From positions 54,884,029-54,948,028 of the forward strand of contig OX579633.1 in assembly GCA_951230915.1 (NCBI GenBank): a DNA stretch of 64,000 bases, given 5' to 3'. How positions within the stretch are numbered: the first letter of the stretch is position 1; each line of letters begins with the position of its first letter. This document shows, one piece after another, positions 1 to 64,000 of this stretch. The position numbers were made by a program, and so were the translations under genes. The notes beneath the pieces are model-generated. The model saw only the letters and a list, made by a program, of their open reading frames with translations. It was not told the DNA's origin and searched no databases. Source of the DNA: Antitrichia curtipendula. Taxonomy: Eukaryota > Streptophyta > Bryopsida > Hypnales > Leucodontaceae.

Positions 1-923
1 AGTAAAATTATTACATTTTCCTTGAGCTAAACTGTTTCATTGGGTGTTATTCAATTACAACCCTTCTTAATGGATCTAGACAAAACCAAGGACTCTAAGT
101 CCAAATCTAAATTCCAAATTCTCATATTGAAATTTTTGATGGTAAAAATCTAATATTCACCCTATGGTGTAATGAAAAAGCCCCCGTGGGGGATTCACCC
201 TATGGTGTAGTGGGATAGTGAAGAAGATGTGGTACGCATATCAATTCACTAATATATTTTTACCCTCACTTTTCAAAAGGTAAGGGTGATGTGGTCACCA
301 CTGCAAAACCATTTTCTCACTCATTTTTTACCCTAAAAATACAAGACTTGTTTCCATGCTTGTGTAAGTAGTTTAACTTGAGAATGAGGATAAGAGGGAA
401 AATCTTTAAAATGTTATGTGTCCAGAAAAGCTTATCAAAGCACAATTTCTAGTACTCCACAATATTGGTTTCCTTGTAGTACTCTTTACTTTTTTGTTAT
501 AATCTTCCAATCTTACCCTTGAATTAAAACCAAACTTTGTAGAGATGATTAGGACTTGGCTTTCTACAAGATCTTATAGATACATGGATCTGAATGTGAT
601 TGATTGTACTTCATGCTTCACCCTTTCATAATTTACAAAATGAGATCCCAAACACCTTCAAAGTGGCTGAAAAGGTCAAGGGTTAAACCTGCTTTAATTA
701 AATTTAAATTGCATTTCTATTCCTATTTTATTTTAGTTAAGCTTAATTTAGTTAAACTTGAAATATTTTATTATTATTGTGTAATTTTATTAAAGTTTCT
801 TTGAACTTGAAATCTATTTCTATTTTTATTTATTTTTGTTACAAATTGCTTCAATTAAACAGAAAGTATTTTTTTTTCTCTATTTTACTTTATTGTAATT
901 TCCTTTAATTTCACGTGAACTCT
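1..923. other. AT-rich flank; possible half of a fold-back MITE
   Basis: No convincing gene. Bases 60-175 (ctagac, then aaccaagg, then ccaaatctaaat) resemble the right arm of the fold-back repeat that ends at 51483, so this may be a diverged half copy. The short direct repeat CACCCTATGGTGTA occurs at about 156 and 197, on either side of the small hairpin CCCCCGTGGGGG. The rest is low-complexity AT-rich DNA running up to the gypsy target duplication at 924-928. Confidence 0.3.
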
Positions 924-928
924 ATTTT

Positions 929-1338
929 TGTAAGAACTCCGCTACAGCTATTTCAAACTGTCGACGCTCCTTCCTCTGTGCGACTAGTTAATCGAGAAAG
1001 GTCCTGATGCTGGGTTTAATCGGTAATGTGCATGAACTCAACGACAAGCAAGCATAACAAGAACTTATGAAAGTGGCTTCAACGCAGATCTTCCTTCAGC
1101 ATAGGTTCGATTACAAAGAGGTTGCGTGCCTGCAACCGTATGCTCTCAGAGCTTTATCCTCTAGGCTGTCATGGCTTGCCTAATCGACTGTGAGTCCTGA
1201 TGATAAGATTACTGGATTTGCCTAGATAAACTTAATTTCAGATAGTGGTCACAGATGATTCCTAATCTTGGAACTCCAACTTATCCCCTAGTTCTAGCTA
1301 ATTGAGGTTTGTCCAGATGTTATGATGTAATCATAACA
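929..1338 (-). repeat. 3' LTR of the gypsy element (410 bp)
   Basis: Read on the minus strand it starts TGTTATGATTAC at 1338 and ends TTCTTACA at 929, giving the usual TG...CA ends. Bases 1119-1338 match 9579-9798 in direct orientation. Bases 929-1022 match 9483-9576 in inverted orientation. Bases 1023-1118 have no counterpart in the 5' LTR. The start holds an inverted repeat, TGTTATGAT/ATCATAACA with a TAC loop, and the 5' LTR has it too. Confidence 0.85.
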
Positions 1339-1352
1339 CTACCCCCCCTCTA
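1339..1352 (-). other. Polypurine tract of the gypsy element
   Basis: On the minus strand the run GCTAGAGGGGGGTAG directly precedes the 3' LTR start. A purine-rich tract in this place primes plus-strand synthesis in LTR retrotransposons. Confidence 0.75.
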
Positions 1353-1355
1353 GCG

Positions 1356-2392
1356 TCAAAAGATGGAAAGACGTTGTGCATCCGGATGGCGTCGATGAAA
1401 AGCGTCGACTACGTCTCGTGCATTTTCCAAATGGGATAGTGGTTCCCATGAATCTTCTTCGGGTCCGTAACCTTCCCACAAAACTAAATATTGCCATCGG
1501 CGGCTATAGAATCTGACGTCCTTAATGGTGTGCACCACATACTCCGTATCTCCTTCAAGGGTCGTGACTGGTGGCCGGGGAGCTTGTTGTCGGCCTGGAA
1601 TCGTGTTTGGATGATACAACTCCAACAAAGACACGTGAAACACATCATGAATGTGAAGGGACGATGGTAACTTGAGGCGATAGGTGACGTCAGAGAGTTT
1701 GGCCACCACCGGAAATAGACCCAAGAATTTATGGTCAAACTTGAGTGAAGGCGTTGTTGTGCTAATATTCTCGCGTCAAAGTAATACCCGATCACCAGGG
1801 TTGAAGCATGATTGTTCCCGGACATGCTGATCGTAGTAACATTTGGCTTGGTCGCCAGCCAACTTAACCATGGTTTTAACCTCATCATGGACCTCGTGTG
1901 GCGGTGTAGGAGTCGGATACGATCCTCGGCAGCAGGAACAGTGGATGTTGATGATTTCTTGAAAGACATTGCTGGGTGGTACCCGTACGTTGCTTCAAAT
2001 GGAGAAAATCCGGTGGCCGAATGTACTGAATTGTTGTAAGCAAACTCAGCTAATGGAAGCAAATCCGACCAATTGTCTTGATGGCGCGTGGTGAACATTC
2101 GAATATATTGTTCAAGAGTCTGGTTTACTCTTTCTATTTGACCGTCGGCGTGTGGATGGAATGCCGTGGTCGGTGCTGGCCGTATTCCAATGAGCTCAAA
2201 CAACCGGCGCATGAATTTGGAGATGAACACGGATCCTTGATCTGAAATCATTTCTTCTGGAACACCATGTAGCTTCCAAACATGGTGAAGGTAGATTTCT
2301 GCTGCTTCCTCAGAGGTGACTGAATCCGTGGTTGGGACAAAATGCGCCATTTTTGTGTTTTTATCGACAATCACCATGATGGCGTTGAATCC
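1356..2392 (-). pseudogene. gypsy integrase (catalytic core) and chromodomain
   Basis: Downstream half of the gypsy integrase, cut off from its N-terminal half by the copia element. The core runs from 2392 to about 1780 and keeps the DDE-type signatures: VIVDKNTKMAHF with the first D, SDQGSVF with the second, and GQIERVNQ with the E. A frameshift at about 1725-1790 moves the reading into a 122-codon frame (1724-1356). That frame holds the integrase tail (FHVSLLELYHP) and a chromodomain at about residues 60-112, recognisable by YLVLWEGYGPEEDSWEP. Chromodomains of chromoviruses are thought to steer integration to marked chromatin. The frameshift and the insertion make this a pseudogene. Confidence 0.9.
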
Positions 2393-2397
2393 ATTAC

Positions 2398-2672
2398 TAT
2401 TGAAAACATAAAGCAGATAGAAGAGGAAAAGCACACATGGTATATATTCAACTGTAAAAGATACAAATAGAAGAGATGAGAGGATACCCAAATCCTCTCA
2501 TATATATATCCTCTCAACTACTCTCGCTACACCAAACCATATGGGATAACCACACTCCGAGGCTAATCCACTCTATGAGGTGCTTCCTAGCTTATTCTCT
2601 CTCCCTCCTGCTAGGTACCCCACCTAGTATATCTCCTTTGGCCTAGAGCAACCCTAATCCATTATTTCAACA
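2398..2672 (-). repeat. copia 3' LTR (275 bp)
   Basis: Direct repeat of 5220-5494. Read on the minus strand it begins TGTTGAAATAATGG and ends GTTTTCAATA, so the 3' terminus is TA rather than the usual CA. The 5-bp target duplication ATTAC lies immediately outside, which fixes the boundary. Confidence 0.93.
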
Positions 2673-2682
2673 CTCCCACTTT
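2673..2682 (-). other. Polypurine tract of the copia element
   Basis: AAAGTGGGAG on the minus strand directly abuts the 3' LTR, the expected plus-strand priming site for a copia element. Confidence 0.8.
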
Positions 2683-2803
2683 GCGAATGGCCAAAGTCTC
2701 CAATGTCCATGGCTCTCGTCAAATGCTCATGTCTATCCCTTGCCACCAGTCTTGCCTTGTTGCGCACAATCTCTCCCATGACATCTCTCTTGGTTTTGAA
2801 CAC
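2683..2803 (-). pseudogene. copia reverse transcriptase start fused to RNase H tail
   Basis: Directly after the stop that ends the gag-protease frame, the same frame continues with VFKTKRDVMGEIVRNKARLV, the typical start of the copia reverse transcriptase domain. The stop is a TAG where the family has a Trp codon (TGG). After KARLVARD the sequence jumps to HEHLTRAM, which looks like the end of the RNase H region, and then reaches the polypurine tract. The whole middle of the RT and RNase H region is therefore missing. Confidence 0.75.
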
Positions 2804-4630
2804 CTACTTGCATCCCAACACCTTGCGAGATGGAGGAAGGGTGGTCAACTCCCACTTGCCATTGGCATGAAGGTAGTGGTACTCCTCCTCCATGGAGGCC
2901 TCCCACTTGCTTGTATCCCGAGCCTCTCCAAGTGTAGTGGGATCATGTACAAGGGCCACATTAGCATGATCTAAGTTGGAAGATAGTTGAGGAAAGACGT
3001 GATTCTTCCACCACTCCCCTACTGATTTGCTTACCCTTATAAAATGTCGCATGTCTCCCACATGTTGGCTTCCTCCCACTTCAGCGCTTGGAGCATTGCT
3101 TTGGGTCTTCTTCTTCTTTGTGATCTTCTTGGGCTTGGAGCCCTCATCACCTTGGCTTGCGCTTGCATCCTCCACATGGTCACCATCTCCATCCTCAAGG
3201 GGCTGGTCCTCATCATCTCCATCATCAATTGCATCATCTGTGGGCACTGGAGGTGTGTCCACAACAAGGTCACCACTACTCCCACTTGGACCCAACTCCA
3301 ATTTCCCTTGTAAGCTTAGAAGAGCCCTCAACCTCTGCACATTCAAGTTCTCCATGCGTTGATGCCACAAAATTGACCCATCCTTGGTTGAAGTGGCAAC
3401 TTGAGCACTTTCTCCTCCATGTACAACCTTGCATTGCAAATGATACAATTTGCCTTCACGTGATGCCGTGGCTTGGATGTCTCCATTGGAAGACCTCACA
3501 ATGCATCCAAGGCCTCCAAACTGCACATTCAGCCCTCCCTCCACTATCTTGCTCACCGAAAGGAGGTTGCTTTGCAACTTGGGCACATACAACACATTCT
3601 TCAACCGAATGCGCTTGGTGCATCCTTCAACAAGAGTATCCACCAAAATGGAGCCCCTTCCAAGGGCTTGCAGCACCGATTCATCACTCATGAACACCTT
3701 CTTTGCCGAAATGGCCTCAAAGGTGTCAAAGTGAGCTCTATGGGGTGACATGTGGGTGGTAGCCCCCGAATCCATGATCCAGTCACCCTCCAAGCTCAAT
3801 GGACCATCATGAAAGGCCATGAAGAAATAGTCCTCACCATTTCCCTCCTCCTTGACTATATTGGCATTTTCAGCCTTGCCACTCTTGCGTTTGTAGCAAT
3901 TGCGAGCAAAATGGCCAGGTTTGCCACAATGGAAACATAGAAGGGGCTCACCGTGAACCTTGGTTGAATCTCCACCACTCTTGTTGCGAGCAATCAACGC
4001 CATATTCTCCATCGCCACAATCTGATGCTCCTTCTTCCTTGTCACTTCATGCATCAACCGCGACGTCATGTAGCTGAGGGTGAGCTTCTTGATGTCTTTG
4101 GTCTCCATCGCTACAATCAAGTTCTCAAAAGATGGTGGCAAGCTCTCCAAAATGGTCATGACAATGTCCCCTTCCGTCACGGGCACATCGAGGGCATCTA
4201 GCTGGTCTGCAAGAGTCTTCACCTTGTTGATGTGTTGCAGAAGATCATCGGTCTCTTGCATCTTCATGGTGAAGAACTTGCGCCTCAAGAATAACACATT
4301 AGCTAAGCCCTTGGTCTCGTGGATGCCGCACAGAGTCTTCCAAGCTTCCGCAGCTCCCTTGCAAGACTTGACGTGTTGAATTTGTGCATCCACCATGTGA
4401 GTGCACAAAATGCGAAACGCTGTCCTCTCGCGCTTCTTGAAGGCCAAGATGACTTTGGAGTCGCTATCACTTGAAGGTGCCTTCTCAGTGCCCTCCACAA
4501 TGTCCCACAGATCCTTCTCATCAAGGATCATATCCATCTTGAACTTGAACAAAGAAAAGTTGTCTCCATTGAACTTGTCCACAACACGGGGTGGTTCCCC
4601 TTTGTAAGTATCCATGTCTAAAGTATGCAA
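2804..4630 (-). CDS. copia Gag-protease protein with deleted integrase
   Basis: Open frame of 608 codons. Residues 1-230 are a copia Gag (UBN2-type), with LWDIVEGTEKAP near 41 and LLQHINKVKTLADQL near 130. A CCHC zinc knuckle spans residues 232-245 (C-X2-C-X4-H-X4-C). The retropepsin active site DSGA is at 287-290. The GAG-pre-integrase motif LWHQRM is at 421-426. From about residue 445 the frame passes without a break into an acidic and then lysine-rich linker and the segment just before reverse transcriptase (NGKWELTTLPPSRKVLGCK), so the integrase core has been removed in frame. The likelier start is Met6 (MDTYKGEPP), which is closer to family starts; Met1 is also possible. Translation stops at a TAG that replaces the first Trp of RT. 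It could still make Gag particles and a protease. Confidence 0.88.
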   Translation of the reverse strand: MHTLDMDTYKGEPPRVVDKFNGDNFSLFKFKMDMILDEKDLWDIVEGTEKAPSSDSDSKVILAFKKRERTAFRILCTHMVDAQIQHVKSCKGAAEAWKTLCGIHETKGLANVLFLRRKFFTMKMQETDDLLQHINKVKTLADQLDALDVPVTEGDIVMTILESLPPSFENLIVAMETKDIKKLTLSYMTSRLMHEVTRKKEHQIVAMENMALIARNKSGGDSTKVHGEPLLCFHCGKPGHFARNCYKRKSGKAENANIVKEEGNGEDYFFMAFHDGPLSLEGDWIMDSGATTHMSPHRAHFDTFEAISAKKVFMSDESVLQALGRGSILVDTLVEGCTKRIRLKNVLYVPKLQSNLLSVSKIVEGGLNVQFGGLGCIVRSSNGDIQATASREGKLYHLQCKVVHGGESAQVATSTKDGSILWHQRMENLNVQRLRALLSLQGKLELGPSGSSGDLVVDTPPVPTDDAIDDGDDEDQPLEDGDGDHVEDASASQGDEGSKPKKITKKKKTQSNAPSAEVGGSQHVGDMRHFIRVSKSVGEWWKNHVFPQLSSNLDHANVALVHDPTTLGEARDTSKWEASMEEEYHYLHANGKWELTTLPPSRKVLGCK

Positions 4631-5010
4631 CCAAAAAAAAAAACTCTCTCAATGTCACAAAAACAATAACAAAGGCCTGAAAAAAAAAATTCAACCACCA
4701 AATAAGCAAACCCTAGTTCTCTCAATGTCACAAAAAAATAGGGGACTGCAGTATGCAACGCAGACACCTCCCAAGCAAATCCTAGCTCTCTACTCACACA
4801 AAAAGGGTTGAAGTATGCAACTCAACCACCTCTTAAGCAAACCCTAGCTCTCTGCGCACACAAAAATGGCTGAAGTATGCAACTCAACCACCTCCCAAGC
4901 AAACCCTAGCTCTCTGCGCACACAAAAAATGGCTGAAGTATGCAACTCAACTACCTCTCAAACAAACCCTAGCTCTCTCCACAAACAAGGGACTGGAGTG
5001 TACAACCCAA
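4618..5010 (-). repeat. Tandem ~61-bp repeats in the copia leader
   Basis: About six head-to-tail copies of a unit of about 61 bp lie between the gag start and the 5' LTR. Each contains AAGTATGCAAC, CAACCACCTC and AAGCAAACCCTAGCTCTCT. The middle three are nearly identical and the outer ones are degenerate. Leaders of LTR retrotransposons can carry enhancer or packaging repeats; the role here is unknown. Confidence 0.85.
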
Positions 5011-5205
5011 CCCTAAAAAAGAGCACAAGATTTATCCAAACCTGAGGTTATCACTAAAACCTCATTAACAAATTCAGTCCAAACACAACCCTAAGACTCA
5101 AGAGTACCTAAACAAGTCCTCCAAAAGCAAAAGGCCAAAATCTAAGGACTGAAATATCTCAAAAGTGATCTCTACGCGCCATAATGCTCCTCCATACTCC
5201 TACAA

Positions 5206-5219
5206 GTGGGCCCATAACC
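5206..5219 (-). other. Primer-binding site for an initiator-Met tRNA half
   Basis: The plus-strand bases GTGGGCCCATAACC equal the anticodon arm of plant initiator methionine tRNA, ending at about nucleotide 39. The element RNA therefore carries GGTTATGGGCCCAC, complementary to the tRNA interior, directly next to the LTR with no spacer. Drosophila copia is known to be primed by such a 39-nt half of initiator tRNA. No match to a tRNA 3' CCA end (TGG...) is present here. Confidence 0.85.
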
Positions 5220-5494
5220 TATTGAAAACATAAAGCAGATAGAAGAGGAAAAGCACACATGGTATATATTCAACTGTAAAAGATACAAATAGAAGAGATG
5301 AGAGGATACCCAAATCCTCTCATATACATATCCTCTCAACTACTCTCGCTACACCAAACCATATGGGATAACCACACTCCGAGGCTAATCCACTCTATGA
5401 GGTGCTTCCTAGCTTATTCTCTCTCCCTCCTGCTAGGTACCCCACCTAGCATATTTCCTTTGGCCTAGAGCAACCCTAATCCATTATTTCAACA
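5220..5494 (-). repeat. copia 5' LTR (275 bp)
   Basis: It differs from 2398-2672 at three positions, one in the ATATATAT run and two in the CCTAGYATATYTCC part. On the minus strand it starts TGTTGAAATAATGG at 5494 and ends CAATA at 5220, next to the primer-binding site. ATTAC at 5495-5499 is the target duplication. Confidence 0.93.
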
Positions 5495-5499
5495 ATTAC

Positions 5500-5835
5500 T
5501 ATGCGGCAAGTGTACAATAAAATCATTCGTGACCTTTCTCCAGGGTGCCTCGGCCGCCGGAATGGGTTGTAGAAGACCATGGCGCGCATGGCGTCTTGGT
5601 TTCGCCCGTTGACATAAATCACAACCATCGACATAACGATGTATGTACCGCCGTAGCATAGGCCAAAAGAACTCTCGTGCCACCATGTCTAAGGTCTCTG
5701 CCCGACCTGGATGTCCAGCTGTTGGTGCATCATGCCGGGAACGTAGGATCTGACGCTTGATTTCGTTGTCGTCTGGAACATACACCATGCCTTGGAATCG
5801 GATGATAGTGCCATCCCATGAGTAGTCTTGGAATT
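5500..5835 (-). pseudogene. gypsy integrase N-terminal zinc-binding part
   Basis: Upstream half of the integrase. It carries the HHCC-type zinc-binding module: SRHDAPTAGHPG supplies the His pair region and CDLCQRAKPRR the Cys pair. FFWPMLRRYIHRYV lies between them and DFIVHLPHS follows. The frame runs directly into the copia insertion at 5494/5500. Removing the insertion and one copy of ATTAC would bring the two integrase halves together, so the copia inserted into a recognisable integrase gene. Confidence 0.88.
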
Positions 5836-7518
5836 GTTTCTAAATGGAGACCGGTGCTAGTTCTGGATTGTTTGTGAAGAACGCCACCAGAGCGGACAGA
5901 GCCCCGTCAAGCTGCATTGCGGCACCAATAGCCTGATGAATCTTCTCGTCTGACCAAATAGGATTGAAGTTGTCCAATGCCGCCAATTTCAAAAGAGGAC
6001 GAGGCCCTTCCTGCGAGGGATCAATCACATCACGACGTCGAGAGAGAGCGTCTGGATGCCCATTCAATGACCCTGCTCGATGCTCAATTTCAAAATCAAA
6101 ACGAGACAAAAACTTAGCAGTTCTTGCCTGTCGCCGATTTCAGCATTTTTGTTGTCATGAAGTATTCGAGGTTTTTGTGGTCCGTTATGACCCGAACCCG
6201 ATGCGGAGTTCCCTTGAGATACACCTTCCAATCCTCAAACGCCTGCTCAATACTCAACAACTCCTTATTGTAGACGTCGTAGTTTTTTTTGCTTGGCGAC
6301 ATTTTTGCACTCTGGAATGCACATGGATGCAGATGCCCATTGTCGCCTCGCTGAGACAAGATTCCCCCAGTCGCCGTGTTGGACGCGTCTGTCTCCACGA
6401 CAAAGGGTCTGTTGAAATCCGGATGCAAGAGGACCGGTGCCTGGCGGAATTCGTTAACCAATTGTTGAAAAGCTAGCTGAGCTTCCTTGGTCCAAACAAA
6501 CTTTGTGTCTTTCCTAGTCAATGTCGTGAGGGGCTTGGCCGTTCGTGAAAAGTTCATGATGAAGCGCTTGTAAAAATTAGCAAAATCCAAGAACGACTGT
6601 ACCTCCTTGACTGATTTTGGAACCGGCCATGTTTGTATGGTCATTAACTTGTCTTTGCACATGAAGATATCTGAAGCCGATACTATCATTCCTAAGAATT
6701 CGACTGATTGTTGGTGAAATTTGCACTTGGATGCGTTAGCATATAGTCTGTACTCCTCCAGTCTTTTTAACACCTCTCGAACAATACGCTTGTGTTCCAC
6801 CAACTCCTTTGAGAAAATCAGAATATCATCCAAATAGATTACTAGGTGAATGTCAAGGAAATCTCCAAAAATGCCTTGCATGTGAGCTTGAAACTGGGCC
6901 GGAGCGTTCGTGAGACCAAAAGGCATTACTAAATATTCATACAAGCCATAGCAAGTTTTGAATGCCGTCTTCCATTCATGTCTATGGGCAAAACGCACCT
7001 GATTATAAGCTTGCCGGACATCAATCTTGGTAAAGTATTGCGCTCTTGACAGCCTATCAATCAGCTCCAGGATCAACGGAAGTGGATAACGATTCCGGAT
7101 AGTAACCTTGTTCAAGTTTTGGTAATCCACACAAATACGCAACGACCCGTCCAATAGTTTTTCGAGCAAAAACTATTGGGGCTGACACCGGCGCCCTTGA
7201 ACGACGAATCCAAATTTTTTCCAAATTTTTTTCCAAATATTCGCGGATTGCCTCCAACTCCACAGGTGACATTGGCCGCAAAGACGTGTTCCGTGGTTCC
7301 ATTCCTTCCTTAAACTTGATTCGTAAATCCGACGAACCGTGAGCGGGCAGCACGGTTGATGCCTCTTCACTGAAGACACCCAAACACCCATGATAGTCAG
7401 CTAGAACTCTTTGCTCCAAGGATCTCGTATCTTCTTCAGCGCTATTTAACTCGGAGATGTATAATGAGAACACCTCTTCCCTGTTGTTCAATCCGTTGAA
7501 AGTTGTAGCTGACGCCAA
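5836..7518 (-). pseudogene. gypsy reverse transcriptase and RNase H
   Basis: The N-terminal part of RT (SVFSEE-like leader and LRPMSPVELEAIREYL) lies in the frame 7518-7057. After a frameshift near 7170 the frame 7169-6114 continues with LRICVDYQNLN, FTKIDVRQAYN (first catalytic Asp, residue 50) and the YLDD box (112-115). The RNase H domain starts near residue 255 (VVETDASNTATGG, Asp261), with NKELLSIEQAFEDW and ITDHKNLEYF further on. Another frameshift near 6125 separates the last part, SRFDFEIEHRAGSLNGHPDALSR, in frame 6109-5840. Catalytic residues are preserved but the reading is broken at least twice. Confidence 0.92.
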
Positions 7519-7575
7519 TACGATGGGTGGAGTAGTGTGTGCCTCATGCTGAGCGGCCGTGGATGAGGCCTTCGT

Positions 7576-8442
7576 CTATCCTTCGAAGATATCAAGTTCG
7601 TCACGGCTTTCGATCAGAAGATCCCAATTGAGACTGAACATCTCCGATGTGTCATTCTCCTCGTCGTTCCCTGGTTCATCATCCTCATCATCCTCCTGCG
7701 ACTCAACATTGAGCCGCCCTTGCGGACTCAACCGGTCCCCTTCTCCGCCTCTGGTCGTGCCGGGCACCAAGATCGAAGCCGTAACGCAATTCCTCCGGCA
7801 GTGATCTGAATGGAATTGCAATTCTTGTTTCGACCATACTATGGTGGGGTCGTGCTTCGCCAACCATGGTGTGCCCAAAACAATCGGATACCTTCCAGTG
7901 TTTGTGAGATCAAAAGTTACTATCTCACGGTGATTTCCAATAACGAATTCAGCATCTACTTCGAGAGTGATCAATCTGGAACTGATGGCCCGCTCATCAA
8001 TTACCCTGACTTGCCTAGTGTATAGTTTCTGACGTTGAGCGAGCTGGTAACGTGTGGCAAGGTAAAAATGCATGAACATGCCAGTAGTGCCGGAGTCAAC
8101 CAGGGATTTTGATGAGTGACCATTAACCTCTGTAGCCAAAATTAATTGTCTTTCTGGGTCGGCAGTTGCTCGAAGGCAGAGACCCTCTGTTTTGTCACAA
8201 CGGAATGGCTCTGTTGACCCAATGGCGGTGTTCAAAACTGCTAACTTTGGCCATGCTGATGCAGCCGTCTGCAAAAGGCCCGGGTACCAAGCATCGTTAC
8301 TTAATCCCGGGCATTCTCTTTTCCCTGCTCCGGAACTTCTTCCTGAACCTCGACCAATTCGGTAGTTGCCAAAGTGAGTGGTCTTGACGGGTTGGTTGGA
8401 CACTAGACTCGCACGTGTCCCGTCTTCCCGCATCCCCAGCAC
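7576..8442 (-). pseudogene. gypsy retropepsin region
   Basis: A 288-codon frame with the aspartic protease signature LVDSGTTG (Asp116) and the later VLGTPWLAKHDPTIVW segment typical of Ty3 proteases. An acidic stretch (DDEDDEPGNDEEND) follows. The frame ends in a stop before the RT frame begins, so the link to RT is broken or needed recoding. The upstream end overlaps the gag zinc knuckle in another frame. Confidence 0.85.
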
Positions 8443-9457
8443 CTCTCTGCTTTCTAAAATTGGAGTCTCTCAGCCTCGGTTTTGGCTAGTGCCGGTCCCA
8501 TCTTCAATGCATCAATCTCCATTGGGGTTGAGCCTGAGCTGCCTGAAGGTTGAGCCGGTAACCGGTAGAGCCTACTATTCAATGCTCGCAACGTTTGATT
8601 TGCTGTCTCGCTTGACGAGCCGGCTGGGGGGAATCGGCTTGGCTTGTGGATAATAGACCTGCGTTCTTGCTGCCTATTCCACAATATTTCGTCAATTCGA
8701 GATGCCAACGTGACATATCCCTCCAGATCCTCAGGAACATGCTCTGTTGTGGCAATCACATCCTTGACATCTTCTTTCAAACCCGCCCTGAAACAGGCAA
8801 GCAATGTCCTCTCGTTCCAACCAACATGTGCCGCGTGCTGGCGAAAATCCACCACGTACTTTGCCAAAATTCGTTTTGTCGAAGACGGTCGAGCTTATTC
8901 TCAGCCGTCTTTTCTTTATCAATGTCACCATATACCGCTATTATGTTATGTCGAAATTCACCATAATCACCCTATAGTGCATTATACGTTCCAGAGTCTA
9001 AGTCCTCCAACAGTGGCATGGCCCAATCTTGGGCTGCGCCAGATAAATAAGACAAGGCGTAAACCACACGTGATTCGTCATCCGGGTAGAAGTTAGGCTT
9101 ATTCAAAAAAACAAGTCAAAGGGATGCGAGCCAACGGTATATATCATTGCCTCGTTTGCCGGAAAAATGCTCTGGCTCCGCCACCTTGGCATCTTTTCGT
9201 CCTGATTGATCACCCTCTTCTTTGTTTCCTCCTTGCGGTTTGATGTGTTGGTCCACTGGCCTCGGTGGTTGAGAAGTGCCGGCTCCATTTTGGGCTTTTG
9301 AAACTGCAGTCACCAGCTGAGGTAACGCTGCAGCTAAGCTTGCTTGAACCTGCTGTGCAATAAATGCACCCCAGTCCATAATATCTCCTTCTCCTTCGGG
9401 AATACAAGAAGGTGGGTTTGCCATCTGTACAACTGAATCCGGACTTATCCTATTCAA
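8420..9457 (-). pseudogene. gypsy Gag
   Basis: The N-terminal part (9457 or Met at about 9422, MANPPSCIPEGEGD) ends with EPEHFSGKRGNDIYRWLASL, a Gag capsid start. After a frameshift near 9120 the capsid continues (DWAMPLLEDL region). The frame 8867-8454 carries YVVDFRQHAAHVGWNE, LLACFRAGLKEDVKD and PMEIDAL, all usual for plant chromovirus Gag. The CCHC knuckle (C-W-G-C-G-K-T-G-H) lies near 8430 but has an in-frame TAG before its last Cys. The Gag is not functional. Confidence 0.85.
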
Positions 9458-9482
9458 GGAGCGTAGACAATCTAGGACGCAA

Positions 9483-9798
9483 CGATTAAACCCAGCATCA
9501 GGACCTTTCTCGATTAACTAGTCGCACGGAGGAAGGAGCGTCGGCAGTTTGGAATAGCCGTAGTGGAGTTCTTACATTAGGTTGCATGCTTGCAACCGGA
9601 TGCTCTCAGAGCTTTATCCCCTAGGCTATCATGGCTTGCCTAATCGACTGTGAGTCCTGATGATAAGATTACCAGATTTGCCTAGATAAACTTAAGTTCA
9701 GGTAGTGGTCACGGATGGTTCCTAATCTTAGAACTCCGACTTATCCCCTAGTTCTAGCTAATTGAGGTTTGTCTAGATGTTATGATGTAATCATAACA
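9483..9798 (-). repeat. Rearranged 5' LTR of the gypsy element
   Basis: Bases 9579-9798 match 1119-1338 of the 3' LTR directly. The next 94 bp (9483-9576) are the reverse complement of the last 94 bp of the 3' LTR (929-1022). The 96-bp middle piece (1023-1118) is absent. The 5' LTR therefore has an inverted U5 end plus a deletion. No primer-binding site is visible in the remaining leader before the Gag start. Confidence 0.8.
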
Positions 9799-10606
9799 AT
9801 TTTTGACTGAACACCATTCTTTGATATAATATACATATGAAACTCTAGTACATAAACATGAACATATGAATAAGTATAGAATGCTTAATCATATTTTCTT
9901 ATGAATTTTTACGTGAACTTATAGTCTAATAATTATATGTACTACACATACAAGGTCCTATTCATAAAAAAGTTACTTCTATTTTTTTATCAACTTACTA
10001 TATAATGCTGTCTTCTTATATACTCTGTCATTTCTTAAACGTCCATGATGATTTTCTCTTCAAGTGAATATAGCGGTGCATTGTGAACACTTAATTTCAA
10101 AGCATCCCTGTATAAATATTTGAGGATTTAGTATTGGATCTTTAAGCATGTCACAAACCACTTTTTGACATAATAGTTAAAATCAATAAACTTCCTTCTT
10201 TAGCCTTTCATTTGGTCTTTGCCCTATTTGTCTTCCCAAGGTTGATGACCAATAATAAGAGATGAAGGGCCACGGAGGCAAACCTACAACCCCAACTCTC
10301 AACATTCATATTTTATTGAGAAAACCCTAAATTAGTACAAGGATAATTTTATGCTTGTGCATGCCCAAACTATAACCAATATTGGCCTTCAGAATCTTCG
10401 TGCAATCCCGCTCCTAATTGATTTTACAAAAGTGTTTACAAAAGGTACTCCGACCTTAATATGTTTAAGATTGGTTTGACCTCCACTTCAAGCATACTTC
10501 AAATCTTTTTACTTTTTGGTTCCCTAAACCATTTCTACATTTACAATTCATTTGGATTAAAATTTCATACTTCTTTGTTCAATATTCATGTCTAAGTATA
10601 TTCTAC

Positions 10607-11178
10607 GGGAGATCACTCTTGTCATTTCTACAACCCTGTGGCAAAGATTTTGACCCCCTATATTATGTCCTGAAATTTAAATAAAAAGAAAAGAAAAAAA
10701 TATGAGTAGATTTTTCTACTTTGAAAGTTTATGTTTTGAATCATTGATATTTTTTTCTTGTTGATTGTAATTAGTTACGAATTTTTGAAGTAAAAGAATG
10801 CACTGTAAAGCTAAAAATCACTTTCACACTCCTATATTATAAAGGAATAATATGTTTAAAATTTACATAAAAAATTCTCAAAAATGAGGCTTTATTGAAA
10901 GTTTATATTTCTTGAATATTGATGCAATGGATGTCTAAATGTGTTCTCTATAAATATTTGAGTTGAAAAATATGTCATTTTAGTTTATTTTTCAACCTTC
11001 TCTAGAAATCATTTGTTATATTATTTGAATTGAAGATTTTGGCAATAGAATCTCATAGTATTGATTAAACAATGCTCAAAACTTTAAGCTAAAATTATAA
11101 AATATTAAAAAATAAATAGGGGGTCCAATGATCACTTAGCCACACATGATATACTATAGATACACTAAGTGATCTCCC
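10607..11178. repeat. Possible MITE with 11-bp terminal inverted repeats
   Basis: GGGAGATCACT at 10607 and AGTGATCTCCC at 11168 are perfect inverted repeats 550 bp apart. No clear target duplication was found and the interior is plain AT-rich DNA. It could be chance. Confidence 0.25.
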
Positions 11179-11837
11179 TGTGAGTATATTGTTATTTTTA
11201 TTATTTTTCACATTTGTGATTGTGCTCCCTTCATTACTACTCCAAAGAAAACTTAAAGATTTAAAAGAAAAAATATAAGTAAACCATTTGTGTTTAAATG
11301 TAAACTAAGAGAGCAGATTTTTATACATGCGTGTGGGCTCATAATAATAAAAAAGATAATAGAAAGAGAGTAATCAAATGAATTCTACATGTAAAGAGAA
11401 TTTTATATATATATAGAGAGAGATCACTGATAGTGATCTATTGCTTTGTTTGAGTTTATTACAAAAGAGTATTTCTATTAGAGAACTTATATGTGAAGGT
11501 TTTGAAAGAAATATCATTTAAAAAGCCTTCAGTTTGAAAAAACGAGAAATAAGAATTTATATGGAAAAAGCCGTACATGTGCTCATCAATGAAAATATTT
11601 TGGATGAAGTGGTTTTATTCTTTTTTTCCAACCCAAAAATGGTTGAGTAGCAAAAACAACTATGTATTTTTTACAAATGTAAAGGCGGATGCTTTCAATC
11701 CTTCATCAAAGAAAAATTTCATGAAATTTTGGTAAGAAATTAGAATACTGCAGCGGTGGGGTGAGGCAATATGAAGTGGTACCACAAAAATTGCACTTCT
11801 ACTCCCAAATCCGTGTATAAAGCGTGGCTAAAATTTT

Positions 11838-12160
11838 CTACAAAGATTTTCATAGATTATAGAGGGATTCTTGTAGATTCAAAGAACATGCTCAAATATT
11901 TGCAAAGACTCTGAAGATTCCGTAGAGATCCTCAAAGATACTCAAAGATACTCAAAGATTCCACAAAAGATTCTGAAAGTTTCTCAAAGGTTTCAAGAAG
12001 GTTCTCATACATTCTTAAAGATTCTAGAATGATCTTGAAAGATTCTAAAATATTTTCAAAGATTCTAAAATGATTCTCGTAGTTTTTTCAAAGTTTGTCA
12101 AACATTCCAAACAGATTTTCAAAGATTCTGATAAGATCCTCAAAGATTCAAAAACTTCTT
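11838..12160 (+). repeat. Degenerate minisatellite, core (T)CAAAGATTC
   Basis: About 320 bp of irregular head-to-tail repeats built on CAAAGATTC, TAAAGATTC, CAAAGATAC and similar words at spacings of roughly 10-33 bp, for example the run CTCAAAGATACTCAAAGATA at about 11940. There is no coding frame. Confidence 0.7.
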
Positions 12161-12421
12161 GTTGATTTAGTTAATATTGTTCAAACCAACAGAAAAAGAG
12201 CAACAAATATTCTTGGCTGAACAAAAATCAGTTCAAATACTGCACTTGTGGATTTAAGTGCCCCAAACAACAAAGACTTGTTGGTTTTTAGTTGGTTTTT
12301 AATTCATTTTCTACTAGTGGAAGCCGTTGCTTGAAAAAATCAATATTCTAATCATAATTGTACAATTGAATAATTTGTACAAGACAATTGTGCTATTCTT
12401 TGAAAAGGGGAAGCAACTATA

Positions 12422-12840
12422 AGGTAGCCGCACCCATAAGCGTGGAAATAAGGGTTTTGGAATAGTTGGAGCAATTTCCTAACTTTGAAAAAAATACTGT
12501 AAGTTTGCAAGAGGAAACTAAAAATATTGGTATCAATTTCAAGGATTCAATTGCAAGCATTTGTTCACAAAGATTTTTCAAAGTCCAAAATTACTGAAAA
12601 TATAAGGCCAAGTGTAAGAGATGCTGAAAACAAGGCTTGTTGGTTCTTAAATAGTGGGATCGGGTACTCAAAACCGTCATGCTAGTCACCCACAACCATC
12701 GCTTTGTCACCCATAACCATCAGTTAGTGACCCACAACCATCACTTCATCACCCATCACCAATTCTTTTTAGTATTTATTTATCCTGACATAGTCAGATC
12801 ACACTTATGGAGACACCTTCGCCTATGGGTGCGGCTACGT
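12422..12840. mobile_element. MITE, TA-flanked, copy 1
   Basis: Terminal inverted repeats: left AGGTAGCCGCACCCATAAGCG, right ending CCTATGGGTGCGGCTACGT, with TA on both sides. This is compatible with a Tc1/mariner-type 2-bp duplication. A second copy lies at 36106-36492; both share the internal blocks GTAAGAGATGCT, AACAAGGCTTG and GGTACTCAAAACCGTCAT. Near its right part (12685-12762) this copy has four tandem 21-bp repeats with core GTCACCCACAACCATC. Confidence 0.75.
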
Positions 12841-12842
12841 TA

Positions 12843-15800
12843 GACATCTTGAGATCTGTCTGTCAATTTTGTAAAGAAGTATCAAGAGCTTTTTCCCTTG
12901 GGAAAATAATAGAATGTGCATAATACAAGTAACAATGATTATTCTCTTTGTTGGTAGATGACGTGTCCTTCCTAATCCTTTGCATGTGAAGTGGTAAGGG
13001 GTATGGAATTTCCACACAAGAACATTTTACGAAGTTGCTATGACATATGATGCAGAACTTCTAATTTACAGGGATGCTCTTTTCCTTCAGAAAATTTCAA
13101 TGCCATTATATGTTCCTCAAAGGTAGTTTTAATTCAAAAAATTAGGTAAGTGCGGGTCATTCCAGAAATTCAATTCTCACATGTCCACGTAGTGAAGATG
13201 TGTTTATGCATGTGTATCTCCGCAGGTGGCTGCTGTTTAATGCATAAGTCTAACTTTGGCAGGAGGATTGGGCGTCAACTCCAATGAGGGGAGTTTCAAA
13301 CTGTGCCCTCTGTCAGGGATATTGCGGCAAATTGGTTTAGGGTTTAGGCCAGGAGGATTGTTGCATAGCAGACAGCAGCGGCCTCGAAGAAGGAATGTGG
13401 GATGGGAGGATGCGTGACCAGCTCGAGCAAAGAGAGTACTTTCCGCAGGGTACGCAGCGCCTCTTGCATGCAACGTATTAAGCTTTGTGCAATAAGCAGA
13501 GGCCAAACCTCGTAGTGCAACAAATCAAGGGTGCGGGGAGTGAAAGTAGAGGATGACAGTAATCAAAGAGCCGAGAGGTGTTGGTTTGAAGTAGGGTTCT
13601 AGCAGAGGAGTGCCGTGGTGTGAGGTGTTGCAGCGCAGATCTTGCTTGCTGAGGTGAGAAGGGTGCTTGCGGAATAACATAGAGCAAGATTCAACATTTA
13701 AGTCGTACTGACCTAGAAAGAGTGTTGTTGACGACAATTTTGACGAAGCTTGGAAGGACTTAGTTGAAGGGTGCTTGTAGAGATTTGAGTAGAAGGCGAC
13801 ATTTTGCCGGAAGTTGACAGGATCCGGAGATGTCGTCTCAAGATCCCCGCTCAATCTGAAGGCCAATTTGAGAACAAGAATTAGGATTGGCGTGTGCTGC
13901 TGCAACCACTGAAGGATGAGGAGATGCAACTTCAATGTAGCTTAAGAGTAGCATATAGTGAGCAAAAGCAAATGCTTGGAGATATTTGGGCGATGTTGTT
14001 GCTGCAACATCAATTGAAATTGTGAGTGAAGCATCATGACAATCTAGGTACATTCATTTGCATCCATTTACAGCATGAAAATAATATGCGAGGTATGTAG
14101 AGTTTAGTGTGAAGGAAATGAACATTGATATTTTTTTTCCTTTGAGTAAATGTAACAAAGAGTTGCACGCAAGGGCATAACAAATGTCCTTCTAGGTATT
14201 GAATTGATTTGAGATTTGGAAATGCATGATGAAGGTTTGTTGGAATTGTGAATAACCTGAAATTATACTCGGACCAAGCAGTTTTTGTGCTTTTGGCCTA
14301 TGCATATTTCTTGTTGCCAAATGCTGTCAACCCCGCATTTTGGAGGTTGCATTTGCATGGTACCATTGAATGAAATTAGTATGTGATGCTCCTTGGGGGA
14401 TGCACATGAGTGACAAAGCGGTAGCAAGTGCATGCCAGGCGTATATGCACCAATACCGTATACCATGGCAAGATATCAGTTACTGACGTGGAATATACAA
14501 ACCATATCAATGAAACGTAATTAATATATGGAAGCTTAATAGCAATTAGAAATGGTATTTTGAATTTAAAGTGATATAAAATTTGGGATGGTTTGAGGAA
14601 CACCGTTGAGATTCTAGCGACAACTTTGTCTCTTGAATTGCAATGGTGATGCTGGGAAACCAACCTTCTAAGCATTATGTATAGAAGGTAACATCCGTGG
14701 TTGTGCTAAATGTGTGTCCCTTAATCTTGTATACTAATCCATTCTATACTTATGGAAATTGCTACTGCACTGCAATGGTAGAATTTGGCGCTTGGCCACA
14801 AATGATGTATGCGCCAAATATTCAATCAAGTCAAAAGATCCTTACACATTCAACCAATTGTATTAGTCAGAATAGCGTGAGTCTAGTTTTGAATGGCTGT
14901 GGTTATGGTTATTTTGGCATGAATTCCAACTGACCGATGAATCCATACATCAGGTTTAGACTGTCAGGAAGACCGCAAAACAAACACTTTGGTGGACACT
15001 TGGGCGGTGGATGAAGCGCAATGAGATGGTAGGTCAGAAGGTGCTTGACGTGGGAAGACGGGGTGAAGCCATTGGTAGCAGATTGGACAATCAAGGCGTC
15101 TAGAACTAAAACTTTGATCAGCTTCAAAACATCTTGGAGCCGCTGCAATTAACGTCATCAACTTTTTAAAAGCTAAACCAAATGCAAATTTGAGGCCGGA
15201 GTTTGCAAAAAAAGCACCGGGTATTGAAAGGTGTGTTATTCTTAGAATTAGACAAGCTTATGGAATGTATTAATAAGTAAATCAAAGCGATTTCTGTTTT
15301 GTTATAAATAAAATGGTGGTGTAAAAATGTTCATTAAAAACCAAGACGCACGAACTCTGCTGTTCAAAATTTACTGGCTACATTGGCATTAGCAATAATA
15401 AAATAAGTGAGAATAAGAGATCTGTCAGTTCTAGGCGTATAGTTAATTTACACTCATGCCTCGTAAATGATAATTAATAATGCACTTCACATATTATTAA
15501 CAAATCAGTAAATGTATGAAATTTAGAGATTCCTAAACCCTAAAGTGCTTTAATCAAAATGTAATCAGAGTACTACTCGTGGATGGGTTGTCGTCCTTGA
15601 AATGGGTGGTGTCCAACACCTTGTACTAGTTCATTGGTATAAAGGAGGACTCTACTAGTTTCTTACACTGAAATTAGAGTACAATGTTGTACTCTAAATA
15701 TATCCGAAGGCCCAGAAATTGCACCTTGTTCTTGTGCTGCTATTCTGGATGGAAATATGCTGCAAGTAGTTAGACTTTCCGTGCATGTTTTCCAAGCAGG

Positions 15801-17943
15801 GTCTTATAATACTAAACCATCATTATCAGTAGTACTGTTGGTCTCCCAACAATGCCGGTTTTTGAAGTAGCCAAGGTGAAGGTAGAGAAGTGAACAGAAA
15901 CTTTGTCTATGGAAGGAGTAACAGTAGCGGGCCTTGTCAATGTTTTGGGAAACATGAGCTGCTGTGCCTATTTCAGTGTCCACATAGAGAAAATAGCACA
16001 AAGGTGATAGAGAAGGTTTCATCCCAGTTTACCGGGATTGGGTTATATTGGAACATTTGTAATCAATGAGTGAGAAACCTAACCTTCTCATCTTCTGTTG
16101 CTAGTAAACAACACCAAACACTTGGAATACAAAGTGTTTTAGGAAAGAGTGCAAAGTGTACTTCCTTTGGCGTGGCTTTTGTTCATCTTGCAACATAAAA
16201 AACGTGCAAGATGGCATCAGTGCTATTGCAAGAAGTGGATTTAACCACAGTAAGTGCAAAACCCCATGTTTGATCAATATGAAGTTGCATGATACATATG
16301 GAGTGTATCTGGACATAGCATTGGTCCACGTACCTTCCATATGTAGTATGCAACTCCATATGGATGTCAGCAAAGCTTGCCAGGCTTTGCTGACATCCAC
16401 ATGGTGTAGGTGGCGGCAGAAATTCTATGAAGCAAGTGAAAAACTTGAGTGTGAGCACATTTGTACCATTGGGAGCTGTTAACTACTATTTCAATGAAAC
16501 ACTTGTTTACCATTAGCTAAACTACCATAAAATATGTTTTAGCTAAAGATAGGTTAATAAATTGTTTTATTTATGTAAGAAAATGCAAGTACTAAGCCTT
16601 GTTGGAAATGTAAATATCCAATGTGTTTGAAATTTCATTGGATAAAAAGTATACTTTTAAAGTTTTATTAAACCAATGTTTGCCTAATCTAGGTGATGGC
16701 AAGAATAAGTAGTTTAAGGGGTCATTGATTTTTATTGAAGTATCGGTGCAGGGAGTTCTCAAGCTAATATCAAATTTCTATGCACAACATTGTCCTTTGA
16801 AACCAGACAAACCATTACGTTGGGTATGACTATAGCTTGTTAGAAGCAAACGCAGATTAAGGTTGGAAAAATTGTTCTTGAACTTTATGATATTTTCAGT
16901 GATAACAAGATTGAGAAAAATAGATTAGTTAATTAACAATTAGGTTATGCAAGTATAGCCGTTTTAATAATGCGTTTTGAAGTAATGACTAAAGTTATAT
17001 TATCTCTTCCAGGTATATAGTGCTTGAGAGAAAGGATGAACTACATAGTATCATATCTTGGTAGCGAGACATCATTATAAAAACATCTTTGATGTATGTT
17101 TTTGTAGTAAACATATCATGTTGATTGAGTGACATTTTAAGAAGTTATAGCTTTAAGATCTCTAGCCACAATGAGAAGTATATTATTGAATTTGTCTTGT
17201 GCACAACTACGGCATTCCTAGAGGAACAGCGTATGTGAAATACTAAATTTTTGAAATAACATATTTGGAGTCTTGTTTACAATGATAGACCTATATGTAC
17301 AAATTTGTCAATCAATAGAGCTCGGCTTGCCACCTGAGAAGAGGTGGTCCTTATTAGAGGTGTTGAGGCATAGATTTAGTTAAGTGATATTCTTACACAA
17401 TGGTGTATCTACAATATTTAAGACAAGTACAAGGTTTCAAGTGTAGGAGCCGATCCACCTCATTCAATGAATATGGAGTTATAGCTAAATATTGAGTGTA
17501 TCTAGACTAAAACAATGTCAAGGCTGAATTCGATTTGATTTTGTTGCAGGACTACTTTGCCGGAGTCACTATCTTTTTTTGAGAGTGTAAGCATCTTGTG
17601 AAATTCAAAAATAGTGATTCATAAAACTCCTAGCTCCTACGCTCATACATCAGAGTTTGATAATCAAAATCTATGGAGGGAAGGGATGCTATCAACCAAA
17701 CGAGAACGGTAGCTACCATGCTTCCTCGATCATAGTGGATCAGGAAAGAGGTAGATCTTTTGGGAGCTACAAGATTGATTTGCGGAAAAGGACTTGTGCA
17801 ATTTACCAGCTCAGAGCAGTGCATAAATGGGCATAGTACACTTGGGCAAAACAACGTTGGTATAGTAATATACAGTGTCAAAGAGGGAGAACCATACAGG
17901 TTGCACAATTTGAAAAAATGGTCTATTTGCCACACGCTTTACA
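12843..17943. other. Intergenic DNA, one GC-richer island, hairpin cluster
   Basis: No gene could be identified. Bases 13230-14060 are less AT-rich than the surroundings and hold short open frames on the minus strand with no recognisable motif. Bases 16184-16404 contain a hairpin cluster, listed separately. From 17760 to 17945 an open frame on the plus strand (GATRLICGKGLVQFTSSEQC) precedes the DUF7869-type pseudogene and may be a decayed upstream exon, but nothing in it is recognised. Confidence 0.4.
16184..16404. repeat. Cluster of three hairpins
   Basis: First: CATCTTGCA/TGCAAGATG (16184-16192 and 16205-16213), a perfect 9-bp stem. Second: 16284-16302 with 16336-16354, a 19-bp stem with two mismatches. 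Third: 16356-16376 with 16384-16404, a 21-bp stem with one mismatch and a 7-nt loop TTGCCAG. No coding frame explains them. Confidence 0.75.
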
Positions 17944-18575
17944 ATGGAGTGTCCCTCCATGAACATGAGCGCTCACCAGAAAAACGTGGGTTCATCCTCC
18001 AGTAGGAAAGGAAAACGTCCATACGTATCGACTAGAAAGCAAGCTGCTCCAAAATTTGTGAAACGCAATAAACTCTTGTCAATCTCTCATATGAAGGAGA
18101 CACTAAAGAAAAAATGTTGCGACAACAAATGCATGAAGAAATTTAACCGCCAGACATTAACAACAGCGCGATATTAGATGCATCATTCTAGCCATGTCAG
18201 GAAAATGGACATGAAATTGGCAGTGCATTGCACTGCCTATTCCTACGCCAACAATGGTCAGAAAATGCAATCATAGACAAACGTCTTGTTTGTATGAAAG
18301 CATGGAGATTAATATATGGAGTGGGAGATGCTTGTTTCTACAAGCACAAGCTTTTAGCAAAACAAGGAATACGTGCCCAAGAACATGGCAATACAAATAA
18401 GCAGAGGACTACAAACTCCACAAAGCAAGCTATCCAATCTATGAAAGTGATGTTAGAAAAGAAGGCTGATAGTGTGCCACATTGTACCCGAACTTTATCA
18501 TCTGGAGAAAAGGTAGTAGAAAAGGTCTTGCCCTCTGGAACGACGTGGTTTAAGACTTTGGAAGATGTGAACGTG

Positions 18576-18812
18576 GTAAGTAGAACCTTGTACGACACAT
18601 CTTGCCTTGGTTTGTGCTCTTACTAACTTATTCTAGAAGATTGAAATCTAATAAAAAAACACCAAGTCTGGTTTTTTAATATCACTTGCAGAGTTGCAGT
18701 AGTTGTCTTGTTTAGCGGTATCTACTCGGTAGGAGGGCCGTGAAGAATTTATTTGTTAACTTATTTATGTTGTTAGCTGTATTATCTAATGTTTTTGACA
18801 TTTCTCTTCTAG
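18576..18812 (+). other. Intron of the DUF7869-type pseudogene
   Basis: Donor GTAAGTAG after GAACGTG, acceptor TTCTCTTCTAG before GAACAAGC. The exons join in phase 0 and keep one reading frame. Its survival argues that the locus arose as genomic DNA and not as a processed copy. Confidence 0.7.
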
Positions 18813-19652
18813 GAACAAGCAAATATAGGACTAAAACAGATTTTGCAATCTTCTGGCAGCCATATTCGGAAAAAGCATTTCTCAGATTATATTGTTAAAC
18901 ACTCTGGAGATAATTTTGCTCGTTGTGGTCAATGTGAAAATTTGTTGAATGTCCAAAATGTTCATGCGGTGCAATCCCCAGCATGGTTGCATTTCAACAA
19001 AAAATATCAGGATCATCTTAGCGAGCAAGAGAGCACTCGAAATCAATATTATGCAAGCCGAGCTTCTTCTCAACATTTTCCAAATCAGGTTTTATCAATT
19101 ATGCATGATAAAATGGACCATTCCAAAACTGCTTTGCCCTGTTTTGCACACAAATCAAAAACTACAGACGGGTTGCAAAAACTGCATGTGTCAGTATCAA
19201 GGATTCTTGCTCATGGACATGGAGATGGAAAATATGCCCATTTTATATTAGACAAATTTCCTGCACATTGCAACCAAACTATTGGTTCAATATGCAAGCT
19301 ATTACAAGACCTAGAAGTTGAACCAATACATAGCCATCCCCATCGTCTATTTCAAGGGCGCCAAAATTCTCCTTTGTACAATGCAATTTTAAAAGGACAT
19401 GAAAATTGCAAAGATTCAATTGTTGTGCGGGGAGGAAGTAGTCAATGCAGTAGGAAACTACCTCCTACATTGCACGTATAATTAGACAAGTGTTGGAAAG
19501 ATAACAAAAGCCGATTCATTATGTATTTTTGGTCATTGCTAGTTGCAAGAAAAATGTTTAATGAGATCAAAGTCTCATTTATGCTTGTTGGGCACACCCA
19601 CAACAACATCGATGCCTTGTTTGGCAAATGGAGTATGGATTTACAAAAAAAC

Positions 19653-19920
19653 TATTGAGGATTAGGGTTGCTCTAGGCCAAAGGAGATATGCTAGGTGGG
19701 GTACCTAGCAGGAGGGAGAGAGAATAAGCTAGGAAGCACCTCATAGAGTGGATTAGCCTCGGAGTGTGGTTATCCCATATGGTTTGGTGTAGCGAGATAG
19801 GTTGAGAGGATATATATATGAGAGGATTTGGATATCCTCTCATCTCTTCTATTGTATCTTTTACAGTTGAATATAAACCATGTGTGCTTTTCCTCTTCTA
19901 TCTGCTTTATGTTTTCAATA
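19653..19920 (+). mobile_element. Solo LTR of the copia family
   Basis: 268 bp matching the reverse complement of 2398-2672 along its whole length, with a 6-bp gap near the start and some substitutions. It is flanked by the target duplication AAAAC (19648-19652 and 19921-19925). No internal copia sequence remains, so recombination between two LTRs probably removed the rest. Deleting it and one AAAAC restores the DUF7869 frame across the site. Confidence 0.92.
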
Positions 19921-20907
19921 AAAACAACTACCCCACAATACCTTTGCTGATGAAATCTTTGATGAACCATGGAGCTAGAAAAAGAACCAATGATTCCACA
20001 CCTCATTGAAGAAGTACTTGATTTCAAAGCCTTTATTGCAGATTATATTTGCAGTGGGAATGATCAGTTGGTGGGGCATACTAGCGGGCGTCAATTTTTA
20101 TTTACTAGAAGAGCTAATGGATGGCCAATAATGCAATATATGCTACATAATATAGATGAAGAATGGATACCTAAAGAAGGTATTAAGTTGTGGAAAGAAA
20201 ATGCAAAGGGGCAGCCTATGTTACCAGAAGGTGAACCTAAACCTATGCCTCCAAGGCCTTTCAAAAGCCAAGAAGATATCATGAAAGGGATAACTGGGTT
20301 CATTGAAAATTGGAAAGGAATAGTGAATTTGGATGAAACAAGTAAATGCAAAGAGAAATATACAAGTTTGATCACGTATTGGGAAATGGTGAGAGAAGCC
20401 ATTGGGGGGACAGAAATACAACAAGCCGCACTTTTAGAAAGTTTTTGGCCAAAAACAAGGCAAACATTTGATAATGCGTTGTTGGCAGAGATGCAAGCAC
20501 AAGCAGCAAAAGAAGAGGATGGAGACAGAGTTTTCATTGGACAACGTAATTTGTGTTCAAATCCTGCATTCAGTGTTCGAAAAGATTGCAAGAAGGGTTA
20601 TTTTCTAACTGTGAAGTCTAGCAATGACAATTCAAACCCGGTATGGTTAGGGTTGGCAAAGTCAGATCCATTGTTTCAGATAGGTTCTCCAAACCACAAA
20701 CAAATTCTTTTACAATGGTACAAACCTCTAAAGAGAAGAGGTGTACAAGAAGGATCATATATTGGATGGAACGTAGCTCCTCCAATGAAGTGGCAACTAG
20801 ACCTAGACAATTTTGAAGAACCGGAGTGGATGAATAGCAATGCTATCATCACTGCGTGGAAACCAAGACGACTAAATGTCGACAAAATTTGTATCCCTCA
20901 AAATTAA

Positions 20908-23608
20908 ATTGCTAAAATAGAAGAAGCTCTCAGCCCTCTTGGATAGAGACAGATATTTCAAAACACAATAGGTAAATTTGAAGACAGCAAGTGTAAAATG
21001 TAGTAATAATGACATTTATGATTTTGGTGGATTTTACATTATGTATGTTTGCCTCATATAAGGTATTATATGATTATATATAAAAGAGTTGTTGCACAAA
21101 CTCTAGAAATTGCAATTATTGCTTGTCGCACAGAACAAATGATTAGAGTATTCTATATTAAAAGCTTCTAATACTTTTATCCAACCGAATTCGTAGGAGG
21201 GAATTGTGATGGCAAACAATGTTTTGTATAATGTCAGTATAGGCATGCACATTCTTTTAACAAATTAGAATTTTTGTTTAGTAGTGAATTGTAAATTTGT
21301 CCATGACAAAGCATTCTAAAAAGAATTTGCTTGTATAGAACATCAGGTGAGGAACACAATGGAGTGTATACATTGTATGAAAATAAAGTTGTTTAAGTTA
21401 GATATTTACAGCACTCTAAAGACATAATTTGGTCTCCGCCAAAGGTAGGCAGTATGAAATTGATTGTTTAGATGAAAACAAGAAGTACCAAAGAAAGTAG
21501 AATCAATTGTATTGAATACTGAGTACTTCACCAAAATTACAAACAGAATAAATGTCTTGTATACCAAAACTGCATAAGAACATTGTGTTCGCAGAAATAA
21601 CCTAAATCACACCTAATTTGGAATTTGCCATGAATTGCACTAGAAATTATTGCATGTAGTCTTTAGATTGTAATATATATTTTTTGGCCAAGGCAAAGTT
21701 GTATGTTGTGTATCTAGTCCAATGTAATGTCCGAGTGCACTTTGTGTATTATATGCATCTTTGTATTGGTTAAATATAGGGTTTGCCTATGAACAAAATT
21801 GTTAGTCAATTGTGAACACAATGCTTTTGTTTAAAACTACTAGAATGTACTTTTGAACAATAGATTGTCATATAATCATACAAAAAAAGATGTTGAGTTT
21901 TTAGTTTAATCCGCTTTCAACGTTGCAAGTTATACAACAAATGTACTGTTTAACATTGAATGTGGATTGCACAAGAATTCATAGGTGTTAAATTAAAACC
22001 AATGTGTTTACCAAGAAATCAAAGTTTCAATGGAATTTTTACTATATTGTTACCCATGATTAATGATCAAAACCCAAGTAAGTATGAGAACAAGGAAATC
22101 ACTAGCTGGTCTACCCCCCTCCATTTGCTACATAGACACCTCTATAGCCTAGGTAATTATATTTGAAAATACTTTTACATTGAAATTTGAAGTGAAATTG
22201 TAAGAACATGGTGACACATATCAAGGTTGACATGTATTATAAACATATAACAAATTTGACAATATTGACACGTAGTTTCAAATGCAAATGATTCATATAT
22301 GGCCCCAATTTAAAACAATTACGTCAATAAAACACCTACATCATGGTACAGGCCTTGCAAATATATACTCACAACATATTATCTCTAAAAAAATAATTGC
22401 CAACATTGGACAATTTGTTAAGGGGTTGATCTAGTATAATTGTTTAATAAGGGAAGTCTTGAAGATAGTTTTAAGGTAATGGTGACTATCCAAGAAGTTG
22501 ATGCTGAGGAACTGAAATCCCTAACTACTTCAAATAGCTATGCAAGGTCATGAGCAAACACGCAAGAAGTTATCTAATGAAGAATACAACAATGTTTCAC
22601 TAGTAGCGCTTGGAACACGTTGTTTTCCAATTGTATATCACACCATATATCATACCAAAGGTTGAAACTTAGGGGCACCAATGAAGAAAACATATATGTT
22701 GTATTTATTGAAGTAGAGTTAAAATAAGCAATACTTGTTTTATGTAGATTATGATTTGCAAGAACCATATATTAACAAATTTGTGAACCACAAATACATG
22801 AGTATATCTACTTGGAAAATAGAAGAAATTATATGAAAGGGCTAATCCCCCTGAATGACTTGTGTGTACCCATGAATCAAAACCATCGTCAGATTTGGAA
22901 TAATGGAACGCCTACCTGGATGTTGAACTACTAAGTAAGTAACAAGTACTACAAAGAATTATTGTATAATTGTAGAGATTGACCCACATTTAGTTTCATA
23001 ACTAAATTCACATGCTTTCCAAAGAGTGGATCTTCATGTTGGTGGTGAAATTGCAGAAGTACACACAAAAATATGAATGTTCCACAATACATTCAGAAAG
23101 CAAAAGTGAAATCATGTCTTTTGTGCAATTCCCTAGAGTTGTAAGGGACTACTTTGTGTACTCTCCAGAATAACATAACAAGTGGAATTGCAAGAAAAAT
23201 TGCATAGATGGCATACAAAATGCGCTTTGAAATTTTAATTAACTCTATAAGTAATGGAATGACAAAAAGAGAAGATACAATCGCGGGACATAATGAAGTA
23301 TAATAATAGGTTGTATGAAAGACTTAAGATTTCTAAAGACAAATTCTGACAATTCACATTCCAAATCTTTCAACTTTATTACGTCAAAAGAGAGACAATG
23401 TGCAAAAGTCAAATCTCTTATTATTGAGTTTTTACCACTCCACAAATACCTGCATAACTACATATTGATTGAATATCCTATTATATAGTTTTTGTCACCC
23501 AACTTTCATGGTCTGTGACTCCTTATTAAAATTGACCTTAGTATACGTATATTGTGTCCAGTGGAATATATTGCAGTATTATTGTACAATTTAGTTATTA
23601 CATACACA
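20908..23608. other. AT-rich intergenic DNA
   Basis: I see no gene, RNA gene or repeat end here. Short open frames are what AT-rich DNA gives by chance. Confidence 0.5.
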
Positions 23609-23842
23609 GTAACTCTTAAACATTCATAGGGCATAGTATATATGTTGACGTATAATTGTCACTTACTATCAATAAGAAATTTTAATTTGGGATCTCAAGT
23701 AGTTCATAAGAACAACATTGATCTATTCTCCAATTTCTTTGTTGATATGAAATGTAATAGAGGTGTGGATCCATTCCAAATACAAGAAAAATACCCTGTA
23801 TTGTAGGGATCACAGCGGCACGCTCAATCGTTTAGGGGTTAA
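23609..23842 (+). mobile_element. TTAA element, class A (234 bp)
   Basis: Left end decayed (GTAACTCTTAAAC), right end CGTTTAGGGGTTAA intact. It shares ATTTGGGATCTCAAGTAG, TTGATCTATTCTCCAA and AGCGGCACG with the copies at 31921, 36765, 48955 and 57556. The length of 234 bp equals the intact copies. Confidence 0.85.
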
Positions 23843-25896
23843 ACTAGGGTTAACAAAAACGAAAAATGTCCATACTGATGCCCCGTACTCAAAAAGAGAC
23901 CTAACCACAGAAAAGCTGAAACACGGAGCATTGTGAATGTTATACATTTTTACGTAATCTGGTCCAAAATACAGAAAAATCTAATGGTTGACCTTAGATT
24001 TGTACAAATCATATTATTTGTTGAAAACTTGAGTATCCCAAAGAATATATTTTAAAAGTAGGCTTGTCATTTAAGGATTGGTATAGTCTACAGGTAGGCT
24101 AAATTAAGCATGAACTAATTGGTGGCTTGAAGCGTATCCTACTTCCAACCAATAGCCTTGTAGCTACATTGCCAAGCATCATTTCTAATTTCAGTTTTGG
24201 TTACTATATTACATTTCAGTAAAGTTCTTTTTGTATTTTTTAAAACACAATCTTATGTTATCAAACCATGAAAATTACTGAAGAATTTGTTAGATTTCAC
24301 ATATTTGCAGTTTTTGAGCAAAATTTATTATTTGTATGTATTGAATGAAAACAAATAAATTCAACCGTGTTAAGTTTTTCCATTGGATGCAATTAGTCAC
24401 AAATAAGGTAATTAAATGTCTAGAAATCTTTAGGTCGTTCTCACTTTGCAATTCCTTATTCAACTTTGTACTCCCATTCCATGAAGTGGTAAAGAGGCAA
24501 AGATGAGTTAATAAAAAAAATGATTGATTATTTTATGCAGTTTTTTTTTATGTCAAGTGGCTCCCAAATTGAGTTTCTATTTCTACTAAATCCAAATCTT
24601 GAGAGTGCATCGCTTTGACACAAAAGCTTTTGAGACATGTGGCCATGTAAGCGCTCATGAGAGGACTTGAAACTTGTAGCATGGTGTGAAGCTACAAGCC
24701 ATATTTACAAACTTTCAACCAATCAAAACTTAGAAATTTAGTGGATTGGTGGGACTTGGGACATGTTGGGAGCATTTAGGGACTTAGTATGAATAACCAA
24801 TTAGGGTCTCTATATTAAGAATCTAGGTCATCAAAGTTTAGGTTACCAAAATTTCAATACACATGGCCTCATAGAGGTCTCAAACATAATGAAATTAGAG
24901 CACAATAAAAGCCTTTCTCTTACTTCTAAAGTTCTTGAGCCAAACATTTGAGGTCATAATTTCAAACATTATAAACATAAAAGAGATGAAATGAAGGAGG
25001 CCAAGTAGAATTGTTGAGATTTAAGTTCCATCTTAAAGTATAAATTGCCAAAATAACAATAATGATAGTACATTAGTTTTTTTTGTTATACTAAAACTTG
25101 ATAACACCTTGATGGCCACAAATTCGCCTTCTTTGTTTAATGAACTTAAATTTTGGTGTTCAAGCTTGGCTTGATTTTGTCTTTGAAGCTTTAAAATGAT
25201 TTCCAAAATTTTGGACTTCATTCTTAATGAAAGGACCTTTACATTGATTCCACTAAGTGAACTTCCAAGTTGTGAGGATTGAAACATGTTAGGGTTCCAA
25301 AACGTTTCCAAATCCTAGTGTACTGTAAATTGGCCCTTAGGGATGGTTCACATTGTATCCCATGTCTCACCTTTACAAATCCAAATTCAACTTTATATCC
25401 CAACTTTATTAGGCTGAAGAAAGTGTTAAAAGAACGCCCAAGCATTTTGTGCAAAGTATTGTTGGGACTGGGCTCCCACTTTCTTAGCACAAAAACTTGT
25501 GAAACGCAAATATTTGTGAAACATTTTTCCATGTAGACAATTTAAAGTGAAGTGTGACATTGAACATGGTGAGAGCAACCATGCTAGACTTGGATTGGAA
25601 AGATGTAAAAACAACATCTAATTTTTATAATGCGAACTTGTTTGTCTTTTTTTATATTTCATGATTCCTAGCCAGCACCCTAAGTCCTCAATTTCAGCTT
25701 CCCCGCCAATCAGATTTTGAGGATTCAGGAACCGCCCTGGTTTTCTTTTGTCTGAATGCGAACCCAAAAACTGTACTTTCCCGTGATTTTATTGTTTATT
25801 GTTGGAGTTTGGATATGGCCACATCAGCATTTCCACTGGGGTTCTTCTGTCATTGAAATTTTGGCAGTGTAGAAATCGATCGAGTAATGAAGCTAC
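23843..25896. other. AT-rich intergenic DNA
   Basis: No supported gene. An unremarkable 85-97 codon frame exists on each strand at 25239-25536, but neither shows a domain or a splice pattern. Confidence 0.45.
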
Positions 25897-25899
25897 TTA

Positions 25900-26270
25900 G
25901 GACGGCTTCACACTATGACCGGCCAAGTCAAGAGGCTGTGGGCTACTGTGATTGAGTGGCTAAACTTTGGTGAGAGGCCAAGAGAATTTGCTGAAAATAG
26001 AGAATAAATGCTGAAATTGACAACATTTATTGCTGAAACTGATGGCCTTTGGGCAAAAGTTTGGGTCTAGCATTTTTCTGGACCCAAACTCTTGCCTAGA
26101 GGCCGTCAATCTTGGATGATAAAGTTTGTCATGTAGGCAAATGATGGATGATGGCCTGTGGAGTTTGGCCTCTAGTGTGAAGGCGTGAGCGGCCGGACTC
26201 TCGATTTCGTGCAATCTGATTAGTACACACCAGCGACCTCTCGACCTTTGGCCATAGTGTGAAGCCGCCC
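25900..26270. mobile_element. Tourist-like MITE (371 bp)
   Basis: Terminal inverted repeats GGACGGCTTCACACTATG at the left and CATAGTGTGAAGCCGCCC at the right, flanked by TTA (25897-25899 and 26271-26273). A TTA/TAA 3-bp duplication is the PIF/Harbinger (Tourist) pattern. The centre folds: AGTTTGGGTCTAG pairs with CTGGACCCAAACT around 26060-26095, and flanking bases extend the stem. Confidence 0.85.
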
Positions 26271-26273
26271 TTA

Positions 26274-27124
26274 CATCCATGGACATGAATGCCATGTGCA
26301 GCATATGGATGAAAATTTGTTTATTTATCGAAAACATTTCAGATTCATCCAAAACGAGTAATATCATCTCCAGACTCTGAAGCAATTGAGCATTTTCGTT
26401 CACTTGAAAAGGTAGAATATGTCGTCAAATTCTCAAAAGAGAAACTGTACCAAAATCTTAAAAAATCGAAACCCTCATGGCTCAAATGGCCCAACTCATT
26501 GATTCAAATTTGTTTGATTTTTGAAATTGTTAAAAGGTATCGGCTCCCTAAAATATCAAAAATCATATTATCATAAGAGCAAGGTAGGGTTGATAAAATC
26601 GTGTCAAATAATTGTGAAGAAAAACATGTTTTGACAAATGTCAATATTAGGAGAAAATGAGGCAGTTTAATGGCTGTTCATCTTGTATTGTGGCAAATAG
26701 CTGCTTTGTCCAAAAAGGACATTAACCCATAAACGATTAAGGGTGTTCTTTGAGAAAAAAATCTCAGAAACTCCCAACTTTTAGTGCATTTCCCAAAATT
26801 AGACATTAATTACTTTTTTTGAATTTCAATGTACAAAAATATGTTGAACAAAAAAGTCATTGTGTACAAAAAAATTCAGCCCATTTGACTGCGTGGATTG
26901 TATGATTATAAAGTTTGAAGTGAAAAAATCAACTTTTTTTCATTCCTGCACAACAAGGACACCAAACTTCAACCCTTGCTTCAAGCATCCTGGAGTAAAA
27001 TTTTGCTCTACACAAAATGAAATTTTTGACCATTCATAGGTATATGATATTAGGTTCACTCATGATAAATTTCAAAAGCAAATGTAGAATCTAGCTTATT
27101 TTAAATCACCAAGCGATGCAAGGA
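26274..27124. other. AT-rich intergenic DNA
   Basis: Nothing recognisable. TTAACCCATAAACG near 26725 resembles a TTAA-element end, but no partner end was found. Confidence 0.45.
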
Positions 27125-27127
27125 GGT

Positions 27128-27416
27128 CACTACAAGAAAAAGGGCCATTTTTTACTAAGGATTTTGACTAATGAAACACTGAAACTACTAAGACTTTTTT
27201 ACTAGACTAGTATCAATCAAGTGGTTTGATTTATGACTACGTGTAGTCATAAACTAAATTACACATGACTACGTGTAGTCATACATTAAATTGTTTATGA
27301 CTAACTAAACTATTTATGACTACATGTGGTCTTAAATACTAGTCAAAAAGTCCTAGTTGTTTTGGTCTTTTTTGTAATCAAAATTCTTAGTCAAAATGGC
27401 CCTTTTTCTTGTAGTG
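27128..27416. mobile_element. Miniature CACTA element (289 bp)
   Basis: Perfect inverted ends of at least 24 bp, beginning CACTACAAGAAAAAGGGCC and mirrored at the right end, flanked by the 3-bp duplication GGT (27125-27127 and 27417-27419). These are the classic En/Spm (CACTA) features. Inside, the near-palindrome ATGACTACGTGTAGTCAT occurs twice plus a third variant. It has no coding capacity, so a CACTA transposase from elsewhere must have moved it. Confidence 0.95.
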
Positions 27417-27419
27417 GGT

Positions 27420-28881
27420 GAAGTGAAATGGCAATAAACTAGTCATTTTTCAATATTTCTTGTGCAATGATAAAGTTTTTTATTTGAAATCTAAATAGGA
27501 AAAAGTTAGAGATAAACATTTAAAATATGTGAAAAAAAACTCAATTTTTTTGAGACTACAAGATAATAGGGCCTAAAAAGTTAGATTTTTTTTGTTTAAA
27601 TTGTCTAGACATAGTTAACAAAGTTTGACTCCTCTTAGAATGTGATTTGAGAGCTCTTATTTTTTTTGACAATTGTATGCCATATTATATTAATTATATA
27701 CACCCCATTTTTCAAAAGTTGATAAATATTTTTGCATAAGGTTCTCCAAAGATGCCCAAAGTACCCAAGCTACCTAAATTCTTTTGGGCAACATAACTTT
27801 TGAATTGAGCATCCAATTGGGGAAAAATTTACATTTCCACTTGGGAGATATATATTTGCACCATGTGTAACAATTTTGAGAACACCCAATAAAAATTAAC
27901 TTCATATGACACTATAGGTAGTTTATTCTATTATCATTGGGCCTTTGACAAAAAAATCAATAAAAAAAATAGTTATAATATATCAAATGACATGATTATG
28001 GTCTCATTTCAAAGATAATCAAGTCAAGGTTTTGTATTAAGTTCCAAATTCCTAAATGAGTAAAGCATGGGTTAGTTATTAAGGTTTAGTGAGGTATGGT
28101 CAAGGTTCTGCTTAAATTAGAAATTGCCCTATTGGCACTTCTTTATTGCTTCCTTAAAGGTTTCATTGTCATACATGATAATATTTTGTCATTTTCATCT
28201 TTGAACTCTTCTTCCTTTCTTTGGCCTCTGTGGTCATCCACAAGTGCTAACTTAGTTAACAGTTTTCATTTGATTTTGGTATTTTGCAACTAACGTTGCT
28301 ATAGCTAAGGCGCTGAGGCTATAAATTGTATATCTAACTAAGGTCTTCATAGCTAATAATCTATATCTTTTGCAAATTTTGGTCAAATGGAATAAAATTT
28401 GCACTACTAGTAAAGAACTCCATTAGGAAGAAATTTAGCCCTCCAAAGGGCTGTGAGTTTGGCTATTCCCAATATTGGGAACTGGCCCCAGCTGGTCGTC
28501 AAAAATACTTATATAAAAAAAAAAATCCAAAAAAAATCCAAAAAAATCCAAAAAAAGTCTTAGAAAAAATTAAGAATTTTTTTAGGTTTTTTCTTTCTTC
28601 TAAAATTATTAATATCTGACGTGGTCGGTCTTCGACCAGCTCAATCTGCACGAGCCAGAAGTTCCCATGCTTTTGGAGAAGGGGCCCTTTCATGGGCTCA
28701 AATCCCTCCTAATGTAATGTCTTTCTTGCAATGCTTGAAAACTTGGATTTAAAACTAAACCCTAAAAGATATGAATTTATAAAGATAGAAAAGTGATAAT
28801 AGGAGCCAAGTGATAGTAAGGTAAACTACATGTACCCAAATTCTCAATTGTCCATTGAACAGACACTTGGTCCTTTAAGAA
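27420..28881. other. AT-rich intergenic DNA with an A-rich tract
   Basis: No gene seen. At 28518-28556 a run of AAAAAAATCC repeats occurs. Around 28480-28680 imperfect inverted pieces (GGGAACT...AGCTGGTCG against CGACCAGCT...AGTTCCC) hint at an old MITE without clear ends. Confidence 0.4.
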
Positions 28882-29781
28882 TTAATCCCTAAAAGACCAA
28901 GTTGTCTTTTGGGGAAACATAGAAATTTTGGGCAGATACATGTGATTGGAGATTTTTGTACTTTAGATTGAAATTCTAATAGAAGGTGGGGACGACAAAT
29001 TTCTTTTAGTTGCACTAACTTTCATGACAGTTGGAATTATGAACAAAAAGTTATGGTCTAATATGTTGCTTTTTACGTTTGGCAAGCAGATTGAGCAGTT
29101 TTTAAAAATCATTTTTGTCAAAAATTAAAAATTGAAATTGGTTTTGGAGATTTATATGTATGTGGAGATCTTTAAATCATTCCATTTGGATTTATGAGAT
29201 GAAAGTTATGAGGAGTTTTTGTTTGCAGGCAGTTATGGATTCTCTACTCTAAAATGAACTTTGAAGTCTCTTATTTTATTCAAATTTCAATATTTTTGAG
29301 AATATGTAAGACCAAAGGTTGTAAAATGTTACTCACAACATTACAACAGTTGGGATTGAGTTTCTTTTTATTTCCATAACTAGATTATTAATATTTGATG
29401 TTTTAATCATTCTCTACTTCTTTTTACTTCCTATTTTTTTCTCACATGTTGCACAATTCCAAATGGTTTGAATTTTTTTTAAAGGCACCTTACTTAGGCT
29501 GAGTATGGAATCTAGAGAAGTACCAATGACATGGCCTTTTCCTCTTAGGAATTTCACCTTTTGAAGGTAGCTGCCCGGTTTTCCACATGACCAAAAGAAA
29601 CTTTTCAAATTGTTCTATCTTCCAATCCACTTGGTGAAAAAATCTGAATTTTTTTCCACATCTTTTGAAACTATTAGCATATGCAAAAAAGCGCTTTTGT
29701 TTTTAGATGTGGTTGATGCTCTAAAAATGGCAGTTTTTGAGAGTTTTTGGTAAAAACTGAGCTTGGTCCTTTAGGGGTTGA
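28882..29781 (-). mobile_element. TTAA element, class B, inverted copy
   Basis: Ends TTAATCCCTAAAAGACC and GGTCCTTTAGGGGTTGA (both slightly mutated), 900 bp. It is a near-identical inverted copy of 34503-35424. A 64-codon frame on the minus strand (29414-29608) encodes the same peptide as the plus-strand frame in the other copy, which simply reflects recent common origin. Confidence 0.9.
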
Positions 29782-31920
29782 AGTGATTTGTGCTTTAAGT
29801 TGTTTTTCCCATTAGTTGGTCATGTTCCCATGTACAAGATGACAAAGGACTTATGCGATGGCAATTCTTTTTAACCAAGTTTGACGTCACTAGTCTAAAT
29901 AAAGATAGAGCTTCTAGTCTAGTTGGGGGCCCATGATTTATGTAGTATGTAGCTAAAAATTGTGAAGTTTTTCAAACAAGATACCTTCATTGAAAAAGCT
30001 GAATTTCTGCAGTTTTTGGAAGCTACTTTTGAGATTGTTCTAAATTGGCCATGTCTTCTAGGTATAATAGTACACAATAATCATGATTCAATAAGGTTTT
30101 AAACCCAAGATTTGGATTTGCTATGAATAGAAGGCTATTTCTCTGCCTTGAAGTTGTGTTACGTTTCGTCAAAAAATATGTTTAAAAAAAAAGTAAAAAT
30201 ACTGAATCATTGTTACTACAAGTAATTACTATACTCTCCAATTGCTTTACTTGGTCTTCCTCTTCATGCTGTATATTTTTGAACTTTCAAGGCTTCTAAG
30301 TATGGCCTCACCTTTATCAACTCAAGAGTTAAGAGGAAAGGGTCTAAAGATGTCCTTATGATAATGATTGCCCACATTGGCAAAAACTTTGATCAAAATT
30401 TCCTCAAATTTTGATGATATTGACTCCCAACATAAATTAACTCAAAACCGACTCAATTTGATATGAAGAAATGAGGAATCCCTTTGTTTGCAAACTTGCT
30501 AGTTAGCCATCTAGAAAACTAGGTGAAAATAGTTGGACATTTATGTAATCCACTATATGATTGTCATGGATGGGTTATTTCAAAAGTCATTGCAGCTAAA
30601 GTTTAATTGTAATTTTTGAATGGGGTTTAATTCAATTGCAATCATAAGATCTATAGCAAGAAATCAAAAAGTCCTTAACTGGAGAAATTTCATCTCTTTA
30701 TTTCTAGTGACACCAAATTTTAGTTATTCCAAGGTTAAGTGCACCTAAGATTGAAGAAATCAAACTTGAGAAAAGCAAGGCTTTGTAATTTCCTTCGTTA
30801 TTGCAACCAATTCAATGCAAGATTACTTCTTCTTCAAGGAGAATTTATAAGAAGGTTAGGCATTGCCCAAAAATTCTAACTTGAGATTTGAAGACAAGCA
30901 TCACAACGTTCTTATCTATTCATCTGATTAAGTGGAATTTCAAATTTGTTTGAAATCAACTTGAGAAATAAACTTTATTGTGAATGAACTACTTTGTAAG
31001 TTAGTTAAGTTGCATTGGAAAAACTTCATCTATATATTTGTATTTTTTCACATTCTCCTATTGACTGTAGGAAATATCTTAGTTCTAATTCTCTTATATA
31101 GCCTTCAAAATACCATCTATCCAAAAATTGGAAATGTCTCTTCCAAGTTGGATTCTGAAGGAGATCATTCTTTGTGATTTTATGGTATACATGTGAGTTA
31201 ATAGGGTATTTGATGTAGGCCTATTTGTCTAAAACATGGTATTTAAAATGATCATATTTTTATATAAAAAGCTAAGTGGGTTATATTTCTGGTACACTAT
31301 GTTTTTTTATAAACTTATTTGTTTGGTTTTTAAATGGGGCTATTTTAAGTAAAGATTTTGTTTGTCCAACTTTATCCTATCTATATAATTCATCCAAAAA
31401 AAAATCTATTACATATGCACACATGGTATTCACCATGAAACCAATAAAAATCATATGAATTAAAGGACTATTGTCCAAGTGAAATTTTTTATTAATAAAT
31501 TTTTAGTATTTCTCATTACTATGGCATGTATTTAAAACAATTTAATATGGAGAGCAATAAACATTACTAAAAAAAATTACAACTATTTGTCAATGCTAAG
31601 TAAAACATCCTACTACCTAATGTGTTTTTACATACCCTAATTTATAAATACTAAATTATATAGTATTTCATGAACCGTATAGTAGCTATGCATATCATAT
31701 AAATTTGTTATCTTTTGAATTAAATGGACTCTATCTTTTAATTCAAGTGGTTCCTAAAACATAAGCTAGTGATCTCTCCAAGGTTAGACTTCACTCCAAT
31801 AAATTTCAATAATCATGTTTTTATCATTATGTCAATAAAGTGCAAATTTTTGGTCACAAATTGAAAAAATTCAATAAAGGATTAGATAAAGTTTCAAGAA
31901 AAAACTTCAACTATCAAAGT
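29782..31920. other. AT-rich intergenic DNA
   Basis: No supported gene, RNA or repeat boundary; small frames at 30980 and 31276 look random. Confidence 0.5.
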
Positions 31921-32154
31921 TTAACCCCTAAACGCCTGTAGGGAACCGTATATACGCTGACGTATAATTGTCATTTGCTATCAATTAGAAATTTCAATTT
32001 GGGATTTCAAGTAGCTCACTCGAACCGCATTGATCTATTCTCCAACTTCTTTGTTGGTCTCAAATGTAGTAGAGGTGTGGATCTATTCCAAATACACTAA
32101 AAATACACCATATTGTACTGGCCACAGCGGCACGTCTCGTCGTTTAGGGGTTAA
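31921..32154 (+). mobile_element. TTAA element, class A (234 bp), intact ends
   Basis: Left end TTAACCCCTAAACG, right end CGTTTAGGGGTTAA: a perfect inverted repeat with TTAA on both sides. Best-preserved class A copy and a good reference for the class. Confidence 0.95.
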
Positions 32155-33530
32155 TTAGTAAAGTTCATAGATTCATGCTTTGATTTTAATGTTTTTATGA
32201 CTAACAAAGTTTAGTTGACTCTTTTCATTATCTAATTATCCAAATTCACTAAGGATCACCATATTCATTAATCTGGAAAAAATAGGTGTCCATTTTGTAC
32301 TCCACCTCAAAGCCAAAAAGTAACTTTAAACTAGATTTGAACCAGATTTGAAGGTATCAGATTCAGTCTAAGCCACTGAGATTTTTTCCCTTGCAAATCC
32401 CTCCTCACAAGTGAAGATACATGTAAAAAAAAGAAAACACTCAGCTTGGTTTGAGGTGATCACCTCAAACTTCTTGAAAGTCCCAAAATGTATCATTTTT
32501 CCCAAATTAACAAATATGGTGTTAAGGGTAATATTTCTAAGAGGACAAACAAACCAACATGCCTCAGCATATACGCAAGAAATTTTATGGTTCAACTATA
32601 TTTTGTTAGGGTAAAATTTGCTAGAGTACTTTTCATCTGGACATTGGTTACTTTAAAACAAAGAATCGGATAAACTATGAATGGAGTAGCCAAATTTATT
32701 TCATAAAACATCAAATACACCAAGAAATGGATGAAAGGCACTAAACCTACCAAGAGTTTAATGGATGAGCGTGCACACACGGATGCTTCTATTGATTCTC
32801 TTTGCAATGCCAAATATGTATGGCCTGTTCAGGTAAAAAAACAAGAAAAACACCTTGGCCGGTATAATCTATCAATCAAGTTTGGTACTGCACACAATTT
32901 GCAAGTCTAAAATAGAAACATGCTCCATTGGTGATAAAATTGCTTTAAAACTGAAAAATCTTAAATACAACACAAACAGAAGTGAAGTTTAGAAGGCATG
33001 AGAATTCAAATCAAGTACTAAGGTAGGAGGCTCATATTCTGCTCAGGCTCAAAAACGATCCACCTACTCAGATGTATTACATGCGTACATGCTGTTTTTC
33101 ATAGGTTTCAAAAATGTACAAGTAGAGTACATTTGAGAGGGTGAATTGTTTTAGAGGCCTATGGTCTTTTCATCTCAAAATTGTATAGTTAATTTCACAA
33201 AGCTCCAAAAAATATGAAACAACTTGGGTAAGATGTCAATTCTTCTTGTCTTTCAAGGAAAATTTACTGAAAAATAGTTCAAGAAGTTTCACCTCCCCAA
33301 AATTCACTTTCAGCCCTTAAATGGTCCATTCATGAGCATCGAGCTCCTACCTTAGGCTTCATTGGTACATAAGTTCCCTTATTACGTAGATCATCTTCAT
33401 TGGCAAGGAATAATTGCCTCAACATAAATTAAGAGTAAATTCAGGAAGCCTATCAATAACTTCAAAATGTTAGAAGTTTTCATAACACACTAAAGACCCA
33501 CCTCCAAGGGCTTTGTGTGATTTTCAATGG
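32155..33530. other. AT-rich intergenic DNA
   Basis: No supported gene. A stop-free run at 32700-32905 on the plus strand (TKSLMDERAHTDASIDSLC) contains a GT donor-like CAGGTAAAA but has no recognisable relatives; chance is possible. Confidence 0.4.
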
Positions 33531-34250
33531 TTAACCCCTTTGTTCCTTTGGGAGACAAATGGAATTTTGGGCATGTACCCATGGCTAAATTATTTTGTGC
33601 GATTTTTTGAAATTTTTATGGATGATGGGGACATCAAATATTTACGTGCCCATCTAATTTTTTTCATATTGACATTTATGGAAGAAGTTTAAAATGAATT
33701 TTTTGAAAACACCCAAGATTAGATAGTTCAAAACCTTCTCTTAAAAAATGTATTTTTTATAGATAAGTATTTAGAATAGATTCTTTAGACGTATATGTAG
33801 GCGGGGAGCGTTGAATCATTCAATTTTCATTAACGAGATGAAAGTTATGAGAAGTTTTTGTTTGCTAGTAGGTGTGGTTTTGAGAGAAATCACACCTAAT
33901 CCCAAACAAAAACTTCTCATGACTTTCATCTCATCAATCAAAATTGAATGATTCAAAGCTCCAAACCTATATATAAGTCTAAAGAACCTATTTCATGTAT
34001 TTATTTTTTAAACATGCAATTTTGAAAAAGTTTTTAGATTGACCAATGCAATCTTGTTTGTTTTCTAGTAATTCATTTTTAACTTCTTCAATAGATGTCA
34101 ATATGAAGAAAAGTTTAGATGCACATGTAAATGTTTGAATTCCCTATCATCCGTAAAAGTTTCAAAATATCACACAAAGTACTTTAATTATAAGAACATG
34201 CCCAAAATCCTGTTTGTCCCCAAAAAGGGCCAACGGTCCTTTATGGCTAA
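33531..34250. mobile_element. TTAA element, fold-back dimer (720 bp)
   Basis: The left half from TTAACCCC (33531) and the right half ending CTAA (34250) are reverse complements over nearly their whole length of about 360 bp, meeting near 33885-33900. Both halves start with the class C/E left end (GGGAGACAAATGG..., TTTTGGGCATG). It looks like two left halves joined head to head. Confidence 0.88.
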
Positions 34251-34502
34251 TTAGCCCCATTTGCAAAACCAATCCATTATGATTCTTGCCCAAAATGTAC
34301 ACATTTTGGTCATGATACAAGGCCAATGTAAGTACATGTATATATTGAACACTTTTAAAGTCAATACTGTCTTCTTAACGAGTCCAAAAAACATATTGCA
34401 AACTTTGACACTAATCCTCTTTCACTTATCAACAACACTAAATAAAAATTGTAACTTACTGAGGTATTGTAGTCATGAATAGATTGCTTTGACCCTTGCA
34501 TG

Positions 34503-35424
34503 TTAACCCCTAAAGGACCAGGCTCAGTTTTTACCAAAAACTCTCAAAAACTGCCATTTTTAGAGCATCAACCACATCTAAAAACAAAAACGCTTTTTTG
34601 CATATGCTACACCAAGATCTTGTAGTGCAATAGTTTTTGAAGATGTGGAAAAAAATTCAGATTTTTTCACCAAGTGGATTGGAAGATAGAACAATTTGAA
34701 AAGTTTTTTTTGTCATGTGGAAAACCGGGCAGCTACCTTCAAAAGGTGAAATTCCTAAGAGGAAAAGGCCATGTCATTGGTACTTCTCTAGATTCCATAC
34801 TCAGCCTAAGTAAGGTGCCTTTAAAAAAAATTCAAACCATTTGGAATTGTGCAACATGTGAGAAAAAAATAGGAAGTAAAAAGAAGTAGAGAATGATTAA
34901 AACATCAAATATTAATAATCTAGTTATGGAAATAAAAAGAAACTCAATCCCAACTGTTGTAATGTTGTGAGTAACATTTTACAACCTTTGGTCTTACATA
35001 TTCTCAAAAATATTGAAATTTGAATAAAATAAGAGACTTCAAAGTTCATTTTAGAGTAGAGAATCCATAACTGCCTGCAAACAAAAACTCCTCATAACTT
35101 TCATCTCATAAATCCAAATGGAATGATTTAAAGATCTCCACATACATATTAATCTCTTGAACCAATTTCAATTTTTGTTTTTTCCAAAAAAAGTGGTTTT
35201 TTAAAAACTGCCCAAGCTGCCTGCCAAACAAAAAAAACCACTTATAATGCCATAACTTTTTGCTCACAATTCCAAACGTCATGAAAGCTAGTGCAAATGA
35301 AAGGCATTTGTTGTCCCCACCTTCTATTAGAATTTCAATCTAAAGTACAAAAATCTCCAATCAGAGGTATCTGCCCAAATTTTTTGCCTTTCCAAAAAAG
35401 GCAGTTTGGTCCTTTAGGGGTTAA
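34503..35424 (+). mobile_element. TTAA element, class B (922 bp), intact ends
   Basis: TTAACCCCTAAAGGACC at the left and GGTCCTTTAGGGGTTAA at the right, a perfect inverted repeat of 17 bp. Its inverted twin is at 28882-29781. It contains no transposase; the 71-codon frame at 34674-34889 is unlike any transposase motif. Confidence 0.95.
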
Positions 35425-36103
35425 TGATGTGATTATGAGTTCAAACTTGAGCAAGGGCAAGGTGCTTACCACCACAATGCACCAAATTATGATAGGGAGT
35501 CAAATGACCTTTTAGTCATATGGGGACTAGAGAGTTTCTTGGAGAAAGAAACATATTAATTCTTTATACTTCCAATACCCCATTTCCTTCCCAAGAAAAC
35601 AGCAAGTTTACTAAAATTTGAATGGGAAATTTCTTGTACTATGAAGTTTTATGGATGAAAGTGCACACTCCATTCATTATATCTTTTTTCCTTACTTGCT
35701 GGGTGCATAAGGGGTTGCCCAACCCATTAAAAAGTCATCCCCAATTCCAACCGTAAGCACCCCGGTGTACATTTCACAACTGAAATGTATCCGTAAGTAA
35801 ATGAAGGGACAGATATGGGGAGGGTTGCCGAAAAAGCAATAAAAAAACCTCGGTGGCAGCGCTTGCTTTGTGGCGGCACACTTAGGCACAACTGTAGCTA
35901 ATTCTCTATTTTTGTAGATTCCTACAAAGACAGGGAGGTCCGGCCATTGACTTGGCACCAGGATCTGATTATTTGTAGTAAACATTTTATACACATGTGG
36001 TTTATCTTAATCAAGGAGAATTTTACTTTTTGGTTGGCATTTTGATAGCAGAGATGGCCTTTCCAGGAAATTTTGTTTGGTTTTTCGCTGAACGAACGAC
36101 ACA
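35425..36103. other. Unexplained, less AT-rich stretch
   Basis: Bases 35690-36080 are richer in GC than the neighbours, with overlapping minus-strand frames of 100 and 60 codons. No domain recognised; possibly a gene fragment cut by the MITE at 36106. Confidence 0.35.
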
Positions 36104-36105
36104 TA

Positions 36106-36492
36106 AGGTAGCAATACCCATAAGCGTGAGAATAAGGAAAATGGGGTGGTTAGACTAAGTGGAAAGGGGTGGAAATTTTAGAGTAGATTAGAAATAAGGT
36201 TTAAAAAATATTCAAGTTGCTTAATTAGGGTTTTGAAATGCTATGTAGTGGTGAGAAATTTTCAAAGTGAGAAATTACTGAAATTGTAGGGACCGTGTGT
36301 AAGAGATGCTAAAAACAAGGCTTGCTGGTTCTTAAATAGTGAGATGGGTACTCAAAACCGTCATTCTAGTCACCCACACCATCCCATAACCATCACACCA
36401 TCATCCACAACCATTTGCAATTTTATTAATGAGCCCCTGCCACTGTCAGGTGACGGCCATGGGAACACTAACGCTGATGGGTGTGGCTACCT
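36106..36492. mobile_element. MITE, TA-flanked, copy 2 (387 bp)
   Basis: Left AGGTAGCAATACCCATAAGCG, right ATGGGTGTGGCTACCT, with TA at 36104-36105 and 36493-36494. Internal blocks match the copy at 12422-12840, and the ACAACCATC-type repeats are fewer. Confidence 0.75.
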
Positions 36493-36657
36493 TACCCAGA
36501 ATTGATGGCATGCAAGTAAGAAAAACATGGAAAATCATCCACGTGGGGACGTTCATCCATGTATTCAGCTATGGTTAGTGACTTCCATCCAATTGTTTGG
36601 CAAACTTGTTGTTTCTTTGAGAGGGGTTTGATACTTTCATCCATTTTTCATCCAGCA

Positions 36658-37802
36658 TTAACCCCTAAAGTCCTGAATACCTATTTTTGGGCAACCTAGC
36701 AATTTCTATGAGTTTTTTATGTTTTCATTGAAATTTTCAAACATGATGTGTTCAAGGAGTAGCTTTAACCCTTAAAGGACCATAGAGCATAGTATATATG
36801 TTGCGATATAATCAATATTTGTTACCAGTAAAAAATTGTAATTTGGGATATCAAGTAGCTCACTAGAACCGCTTTGATCTATTCTCCAACTTCTTTGTTG
36901 ATCTCAAATGCAATAAAGGTGTGAATCTTTTCCAAATACAAGAAAAACACCTCATATTCTATTGGTTGTAGCGGCACGCTATGTCCTTTAGGGGTTAAGA
37001 CACAATAAATTTCATAACTTTTGACTTCATGATTCAAAAGTTATTGTATGATATGTTGTTTTCTTTGCTCTTTGGGTAGACAAAATTTTATTTCAAATGA
37101 CATTTAAACTTCTTTTTTTGTAGAAATTGGTTCTTTAGATTTATGTATACAAGGGAAGCTTTGAATCATTCAAAATTTTAATCAATGAGATGAAATTCAT
37201 GAGGAGATTTTGTATGCAAGTAGGTCTAGATTCTCTACTCTAAGACAAACTTTTGGAAGTCATTTATTTTACTCAGTTTTCAATATTTTGAAAAAAAACA
37301 AAACCAAAGGGTGCAAATTGTTTATTATGACATTCCAACCATTGGGATTGACATATTTTGTTTCCATAATGAAGTTCTTAACAATTTAGTGGTTTGAATC
37401 ATTCTCTATTTCTTCTTATTTACTATATTTTTCCCATGTGTTGTACAATTCCAAATGATTTGAAAGTTTTCAAGTGTGTATCCAACTTGCTTTGAAGAAA
37501 AAATCCAAAAAATTACAACCATTTTGAAAAAAATTCATGCAAATATGACCTTGTAAAGTGTAGTTGTCCAGATATTTGCAAGGACAAAAAATGGCTTTTT
37601 GTCAATTCAAACTCAACTATCTTACAATTTACATAGTGAAAATTTCTGATATTTTTCCCACATCTTCTGATACTAGTGTAGTACAAGATCTTACGGTTAC
37701 ATATGTCAAAAAATGATTTGCTCCTAGAATTTGATATTTGTATTAGAAATGGCAATTTTGGAACGATTTTGGTGAAAATTTGGCTTAGGACTTTAGGGTT
37801 AA
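36658..37802 (+). mobile_element. TTAA element, class B, with nested class A
   Basis: Ends TTAACCCCTAAAGTCC and GGACTTTAGGGTTAA. Length 1145 bp, of which 230 bp are a class A copy inserted at an internal TTAA. The interior aligns with the class B copy at 57786-58716 (opposite strand), which lacks the insertion. Confidence 0.93.
36765..36998 (+). mobile_element. TTAA element, class A, nested in class B
   Basis: 234 bp, TTAACCCTTAAAGGACC to TCCTTTAGGGGTTAA. Host sequence on either side (GGAGTAGCT and GACACAATAAATTTC) is continuous around one TTAA at 58590-58593 in the other class B copy, giving an empty-site comparison. Confidence 0.95.
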
Positions 37803-37941
37803 ACTGAGGTAGCATTTTACCAAGAGTTAATAAATCGGTATCAGGTTCATTCTGATTATGGGATTTATCTATCTCGATGTATTTTAGTATTACTGTGACC
37901 AACCATACGATATTCTGAAGAAGTTCTCACAAATGATTTCT

Positions 37942-38892
37942 TTAACCCCTAAAGGATCATTGTCCCTATGGGGGATAACTGGGATTTTGGGCATATACCT
38001 ATGGCTAAACTACTATGCATGATTTTTTAAAACTTTTGTTGGAGATGAGAAATCATAAGATCTATGTGGGAGTCTAAATATTCTTCATTTTGACAATTAC
38101 TGAAGAAGTTACGCATGAATAACTGAAAAACAAGGGAGAATCAGGCAGCAAAAAAAGAATTGTAATGATTTAAAATAAAATTTCAAAATTGGTTCTTTAG
38201 ATTTTTATGTATTTGGGAAGCTTTGAATCATTTAGTTTTGATATATGAGATGAAACTTATGCAAAGTTTTAGTTTGCTGGTAGGTACGGGACTCTCAAAC
38301 CTCCATTCTTTTTCCCCCTTGTAATACTTGTTGCTTTACTTTTTTGAGCTCTTTGTGTATTTGTTTTTTGACTCTTTTTTTTGCAAGTTGTATTAGACTA
38401 AGATTCTTTGGTTTCCACCATTGGGATCAAGGTAATTCACGTTTTTGAATTTTACACAAATCCTCCAATTTTGCCTAGTGTATATGCAAATTTCATGACC
38501 TTACAACAATGTAGGATTTTAGAAAGTATGATCCCACACCTTTGTTTCATTTGAAATTTCTCCTAAACACACCTAACTTGGTCTTTTACATGGAAAAAAT
38601 AAAGCTCAACTTTGCGTAGAGCAATATTTTTGATATAGGAGAGGTCAAAGGCTTCTAAAAAATTTGGGTAGCAATGAAAAAGACTTTTTTTGCACTTCAG
38701 ATGTGAATATCCCACTCCTCTTCTACTAGAATGAGCTGATTTTTTTCACACAAGTACCTCCCGTAGCCTAGGGCAAGACCTTATGGTTGGATTTCCAAAA
38801 AATATATTATTTCCTACATTTCTCTTCATTCCCTAGAAGTGACAGTTTCAGTGATTTTCACAGAAAAATGGGCTCGGTCCTTTAGGGGTTAA
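37942..38892 (+). mobile_element. TTAA element, class C (951 bp)
   Basis: TTAACCCCTAAAGGATC to GGTCCTTTAGGGGTTAA. It is a diverged relative of the copies at 50198 and 54624, sharing GGGACTCTCAAACCTCCATT and most of the interior. Confidence 0.93.
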
Positions 38893-39053
38893 TGACGTGG
38901 ATGGATGTTCAGATGTGAATTACTTTGACATTTATTCCATCTAACAAGTACAATACGTAAGTTTCTTGTCAAGGCTCCTTAGTTGCAATGACCCTATTCT
39001 ATAAATAGGGTTTAAAAACAATTTAATAAAGGGAAACTTTCACAATCAATACC

Positions 39054-40005
39054 TTAACCCTCAAGGGACCGACTATTGTCTCGACTATTGTCCGTTCTAG
39101 GGACAAATGGTATTTTGGGCATGTATCTATGGCTAAACTACTTTGTATGACCTTCCCAAACTTTTATTGAAGGTGCGGAATTCAAAGACCTACTTGGAAA
39201 TGTAACTTTTTCTTCATGCCAACATTTAGTGAAGAATTTATGCATGAATATCTAGAAAAAGTTGCTCCACAGGCAACCCAAAAATTTCTTACAATTTTCA
39301 TTTATTTCAAATAAAATTATGAAATAGGTTCTTTAGACTTAGATAGATGTGGGGAGCTTTGAATCATTCAATTTTAATAGATGAGATGAAATTTATGAGA
39401 AGTTTTAGTTTGCGGATAGGTCATAGGTGTGGTTTTGCTCCAAAAAAATAATTCTAAACTTTGTTTTTGAATGCAAATTTCACATTTTTGTAAAAAAAAC
39501 TATTGAAAAGGGGGAAGATTGCTTGCTAGAACAATCTCACCATTGGGATTATTGTGATTCCATTCCATTGCAAGGTTATTAACAATGTAAGATTTTGTTC
39601 AATCTCAGACCTTCTTCTATTTAATGGTTTTTTTTTAGAATGAAAATCAAGTATTTTTTGTTTTGATTTTTTCTTGAAGATTCTCAACTCAATTCTCCAT
39701 CATAAAAAAAAACCCTCAAAACTCCATGGTGCAAAAATTTGAAGTTAAAAAAGTTCAAAGTCAAAGAATCTAGTCGTGCAAGTTGCAGAAATGCTTGTTT
39801 TTTACACTTTAAAGCAAAAAGTTTGCAATCTATGAGGTCAAAGTTTCTAAGTTTTGAATGACGCATTCTTATGCAAGTCTACTACAAGATCCTATGGTTT
39901 GATATGCAAAAACACCAATTTCCAAACTTTTTTACTCTTTGCCATAGTAGTGGCAATTTTGAGTGTCTTTTAACAAAATAAAGTCCATGGTCCTTTAGGG
40001 GTTGA
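39054..40005 (+). mobile_element. TTAA element, class E (952 bp)
   Basis: TTAACCCTCAAGGGACC to GGTCCTTTAGGGGTTGA. The left third resembles class C (TTTTGGGCATGTATCTATGG); the right two thirds match 58965-59881 (AAGTTCAAAGTCAAAGAATC, CCATGGTCC). It is 161 bp from the class C element, so insertions cluster here. Confidence 0.88.
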
Positions 40006-40408
40006 ATCAATTTGTTTGGATGTTTGTTTGGATGTTTGTAACATTGAGATCTTACGGACTGTGTGTCTCCCTGTTGCGTGCTTGATACAGTTGGAAAGCT
40101 CTTGGCAAGGAGGGGTGCACGGGCTTGGTTTTGTGGCATATAGGCATATGGTGGGAAAGTTATTGAATTTCAAACTTTTTACCAATTAAAATTAAAAAGA
40201 ATACTAATCAGCCAAAGACAATTTTTGTGTAAAAATAGGATAGAGTACAAGTTTATGTTAAGTAAAATTTGGATGTTCACTTTAAAATAAAGTAGAGGAT
40301 AAGTTTAACTGAAGTAAAGTAAAATTTTATGCACTAGTGGCATGAAGAGATGGCATAGAGGGCGTGTGGGGGGGATTAAAATTGGGCCAATGGCACAAGA
40401 CCACACTA

Positions 40409-40702
40409 GTACCCTTGAAATTTGCATATTTACATAGATACTCTTGATTTTTCAGAAATTACACAATCACCCTCAAACCAAACTTTTCAACCGTTTGTTT
40501 TGTTGCGCATGTCATTTTCCTTCTTCTTTTATGTCTATGTTGTTTCTTTTTTGTTTCATTGCATTCCCTTCTTCAACAATGGTCATGAAGAAAGTATAAG
40601 CACAACATATAAATGCCTAAAAATTATGGTCCAAGGGTTTTTATGTAATTTCTGAAAAAGAATGGGTCCAACTATGTAAATATTGCAAACTTTAGGGGTA
40701 CC
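40409..40702. mobile_element. MITE with ~60-bp imperfect inverted repeats
   Basis: Left TACCCTTGAAATTTGCATAT then TTACATAG and TTTTTCAGAAATTACA; right the mirrored series TGTAATTTCTGAAAAAG, CTATGTAAATATTGCA, TTTAGGGGTACCC. No clear target duplication. The central frame (77 codons) is not recognised. Confidence 0.55.
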
Positions 40703-43002
40703 CAAGGAATTTTCCTTTTAATATGTACATGTATCTAGTAGTGCAATTACACGATGTATTTGTTGTTGCATGTAAAAAACCTAGAGTTTTGACAATGTTT
40801 TGGACTTAACAAGTGTTGAAAAAGTGTCACAAAAATGCCCTGAAATAATTTTTGATCTCCATAATCTATTGTAGTCACACTATTGGGTGTTAGATTTGCT
40901 ATAGCCTAAAATTCAGGTTAATCTTTTGATTTGCTATAGCTGGAACATTGTGGATAGTGTAAATACACCTGTTTGTTGATTAGCTATGGCTCTTGACTTC
41001 TATCGGGTGCGTTGGGAGATCAATAGGGATGTACCTGGTCGGTGAATCGATAGAGGGAAAGGGTATATCTATAGGATGTGTCGATAGTCTTTCTAGTTTT
41101 TGGAAGAGCCAGAACTCCCGTCTTGGTCGGTGAATCCATGGTGATGTGTTTGTGAACAATCGAGTTAATAAAAGTTGCTTTACTATTGTTGTATATGAAT
41201 TTGTGTTGTGCTGTGAATTTGGAATTTGAAACTGTGCAAGTGTTTGCTGTGTGCGTGTGAGCTGCGATTGTGAGCAGTGAAGTGTGAGAATTGAGTAAGA
41301 GATCTATCGTGAGAAGCGAGGAATTAGAAGTGAATTAAAGTCAATTGAATGTGAGTCGAGGATGACTTGAGTGTGAGGATCTGCGGAATCAATTGAAAGT
41401 GAGAACTTGTGTTTGATTGAATGTGATGAATGCCAATTGAGAGATGTCAATTGAGAGTGAATTCCGATCTGCTGGAAGAGCCAGGATCGATGTGAGAGAA
41501 TCGATAGTGTAAATCGATTGTGAGAATTGTGATCTGGCTGGTCGAGAGGACCAGGCCAATCTGAAGTTGCATCGATTGATAGAATCGATAGCTGTGAGCC
41601 GAGTTGCTCAATTGAAGGACCCGATCTGGCTATGGAGTAGGCCAGGTTCGAGGGAGTGTATATCGATAGCAGAAATCGATAGTGTGAGTGAGCTGTTCTA
41701 TTGAGAGAATCAGCATTGAAATGAATTCACATCGATTGTGAGAATCGATGGTGGTTGATGAGCTGATCAATGAAGAGGTCTAGCAAGTGATCAGAGAAGA
41801 GAATCAATAGTATGAAGTGAATGAAATCTCAGCGGAGCGATGGTGAGAATTTGCCTGAGCGATTGAAGTGACATTGATAGTGAAATCAATCGTGAGGAAT
41901 TGCCGAGAGCAACAGTAAGTGAGAGAACCTATGAATGTAAGGAATTCAGTTGTCAGCCGAATCAATTGAGTGGAATAGAATTTCTATCGAGTGTGTTGAG
42001 ATCAGTGGAGAGGACCTGGCAATTGTGAGAGCAATCATCCGAGTGGAAAGAGCAATCGGAAGTGTTGAAATCTTTGCTAGAGTGAAGCTATTCAATTAAC
42101 ACTGTGAGGCAACTGAAAGAGAAACCAACCATTGAGTTGGAGAATAGATGAATGATCTATAGTGATCCGAATGAGGGCTATAGGAGAGAAAATAAGAGAA
42201 GTGATCAATTGAGAAGATGTTAACAAAAATATCCATACTCTACCTATTGAGTATTGAGGCACTTTGAATCATTAAAAATATTTCTATCCCAATACTATTG
42301 CCGAGAGCTTGAGTGTACATCTATAGGCTCTGAGCAAAGTAGAGAAAATTCCTATAGTCACAATGACTATAAGTTGAGTCAGCCAATTCTATGGAGTGAA
42401 TGAAGCCAGCTATAGCGCTTTGAGAGGCAAGCTCTTATCTATAGGAGTCTTACTATAGTTTCCAGCCAGAGCCAAACTCTATCGAGAGAAAGCCCGATTG
42501 AGAGTCTTCTCTATAGTAATGCCGAGCGTAAGTTGCGAGTCCAACACTATAGAACTGGCAGAGTGATCCATAGCTCTGCAGCAATCTGCCGAGTGACTTT
42601 GAGAGACCAATAGCTGGAGTGTGAAGCTGGAAAAGACCAGAAGCTGCTATTGAAGATAAAGATAAAAGAAGACAAAGAAAGGACCAATGTGAAAAGAATG
42701 ATGGAGAACCAAAGCTATGGAGATAAAAGCTAAAGACAATGGAGAATGGAGAAAAGCTTGAAGAGAAGAATACAACAAGTTTACTAAAGTTAAGCTTATC
42801 TTTTCTTAACTATGATAGAATAAGTCTATCTATAGCATTTGGGTTAGGTTAAGAAACCCTCAACTCCTCAATTGTGCATAGAACTAAGGGAATAAACCTA
42901 TTTCCCATAAGAATTACAATAGTACTACCTCGCCTCCCTGCGAACGAACTTATTCTATAGGATTTTACCTAAGGTCAAAAACCATAGTAAAAACCAACCT
43001 AC
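40703..43002. other. Non-coding stretch with purine-rich block
   Basis: No open frame of note. Bases 41180-42780 are strikingly purine-rich on the plus strand (GAGAATCGATAGTG, GTGAGAATTG, GAAGAGACC-like words) with about ten ATCGAT words between 41040 and 41750. It may be the internal part of a non-coding retroelement, but no flanking LTR pair was found. Confidence 0.45.
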
Positions 43003-43638
43003 ATCTATGTTAAATAAAAAAATTGGGTGCGTGTGTGCGTGTATGTGTTGGTTTGATGAATCCATATTTAACTTGCTTTCTGCCTAAAAATAGAGTAGAG
43101 CACAAGTTTAACCAAATTAGAAAAAATAAAAATAGAGTGGAGTATGAGTTTGGACAAAAGTAAAAATGCAAACATTATAAATGATATTAAATTTATTTTA
43201 TGCTACTAAATGAATGCCAAATGGATATTAAATGAATTTTTTTATACAAGTTTGTAAACTCATTTAGCTTTAGCTAAATGTATGAATAATTTTGTCTTAT
43301 TATATACAAAAATTAGGTGTGTGTGTGTCCATTTGATATATCCATATTTAGCTTGTTATCCACTTAAAATTAGAGTAGACTACAAGTTCAACATAAGTAG
43401 CAAATTTAAAAAATAGAGTTGATTACATGTTTAACCAAATTGAAATTTAGACAGAAGTAGAATGTGGATGCTAAATACGTATACCTATTATAAATAGATG
43501 CTAAATTGATGGTATATGAATGCTAACTAAATGATAAATGGATGCTAAATCAATTCTAAATCAATGCTAAATAAAATTTACTTTCTTACAAGTTTGTAAA
43601 CTCATATGGCTTTGCTAAATGTGTTAACAAACTCGTCA

Positions 43639-45287
43639 TTAACCCCTAAAGGCCTAGCTGTCTCCTTAGGGGACAAATGGATTTTAGGCATCTACCTATA
43701 GCTAAACTATTTTGTGTGATTTTTTGAAACTTTTATTGAAGGTGGAGAATTCCCATACCTATGTGGGTATTTAATTTTTTCTTCATTCTAACATTTGACA
43801 AGTAAGTTATGCAAGAGTTTTTGCTACCCAGGGGAGGGAGGGCAATCCAAGTAGCCCAAAAATTTCTTTTAAAATTATATTTTTTCAAAATTAAATTTGA
43901 AATTGGTTCTTTATAATTTTTAATATCTAAGGAGTTTTGAATCCTTCAATTCCAATCAATGAGATGAAAGTTATGAGGAGTTTTTGTTTGCCGGCAATTA
44001 TGGATTCTCTACTCTAAAACAAACTTTAAAATCCTTTAATTTACTCAAATTTCAATAATTTGGAAAACAAACAAAACCAAAGGAAGTAGATTGTTTATTG
44101 CAACATTATAACTGTTTGGATTTGCATTTTTCATTTCAATAATTAAATTCTTAACATTTTTGTGTTTTGACTCATTCTCTACTTCTTTTTACATAATGTT
44201 TTTTCCCATGTGTTGTATAGTTCCAATTGATTTGAAACTTCTCCCACAAATAACTAACTTGATTTCCTACATGGAAAAATAAACCTCAACTTTAGGTAGA
44301 GCAGTTTTGATATAAGAGTGGTCAAAGCTTGGGGAGTGCACTATAGAGGGTTTTTGGTGGGTAGCATGCGTGCAAAGCCCTATAAGTGGGGGGGCTAAGG
44401 AGGTAAATTTTTTATATTTCTATAAGGCCATCTTCATCTAAATTTCTAAATTGAAGAAATTTCATGCATCCTAACTTCGTTTTTAAAAAGTTCTTGTCAT
44501 CTTTTTGTATACCCTATGTTCATAATAAATACAAATTGACAAGTAAAAAAAATAAAAATAGAATTGAGCTTATTGCTCTTGCAGGAAGATAAACCACAAG
44601 AAAAATCAGCAAAAAAATAAACTCTTCAATAGTCCATCCAGTATTTTATGTCCAAAATCAATGAACCAATGTTTCACCTTTTAATCACAAAAGTCTTGTA
44701 AAAAATGGGTAAACTGCCCTACACTTGACTTATATAGCGGACAAGAGCATAAACTTTTGACTCTATACTAAACCTTAGCCCCATCTACTACCTCTAATAA
44801 AAGTATTCATTTTAATTTTTTTTTTAAAATTAACCACCCTATTCTAGAACTAAACAAATGTAATACCTCATGTAATACCCATTATTAATCCCTACCCTTT
44901 ATTATTTGTAAAGACTCTACACCTATTAAAGTGACGTTGTTTTATTTCCAAGCCAGGTCAAAAATTTAGGACCAACACACCCTTCATTTGATTGCACGCA
45001 TACCTAAAAAAACAAGGAGTGCACTTCCTAAGGGTCAAAGACTTCTAAATTTTCTAGGCAGTAGGGAAAAAATGTTCTTTTTTGCAATTTAGATGTAAAT
45101 ATCTCCCTCCTCTCCATCTAGAATGACCTGATTTTTTTTCTACACATACTTCTTCTAGTCTGAGGCAAGATCTTACGGTTTGGATTTGCAAAGCAAACTT
45201 TACTTCTTGATTTTAAAAACATACCCTCCAAAGTGGCAGTTAACAATGAGTTTTACTGAAAAAAGGGCTTGGGCCTTTAGAGGTTAA
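43639..45287 (+). mobile_element. TTAA element, class C, with MULE-like insert
   Basis: TTAACCCCTAAAGGCC to GGCCTTTAGAGGTTAA. It is 1649 bp long, of which about 703 bp (44331-45033) are a second insertion; the remainder of about 946 bp fits class C. The matching point in the right fold-back arm (near 57530) lacks the element. Confidence 0.9.
44331..45033. mobile_element. MULE-like non-autonomous element (~703 bp)
   Basis: Left end GGGGAGTGCACTATAGAGGG ... GCATGCGTGCAA, right end mirrored as TTGCACGCATACC ... GGAGTGCACTTCCTA. Flanks GTCAAAGCTT (44321-44330) and GTCAAAGACTT (45034-45044) make a 10-11 bp duplication with one indel, in the range of Mutator-like elements. There is no transposase frame. 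Confidence 0.7.
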
Positions 45288-45841
45288 TATAGATTTTGTG
45301 TGTCCTATGGACATGGTAGCCATTGACTTGGGTTCTTAAATATAATACTTGAGACCTCAATTTCACAACCTAAGCTCTCAATTTTAGGATTTGAGTTCTA
45401 TATCCAAGCTTAATGATGCTCATAACTTAAATTGCTTGACGGATAGACACAACCAAGGTTTAATTTCTTGACAGATTTTTGCCTAAGTCTTTCCTCAAAA
45501 GTCACGTAACGACCGTTACACTGAAATTTGTGTGAAAGTTTGGATGAAATTGCCATAACCTTCTAGGACAAAATCCCACTTTGCTAGATTTTGAATGAAA
45601 ATAGCTTATAATAGCAATTCATTGGATGAATTTTCATATATCATTCATTTGTTCCAGTTGCCTTAGCTCCCTCCATTTTGGGGTGCGAGTCGATCTACCT
45701 TAACAAAAATAAAAACTACAAGTTCCCTTATTTGCCTGCATTATGAGGTGTGGGTGACACTACCCTCTTAGAAAAATAAAAACCAAACCTTGGACACAAC
45801 AAGGACAGACGAATAGAGACACCCCTAATCTATTAAAGATA

Positions 45842-46073
45842 TTAACCCCTAAAGGGCCCGAACGCCCTTTGCTGCCGTATGTACGTTTGCGTATAGAAAC
45901 GTATTTGAGCTACTATGAAGGTTTTCCAACTTTTTTTATGTACCTACCATCATACAACACTTCAATATGTATGGTTATAACACTTAATTTTTAGCTGATT
46001 CAAACTTCTGAATAATGATTGCAACTGTATTTGGTACTGTATCTCCAGAGCCCAAGGGTCTTTCAGGGGTTAA
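45842..46073. mobile_element. TTAA element, 232 bp, divergent class A size
   Basis: TTAACCCCTAAAGGGCCC to GGGTCTTTCAGGGGTTAA. The interior has little likeness to the other 234-bp copies (CCGTATGTACGTTTGCGTAT near the left), so it is a separate small subfamily. Confidence 0.85.
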
Positions 46074-46679
46074 GACAAATGAGGCCAGATTTTGAAAACA
46101 AACCCAGATATTTTTATGTTTTTCTATTGCCTCCAAGAGTCTCCAAGTCTTGAATTCTCTCTAAAAGCACTAAATATGATACCCAAAAAATCACTGTTCT
46201 CCTAAAAGTTATAGTCTTGACGCCCACTATTGTATAACTTAGGACCTCCTTCCATGTGGAATCACTAGTAGGATTTAGAGTTTTTACAACTGCTACTTTA
46301 CGACTGTTGAACAGTTGTATTAGCCATGCATGACTTCTGTACAGCTGCCTGCAGTTGTATACCTAATGCAGCTGTCTTTGAGTCATTTCTAAGTTGTATG
46401 TAAGTTGTTTCTGGTTAGTCACATTTTTACAACTGCAACCTTTTCATCCACATAAAAATCATCATGTGTCCTTCAAAATTTTCACTACTTTAGCCCCTCC
46501 TGCCCTCTTTTTTCCTCTTTGGCAAGAAATATTTTGCATGGTTTTCAATGTTGCATTAAATAATCTCTGTCACTTGCATGTCAGAAAGACCTATATATGA
46601 CATGTGTCAAAATTTCATTTGTTAAATTCAGGTTTTTATTATTTTACTTACTTGAATTTTTTGTTTTTAAATATAACAC

Positions 46680-47015
46680 ATGTCAGGCACAGTTGTAAAT
46701 TTGTTTTAATGTAGTTGTAATGCAGTTATAGTGTAGCAGTTATGGAGTTGTTGTGTAGTTGTAATAAGTTATCTTGTAGTTGTAGTTTGGTTTATGTGTA
46801 AATGTTGATTGTTTGTACTATAGTTGTAGTGTAATTGTAATGCGGTTGTGGTATGATTGATATACAGTTGTATTGTTATTGTAGTATAGTTGTAATGAAG
46901 TTGTAATATGGTTGATATACAATTATAATGTAAAAGTAGTAAAGTTGTAGTATAGTTGTTGTGTAGTTGTAGCATTGTTGTAATGCACTTGTAGTGTAAT
47001 TGTGGTGTTGTACTG
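46680..47015 (+). repeat. Subterminal GTAGTTGTA repeats
   Basis: About 335 bp made largely of variants of GTAGTTGTAATG and GTTGTAGTGTA at 9-25 bp spacing. They lie inside the left end of the CACTA element and match in sense the ACAACTGC series of the other end. They produce a spurious leucine- and tyrosine-rich frame on the other strand. Confidence 0.75.
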
Positions 47016-48954
47016 TGATTATTTACATTAATTTTGTAAATATTGATATTTGATTATTTTAACAATTTCTCTGTAGTTGCTTTCTACTTGTTTTTAAGTT
47101 ATTTTGTAGTAATCATGAAATGTACACTAAGTAATTACAATCATGCTTACACCTACCACACAGTAATAAATAGAAAAAGAGTTAGCAAGTTTCAATTACA
47201 ACTCAATTATAATCTAGTGGTTCCCCATAAAAAAACACAACAACCAGGTTGTAATGCAGTTGTAAAAGAATGCAACATCACTGCAATACAGTTATGCTAT
47301 AATTGTAGCATAGTGGATATCCAGTTGTAATACAGTTGTCAACCAATTTTGACAAGGCCACAGATTATTTGCAAAAATTGCTAGTCAGCACATTGAAATT
47401 CAATTGCACATTAGTTGCAAAAGAAATTTATCTAAATCCTACAATCTACTGTAGTTGCACTCTAATTGCAAACTGTGCTTCTATAAATTGCAAACTCTTG
47501 CTAATTGTATGACATAAGCACACAAACTCTATCTTGTCTAAAGTCTTGTCAAAACTTCAAAATAAACCTAAAAGTTGCAATAAATCACACCTAGAATTCA
47601 GATTAACAAGGATTAGCAACCATATAATCCACATTACAAGATTGTATATACATAATGAGACATGATTTTTTGAAAACTACCTAATTGCACCCATAGAGCT
47701 GAAAACCACTATGCATTCAAGTCAATCACTATTTCACTAAAAACTGAACATAAAGGTTTCATTTTTTGTCAAAAACTAGACTCTACCACATATTTAGCAT
47801 ACAAACTTGCAAAATAATTGAGTTCAAACTCACCAAGTTGTGGATTTTTGAAGTTGGGTTGAAAACTGCCATTGTGGTAGAGATATTTCTACTAGAAATT
47901 CTACCAAAAACTCCTCAAAACTCACAATTGTGCTTGGTGTCATTGGAAAGCCACTAGCACAAGAAAGAACTCCAAAAAAAAATCAGAAAATAAAGATCAA
48001 AATCAAACTTACAGCAAGCAAATGAAACAAGCTTATACAAAAGAAAAAATACTTTCATTCCCAGAAAGTCTTGGCATAGCTCCGCCCTACAATTGAGAAG
48101 AATGATCCATTCAAGCCTTTTTATCCCTGAGTGCTAGGGTTCAAGGGCGGCAGCCACATATCCACCCTCCAATCTACCAATCCTAATCTGAATCAAGAGT
48201 CCACATTTTGCTAGAAGAAAATGAGTAATAAATGACTAGGCCACAACTGCGCAACTACTAGATGACTATATGACAATTGTGAAACAACTACAAAGTAATT
48301 TAATTACAATTTTGCAATTGTTATGCAGTTGTTATGGCATATTCATGTATTGCATAGTTTTCTTCAAGTTATTGAGTTTAAAAACACAACCTGATTTTAA
48401 GGTTGCATGCTTTTATAATTCCAAGGAAAATGTGGTTTTGGCAAATTCAACATTACAAATATGCTTAAAACACACTTTTACCTCAAAATGGACTATTTAA
48501 ACTTCAAAATCCAAATTGTCAGGCATATAAAAAAAACCAGTTTGCAATTTTTGAAGTTTAACATTTAATATGTCAGTTTAATAAATTATTTTAAATGAAG
48601 TAAATGAAATTTGTTCTCTTGATCTTCTATCTTCAAAAATTAACTAAAATTATTTGATAATATTAGCATTTTTGGAAATAATACTCTTTTTAATTTTTGA
48701 AACAGCTAACTATATATTTTTAGTGATGTTGTTTCTTTTAATATTGCTATTGCAATATAATTTAGTCTTTTATAAGTTTTAAAGTACATTACAAGGTTAA
48801 GGTGACAAAGCGTGGAGATGCAATTTAAAAATAGACAAACCAAGTTTGTGATAATTTTATAATTGTGTGCTTTTTAATACATTGAGCATAATCATTACTT
48901 GCATTAGAGTTTTATTTAATAAAGAAGCATTTAAATTCTAAAATTGTTATAACT

Positions 48955-49186
48955 TTAACCCTTAAACATCCATAGGGCATAGTATATACGCTAATGTATG
49001 ATTGTCATTTGCTACCAATAAGAAGTTTTAATTTGGGATCTCAAGTACCTCATTAGAACTACATTGATCTACTCTCCAACTTCTTTGTTATTCTCAAATA
49101 TAATAGAGGTGTGGATCATTCCAAATACAAGAAAAACACCCCATATTGTACTAGTCAGAGCGGCACGTTTAGAAAATTAGAGTTAA
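48955..49186 (+). mobile_element. TTAA element, class A (232 bp)
   Basis: TTAACCCTTAAACATCC to a decayed right end AGAAAATTAGAGTTAA. The interior keeps GGGCATAGTATATACGC, ATTTGGGATCTCAAGTA and AGCGGCACG. Confidence 0.88.
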
Positions 49187-50111
49187 CAACATTTTGAAAT
49201 TATTTCCATATATAAATTGAACTTTTTAAAATTGAAGTATTAGATTTTTTTTTTTTGTGACTTTCCCAACAATTATAAGAACAAAGATAAATTTTGAATT
49301 ATGCATAAATATCAATTAATATTTTGGACTAATACATGATAATAATTTTGGATTACATGAACTTTATTATCTATTATAAAAAAAATATTTTATTTTAGTA
49401 TTACAATTTAAAAGCTCACATATATTTTTGAACCTTTAAGAACTTAAAAAAAAAATTAAATTTTTAAAATTTAGAAAACTTGGAAATGATTTTGATATGT
49501 ACAGCCAATAATTTATCAATTACAAAAGGTCAATTACCTAAAATCAATGGCAATTTCTTTTGAGAAGTTGATTGGTGGATTATTCTAAAATAATCAGGTA
49601 AAATTCAAAATATAATGAACCAAATTTTTTTTAAGGTAATTATTCCACTTCTTAAATTAAAATCACCATACTTTTAGTTTCTCTTACTACCAATTTGACA
49701 TTTAAAAATCCAATTAACATTACTATTGACTAAATTTAAGATTTTTGAAGCTTCACGTCAATAAAATTACAAATAAATGTGCCTAAATTAAATAACATTG
49801 CTATTGGGGATGTTTTAATTTATACTTATTGAAATTCATTAATATGCAAACACTTCTATGTAAATTTTAGATCATAATCACAACTAATTTAAATTTCATA
49901 TCTAAGTAAATAAAATACATATTAATGTTCTACTAATTCTGTAACTATAAAAAAAGGAAACATGTAGTTTTTAGAGATGATATTTTTTATGGTCAAACAA
50001 CTTTAAAACAAATAGAATAATCATTATAAATTTTTTTTGGTATTAATAGTAACTTCTATCAAAAGATTTAAATACTATTAAGCTGTTGTTAATTATAGTG
50101 CAATTGTTTAT
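49187..50111. other. AT-rich interior of the CACTA element
   Basis: No coding frame and no repeat boundaries seen. Confidence 0.5.
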
Positions 50112-51483
50112 GGGAATTGATATGTGCACATCTAGAATTTGATATATGCACACTTGGAGAAGGAGAGAGGAAATTTTAGATATTTATCATCAACAAGTTA
50201 ACCCCTAAAGGACCATTGTCCCTTCGGGAGACAATTGGGATTTCGGACATGTACCTATGGCTAAACTACTTTACGTGATTTTCTGAAACTTTTATTGGAG
50301 ATGAGAAATCATAAGATCTACATGGTAATCTAAATTTTTCTTCATTCCAACAGTTATTGAAGAAGTTATGCATGATTAACTGAAAAACAGTGGACTGTCG
50401 GGCAGCAAAAAAAAAAAAAAAGTTGCAGTTTTTTTAATTTTTTTTAAAAATTGGTTCTTTAGATTTTTATGTATTTGGGAAGCTTTGAATCATTCAATTC
50501 TGATGAATGAGATGAAAGTTATGCAGAGTTTTAGTTTGCGGGCAGGTATGGGACTCTCAAACCTCCATTCTTTTTCCCCCTTGTAAAACTTGTTGCTTTA
50601 CTTTTTTGAGCTCTTTGTGTATTTGTTTTTTGACTCTTTTTTTTTGCAAGTTGTAGTAGACTTGGATTCCTTGGTTTTCACCATTGGGATCAAGGTTATT
50701 CACGTTTTTGAAATTTACATAAATCCTCCAATTTTGCCTAGTGTATATGTAAATTTCATGACCTTACGGCATTGTAGGATTTTACAAAGTATGATCCACA
50801 CCTTTGTTTCATTTGAAATTTCTCCAGCACATTCCTAACTTGGTCTTCTACATGGGAAAAATAAACCTCAACTTTGCGTAGAGCAATTTTTTTGCTGTTG
50901 GAGCAATCAAAGGCTTCTGAAATTTTTGGGCAGCAGGGAAAAAAACTTTTTTTTGCACTTCAGATGTTAATATCTCACTCCTCTTCTTTTAGAATGAGCT
51001 GAATTTTTCCCACAAGTACCTCCCATAGTCTAGGGCAAGATCCTATGGTTGAATTTCCAAAGAAAAACATTTTTTCTACCTTTCTACTAACTCCCCCCAA
51101 AGTGGCAGTTTTCAGTGATTTTCACAGAAAAATGGGCTTGGTCCTTTAGGGGTTAAATTGGCAAGTTTAAATTTAGATTTGAGATCTTAGTTTGCCTAAA
51201 ACCACAAAAATAGATACAATTGAAAAATGCCTAGTGGAAAAATTTAGTTCTTTTTTGCAAATAAGGGTAAAATTAATCATTTGCCCCCTAATTAAGCTTT
51301 TCCACTAGGCATTGTTTAGTTGTATTTTTCTTTGTGGTTCTAGACTAAATCAAGGTCTCCAAATCTAAATCTAAATTTAATATTTTCAATTTTAGCTTGT
51401 ATATTGATGATAAGTATCTAAAATTTACCCCTCTCCCTTAGGTGTGCATATATCAAATCCTAGATGTGCACATAACAATTCCC
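50112..51483. mobile_element. Fold-back MITE split by a TTAA element
   Basis: Left arm GGGAATTGATATGTGCACAT at 50112 and right arm ending ATGTGCACATAACAATTCCC at 51483 are mirror images for about 200 bp, including GATATATGCACAC, TTTTAGATA, TTATCATCAA and TAAATTTAGATTT. A class C element (50198-51156) sits in the left arm. Without it the MITE is about 417 bp. Confidence 0.82.
50198..51156 (+). mobile_element. TTAA element, class C (959 bp), intact
   Basis: TTAACCCCTAAAGGACC to GGTCCTTTAGGGGTTAA, 959 bp including both TTAA. It is about 98% identical (some 16 differences by eye) to 54624-55582, which has exactly the same length. Confidence 0.96.
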
Positions 51484-52392
51484 TTGTTGTTTTGATTGCA
51501 TGTTTACTACTACTTATTTACTATTGTAAAATAATTAGCATATAGTTATAATTGATAATATTGCAATTGCTTACAATGTTTGAGTTCAATTGTTCAATTA
51601 ATCAAATGTTTGTCACTTTACATTTGCAACTCAAAAACAATTGTAACACAATCATATTAAGGGTGATTATTTAACTTGAAATTTTAGGACAATGTGAACA
51701 TTGAAGTTGCAGTCGTTCCCTAATTTTTAAGTATTTTTTAAAATTATTGTAGTATTTTTTTTGGGTTTTACATAATTTGTCTACTTTTGCAGTTTTGAGG
51801 TTTTTTAGTACTACATTGGGTTGTGAAATGTGAATTTGGGGCCACAAATGAGGGTACTTGTTAAGGAGTAAGAGTTACAAGTATCTATAGACCCGTTTTG
51901 GAAAATTTCTATTTCTTTGTCTTAGCCATTCACTCAAAGTGAGCAACTTGTGCAAGGTCAATTTTTTTTTTGACAATCAACTACAATAGCCTATAGTAAT
52001 GAAAGTAATTACTAATGGCCATTTTCTGTTTTATTTTTTTGAATATTCTTAGTATTTTCTAAAAGGCAAAAAAAATTGTTCTTTTTACTAGTAACTATTA
52101 TCCTTCTATTTTTGTGCATAACTTTTAGAATAAAAAATTTCTAGGTCTGATTTTTAACAAGTATGCTATTTTAAGTGCTTTAAAATTTTTCCATATTTTA
52201 TTTTATTTATAATTAAAAAATATATATATATCATAGTACTCACAGTACTACCTAGTACTACCAGTTTTAAGGGTGTTTGAGACAAAACTGTGAAGTGTTT
52301 CTTGCAACTGCCCTTAATGATTTAAAAATTGATTGCAATTGTGAAGCAATTATTATTTTCAATATGTTATGATGTTTGGGTTTAGGGTTTAG
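51484..52392. other. AT-rich interior of the CACTA element
   Basis: No gene. CAGTACTACCTAGTACTACC at about 52240 is a small tandem repeat of AGTACTACC. Confidence 0.45.
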
Positions 52393-52522
52393 GATTCATT
52401 ACCACTAGGGCAAAGTCCAGCAAATTGGTTGCTCCAAACCAGTTTCATAGGGTTCAAGTTGCACCTTCTCTAGTTGCAGCGATTGAATTATTGGCGGAGG
52501 ATAATGTCCTAGCTTGTGCAAG
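52393..52522 (+). pseudogene. Possible captured exon of 130 bp
   Basis: A stop-free segment between an acceptor-like GGTTTAG and a donor-like AG/GTACTAGG. Its 43 codons read like real protein (KSSKLVAPNQFHRVQVAPSL then AAIELLAEDNVLACA). The family is not recognised. The last 40 bp recur at 54243-54285 in the second tandem copy, with stops. Exon capture by CACTA elements is known; here it is an inference from one exon-like piece. Confidence 0.4.
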
Positions 52523-55500
52523 GTACTAGGTTCCTTTTACTAGTCCAACTTTTTTAAAACCTTAAACCATTGTGTGGTATTGTATTTTTTTAGAATATGA
52601 AATGCAGTTGTTTTTCAGTAATTTTGTAGTGATCACAATAGTACAAATACCTAATTCAGTTAGTTTGTAGTGGTGCCACAGTAGTACAAATACCTAAGAG
52701 CAACTGCATGAATAATGCCCCAACACAATCCATCGGACTAAACCCTAAAAAGGCTCTATTGCACTCATCAATGTTGCCATGGGTTTCTAAGGACGTCTTA
52801 AAAATCCAAATCCCTAAACCAAACTAAACACATAGGAAGTTGTTCAAAAAGTAGTTGTACTCTAGTTTTTTTTAATGATCCTGCAGTAGTAGCTTAATGT
52901 TGGAGCAACTACGGTACGACTGCGTGACCTATGATCCAATATACCCAATTCATGCTCACTTGAGAAAGGCTTTTCTACATTTGATAAAGATGCTTAGTCA
53001 TGCAAGAATGCTAAGAATAAATATTCTAAATCAAAGTTCAAAATTAGGGATCCTAGAAAAAGAAAAAAAATGATTTTATTGTAGTTGTTGTCTAGTTGTT
53101 GCATAGTAAGCTTAGTAGAGAAATGCTAGAGCATCTACACTGCAATTGCATCAGCAATTCCTCAGCATAACACACTCAAACTGACGTCAATTAGTTGTTA
53201 CATCACTTGACATGTTTGCCTCAAGAAATCCAAGAGTGTTAGGAAAAAGTTACATAAACCAAATTTAAAAAGTAGAGAAATGTTTTGAAAAATTAGTTGT
53301 TTGTCAATCATTCATTAACTGTCCCACAATAGTATAGAAATGCTGCAACAACTACATGGTCACTAAGTGACATGTGACCCAACATATTCCATTCACACTG
53401 ACCTTTAAAAGGCATTATTGCACATAACATTATTGCTTGGTACATCTAAGGACTAGGGCTGTCAAAAGTAATTTATAGGAATTGAATTTAAATAATAGGG
53501 AACTAAAAAGAGAAATAATTGTACCGTAGTTGTTGTTGAATTGTCCCACAGTAGTAGAACAATGTTGGAAAAACTACATTGCAACTGCGTGAAATATTCT
53601 CCATACATAACTCATTTACACTGACCCTCAAAAAGGCGTTAATGCACTTGACAACATTGCTTAAGGACATCCAAAAGTGTCAAGAACAATTTTCACAAAT
53701 CAATTTTTAAAATTGAGTTTAAAAAACAATAGTTATACTTTAGTCATTGGTAAGTTGTCACAGAGTAGCAAAAAAATGTTAGAACCACAACATTGCAACT
53801 ACATTATGATTGCTCCAACATAATTCATTCACATTGACCTCCAAAAGATTTTTTCGGGCACAAACAATTGCCTAGGGCAGGAAAAATTTGAAAAATCCCT
53901 TTTCATGAGTGAATTATAAAGAAGATAGTAAAAGAAATGATTCGCAATTGTGCCACAGTTGTTTTTGAGTAATGTTACAGTGGAATCTAAACCAAGACAC
54001 AATTGAAGGACAATTTTGATGATAAATATGGACTACATCCTCAAGTTTCATCCGGCCAATTATTAAATTTGTTGGTCAGGAACAAAATTCTTGGATGCAG
54101 TTGTATCACAATTGCAATTACAACTGCAATACAACTTTATTGAGTCCATGTCAGCATTTTTTTTGTTCACTTCTCTATTCAGTGTTGTTGCGAACGTGCA
54201 ATTGTAAAGAAGCAATTGTATTTCACCTCATTTCCTACTAGTGAATTGAGTTATCTGTAGAGGATAATGTTTGAGCTTGTGCAAGGTACTAGGAACCCTT
54301 TACTTGTCTAGAGAGTTTTGAACCTTAAACTAATGTATGGTACTATATATTTTTTAAACATGAAATGTAGTTGTTTATTAGTAGCGCTACAGTAGTGCAT
54401 TTACCTAAGAGCAACTGCAATGCGACTGCATGAATAATATCGTAACATAACCCATCAACAATTGCACACTCACTTAAAATGGCTCTATTACACTTGTCAA
54501 TAGCAGTGTGGGTTTTTGAAGATGACGTGAGAATTGTAATTCCTAAACCAAATCAAGAACATGAAAAATTGTTAAAGATGTAGTTGTACTCTAGTCCCTT
54601 TTTAATGGTCCCGCAAGAGTAGCTTAACCCCTAAAGGACCATTGTCCCTTTGGGGGACAATTGGGATTTCAGGCATGTACCTATGGCTAAACTACTTTGC
54701 GTGATTTTCTGAAACTTTTATTGGAGATGGGAAATCATAAGATCTACATGGGAATCTAAATTTTTCTTCATTCCAACAGTTATTGAAGAAGTTATGCATG
54801 ATTAACTGAAAAACAGTGGACTGTCGGGCAGCAAAAAAAAAAAAAAAGTTGCAGTTTTTTTAATTTTTTTTAAAAATTGGTTCTTTAGATTTTTATGTAT
54901 TTGGGAAGCTTTGAATCATTCAATTCTGATGAATGAGATGAAAGTTATGTAGAGTTTTAGTTTGCGGGCAGGTATGGGACTCTCAAACCTCCATTCTTTT
55001 TCCCCCTTGTAAAACTTGTTGCTTTACTTTTTTGAGCTCTTTGTGTATTTGTTTTTTGACTCTTTTTTTTTGCAAGTTGTAGTAGACTTGGATTCCTTGG
55101 TTTTCACCATTGGGATCAAGGTAAATCATGTTTTTGAATTTTACATAAATCCTCCAATTTTGCCTAGTGTATATGTAAATTTCATGACCTTACGGCATTG
55201 TAGGATTTTACAAAGTATGATCCACACCTTTGTTTCATTTGAAATTTCTCCAGCACATTCCTAACTTGGTCTTCTACATGGGAAAAATAAACCTCAACTT
55301 TGCATAGAGCAATTTTTTTGATATTGGAGCAATCAAAGGCTTCTGAAATTTTTGGGCAGCAGGGAAAAAAACTTTTTTTTGCACTTCAGATGTTAATATC
55401 TCACTCCTCTTCTTTTAGAATGAGCTGAATTTTTCCCACAAGTACCTCCCATAGTCTAGGGCAAGATCCTATGGTTGGATTTCCAAAGAAAAACATTTTT

Positions 55501-57142
55501 TCTACCTTTCTACTAACTCCCCCCAAAGTGGCAGTTTTCAGTGATTTTCACAGAAAAATGGGCTTGGTCCTTTAGGGGTTAATTTTGGAGCAACTACTGC
55601 ACAACTGCGTGACCTATGACCCAATATACCCAAACCATGCTCACTTGAGGAATGAGGAAGGTATTTGTATGTTTGAAAAAAATGCCTAGTACATGCAAGA
55701 ATGCCAAGAATGAAAATCTTAAATTAAAGTTCGAAGAGTTGAAGGTTCAAAAAAACAAAAAAAAATGATTTTATTGTAGTGGTTGTGTAATTGTTACCAA
55801 ATGAGCTTAGTAGAGAAATGCAAAAGCAGCTACGTTATAACCCCATTATTAGTGCCTTAGCATGACATAGTCAATTTGACAGGTAGTTGTCACAACACTT
55901 GACATGTCCGCATAGGAAATTCAAAAGTGTTAAGAGAAGTTTATGTTATCCAAATTTAAAAAGTAGAAAATTTTTATGTAAAATTGGTTGTTTGCTAGTT
56001 GTTCATTAGTTGTCCCACAGTAATATAGAAATGGTGCAGCAACTATATTGCGACTAAGTGACCTGTGACCCAATATATTCCGTTCACACTGTCTTTTAAA
56101 AGGCAATATTGCACACATCATTAATCTTAGTACATTTAGGAGTGTCTAGAACAGGTTACATGAATCAAATTTATTTAATATGAGTCCCACAAAAAAATAG
56201 TTATGTTGTGGTTGTTGTTGAACTGACCTACAATAGTATAAGAATATTGGAACTCCTATATTACAACTACGTGAGATAAGCCCCATATATAACCCATTTA
56301 TATTGACCCTGATGAAAACGTTAATGCTCTTGACAATGCTGCATAATACACCTTGGATTGTTAGAAATAGGTTACATGAACTGAATTTAAATAATAATGA
56401 AGAAAAAATAATAGTTGTATTGTAGTTGTTTTTGAATTATCCCAAAGTAATAAATTTTTTTGGAACAACTACATAACAACTGCGTGAGGTATGTCCCATA
56501 TATAACTCATTCACACTGATCATGAAGAAGGCAATGAATGCACTTGACGACGCTGCTGAATGAAATCCAAAAGTGTCAAGAACAATTTATAGAAATTAAT
56601 TTTAGATATTAAGGAGATTAGAAAATAAAAAGTCATAATGTAATTGTTTATGAGTTGTCACAGAGTAGCAGATAATCATTAGAACAACTGCGCTGCAAAT
56701 GCTTCAACAATATCCATTCACACTGTCCTCAAAAAAATTATTTTGACCCTAAACATTTGCCCAAGGCAAGGAAAATTTGAAAAATTCTTTTTTTTGAGTG
56801 AATTATAAAGAAAATAGTAAAAGAAATGACTTGTAGTTGTGGCATAGTTGTTTCTCAGTAATGTTACAGTGGAATCTATATTTACATACAACTAGAGGAC
56901 AATTCTGATGAAAAATATGGACTACATCCCTAAGTTTCATCCGGCCAATCACTGAATTCGTTGGTCAAGGACAAAATTCTTGGATGTAGTTGTATCACAG
57001 TTGTGCGCAATTGTAATTACAACTAAAATACGACTGTATTGAGTCCATGTCAGCATTTTCTTTGTTCACTTCTCTATTCAGCGTTGTTGCAGACGTGCAG
57101 TTGTAAAGTGGCAGTTGTATTTCACCTCATTTCCTACTAGTG
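52481..57142. repeat. Tandem duplication of the CACTA right end
   Basis: Copy 1 is 52481-54242, copy 2 is 54243-57142 (1.94 kb without the TTAA element). Both begin with GAGGATAATG and GCTTGTGCAAGGTACTAGG and end with TTTCACCTCATTTCCTACTAGTG. Within each copy about five or six diverged subunits of roughly 210-225 bp recur, marked by AGTTGT...CCCACAGTAGTA, GCAACTAC, CATTCACACTGACC and AAAAAGGC. Confidence 0.8.
54624..55582 (+). mobile_element. TTAA element, class C (959 bp), intact
   Basis: TTAACCCCTAAAGGACC to GGTCCTTTAGGGGTTAA. The flanks GAGTAGC and TTTTGGAGCAACTAC are continuous at one TTAA (52894-52897) in the other tandem copy, where the element is absent. This is the clearest empty site in the window. 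Confidence 0.97.
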
Positions 57143-57555
57143 AATCGGGGGCTGGTCAGTCTATTAAAAAATGACCGATTATTTGTTAGATTGGGGTCCG
57201 GAAAAGGCTTTTGTCATACACTTACCTTGGCAACATGGTACTAATATATAGAGGATATGACATTAGTTCTTAATCAAAGAATGCACTAGCTGTAAGGTGA
57301 GAAGGTGAACGGGGAAGTTTTGGAGGGTACGTCCTCCAGACAGGCTTGCAAGAGAGTTGTGGGAACATAAAACCCTGGTTGTGTCTACTCGTCAAGTAAG
57401 TCAAGTTATGCGCATTGTTAAGCTTGGATATAGAACTCAATTCCTAAAATTGAGAGTTCAAGTTGTGAAATTGAGAGCCCAAGTCAATGGCTACTATGTC
57501 CATAGGGCACAAGTCATCTGTATTGATAACTAGTTTGTAAACCCATTTAACCAAG

Positions 57556-57789
57556 TTAACCCCTAAACGTTTCAATGACCCTTTGCAACCAGTACAATAC
57601 AAGGTATTTTCCCTGTATTTGGAGTGGATTGACACCTCTACTACATTTGAGACTAACAAAGAAACTGAAGAATAGATCAATGCGGTTCTAGTGAGCTACT
57701 TGAAATCCCAAATTGAAATTTTTTATTGGTAGCAAATGACACTTATACGTCAGCGTATGTACGGTTCCCAGGGAACGTTTAAGAGTTAA
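57556..57789 (-). mobile_element. TTAA element, class A (234 bp), reverse orientation
   Basis: TTAACCCCTAAACG at the left; right end AACGTTTAAGAGTTAA slightly mutated. It shares its right TTAA (57786-57789) with the class B element that follows. Confidence 0.93.
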
Positions 57790-58716
57790 CCTCTAAAGCA
57801 CTAAGCTCATTTTTTCACCAAACCGCTCTAAAACTGCGACTGCTAGGACAAGTACCAAATTTTAGAAAAAAACTTCTTTTGACAAATGTAGCCGTAAGAT
57901 CTTGCACTACACTAGTATAAAAAGATGTGGAAAAAAATTCAGGAGTTTTCACCATGTAGATTGTTAGATATTTCAATTTGAATTAACAAAAAGTCATTTT
58001 TTGTCTCTGCTAAAATCCGGGCAGCTGCACTTCACAAGGTCATATTTGTATGGAAAAAACTCCAAAATGATTGCAATTTTTTGCATTTGTTTTTCAAATC
58101 AAGTTGGGTACACACATAAAAAATCTCAAAACATTTGGAATTGTAAAATACATGGAAAAAAGGTAGTAAGTAAAAATAAGTAGAGAATGATTCAAACCAC
58201 TAAATTGTTAATAACTTAATTACAAAAATGCAAAATTCCAATTCCAATGGTTATAATGTTGTGATAAAGAACCTACATCTTTTTTTTTTTTTTTTTTTCT
58301 AAAACATTGAAAATTGAGCAAATTAATGGACTTCAAAGTTTATTTTAGAGTAGAGAATCCATAACTGCCCACAAACAAAATCTTCTCATAACTTTCATCT
58401 CATTGATCAAAACAAAATGATTCAAAGCTTTTCAAGTATATGTAAATCTTAAGAACCAATTTCCAAATACAAAATTCAAAAAATGCAATTTTTCAAAAAA
58501 AAAATTGGCTGCCCGCTAAGCAAACAAAACTACATATTGTGCAATAACTTTTGAACCATGAAGGCAAAAGTTATGAAAATTGTTGAGCCTTAAAGCTACT
58601 CCTTGGATACATCATGTGTGAAAAATTCAAAGAAAACAAATGAAAACTCCATTTGTAGTGAGTTGCCCAAAATTGCTATGTTGCCAAAAAAGGGGGTCCA
58701 GTGCTTTAGGGGTTAA
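57786..58716 (-). mobile_element. TTAA element, class B (931 bp), reverse orientation
   Basis: TTAACCTCTAAAGCAC to GTGCTTTAGGGGTTAA. It carries an unoccupied TTAA at 58590-58593, the site used by the nested class A in 36658-37802. The pair 57556-58716 together interrupts a TTAA in the loop of a host hairpin. Confidence 0.93.
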
Positions 58717-58964
58717 ATGAGTTTACAAAGTAGTAAAAAAATAAATTCTACTTAGCATTCATTTAGAATCCATTTAGCATCCATTTAGCTTAGGTCAATC
58801 TATTTAATTAGCACCCAATTGGCATCTATTTAACATCCATTTAGCATCCATTTAGTACAAGACTTAACATCTATTTAACATCCGCTTAGCATAGTTTGAG
58901 ATTTATATTTAAAAAAATCTAATTATAAAATTTGAACTTCTACTTTTGTCTAAATTCACTTTGA

Positions 58965-59881
58965 TTAACCCCTAAAGGACCATTGTCCCTATGAGGGACA
59001 AATGGGACTTTGAGCAGGTACCTACAACCTCAATTTTTGTCCTAATTTTTTGGAATTGTTCTTGAAGATAGAAAGCACATTATCTTTTGGGGAAACCAAT
59101 TTTTATTCCAATTGGTGCCAAGGAGAAAACTAATGCCCAAATAAGCACAAATTTGGGGACTAGGGGCAACAAAAAAACATTCCTGTAGAAACTTGATTTT
59201 TTTTTTCTCATAGATTATGTCTTTATCTACATTTGAAGCTTTGATTCATTCCATTTGGACTACTTATGAGAAAGTTATGAGAATGTTGTTTTTTGGGCAA
59301 CTCAAGCATCTTCTTGAAAAAGTAACTATTGAGCTTCCAATTTTGAATGCATTTTTAACATTTTGTCAAAAAAAAACTACTGGAGATGGTGAAGTTTGCT
59401 TTCTAAAACAATCTCACTGTTGAAATTATTGCATTTCAATTCCATTGCAGGGTTATTAGCAATGTAAGTTTTTGTTCACTCTTGTACCTTCTTATGCCTA
59501 ATGTTTTCTTAGAGAATGAAAATTAAGCATTTTTTCTTAAGGTTTTTTCCCAAGATTCCCAACTCAACTTCCCACCACAATCAAATAGAATGCAAACTAA
59601 GCGGTGCAAAAATTTTAAGTTAAAGAAGTTCAAAGTGAAATAGTCTAGTCAAGCAAGGTGCAAATGAAGTTGTTTTTTACATTTTAAATTCAAATATCTT
59701 CCATTATGTGCGGTCAAAGTTCTTGAGTTTTGTATGACACATTCTTACAGTAGTCTAGTACAAGATCCTATGGTTAGATATGCAAAATGCTTGATTTTCA
59801 AACTTTTTTACTCTTTGCCATAGAGGTGGCAGTTTTAAGTGTCTTTTGACAAGATAAAGGCCATGGTCCTTTAGGGGTTAA
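58965..59881 (+). mobile_element. TTAA element, class E (917 bp)
   Basis: TTAACCCCTAAAGGACC to GGTCCTTTAGGGGTTAA, relative of 39054-40005. The left subterminal part forms the stem TTGTCCC/GGGACAA. Confidence 0.94.
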
Positions 59882-59889
59882 ACTTGACT

Positions 59890-60086
59890 ATGCCATATTT
59901 AACTACTTCTGGACTATATGGAGAATTTTGGACTAGAGGGATTTCCCAAAACATGTGACAAAGATCATAGTGCACAACCAAGGATTGCATTTTTGACCTC
60001 GGTTTATGCACTTTCTATTCAGGGATCCCTGGATGCAGTTACTAATTTTGGACTTTCCAAAGTCCAGAAGTAGTTAAATATGGCAT
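59890..60086. mobile_element. Small MITE (197 bp), perfect 26-bp inverted ends
   Basis: 59890-59915 and 60061-60086 are perfect inverted repeats (ATGCCATATTTAACTACTTC...). No target duplication could be fixed. It lies in the right fold-back arm; the left arm lacks it. Confidence 0.75.
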
Positions 60087-60171
60087 GTGTAATCTACTCT
60101 ACATTAATTATCTTTAGTGAACTTGCAGTCTACTCTTTTTTAAGGTAGAAATTGAGCTAAAAATGGATTCA

Positions 60172-60941
60172 TTAACCCCTGGAGGACCAAAGAGCCCAAT
60201 ATGGCCAAATGGGTGCTTGGATGTGTGAAAGTAGATAAAAGAGGCATTTTGAGCTCAAGTTTTGATTTGCCACTCAAGTGCAAATGAAGTTTTTAGTTCA
60301 AAAAGATTTTCCAATTGGCTTGTTTATACTTGAAGCGCCTGCATTGCTCTAGATTCTACAAGGAATATGAAGAATGTTCTATTTTTTTCCACAATTAGGA
60401 GAAGAATGTCTTTGGGCAATTAAAGAGAGCGACTTAGAGAGTAGATGGGATGGATGCTCCCATGTCATGTATTATACAAGGAGAAGTTTGGTGATGTTTC
60501 ACTTTTCTTTCTTGATTTGGGCAAGGTTTTTGTAGCTCTAAAGTGAAGAGCTAGCGGAACCTAGTTACTTTGAGTTACCATATCTTTTGGAGTTTTTTCC
60601 ATTTGAGAGTTTTTTTTCCATCAAGTATAGCTAGACACAATCTCATGAGATCATCCATTAGGTAAATCTTTTTTTTGGGAAAAATTTGCATCAATGTCCA
60701 AAATCCATATTGTAAACTACTACTCAAATTGGCAAATATGAGATTCTCAACTGTGGGGATTTTGCAGATTTACTTGGATTTGAAATTGAACTGGTTCTAA
60801 CATTTGCTTTATAATTGTGTATAAAATGACCAATTCAGATTATGTAATTATTTGTTCAACTTTCCAAAGACTCAACAAATGTGTTGAAGGTTTCGTATTG
60901 AAATAATGCAAAATTTTCTTAGCAACACGCTTAGGGGTTAA
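60172..60941 (+). mobile_element. TTAA element, class D (770 bp)
   Basis: TTAACCCCTGGAGGACC at the left, GCTTAGGGGTTAA at the right; ends less alike than in other classes. The interior matches no other copy in the window. The left fold-back arm is continuous across the corresponding point (near 43335). Confidence 0.82.
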
Positions 60942-61157
60942 ACTAGCGCACACATGCAAAGCACCCAATTTCTTTGTATAATTAAACAAGTTTGTAAACC
61001 TATTTAGCAAAGCTAAATGAGTTTACAACTTGTATAATTTTTTTCATTTGGCATCCATTTAGCAATCACTTAGCATCTATTTAACATCTATTTAGCATCC
61101 ACTTAGATCTTGTTTAGCATCCATTTAGCATTCATTTATCATTCAATGAACATATGC

Positions 61158-61158
<1 letters not shown>

Positions 61159-61202
<44 letters not shown>
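61159..61202. repeat. (TA)n microsatellite
   Basis: About 22 uninterrupted TA units inside the GCATCC-type tandem repeat region. Confidence 0.97.
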
Positions 61203-61205
<3 letters not shown>

Positions 61206-61390
61206 CATCCTTATTCTAATTTTGTCCAAATTTTACTTTAATTTAACATATATTCAATTCTATTTAAATTCTTTTACTTTAGTTGAACTTGCACTCCACT
61301 CTATTTGTAGGTGGAAAGCAAGCTAAGAATGGATTCATCAAACTGATACATACACGCACACATGCACCCAATTTTTTTCTATAGCATAGA

Positions 61391-61772
61391 CAAGTTTGTG
61401 AACTCATTTTGCTTTAGCTAAATGAGTTTACAAAATTGTATAAAGATATCATTAAAAAAATTGGGTGTGTGCATGTATGTTGATGAATTCATTTTTAGTT
61501 TGCTTCCCACCTAAAATTAGAATAGAGCACAAATTTGACCAAAGTAAAAAACAAAAAATAGAGTGGAGTACAAGTTTAACCATAGTGAAATATGGACAAA
61601 GGTAAAACAAAATGAATGGTGAATGGATGGTATATGGATGTTAAATGGAGATTTATTAGAGAAATTAGATAGAATAATGTACATTGATATATTTACCTAT
61701 GCTAAGTTGATGCTAAACAGATTTACCTATGCTAAATGAATGCTGAGTGGATGCTAAATGGATGCTATTTGG

Positions 61773-61845
<73 letters not shown>

Positions 61846-62319
61846 GCTTAATTAATGCTAAATGATTTTTTTTTTTTATACAAGTTTTTAAACACGTTTA
61901 GCTTTCCTAATGGGTTTACAAATTTGTAATAACATAAAGTATAGTAAGATGTTAAAGAATGAAAAATCAAGGGATTGTGCACATGGAAATTGGTCACATT
62001 CATGAAATGTTCAAAATCTGAATGCCTGGTTCCTAGTGGTTGGATATGGACATGGTGTAAGAATCTTAATTAAATGACCTATTTTTTCAAACCATGAATC
62101 GGTATAGTAAGATTATGGATAAAACATTGAACACTCATCCAAGCGCGGCTACGTCATTCAACTTCAAGATTTCTTTTGGAGAGTTGATTGGTGATCCATT
62201 CAAAAACGGAAAAAGGTTTTGCAAAATATTCCAGCATTTTTTCCCAAAATCGGAAAGCTGAAAATATTTTCATACCAAAAAAACCTCTGCCCGGCCTAAC
62301 CACAAAAGAAAGCAAATAC
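61391..62319. other. Tandem-repeat-rich AT DNA
   Basis: Another unit of the arm repeat (GGATGCTAAATGG words, hairpin of GTAAACTCAT/ATGAGTTTAC type), then unremarkable AT-rich DNA from about 61930 until base composition changes near 62320. No gene found. Confidence 0.5.
61774..61845. repeat. (TC)n-(TA)n compound microsatellite
   Basis: About 24 TC units followed by about 12 TA units, between GGATGCTATTTGGAT and ATGCTTAATTAATGC. Confidence 0.97.
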
Positions 62320-62596
62320 CTGATAGACTAAACTCGTCACTCCACTTGTCTGCAGTGTACTCCAGTGCGTCTAATCCAGAGCCAATCCCAGCCTCCCGCA
62401 CCGTCAACTGCGCCGTTCCGACCACGCTGTCAAGTAGCGCGTGAACTTCGCGCATGAACCTCGACGAGCCCAATCCAGCGAGCGTGCGCTTTTGTTCGTC
62501 TAGAACCGGACGCCGCGTCGACCAACAGGCGGACGGAAGTGAGAGCAGCGACGGAGCCGTCGAAGGGCAGTTGAGCCGCCTTGCACTCATCATCAT
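62320..62596 (-). CDS. First exon of an unidentified gene
   Basis: An open frame of 92 codons on the minus strand that ends at a good splice donor (CTATCAG/GTATTTGC) in phase 1. Starts are possible at 62596 (three Met in a row) or Met48 near 62455. From Met48 on the sequence is convincingly protein-like: MREVHALLDSVVGTAQLTVR, then GLDALEYTADKWSDEFSLS. The first 47 residues are rich in Ser, Arg and Leu and could be a transit peptide. GC content and codon use differ from all repeats in the window. I do not recognise the family. No second exon was found downstream, so the intron may be long or the following exon may lie in unrecognised DNA. Confidence 0.55.
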
Positions 62597-62934
62597 TCAG
62601 TCTCCCTTCCCTTGCAAGTCTGAGCGCGCTCTGCCCATCATCTCTCTCTGCTCTTCCCTTTTCCTCCTACCTGCGCGGAGACTACTCAGACCACGACGAC
62701 ACCACTGACGCCACTGCCTCTGTCTCAGTCCACCGCCCCGCAGCTAGAAAGAGATCCCAGCTGCGACCTCAGATCACTCTTCGCCGCTGGATCCAACGCG
62801 TGCTCTGCGCTCTTTGGTTTTGCCACCGCCGGATTGCAGTAGTCTACAAGCGCAGCTAGTGCGGGTTGTGAGTGATTACCAACACGGAGCCGGTGGACAG
62901 ATTCTTTGTTGCGTGCTGATTTTGAGAGGGCTGC
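62597..62934. promoter_or_regulatory. Putative bidirectional promoter, GC-rich
   Basis: The 338 bp between the two divergent start codons are GC-rich and CpG-containing, unlike the rest of the window. A pyrimidine patch (TCTCTCTGCTCTTCCC, about 62641-62665) on the plus strand resembles plant core-promoter Y patches and 5' leaders. No clear TATA box was found. Confidence 0.45.
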
Positions 62935-63069
62935 ATGGAGGCCAGGGCGTCACGATCTAGGAGTGACGATCTGCAGGCGCTGCTAGATGAGGTGACGAGC
63001 GGTGTGATGTTCTTGAATGGGATTAGGGGGTATCTGATGGTGGATGGTACGCGGGGATTGGAGGGGTAG
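62935..63069 (+). CDS. Possible first coding exon of a plus-strand gene
   Basis: ATG at 62935 opens MEARASRSRSDDLQALLDEV, which reads like a hydrophilic protein start; the frame runs 44 codons to a TAG at 63067. A splice donor probably cuts the exon earlier (GAG/GTGACG at 62992 or GCG/GTGTG at 63001), as the codons after 63000 look random. No other long frame in the following kilobase is convincing, so the next 0.9 kb may be intron. The gene is cut by the window edge. Family unknown. Confidence 0.35.
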   Translation: MEARASRSRSDDLQALLDEVTSGVMFLNGIRGYLMVDGTRGLEG

Positions 63070-64000
63070 CGGAGTGTATAGAGGATATGTTGCTGTGTGG
63101 TTGACGATTGAGGTGGGACCGAGTGATTTTTGCTTGGATATGGTATCAGGAATCTTGGGTAACGGAGAGAAGGGGGAGCTGAGGTATCGGTGCGGTGACG
63201 GCGACGGCGACGGCGACCGGCTGATGGTTCTGTGCTGCCTCATCGTCGCTGCTGAGCATCCCCGCGGTGGGGGCGTGGGGGGTCCTTTAGACTTGCGACC
63301 ATTAGTTTAGATGTGGTTAGGGGCGGGCGAGTTCGGGGCGTTTTGGACCTGCGGGGGGTAAGAGCGGGGTGCACAACTACAGAATCCCGACGTGCTTGCT
63401 TCGGGTCTCGTAGACCCCTTGTGTCTATTTCTGTCCTCGCTCTTTCACCTCGGGGACGGGTGCATCACGCATACCCTACTCATGGACAATTTGAGCACCG
63501 TCACTCATCAACCATTGAATTTGTAGGTCGTCGGCTGTGTTTGATTCTTTCTGTATTGCATTCGTGGCGCTTCTCAATTTATTCGTAGCTCTGATTTCGC
63601 CTTGCCAACTACTGTGGTTGCATCATTCGTGCTGCCATGGTAGATTCGACTGCGTTAATTGCAAGATTTATGTGGAAATAGTCATAGCTCCGACAGCGGG
63701 TCTGGAGTGTGCAAATTCGGCTCTAGGTTGTCACCTTCAATCCTCCTGGTACCCATTGAATCCGTTGTTGAGAGGAAAATTTCTCGTAGCTGCGTGCATG
63801 TGGGTACACAGCCAATTTCTCAGGTGCTTTAGAACATTGCAAGGGAGGGTGGAAGTTAGGTCTTTGAGGACGACGGATGTGTTGTTTCCTTGTCCACTAT
63901 TTTATTTACGTTGGACATGGAATCACTTGGGGGGAAATCCATATGAGAGAGGCGGCGACTTTGGACCTGGAACTGGTAATTGCACGAGATAAAGTGTGCT
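63070..64000 (+). other. GC-richer non-coding DNA, probable intron
   Basis: Higher GC than the repeats and no repeat ends. It holds a GGCGACGGCGACGGCGAC trinucleotide run near 63200. Frames of up to 151 codons exist, but none shows a recognised motif. Confidence 0.35.

Follow-up and report, generated by a model that had tools for sequence, protein, structure and literature searches.

The window analysed here, a stretch of 64,000 nucleotides, carries between positions 23609 and 60941 a series of 18 elements with C-rich inverted ends, which together cover 12,923 bp (34.6%) of that region. All 18 start coordinates lead directly into a C-rich end, with TTAA at 17 of them and GTAA at one, and the terminal bases of the inverted repeats are 5'-CC(C), the ends reading CCCC. 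With up to two mismatches, CCCCTAAAGGAC is found at 29 sites in the window, compared with a mean of 3.1 and a maximum of 7 in 100 shuffles, and 27 of the 30 outer tetramers of the complete elements are TTAA (the other three being GTAA, TTGA and TTGA); the TTAA-bounded elements with shared inverted ends described in an earlier note on this DNA are therefore real. Some of its details had to be adjusted: fifteen of the eighteen elements that it listed are complete with both ends present, but three (36658-37803, 33531-34251 and 48955) have worn or lost right ends; GTAA and TTGA do occur as exceptions to TTAA, but CTAA is absent from the 30 tetramers; and the ends are C-rich and TTAA-flanked, but are not one sequence, with AAAGGAC exact at 11 of 16 ends in the eight 900-bp copies and AAACG at 5 of 8 in the four complete copies of the 234-bp family.

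The complete members of the 234-bp family (A) are located at 23609..23842 (GTAA left, TTAA right), 31921..32154 (TTAA on both sides), 36765..36998 and 57556..57789, the last being reversed and having its right TTAA in common with the element at 57786; a further A copy at 48955..49188 has an intact left end and a lost right end (end approximate). Eight complete copies of 900-959 bp (B) were found, namely 28882..29781 (900 bp, ends TCCCTAAAAGAC and CCCCTAAAGGAC, right tetramer TTGA), 34503..35424 (922 bp, TTAA on both sides, 94% identical to 28882-29781 reversed), 37942..38892 (951 bp, TTAA on both sides), 39054..40005 (952 bp, right tetramer TTGA), 50198..51156 (959 bp, CCCCTAAAGGAC exact at both ends, TTAA on both sides), 54624..55582 (959 bp, exact ends, TTAA on both sides, 98.3% identical to 50198-51156), 57786..58716 (931 bp) and 58965..59881 (917 bp, exact ends, TTAA on both sides). 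The remaining complete elements, all with TTAA on both sides, are a B-related element of 1649 bp with extra internal sequence (43639..45287), an element of 232 bp (45842..46073) and one of 770 bp with diverged ends (60172..60941). At 33531..34251, an element with the left end TTAACCCC has a long internal inverted repeat and a worn right end, and at 36658..37803 an element of about 0.9 kb, also worn at the right, is split by the 234-bp element at 36765. Judged on its ends alone, 26722..28885 (left TTAACCCATAAACGAT, right reversed TTCTTAAAGGAC) is a possible extra element absent from the earlier list, having a TTAA in common with the element at 28882.

The split element provides an empty site, as its paralogue 57786-58716 is unoccupied and has one TTAA (58590-58593) where two flank the 36765 insertion in 36658-37803; this single-TTAA paralogue may simply represent the pre-insertion state. 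The same ends abound in the 400-Mb assembly: exact CCCCTAAAGGACC occurs 7,585 times against 4 for the reversed control, and TTAACCCCTAAAGGAC (up to two mismatches) 39,168 times against 254. Among 40 genome sites of CCCCTAAAGGACC inspected, exact TTAA precedes 36, with AA at -2,-1 in all 40, T at -3 in 39 and T at -4 in 37. The base outside TTAA (T 19, A 12, G 5, C 4) is AT-rich but not fixed, and thus not quite as free to vary as the earlier note had stated. The claim of a four-base target held, since the conservation of T at -4 and -3 and the four-base TTAA duplication at the empty site exclude TA-only targeting. In two collections that would not be expected to include the host, exact TTAACCCCTAAAGGACC had no occurrence (viral contigs) and a 959-bp copy had no match (plasmids).

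Further, we found transposases of the piggyBac type in the assembly. The model PF13843 (piggyBac transposase, DDE_Tnp_1_7) scored above its cut-off at 116 of 116 scored places (242-276 bits), a subset of 907 candidate places in the assembly, and in none of 14 control genomes of unspecified nature; 114 of the 116 places are on C1-C10 and two on C218, and none is in the window, as the earlier note had stated for transposases. Three copies of about 7 kb, on C1, C9 and C5, extend from TTAACCCCTAAAGGAC to reversed TTAACCCCTAAAGTTC, each with a PF13843 match within, and share 99.1-99.4% pairwise identity, while their flanks differ and the homology ends at TTAA. This is the outcome that the earlier note had named as support for its claim. 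Chance nesting of a transposase gene inside another element was considered, and the identical boundaries of the three copies speak against it. Two of the three copies each contain a single in-frame stop. Over 130-190 bp, the ends of the 7-kb copies share 72-74% identity with window elements, and the left 193 bp of 28882..29781 matches the left end of L031, a transposase-bearing element, at 72%. Past these ends, window copies had no match to the transposase-bearing elements retrieved, and because the similarity is restricted to the ends, no subfamily could be assigned its direct parent; nor was a left end matching that of the B copies with CCATTGTCCC present among the transposase elements retrieved. 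Among the first four transposase places, both ends were found in one, and in a second once adjoining sequence was added; the left end was not found at two, and L034 and L036 had no right end in the stretch examined. A 5.2-kb element has the ends CCCCTAAACGAC and CCCTTAAACGAC (AAACGAC type), of which only about 16-19 terminal bases are in common with the 234-bp family; judging by end sequence, this element probably serves that family. A DUF7869 gene remnant at 18-21 kb of the window was rejected as a transposase, its nearest end-like sites, at 15537 (+, CTAA, 3 mismatches) and 22414 (-, TCAA, 4 mismatches), being taken as chance because both have the wrong tetramer and the threshold was loose.

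Previous work places the catalytic and motif residues of piggyBac at D268, D346, D447 and D450 (excerpt of PMC2533014). When nine proteins are aligned, D619, D708, D825 and D828 of the L031 frame fall on the piggyBac motifs; in a 32-row alignment D619 and D708 are invariant and D825 is conserved in at least 90%, and D828 is outside the list at that level. By alignment, aspartates equivalent to catalytic D268, D346 and D447 are thus present. The best phmmer match, and hence the nearest solved relative by sequence, was piggyBat 9c0f (1e-21), followed by piggyBac 6x67 (3e-20), and the predicted transposase structure (pLDDT 88.8) had 6x67 (1.5e-27) and 9c0f (2.2e-24) as top Foldseek matches, with a query TM-score of 0.66 and an rmsd of 12-13 for whole-chain superposition. 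The predicted fold is accordingly best matched by the piggyBac fold. A C-terminal Cys/His pattern is visible in the alignment, and PF13842 had no match at E 0.1 in four proteins.

Several other origins of the elements were weighed, of which an origin from a contaminating or symbiotic organism within the assembly, rather than from the green host, survives best and is still very improbable. The assembly is in 303 contigs, which would allow for it; against it, C1 (56.4 Mb) holds the window, transposase matches and a streptophyte-type UROD exon, and the location of nearly all scored PF13843 places on C1-C10 also counts against it. In a quick tree of this one gene (33 rows, no moss included, the query filling 47% of columns), the exon groups with Spirogloea-like and Closterium proteins, beside but apart from land plants; the relatives came from 120 of 1,700 matches listed, with proteins of more than about 388 residues outside the length range, and the SM... 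record is, by its prefix, presumably Spirogloea. The host is thus a streptophyte, which this one gene would place with zygnematophycean algae rather than with the land plants of the tree, so that the hint of a land plant in the earlier note was not supported. An AP2-type ORF adjoining the window had no close named relative among those found. Kolobok-superfamily elements likewise duplicate TTAA (excerpt of PMC9587614), and in this respect would suit the data; however, the same excerpt gives their termini as 5'-RR, against 5'-CC here, and PF13843 lies within long copies that have these ends, so that for the 7-kb family this origin, which we regard as exceedingly unlikely, is contradicted by its own transposase, Kolobok having another. 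Mariner or PIF/Harbinger MITEs with a TA or TWA target, the outer T and A being mere preference, fit the AT-rich flanks but hardly deserve credence against the conserved T at -4 and -3, the four bases standing single at the empty site and the piggyBac transposase between these ends.

Therefore, we conclude that the window elements are almost certainly native, non-autonomous transposons of the piggyBac superfamily (234 bp to about 1.6 kb), which would be moved in trans by the full-length piggyBac elements of the same genome. The transposase would bind the ends common to long and short copies, excise the elements without a footprint and re-insert them at TTAA, both as piggyBac does, and the short copies would derive from longer parents and spread by the parents' enzyme. 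We consider it rather likely, with less assurance, that this is a recently active native lineage, amplified to copy numbers in the thousands, and that its host is an alga from the sister group of land plants or nearest to them.

PiggyBac is known best from animals, and the ends of the insect element start with CCC, as here. The Trichoplusia ni element (PDB 6x67/6x68) resembles the present ones in its TTAA target and duplication, DDD transposase and fold, and differs in having 20% identity over the fold alignment and in the host, here a streptophyte. The full-length elements here are 5-7 kb, with open frames reaching 1261 codons among PF13843 places, and insect piggyBac is shorter. PiggyBat, an animal element from a bat, differs similarly, with 20-21% identity over the fold alignment. 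MITEs of corals and of the ciliate Blepharisma, which we take to be piggyBac-related, are also short and amplified in a eukaryote, a likeness of description and not of sequence, and their hosts are not green plants.

These elements are not the first sign of piggyBac in plants, because a fern repeat table, in the part available, annotates 1,230 PiggyBac copies (PMC6890710) and one abstract names insects, fungi and plants as sources from which piggyBac has been isolated (PMC10813416). Among the literature matches listed, no paper was presented as describing piggyBac native to bryophytes or streptophyte algae, although such a report may still be in print, and the excerpt of a moss match (PMC10619864) merely contained the word piggybacking. 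The finding, in one streptophyte, of at least 116 places with a piggyBac transposase domain and of TTAA-bounded ends by the thousand indicates that the superfamily can abound on the plant side, and annotators gain a class unnamed in the accessible part of a large plant MITE survey. If our reading is true, the plant lineage has a naturally occurring TTAA system that leaves no footprint, complete with enzymes and a swarm of MITEs of its own. Such a system might supply a native footprint-free tool, and it would contrast with the statement, in an excerpt of published work, that the DNA transposons known from plants all leave footprints.

In the window, 29 places matching CCCCTAAAGGAC with up to two mismatches were found, compared with a mean of 3.1 and a maximum of 7 in shuffles. 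The tetramer at the 18 listed starts is TTAA in 17 cases and GTAA in one, and a C-rich end follows each time. Fifteen elements are complete (the others are one interrupted, one worn and one truncated copy), and TTAA makes up 27 of their 30 outer tetramers, the remainder being GTAA, TTGA and TTGA; these counts bear out an earlier note, which had described 18 CCCC-ended elements targeting TTAA. There are four complete copies of the 234-bp family (75-82% pairwise identity), and among six measured pairs of the 900-959-bp family two were 94-98%, two 87-88% and two 68-69% identical. TTAA duplication was observed directly at a 234-bp copy (36765-36998) nested within a ~0.9-kb copy (36658-37803): the occupied copy has TTAA on each side of the nested element, whereas the paralogue 57786-58716, which is without the insertion, has a single TTAA at 58590-58593. 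Separately, related repeat blocks with ~215 bp spacing (53225-54246 and 55916-57145) flank the element at 54624.

Across the assembly (400 Mb, 303 contigs, the window lying on contig C1), TTAACCCCTAAAGGAC occurred at 39,168 places with up to two mismatches, against 254 for the reversed control, and CCCCTAAAGGACC occurred exactly at 7,585 places, against 4 for the control. Flanks were sampled at 40 CCCCTAAAGGACC sites, the first 20 and last 20 of 100 listed, none of them beyond the initial 5.7 Mb of C1; the second batch was chosen because their + strand sites, absent from the listed TTAACCCCTAAAGGAC matches, might have been without TTAA. The tetramer was TTAA at 36 sites, GTAA at two, ATAA at one and TAAA at one, and the preceding base was T (19), A (12), G (5) or C (4). 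TTAA also stood at 43 of 52 ends in other fetched loci, excluding places picked by the TTAA pattern; both tallies refer to ends, not elements.

A search of the assembly with PF13843 (DDE_Tnp_1_7, piggyBac transposase) gave 907 first-look candidates, of which 116 were scored, all over the cut-off (242-276 bits). Many of these lay in open frames 500-1261 codons long, the window contained none of the 116 scored places, and PF13843 had no match in 14 unspecified control genomes. In-frame stops in the listed matches, read off and uncounted, appeared to be mostly TAG, next TGA, with few TAA, as methylation-driven decay of CHG and CG cytosines would predict. We fetched eight of the 116 places and one neighbour (L029-L037). 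L031 (C1), L033 (C9) and L035 (C5) form one family of 6,990, 6,997 and 7,216 bp, 99.1-99.4% identical, whose homology starts and stops at TTAA with differing flanks, and whose ends are TTAACCCCTAAAGGACC on the left and, on the opposite strand, TTAACCCCTAAAGTTCC on the right. L031 has a 967-codon open frame (PF13843 at 1.6e-77), which is broken by a single stop in each of L033 and L035. A second subfamily comprises L034 and L036 (left end TTAACCCCTAAAGGAC, 99% mutual identity, 69% DNA identity to L031 across ~1.6 kb of transposase), with no right end found within the fetched stretch. L029 and L037 together make an element of 5,161 bp whose ends, TTAACCCCTAAACGAC and TTAACCCTTAAACGAC, fit those of the 234-bp copies, a match confined to the end sequence. 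The right end TTAACCCCTCAA is common to L030 and L032, and their left ends were not found in the fetched sequence. Internal tandem repeats lie 3' of the transposase (L031 5714-6125; L034 and L036 after ~6600), where the 7-kb copies vary in length and where the array is long in the L034/L036 subfamily.

The 193-bp left end of L031 matched window positions 28882-29074 at 72% identity and the 131-bp right end matched 37679-37805 at 74%, and other copies gave additional matches of 65-92%; the ~0.9-kb copies therefore have terminal sequence in common with a family that carries a transposase. PF13843 lies in ~7-kb elements whose ends resemble the window copies, and the piggyBac assignment of the earlier note holds. 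One repeat was also seen beyond the right ends of three distinct piggyBac elements, at distances of ~50-560 bp (L029 5100-5441, L031 7731-7883, L032 5608-5701), and near the 33531 element (33017-33364); this may be a chance encounter with an abundant repeat, or the elements and the repeat may prefer similar insertion sites.

Aspartates 619, 708, 825 and 828 of L031 were invariant among nine aligned proteins (five own, two metagenome, one fish, one planthopper); in a 32-row alignment D619 and D708 were invariant, D825 was at least 90% conserved and D828 was absent from the conserved list. The roles of piggyBac D268, D346, D447 and D450 follow PMC2533014. Two PDB sequences, piggyBat and piggyBac, were matched by phmmer at E 0.01, and the best structural matches of a 527-residue AlphaFold2 model with mean pLDDT 88.8 were piggyBac 6x67 and piggyBat 9c0f (TM-score 0.66, rmsd 12-13), followed by Tn5. 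A protein search gave 31 matches, the ten closest at 44-70% identity and two others from fish and planthopper. In a 36-row tree, the five own proteins, in more than one lineage, grouped with these ten (100/100), a clade only if the root, here a midpoint, falls outside the group.

The window also holds Copia- and gypsy-type ORFs, classed by domain, and a broken gene (17914-20907) with a DUF7869 (PF25273) piece at 19482-19655 and open pieces without clear Pfam matches, perhaps the gene of another transposon. A ~263-276-bp repeat (97-99% identity) occurs twice in the retrotransposon region (2397-2672, 5219-5494) and once inside the DUF7869 remnant (19659-19920), and appears to be a small family of recent insertions.

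Across 69% of a UROD exon located on C1, identity was 81% to a EukProt record, which from its prefix we take to be Spirogloea muscicola, 79% to Diphasiastrum and 77% to Closterium, and three other proteins were nearer (90-92%). In a quick tree the host protein grouped with those of Closterium and the Spirogloea-like record (SH-aLRT 90), next to the land plants (87). An ORF lying 5 kb beyond the right edge of the window matched AP2 below the cut-off (25.4 against 33.3 bits) and had ten close relatives (48-73% identity over 84-94% of its length), beyond which matches were weak and mostly domain-length, including Ceratodon at 3.5e-6. The UROD tree and these relatives point to a streptophyte host, probably a zygnematophycean alga, on single-gene evidence and a tree without moss. 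The window elements are piggyBac derivatives of ordinary mechanism, unusual in their host and their abundance.
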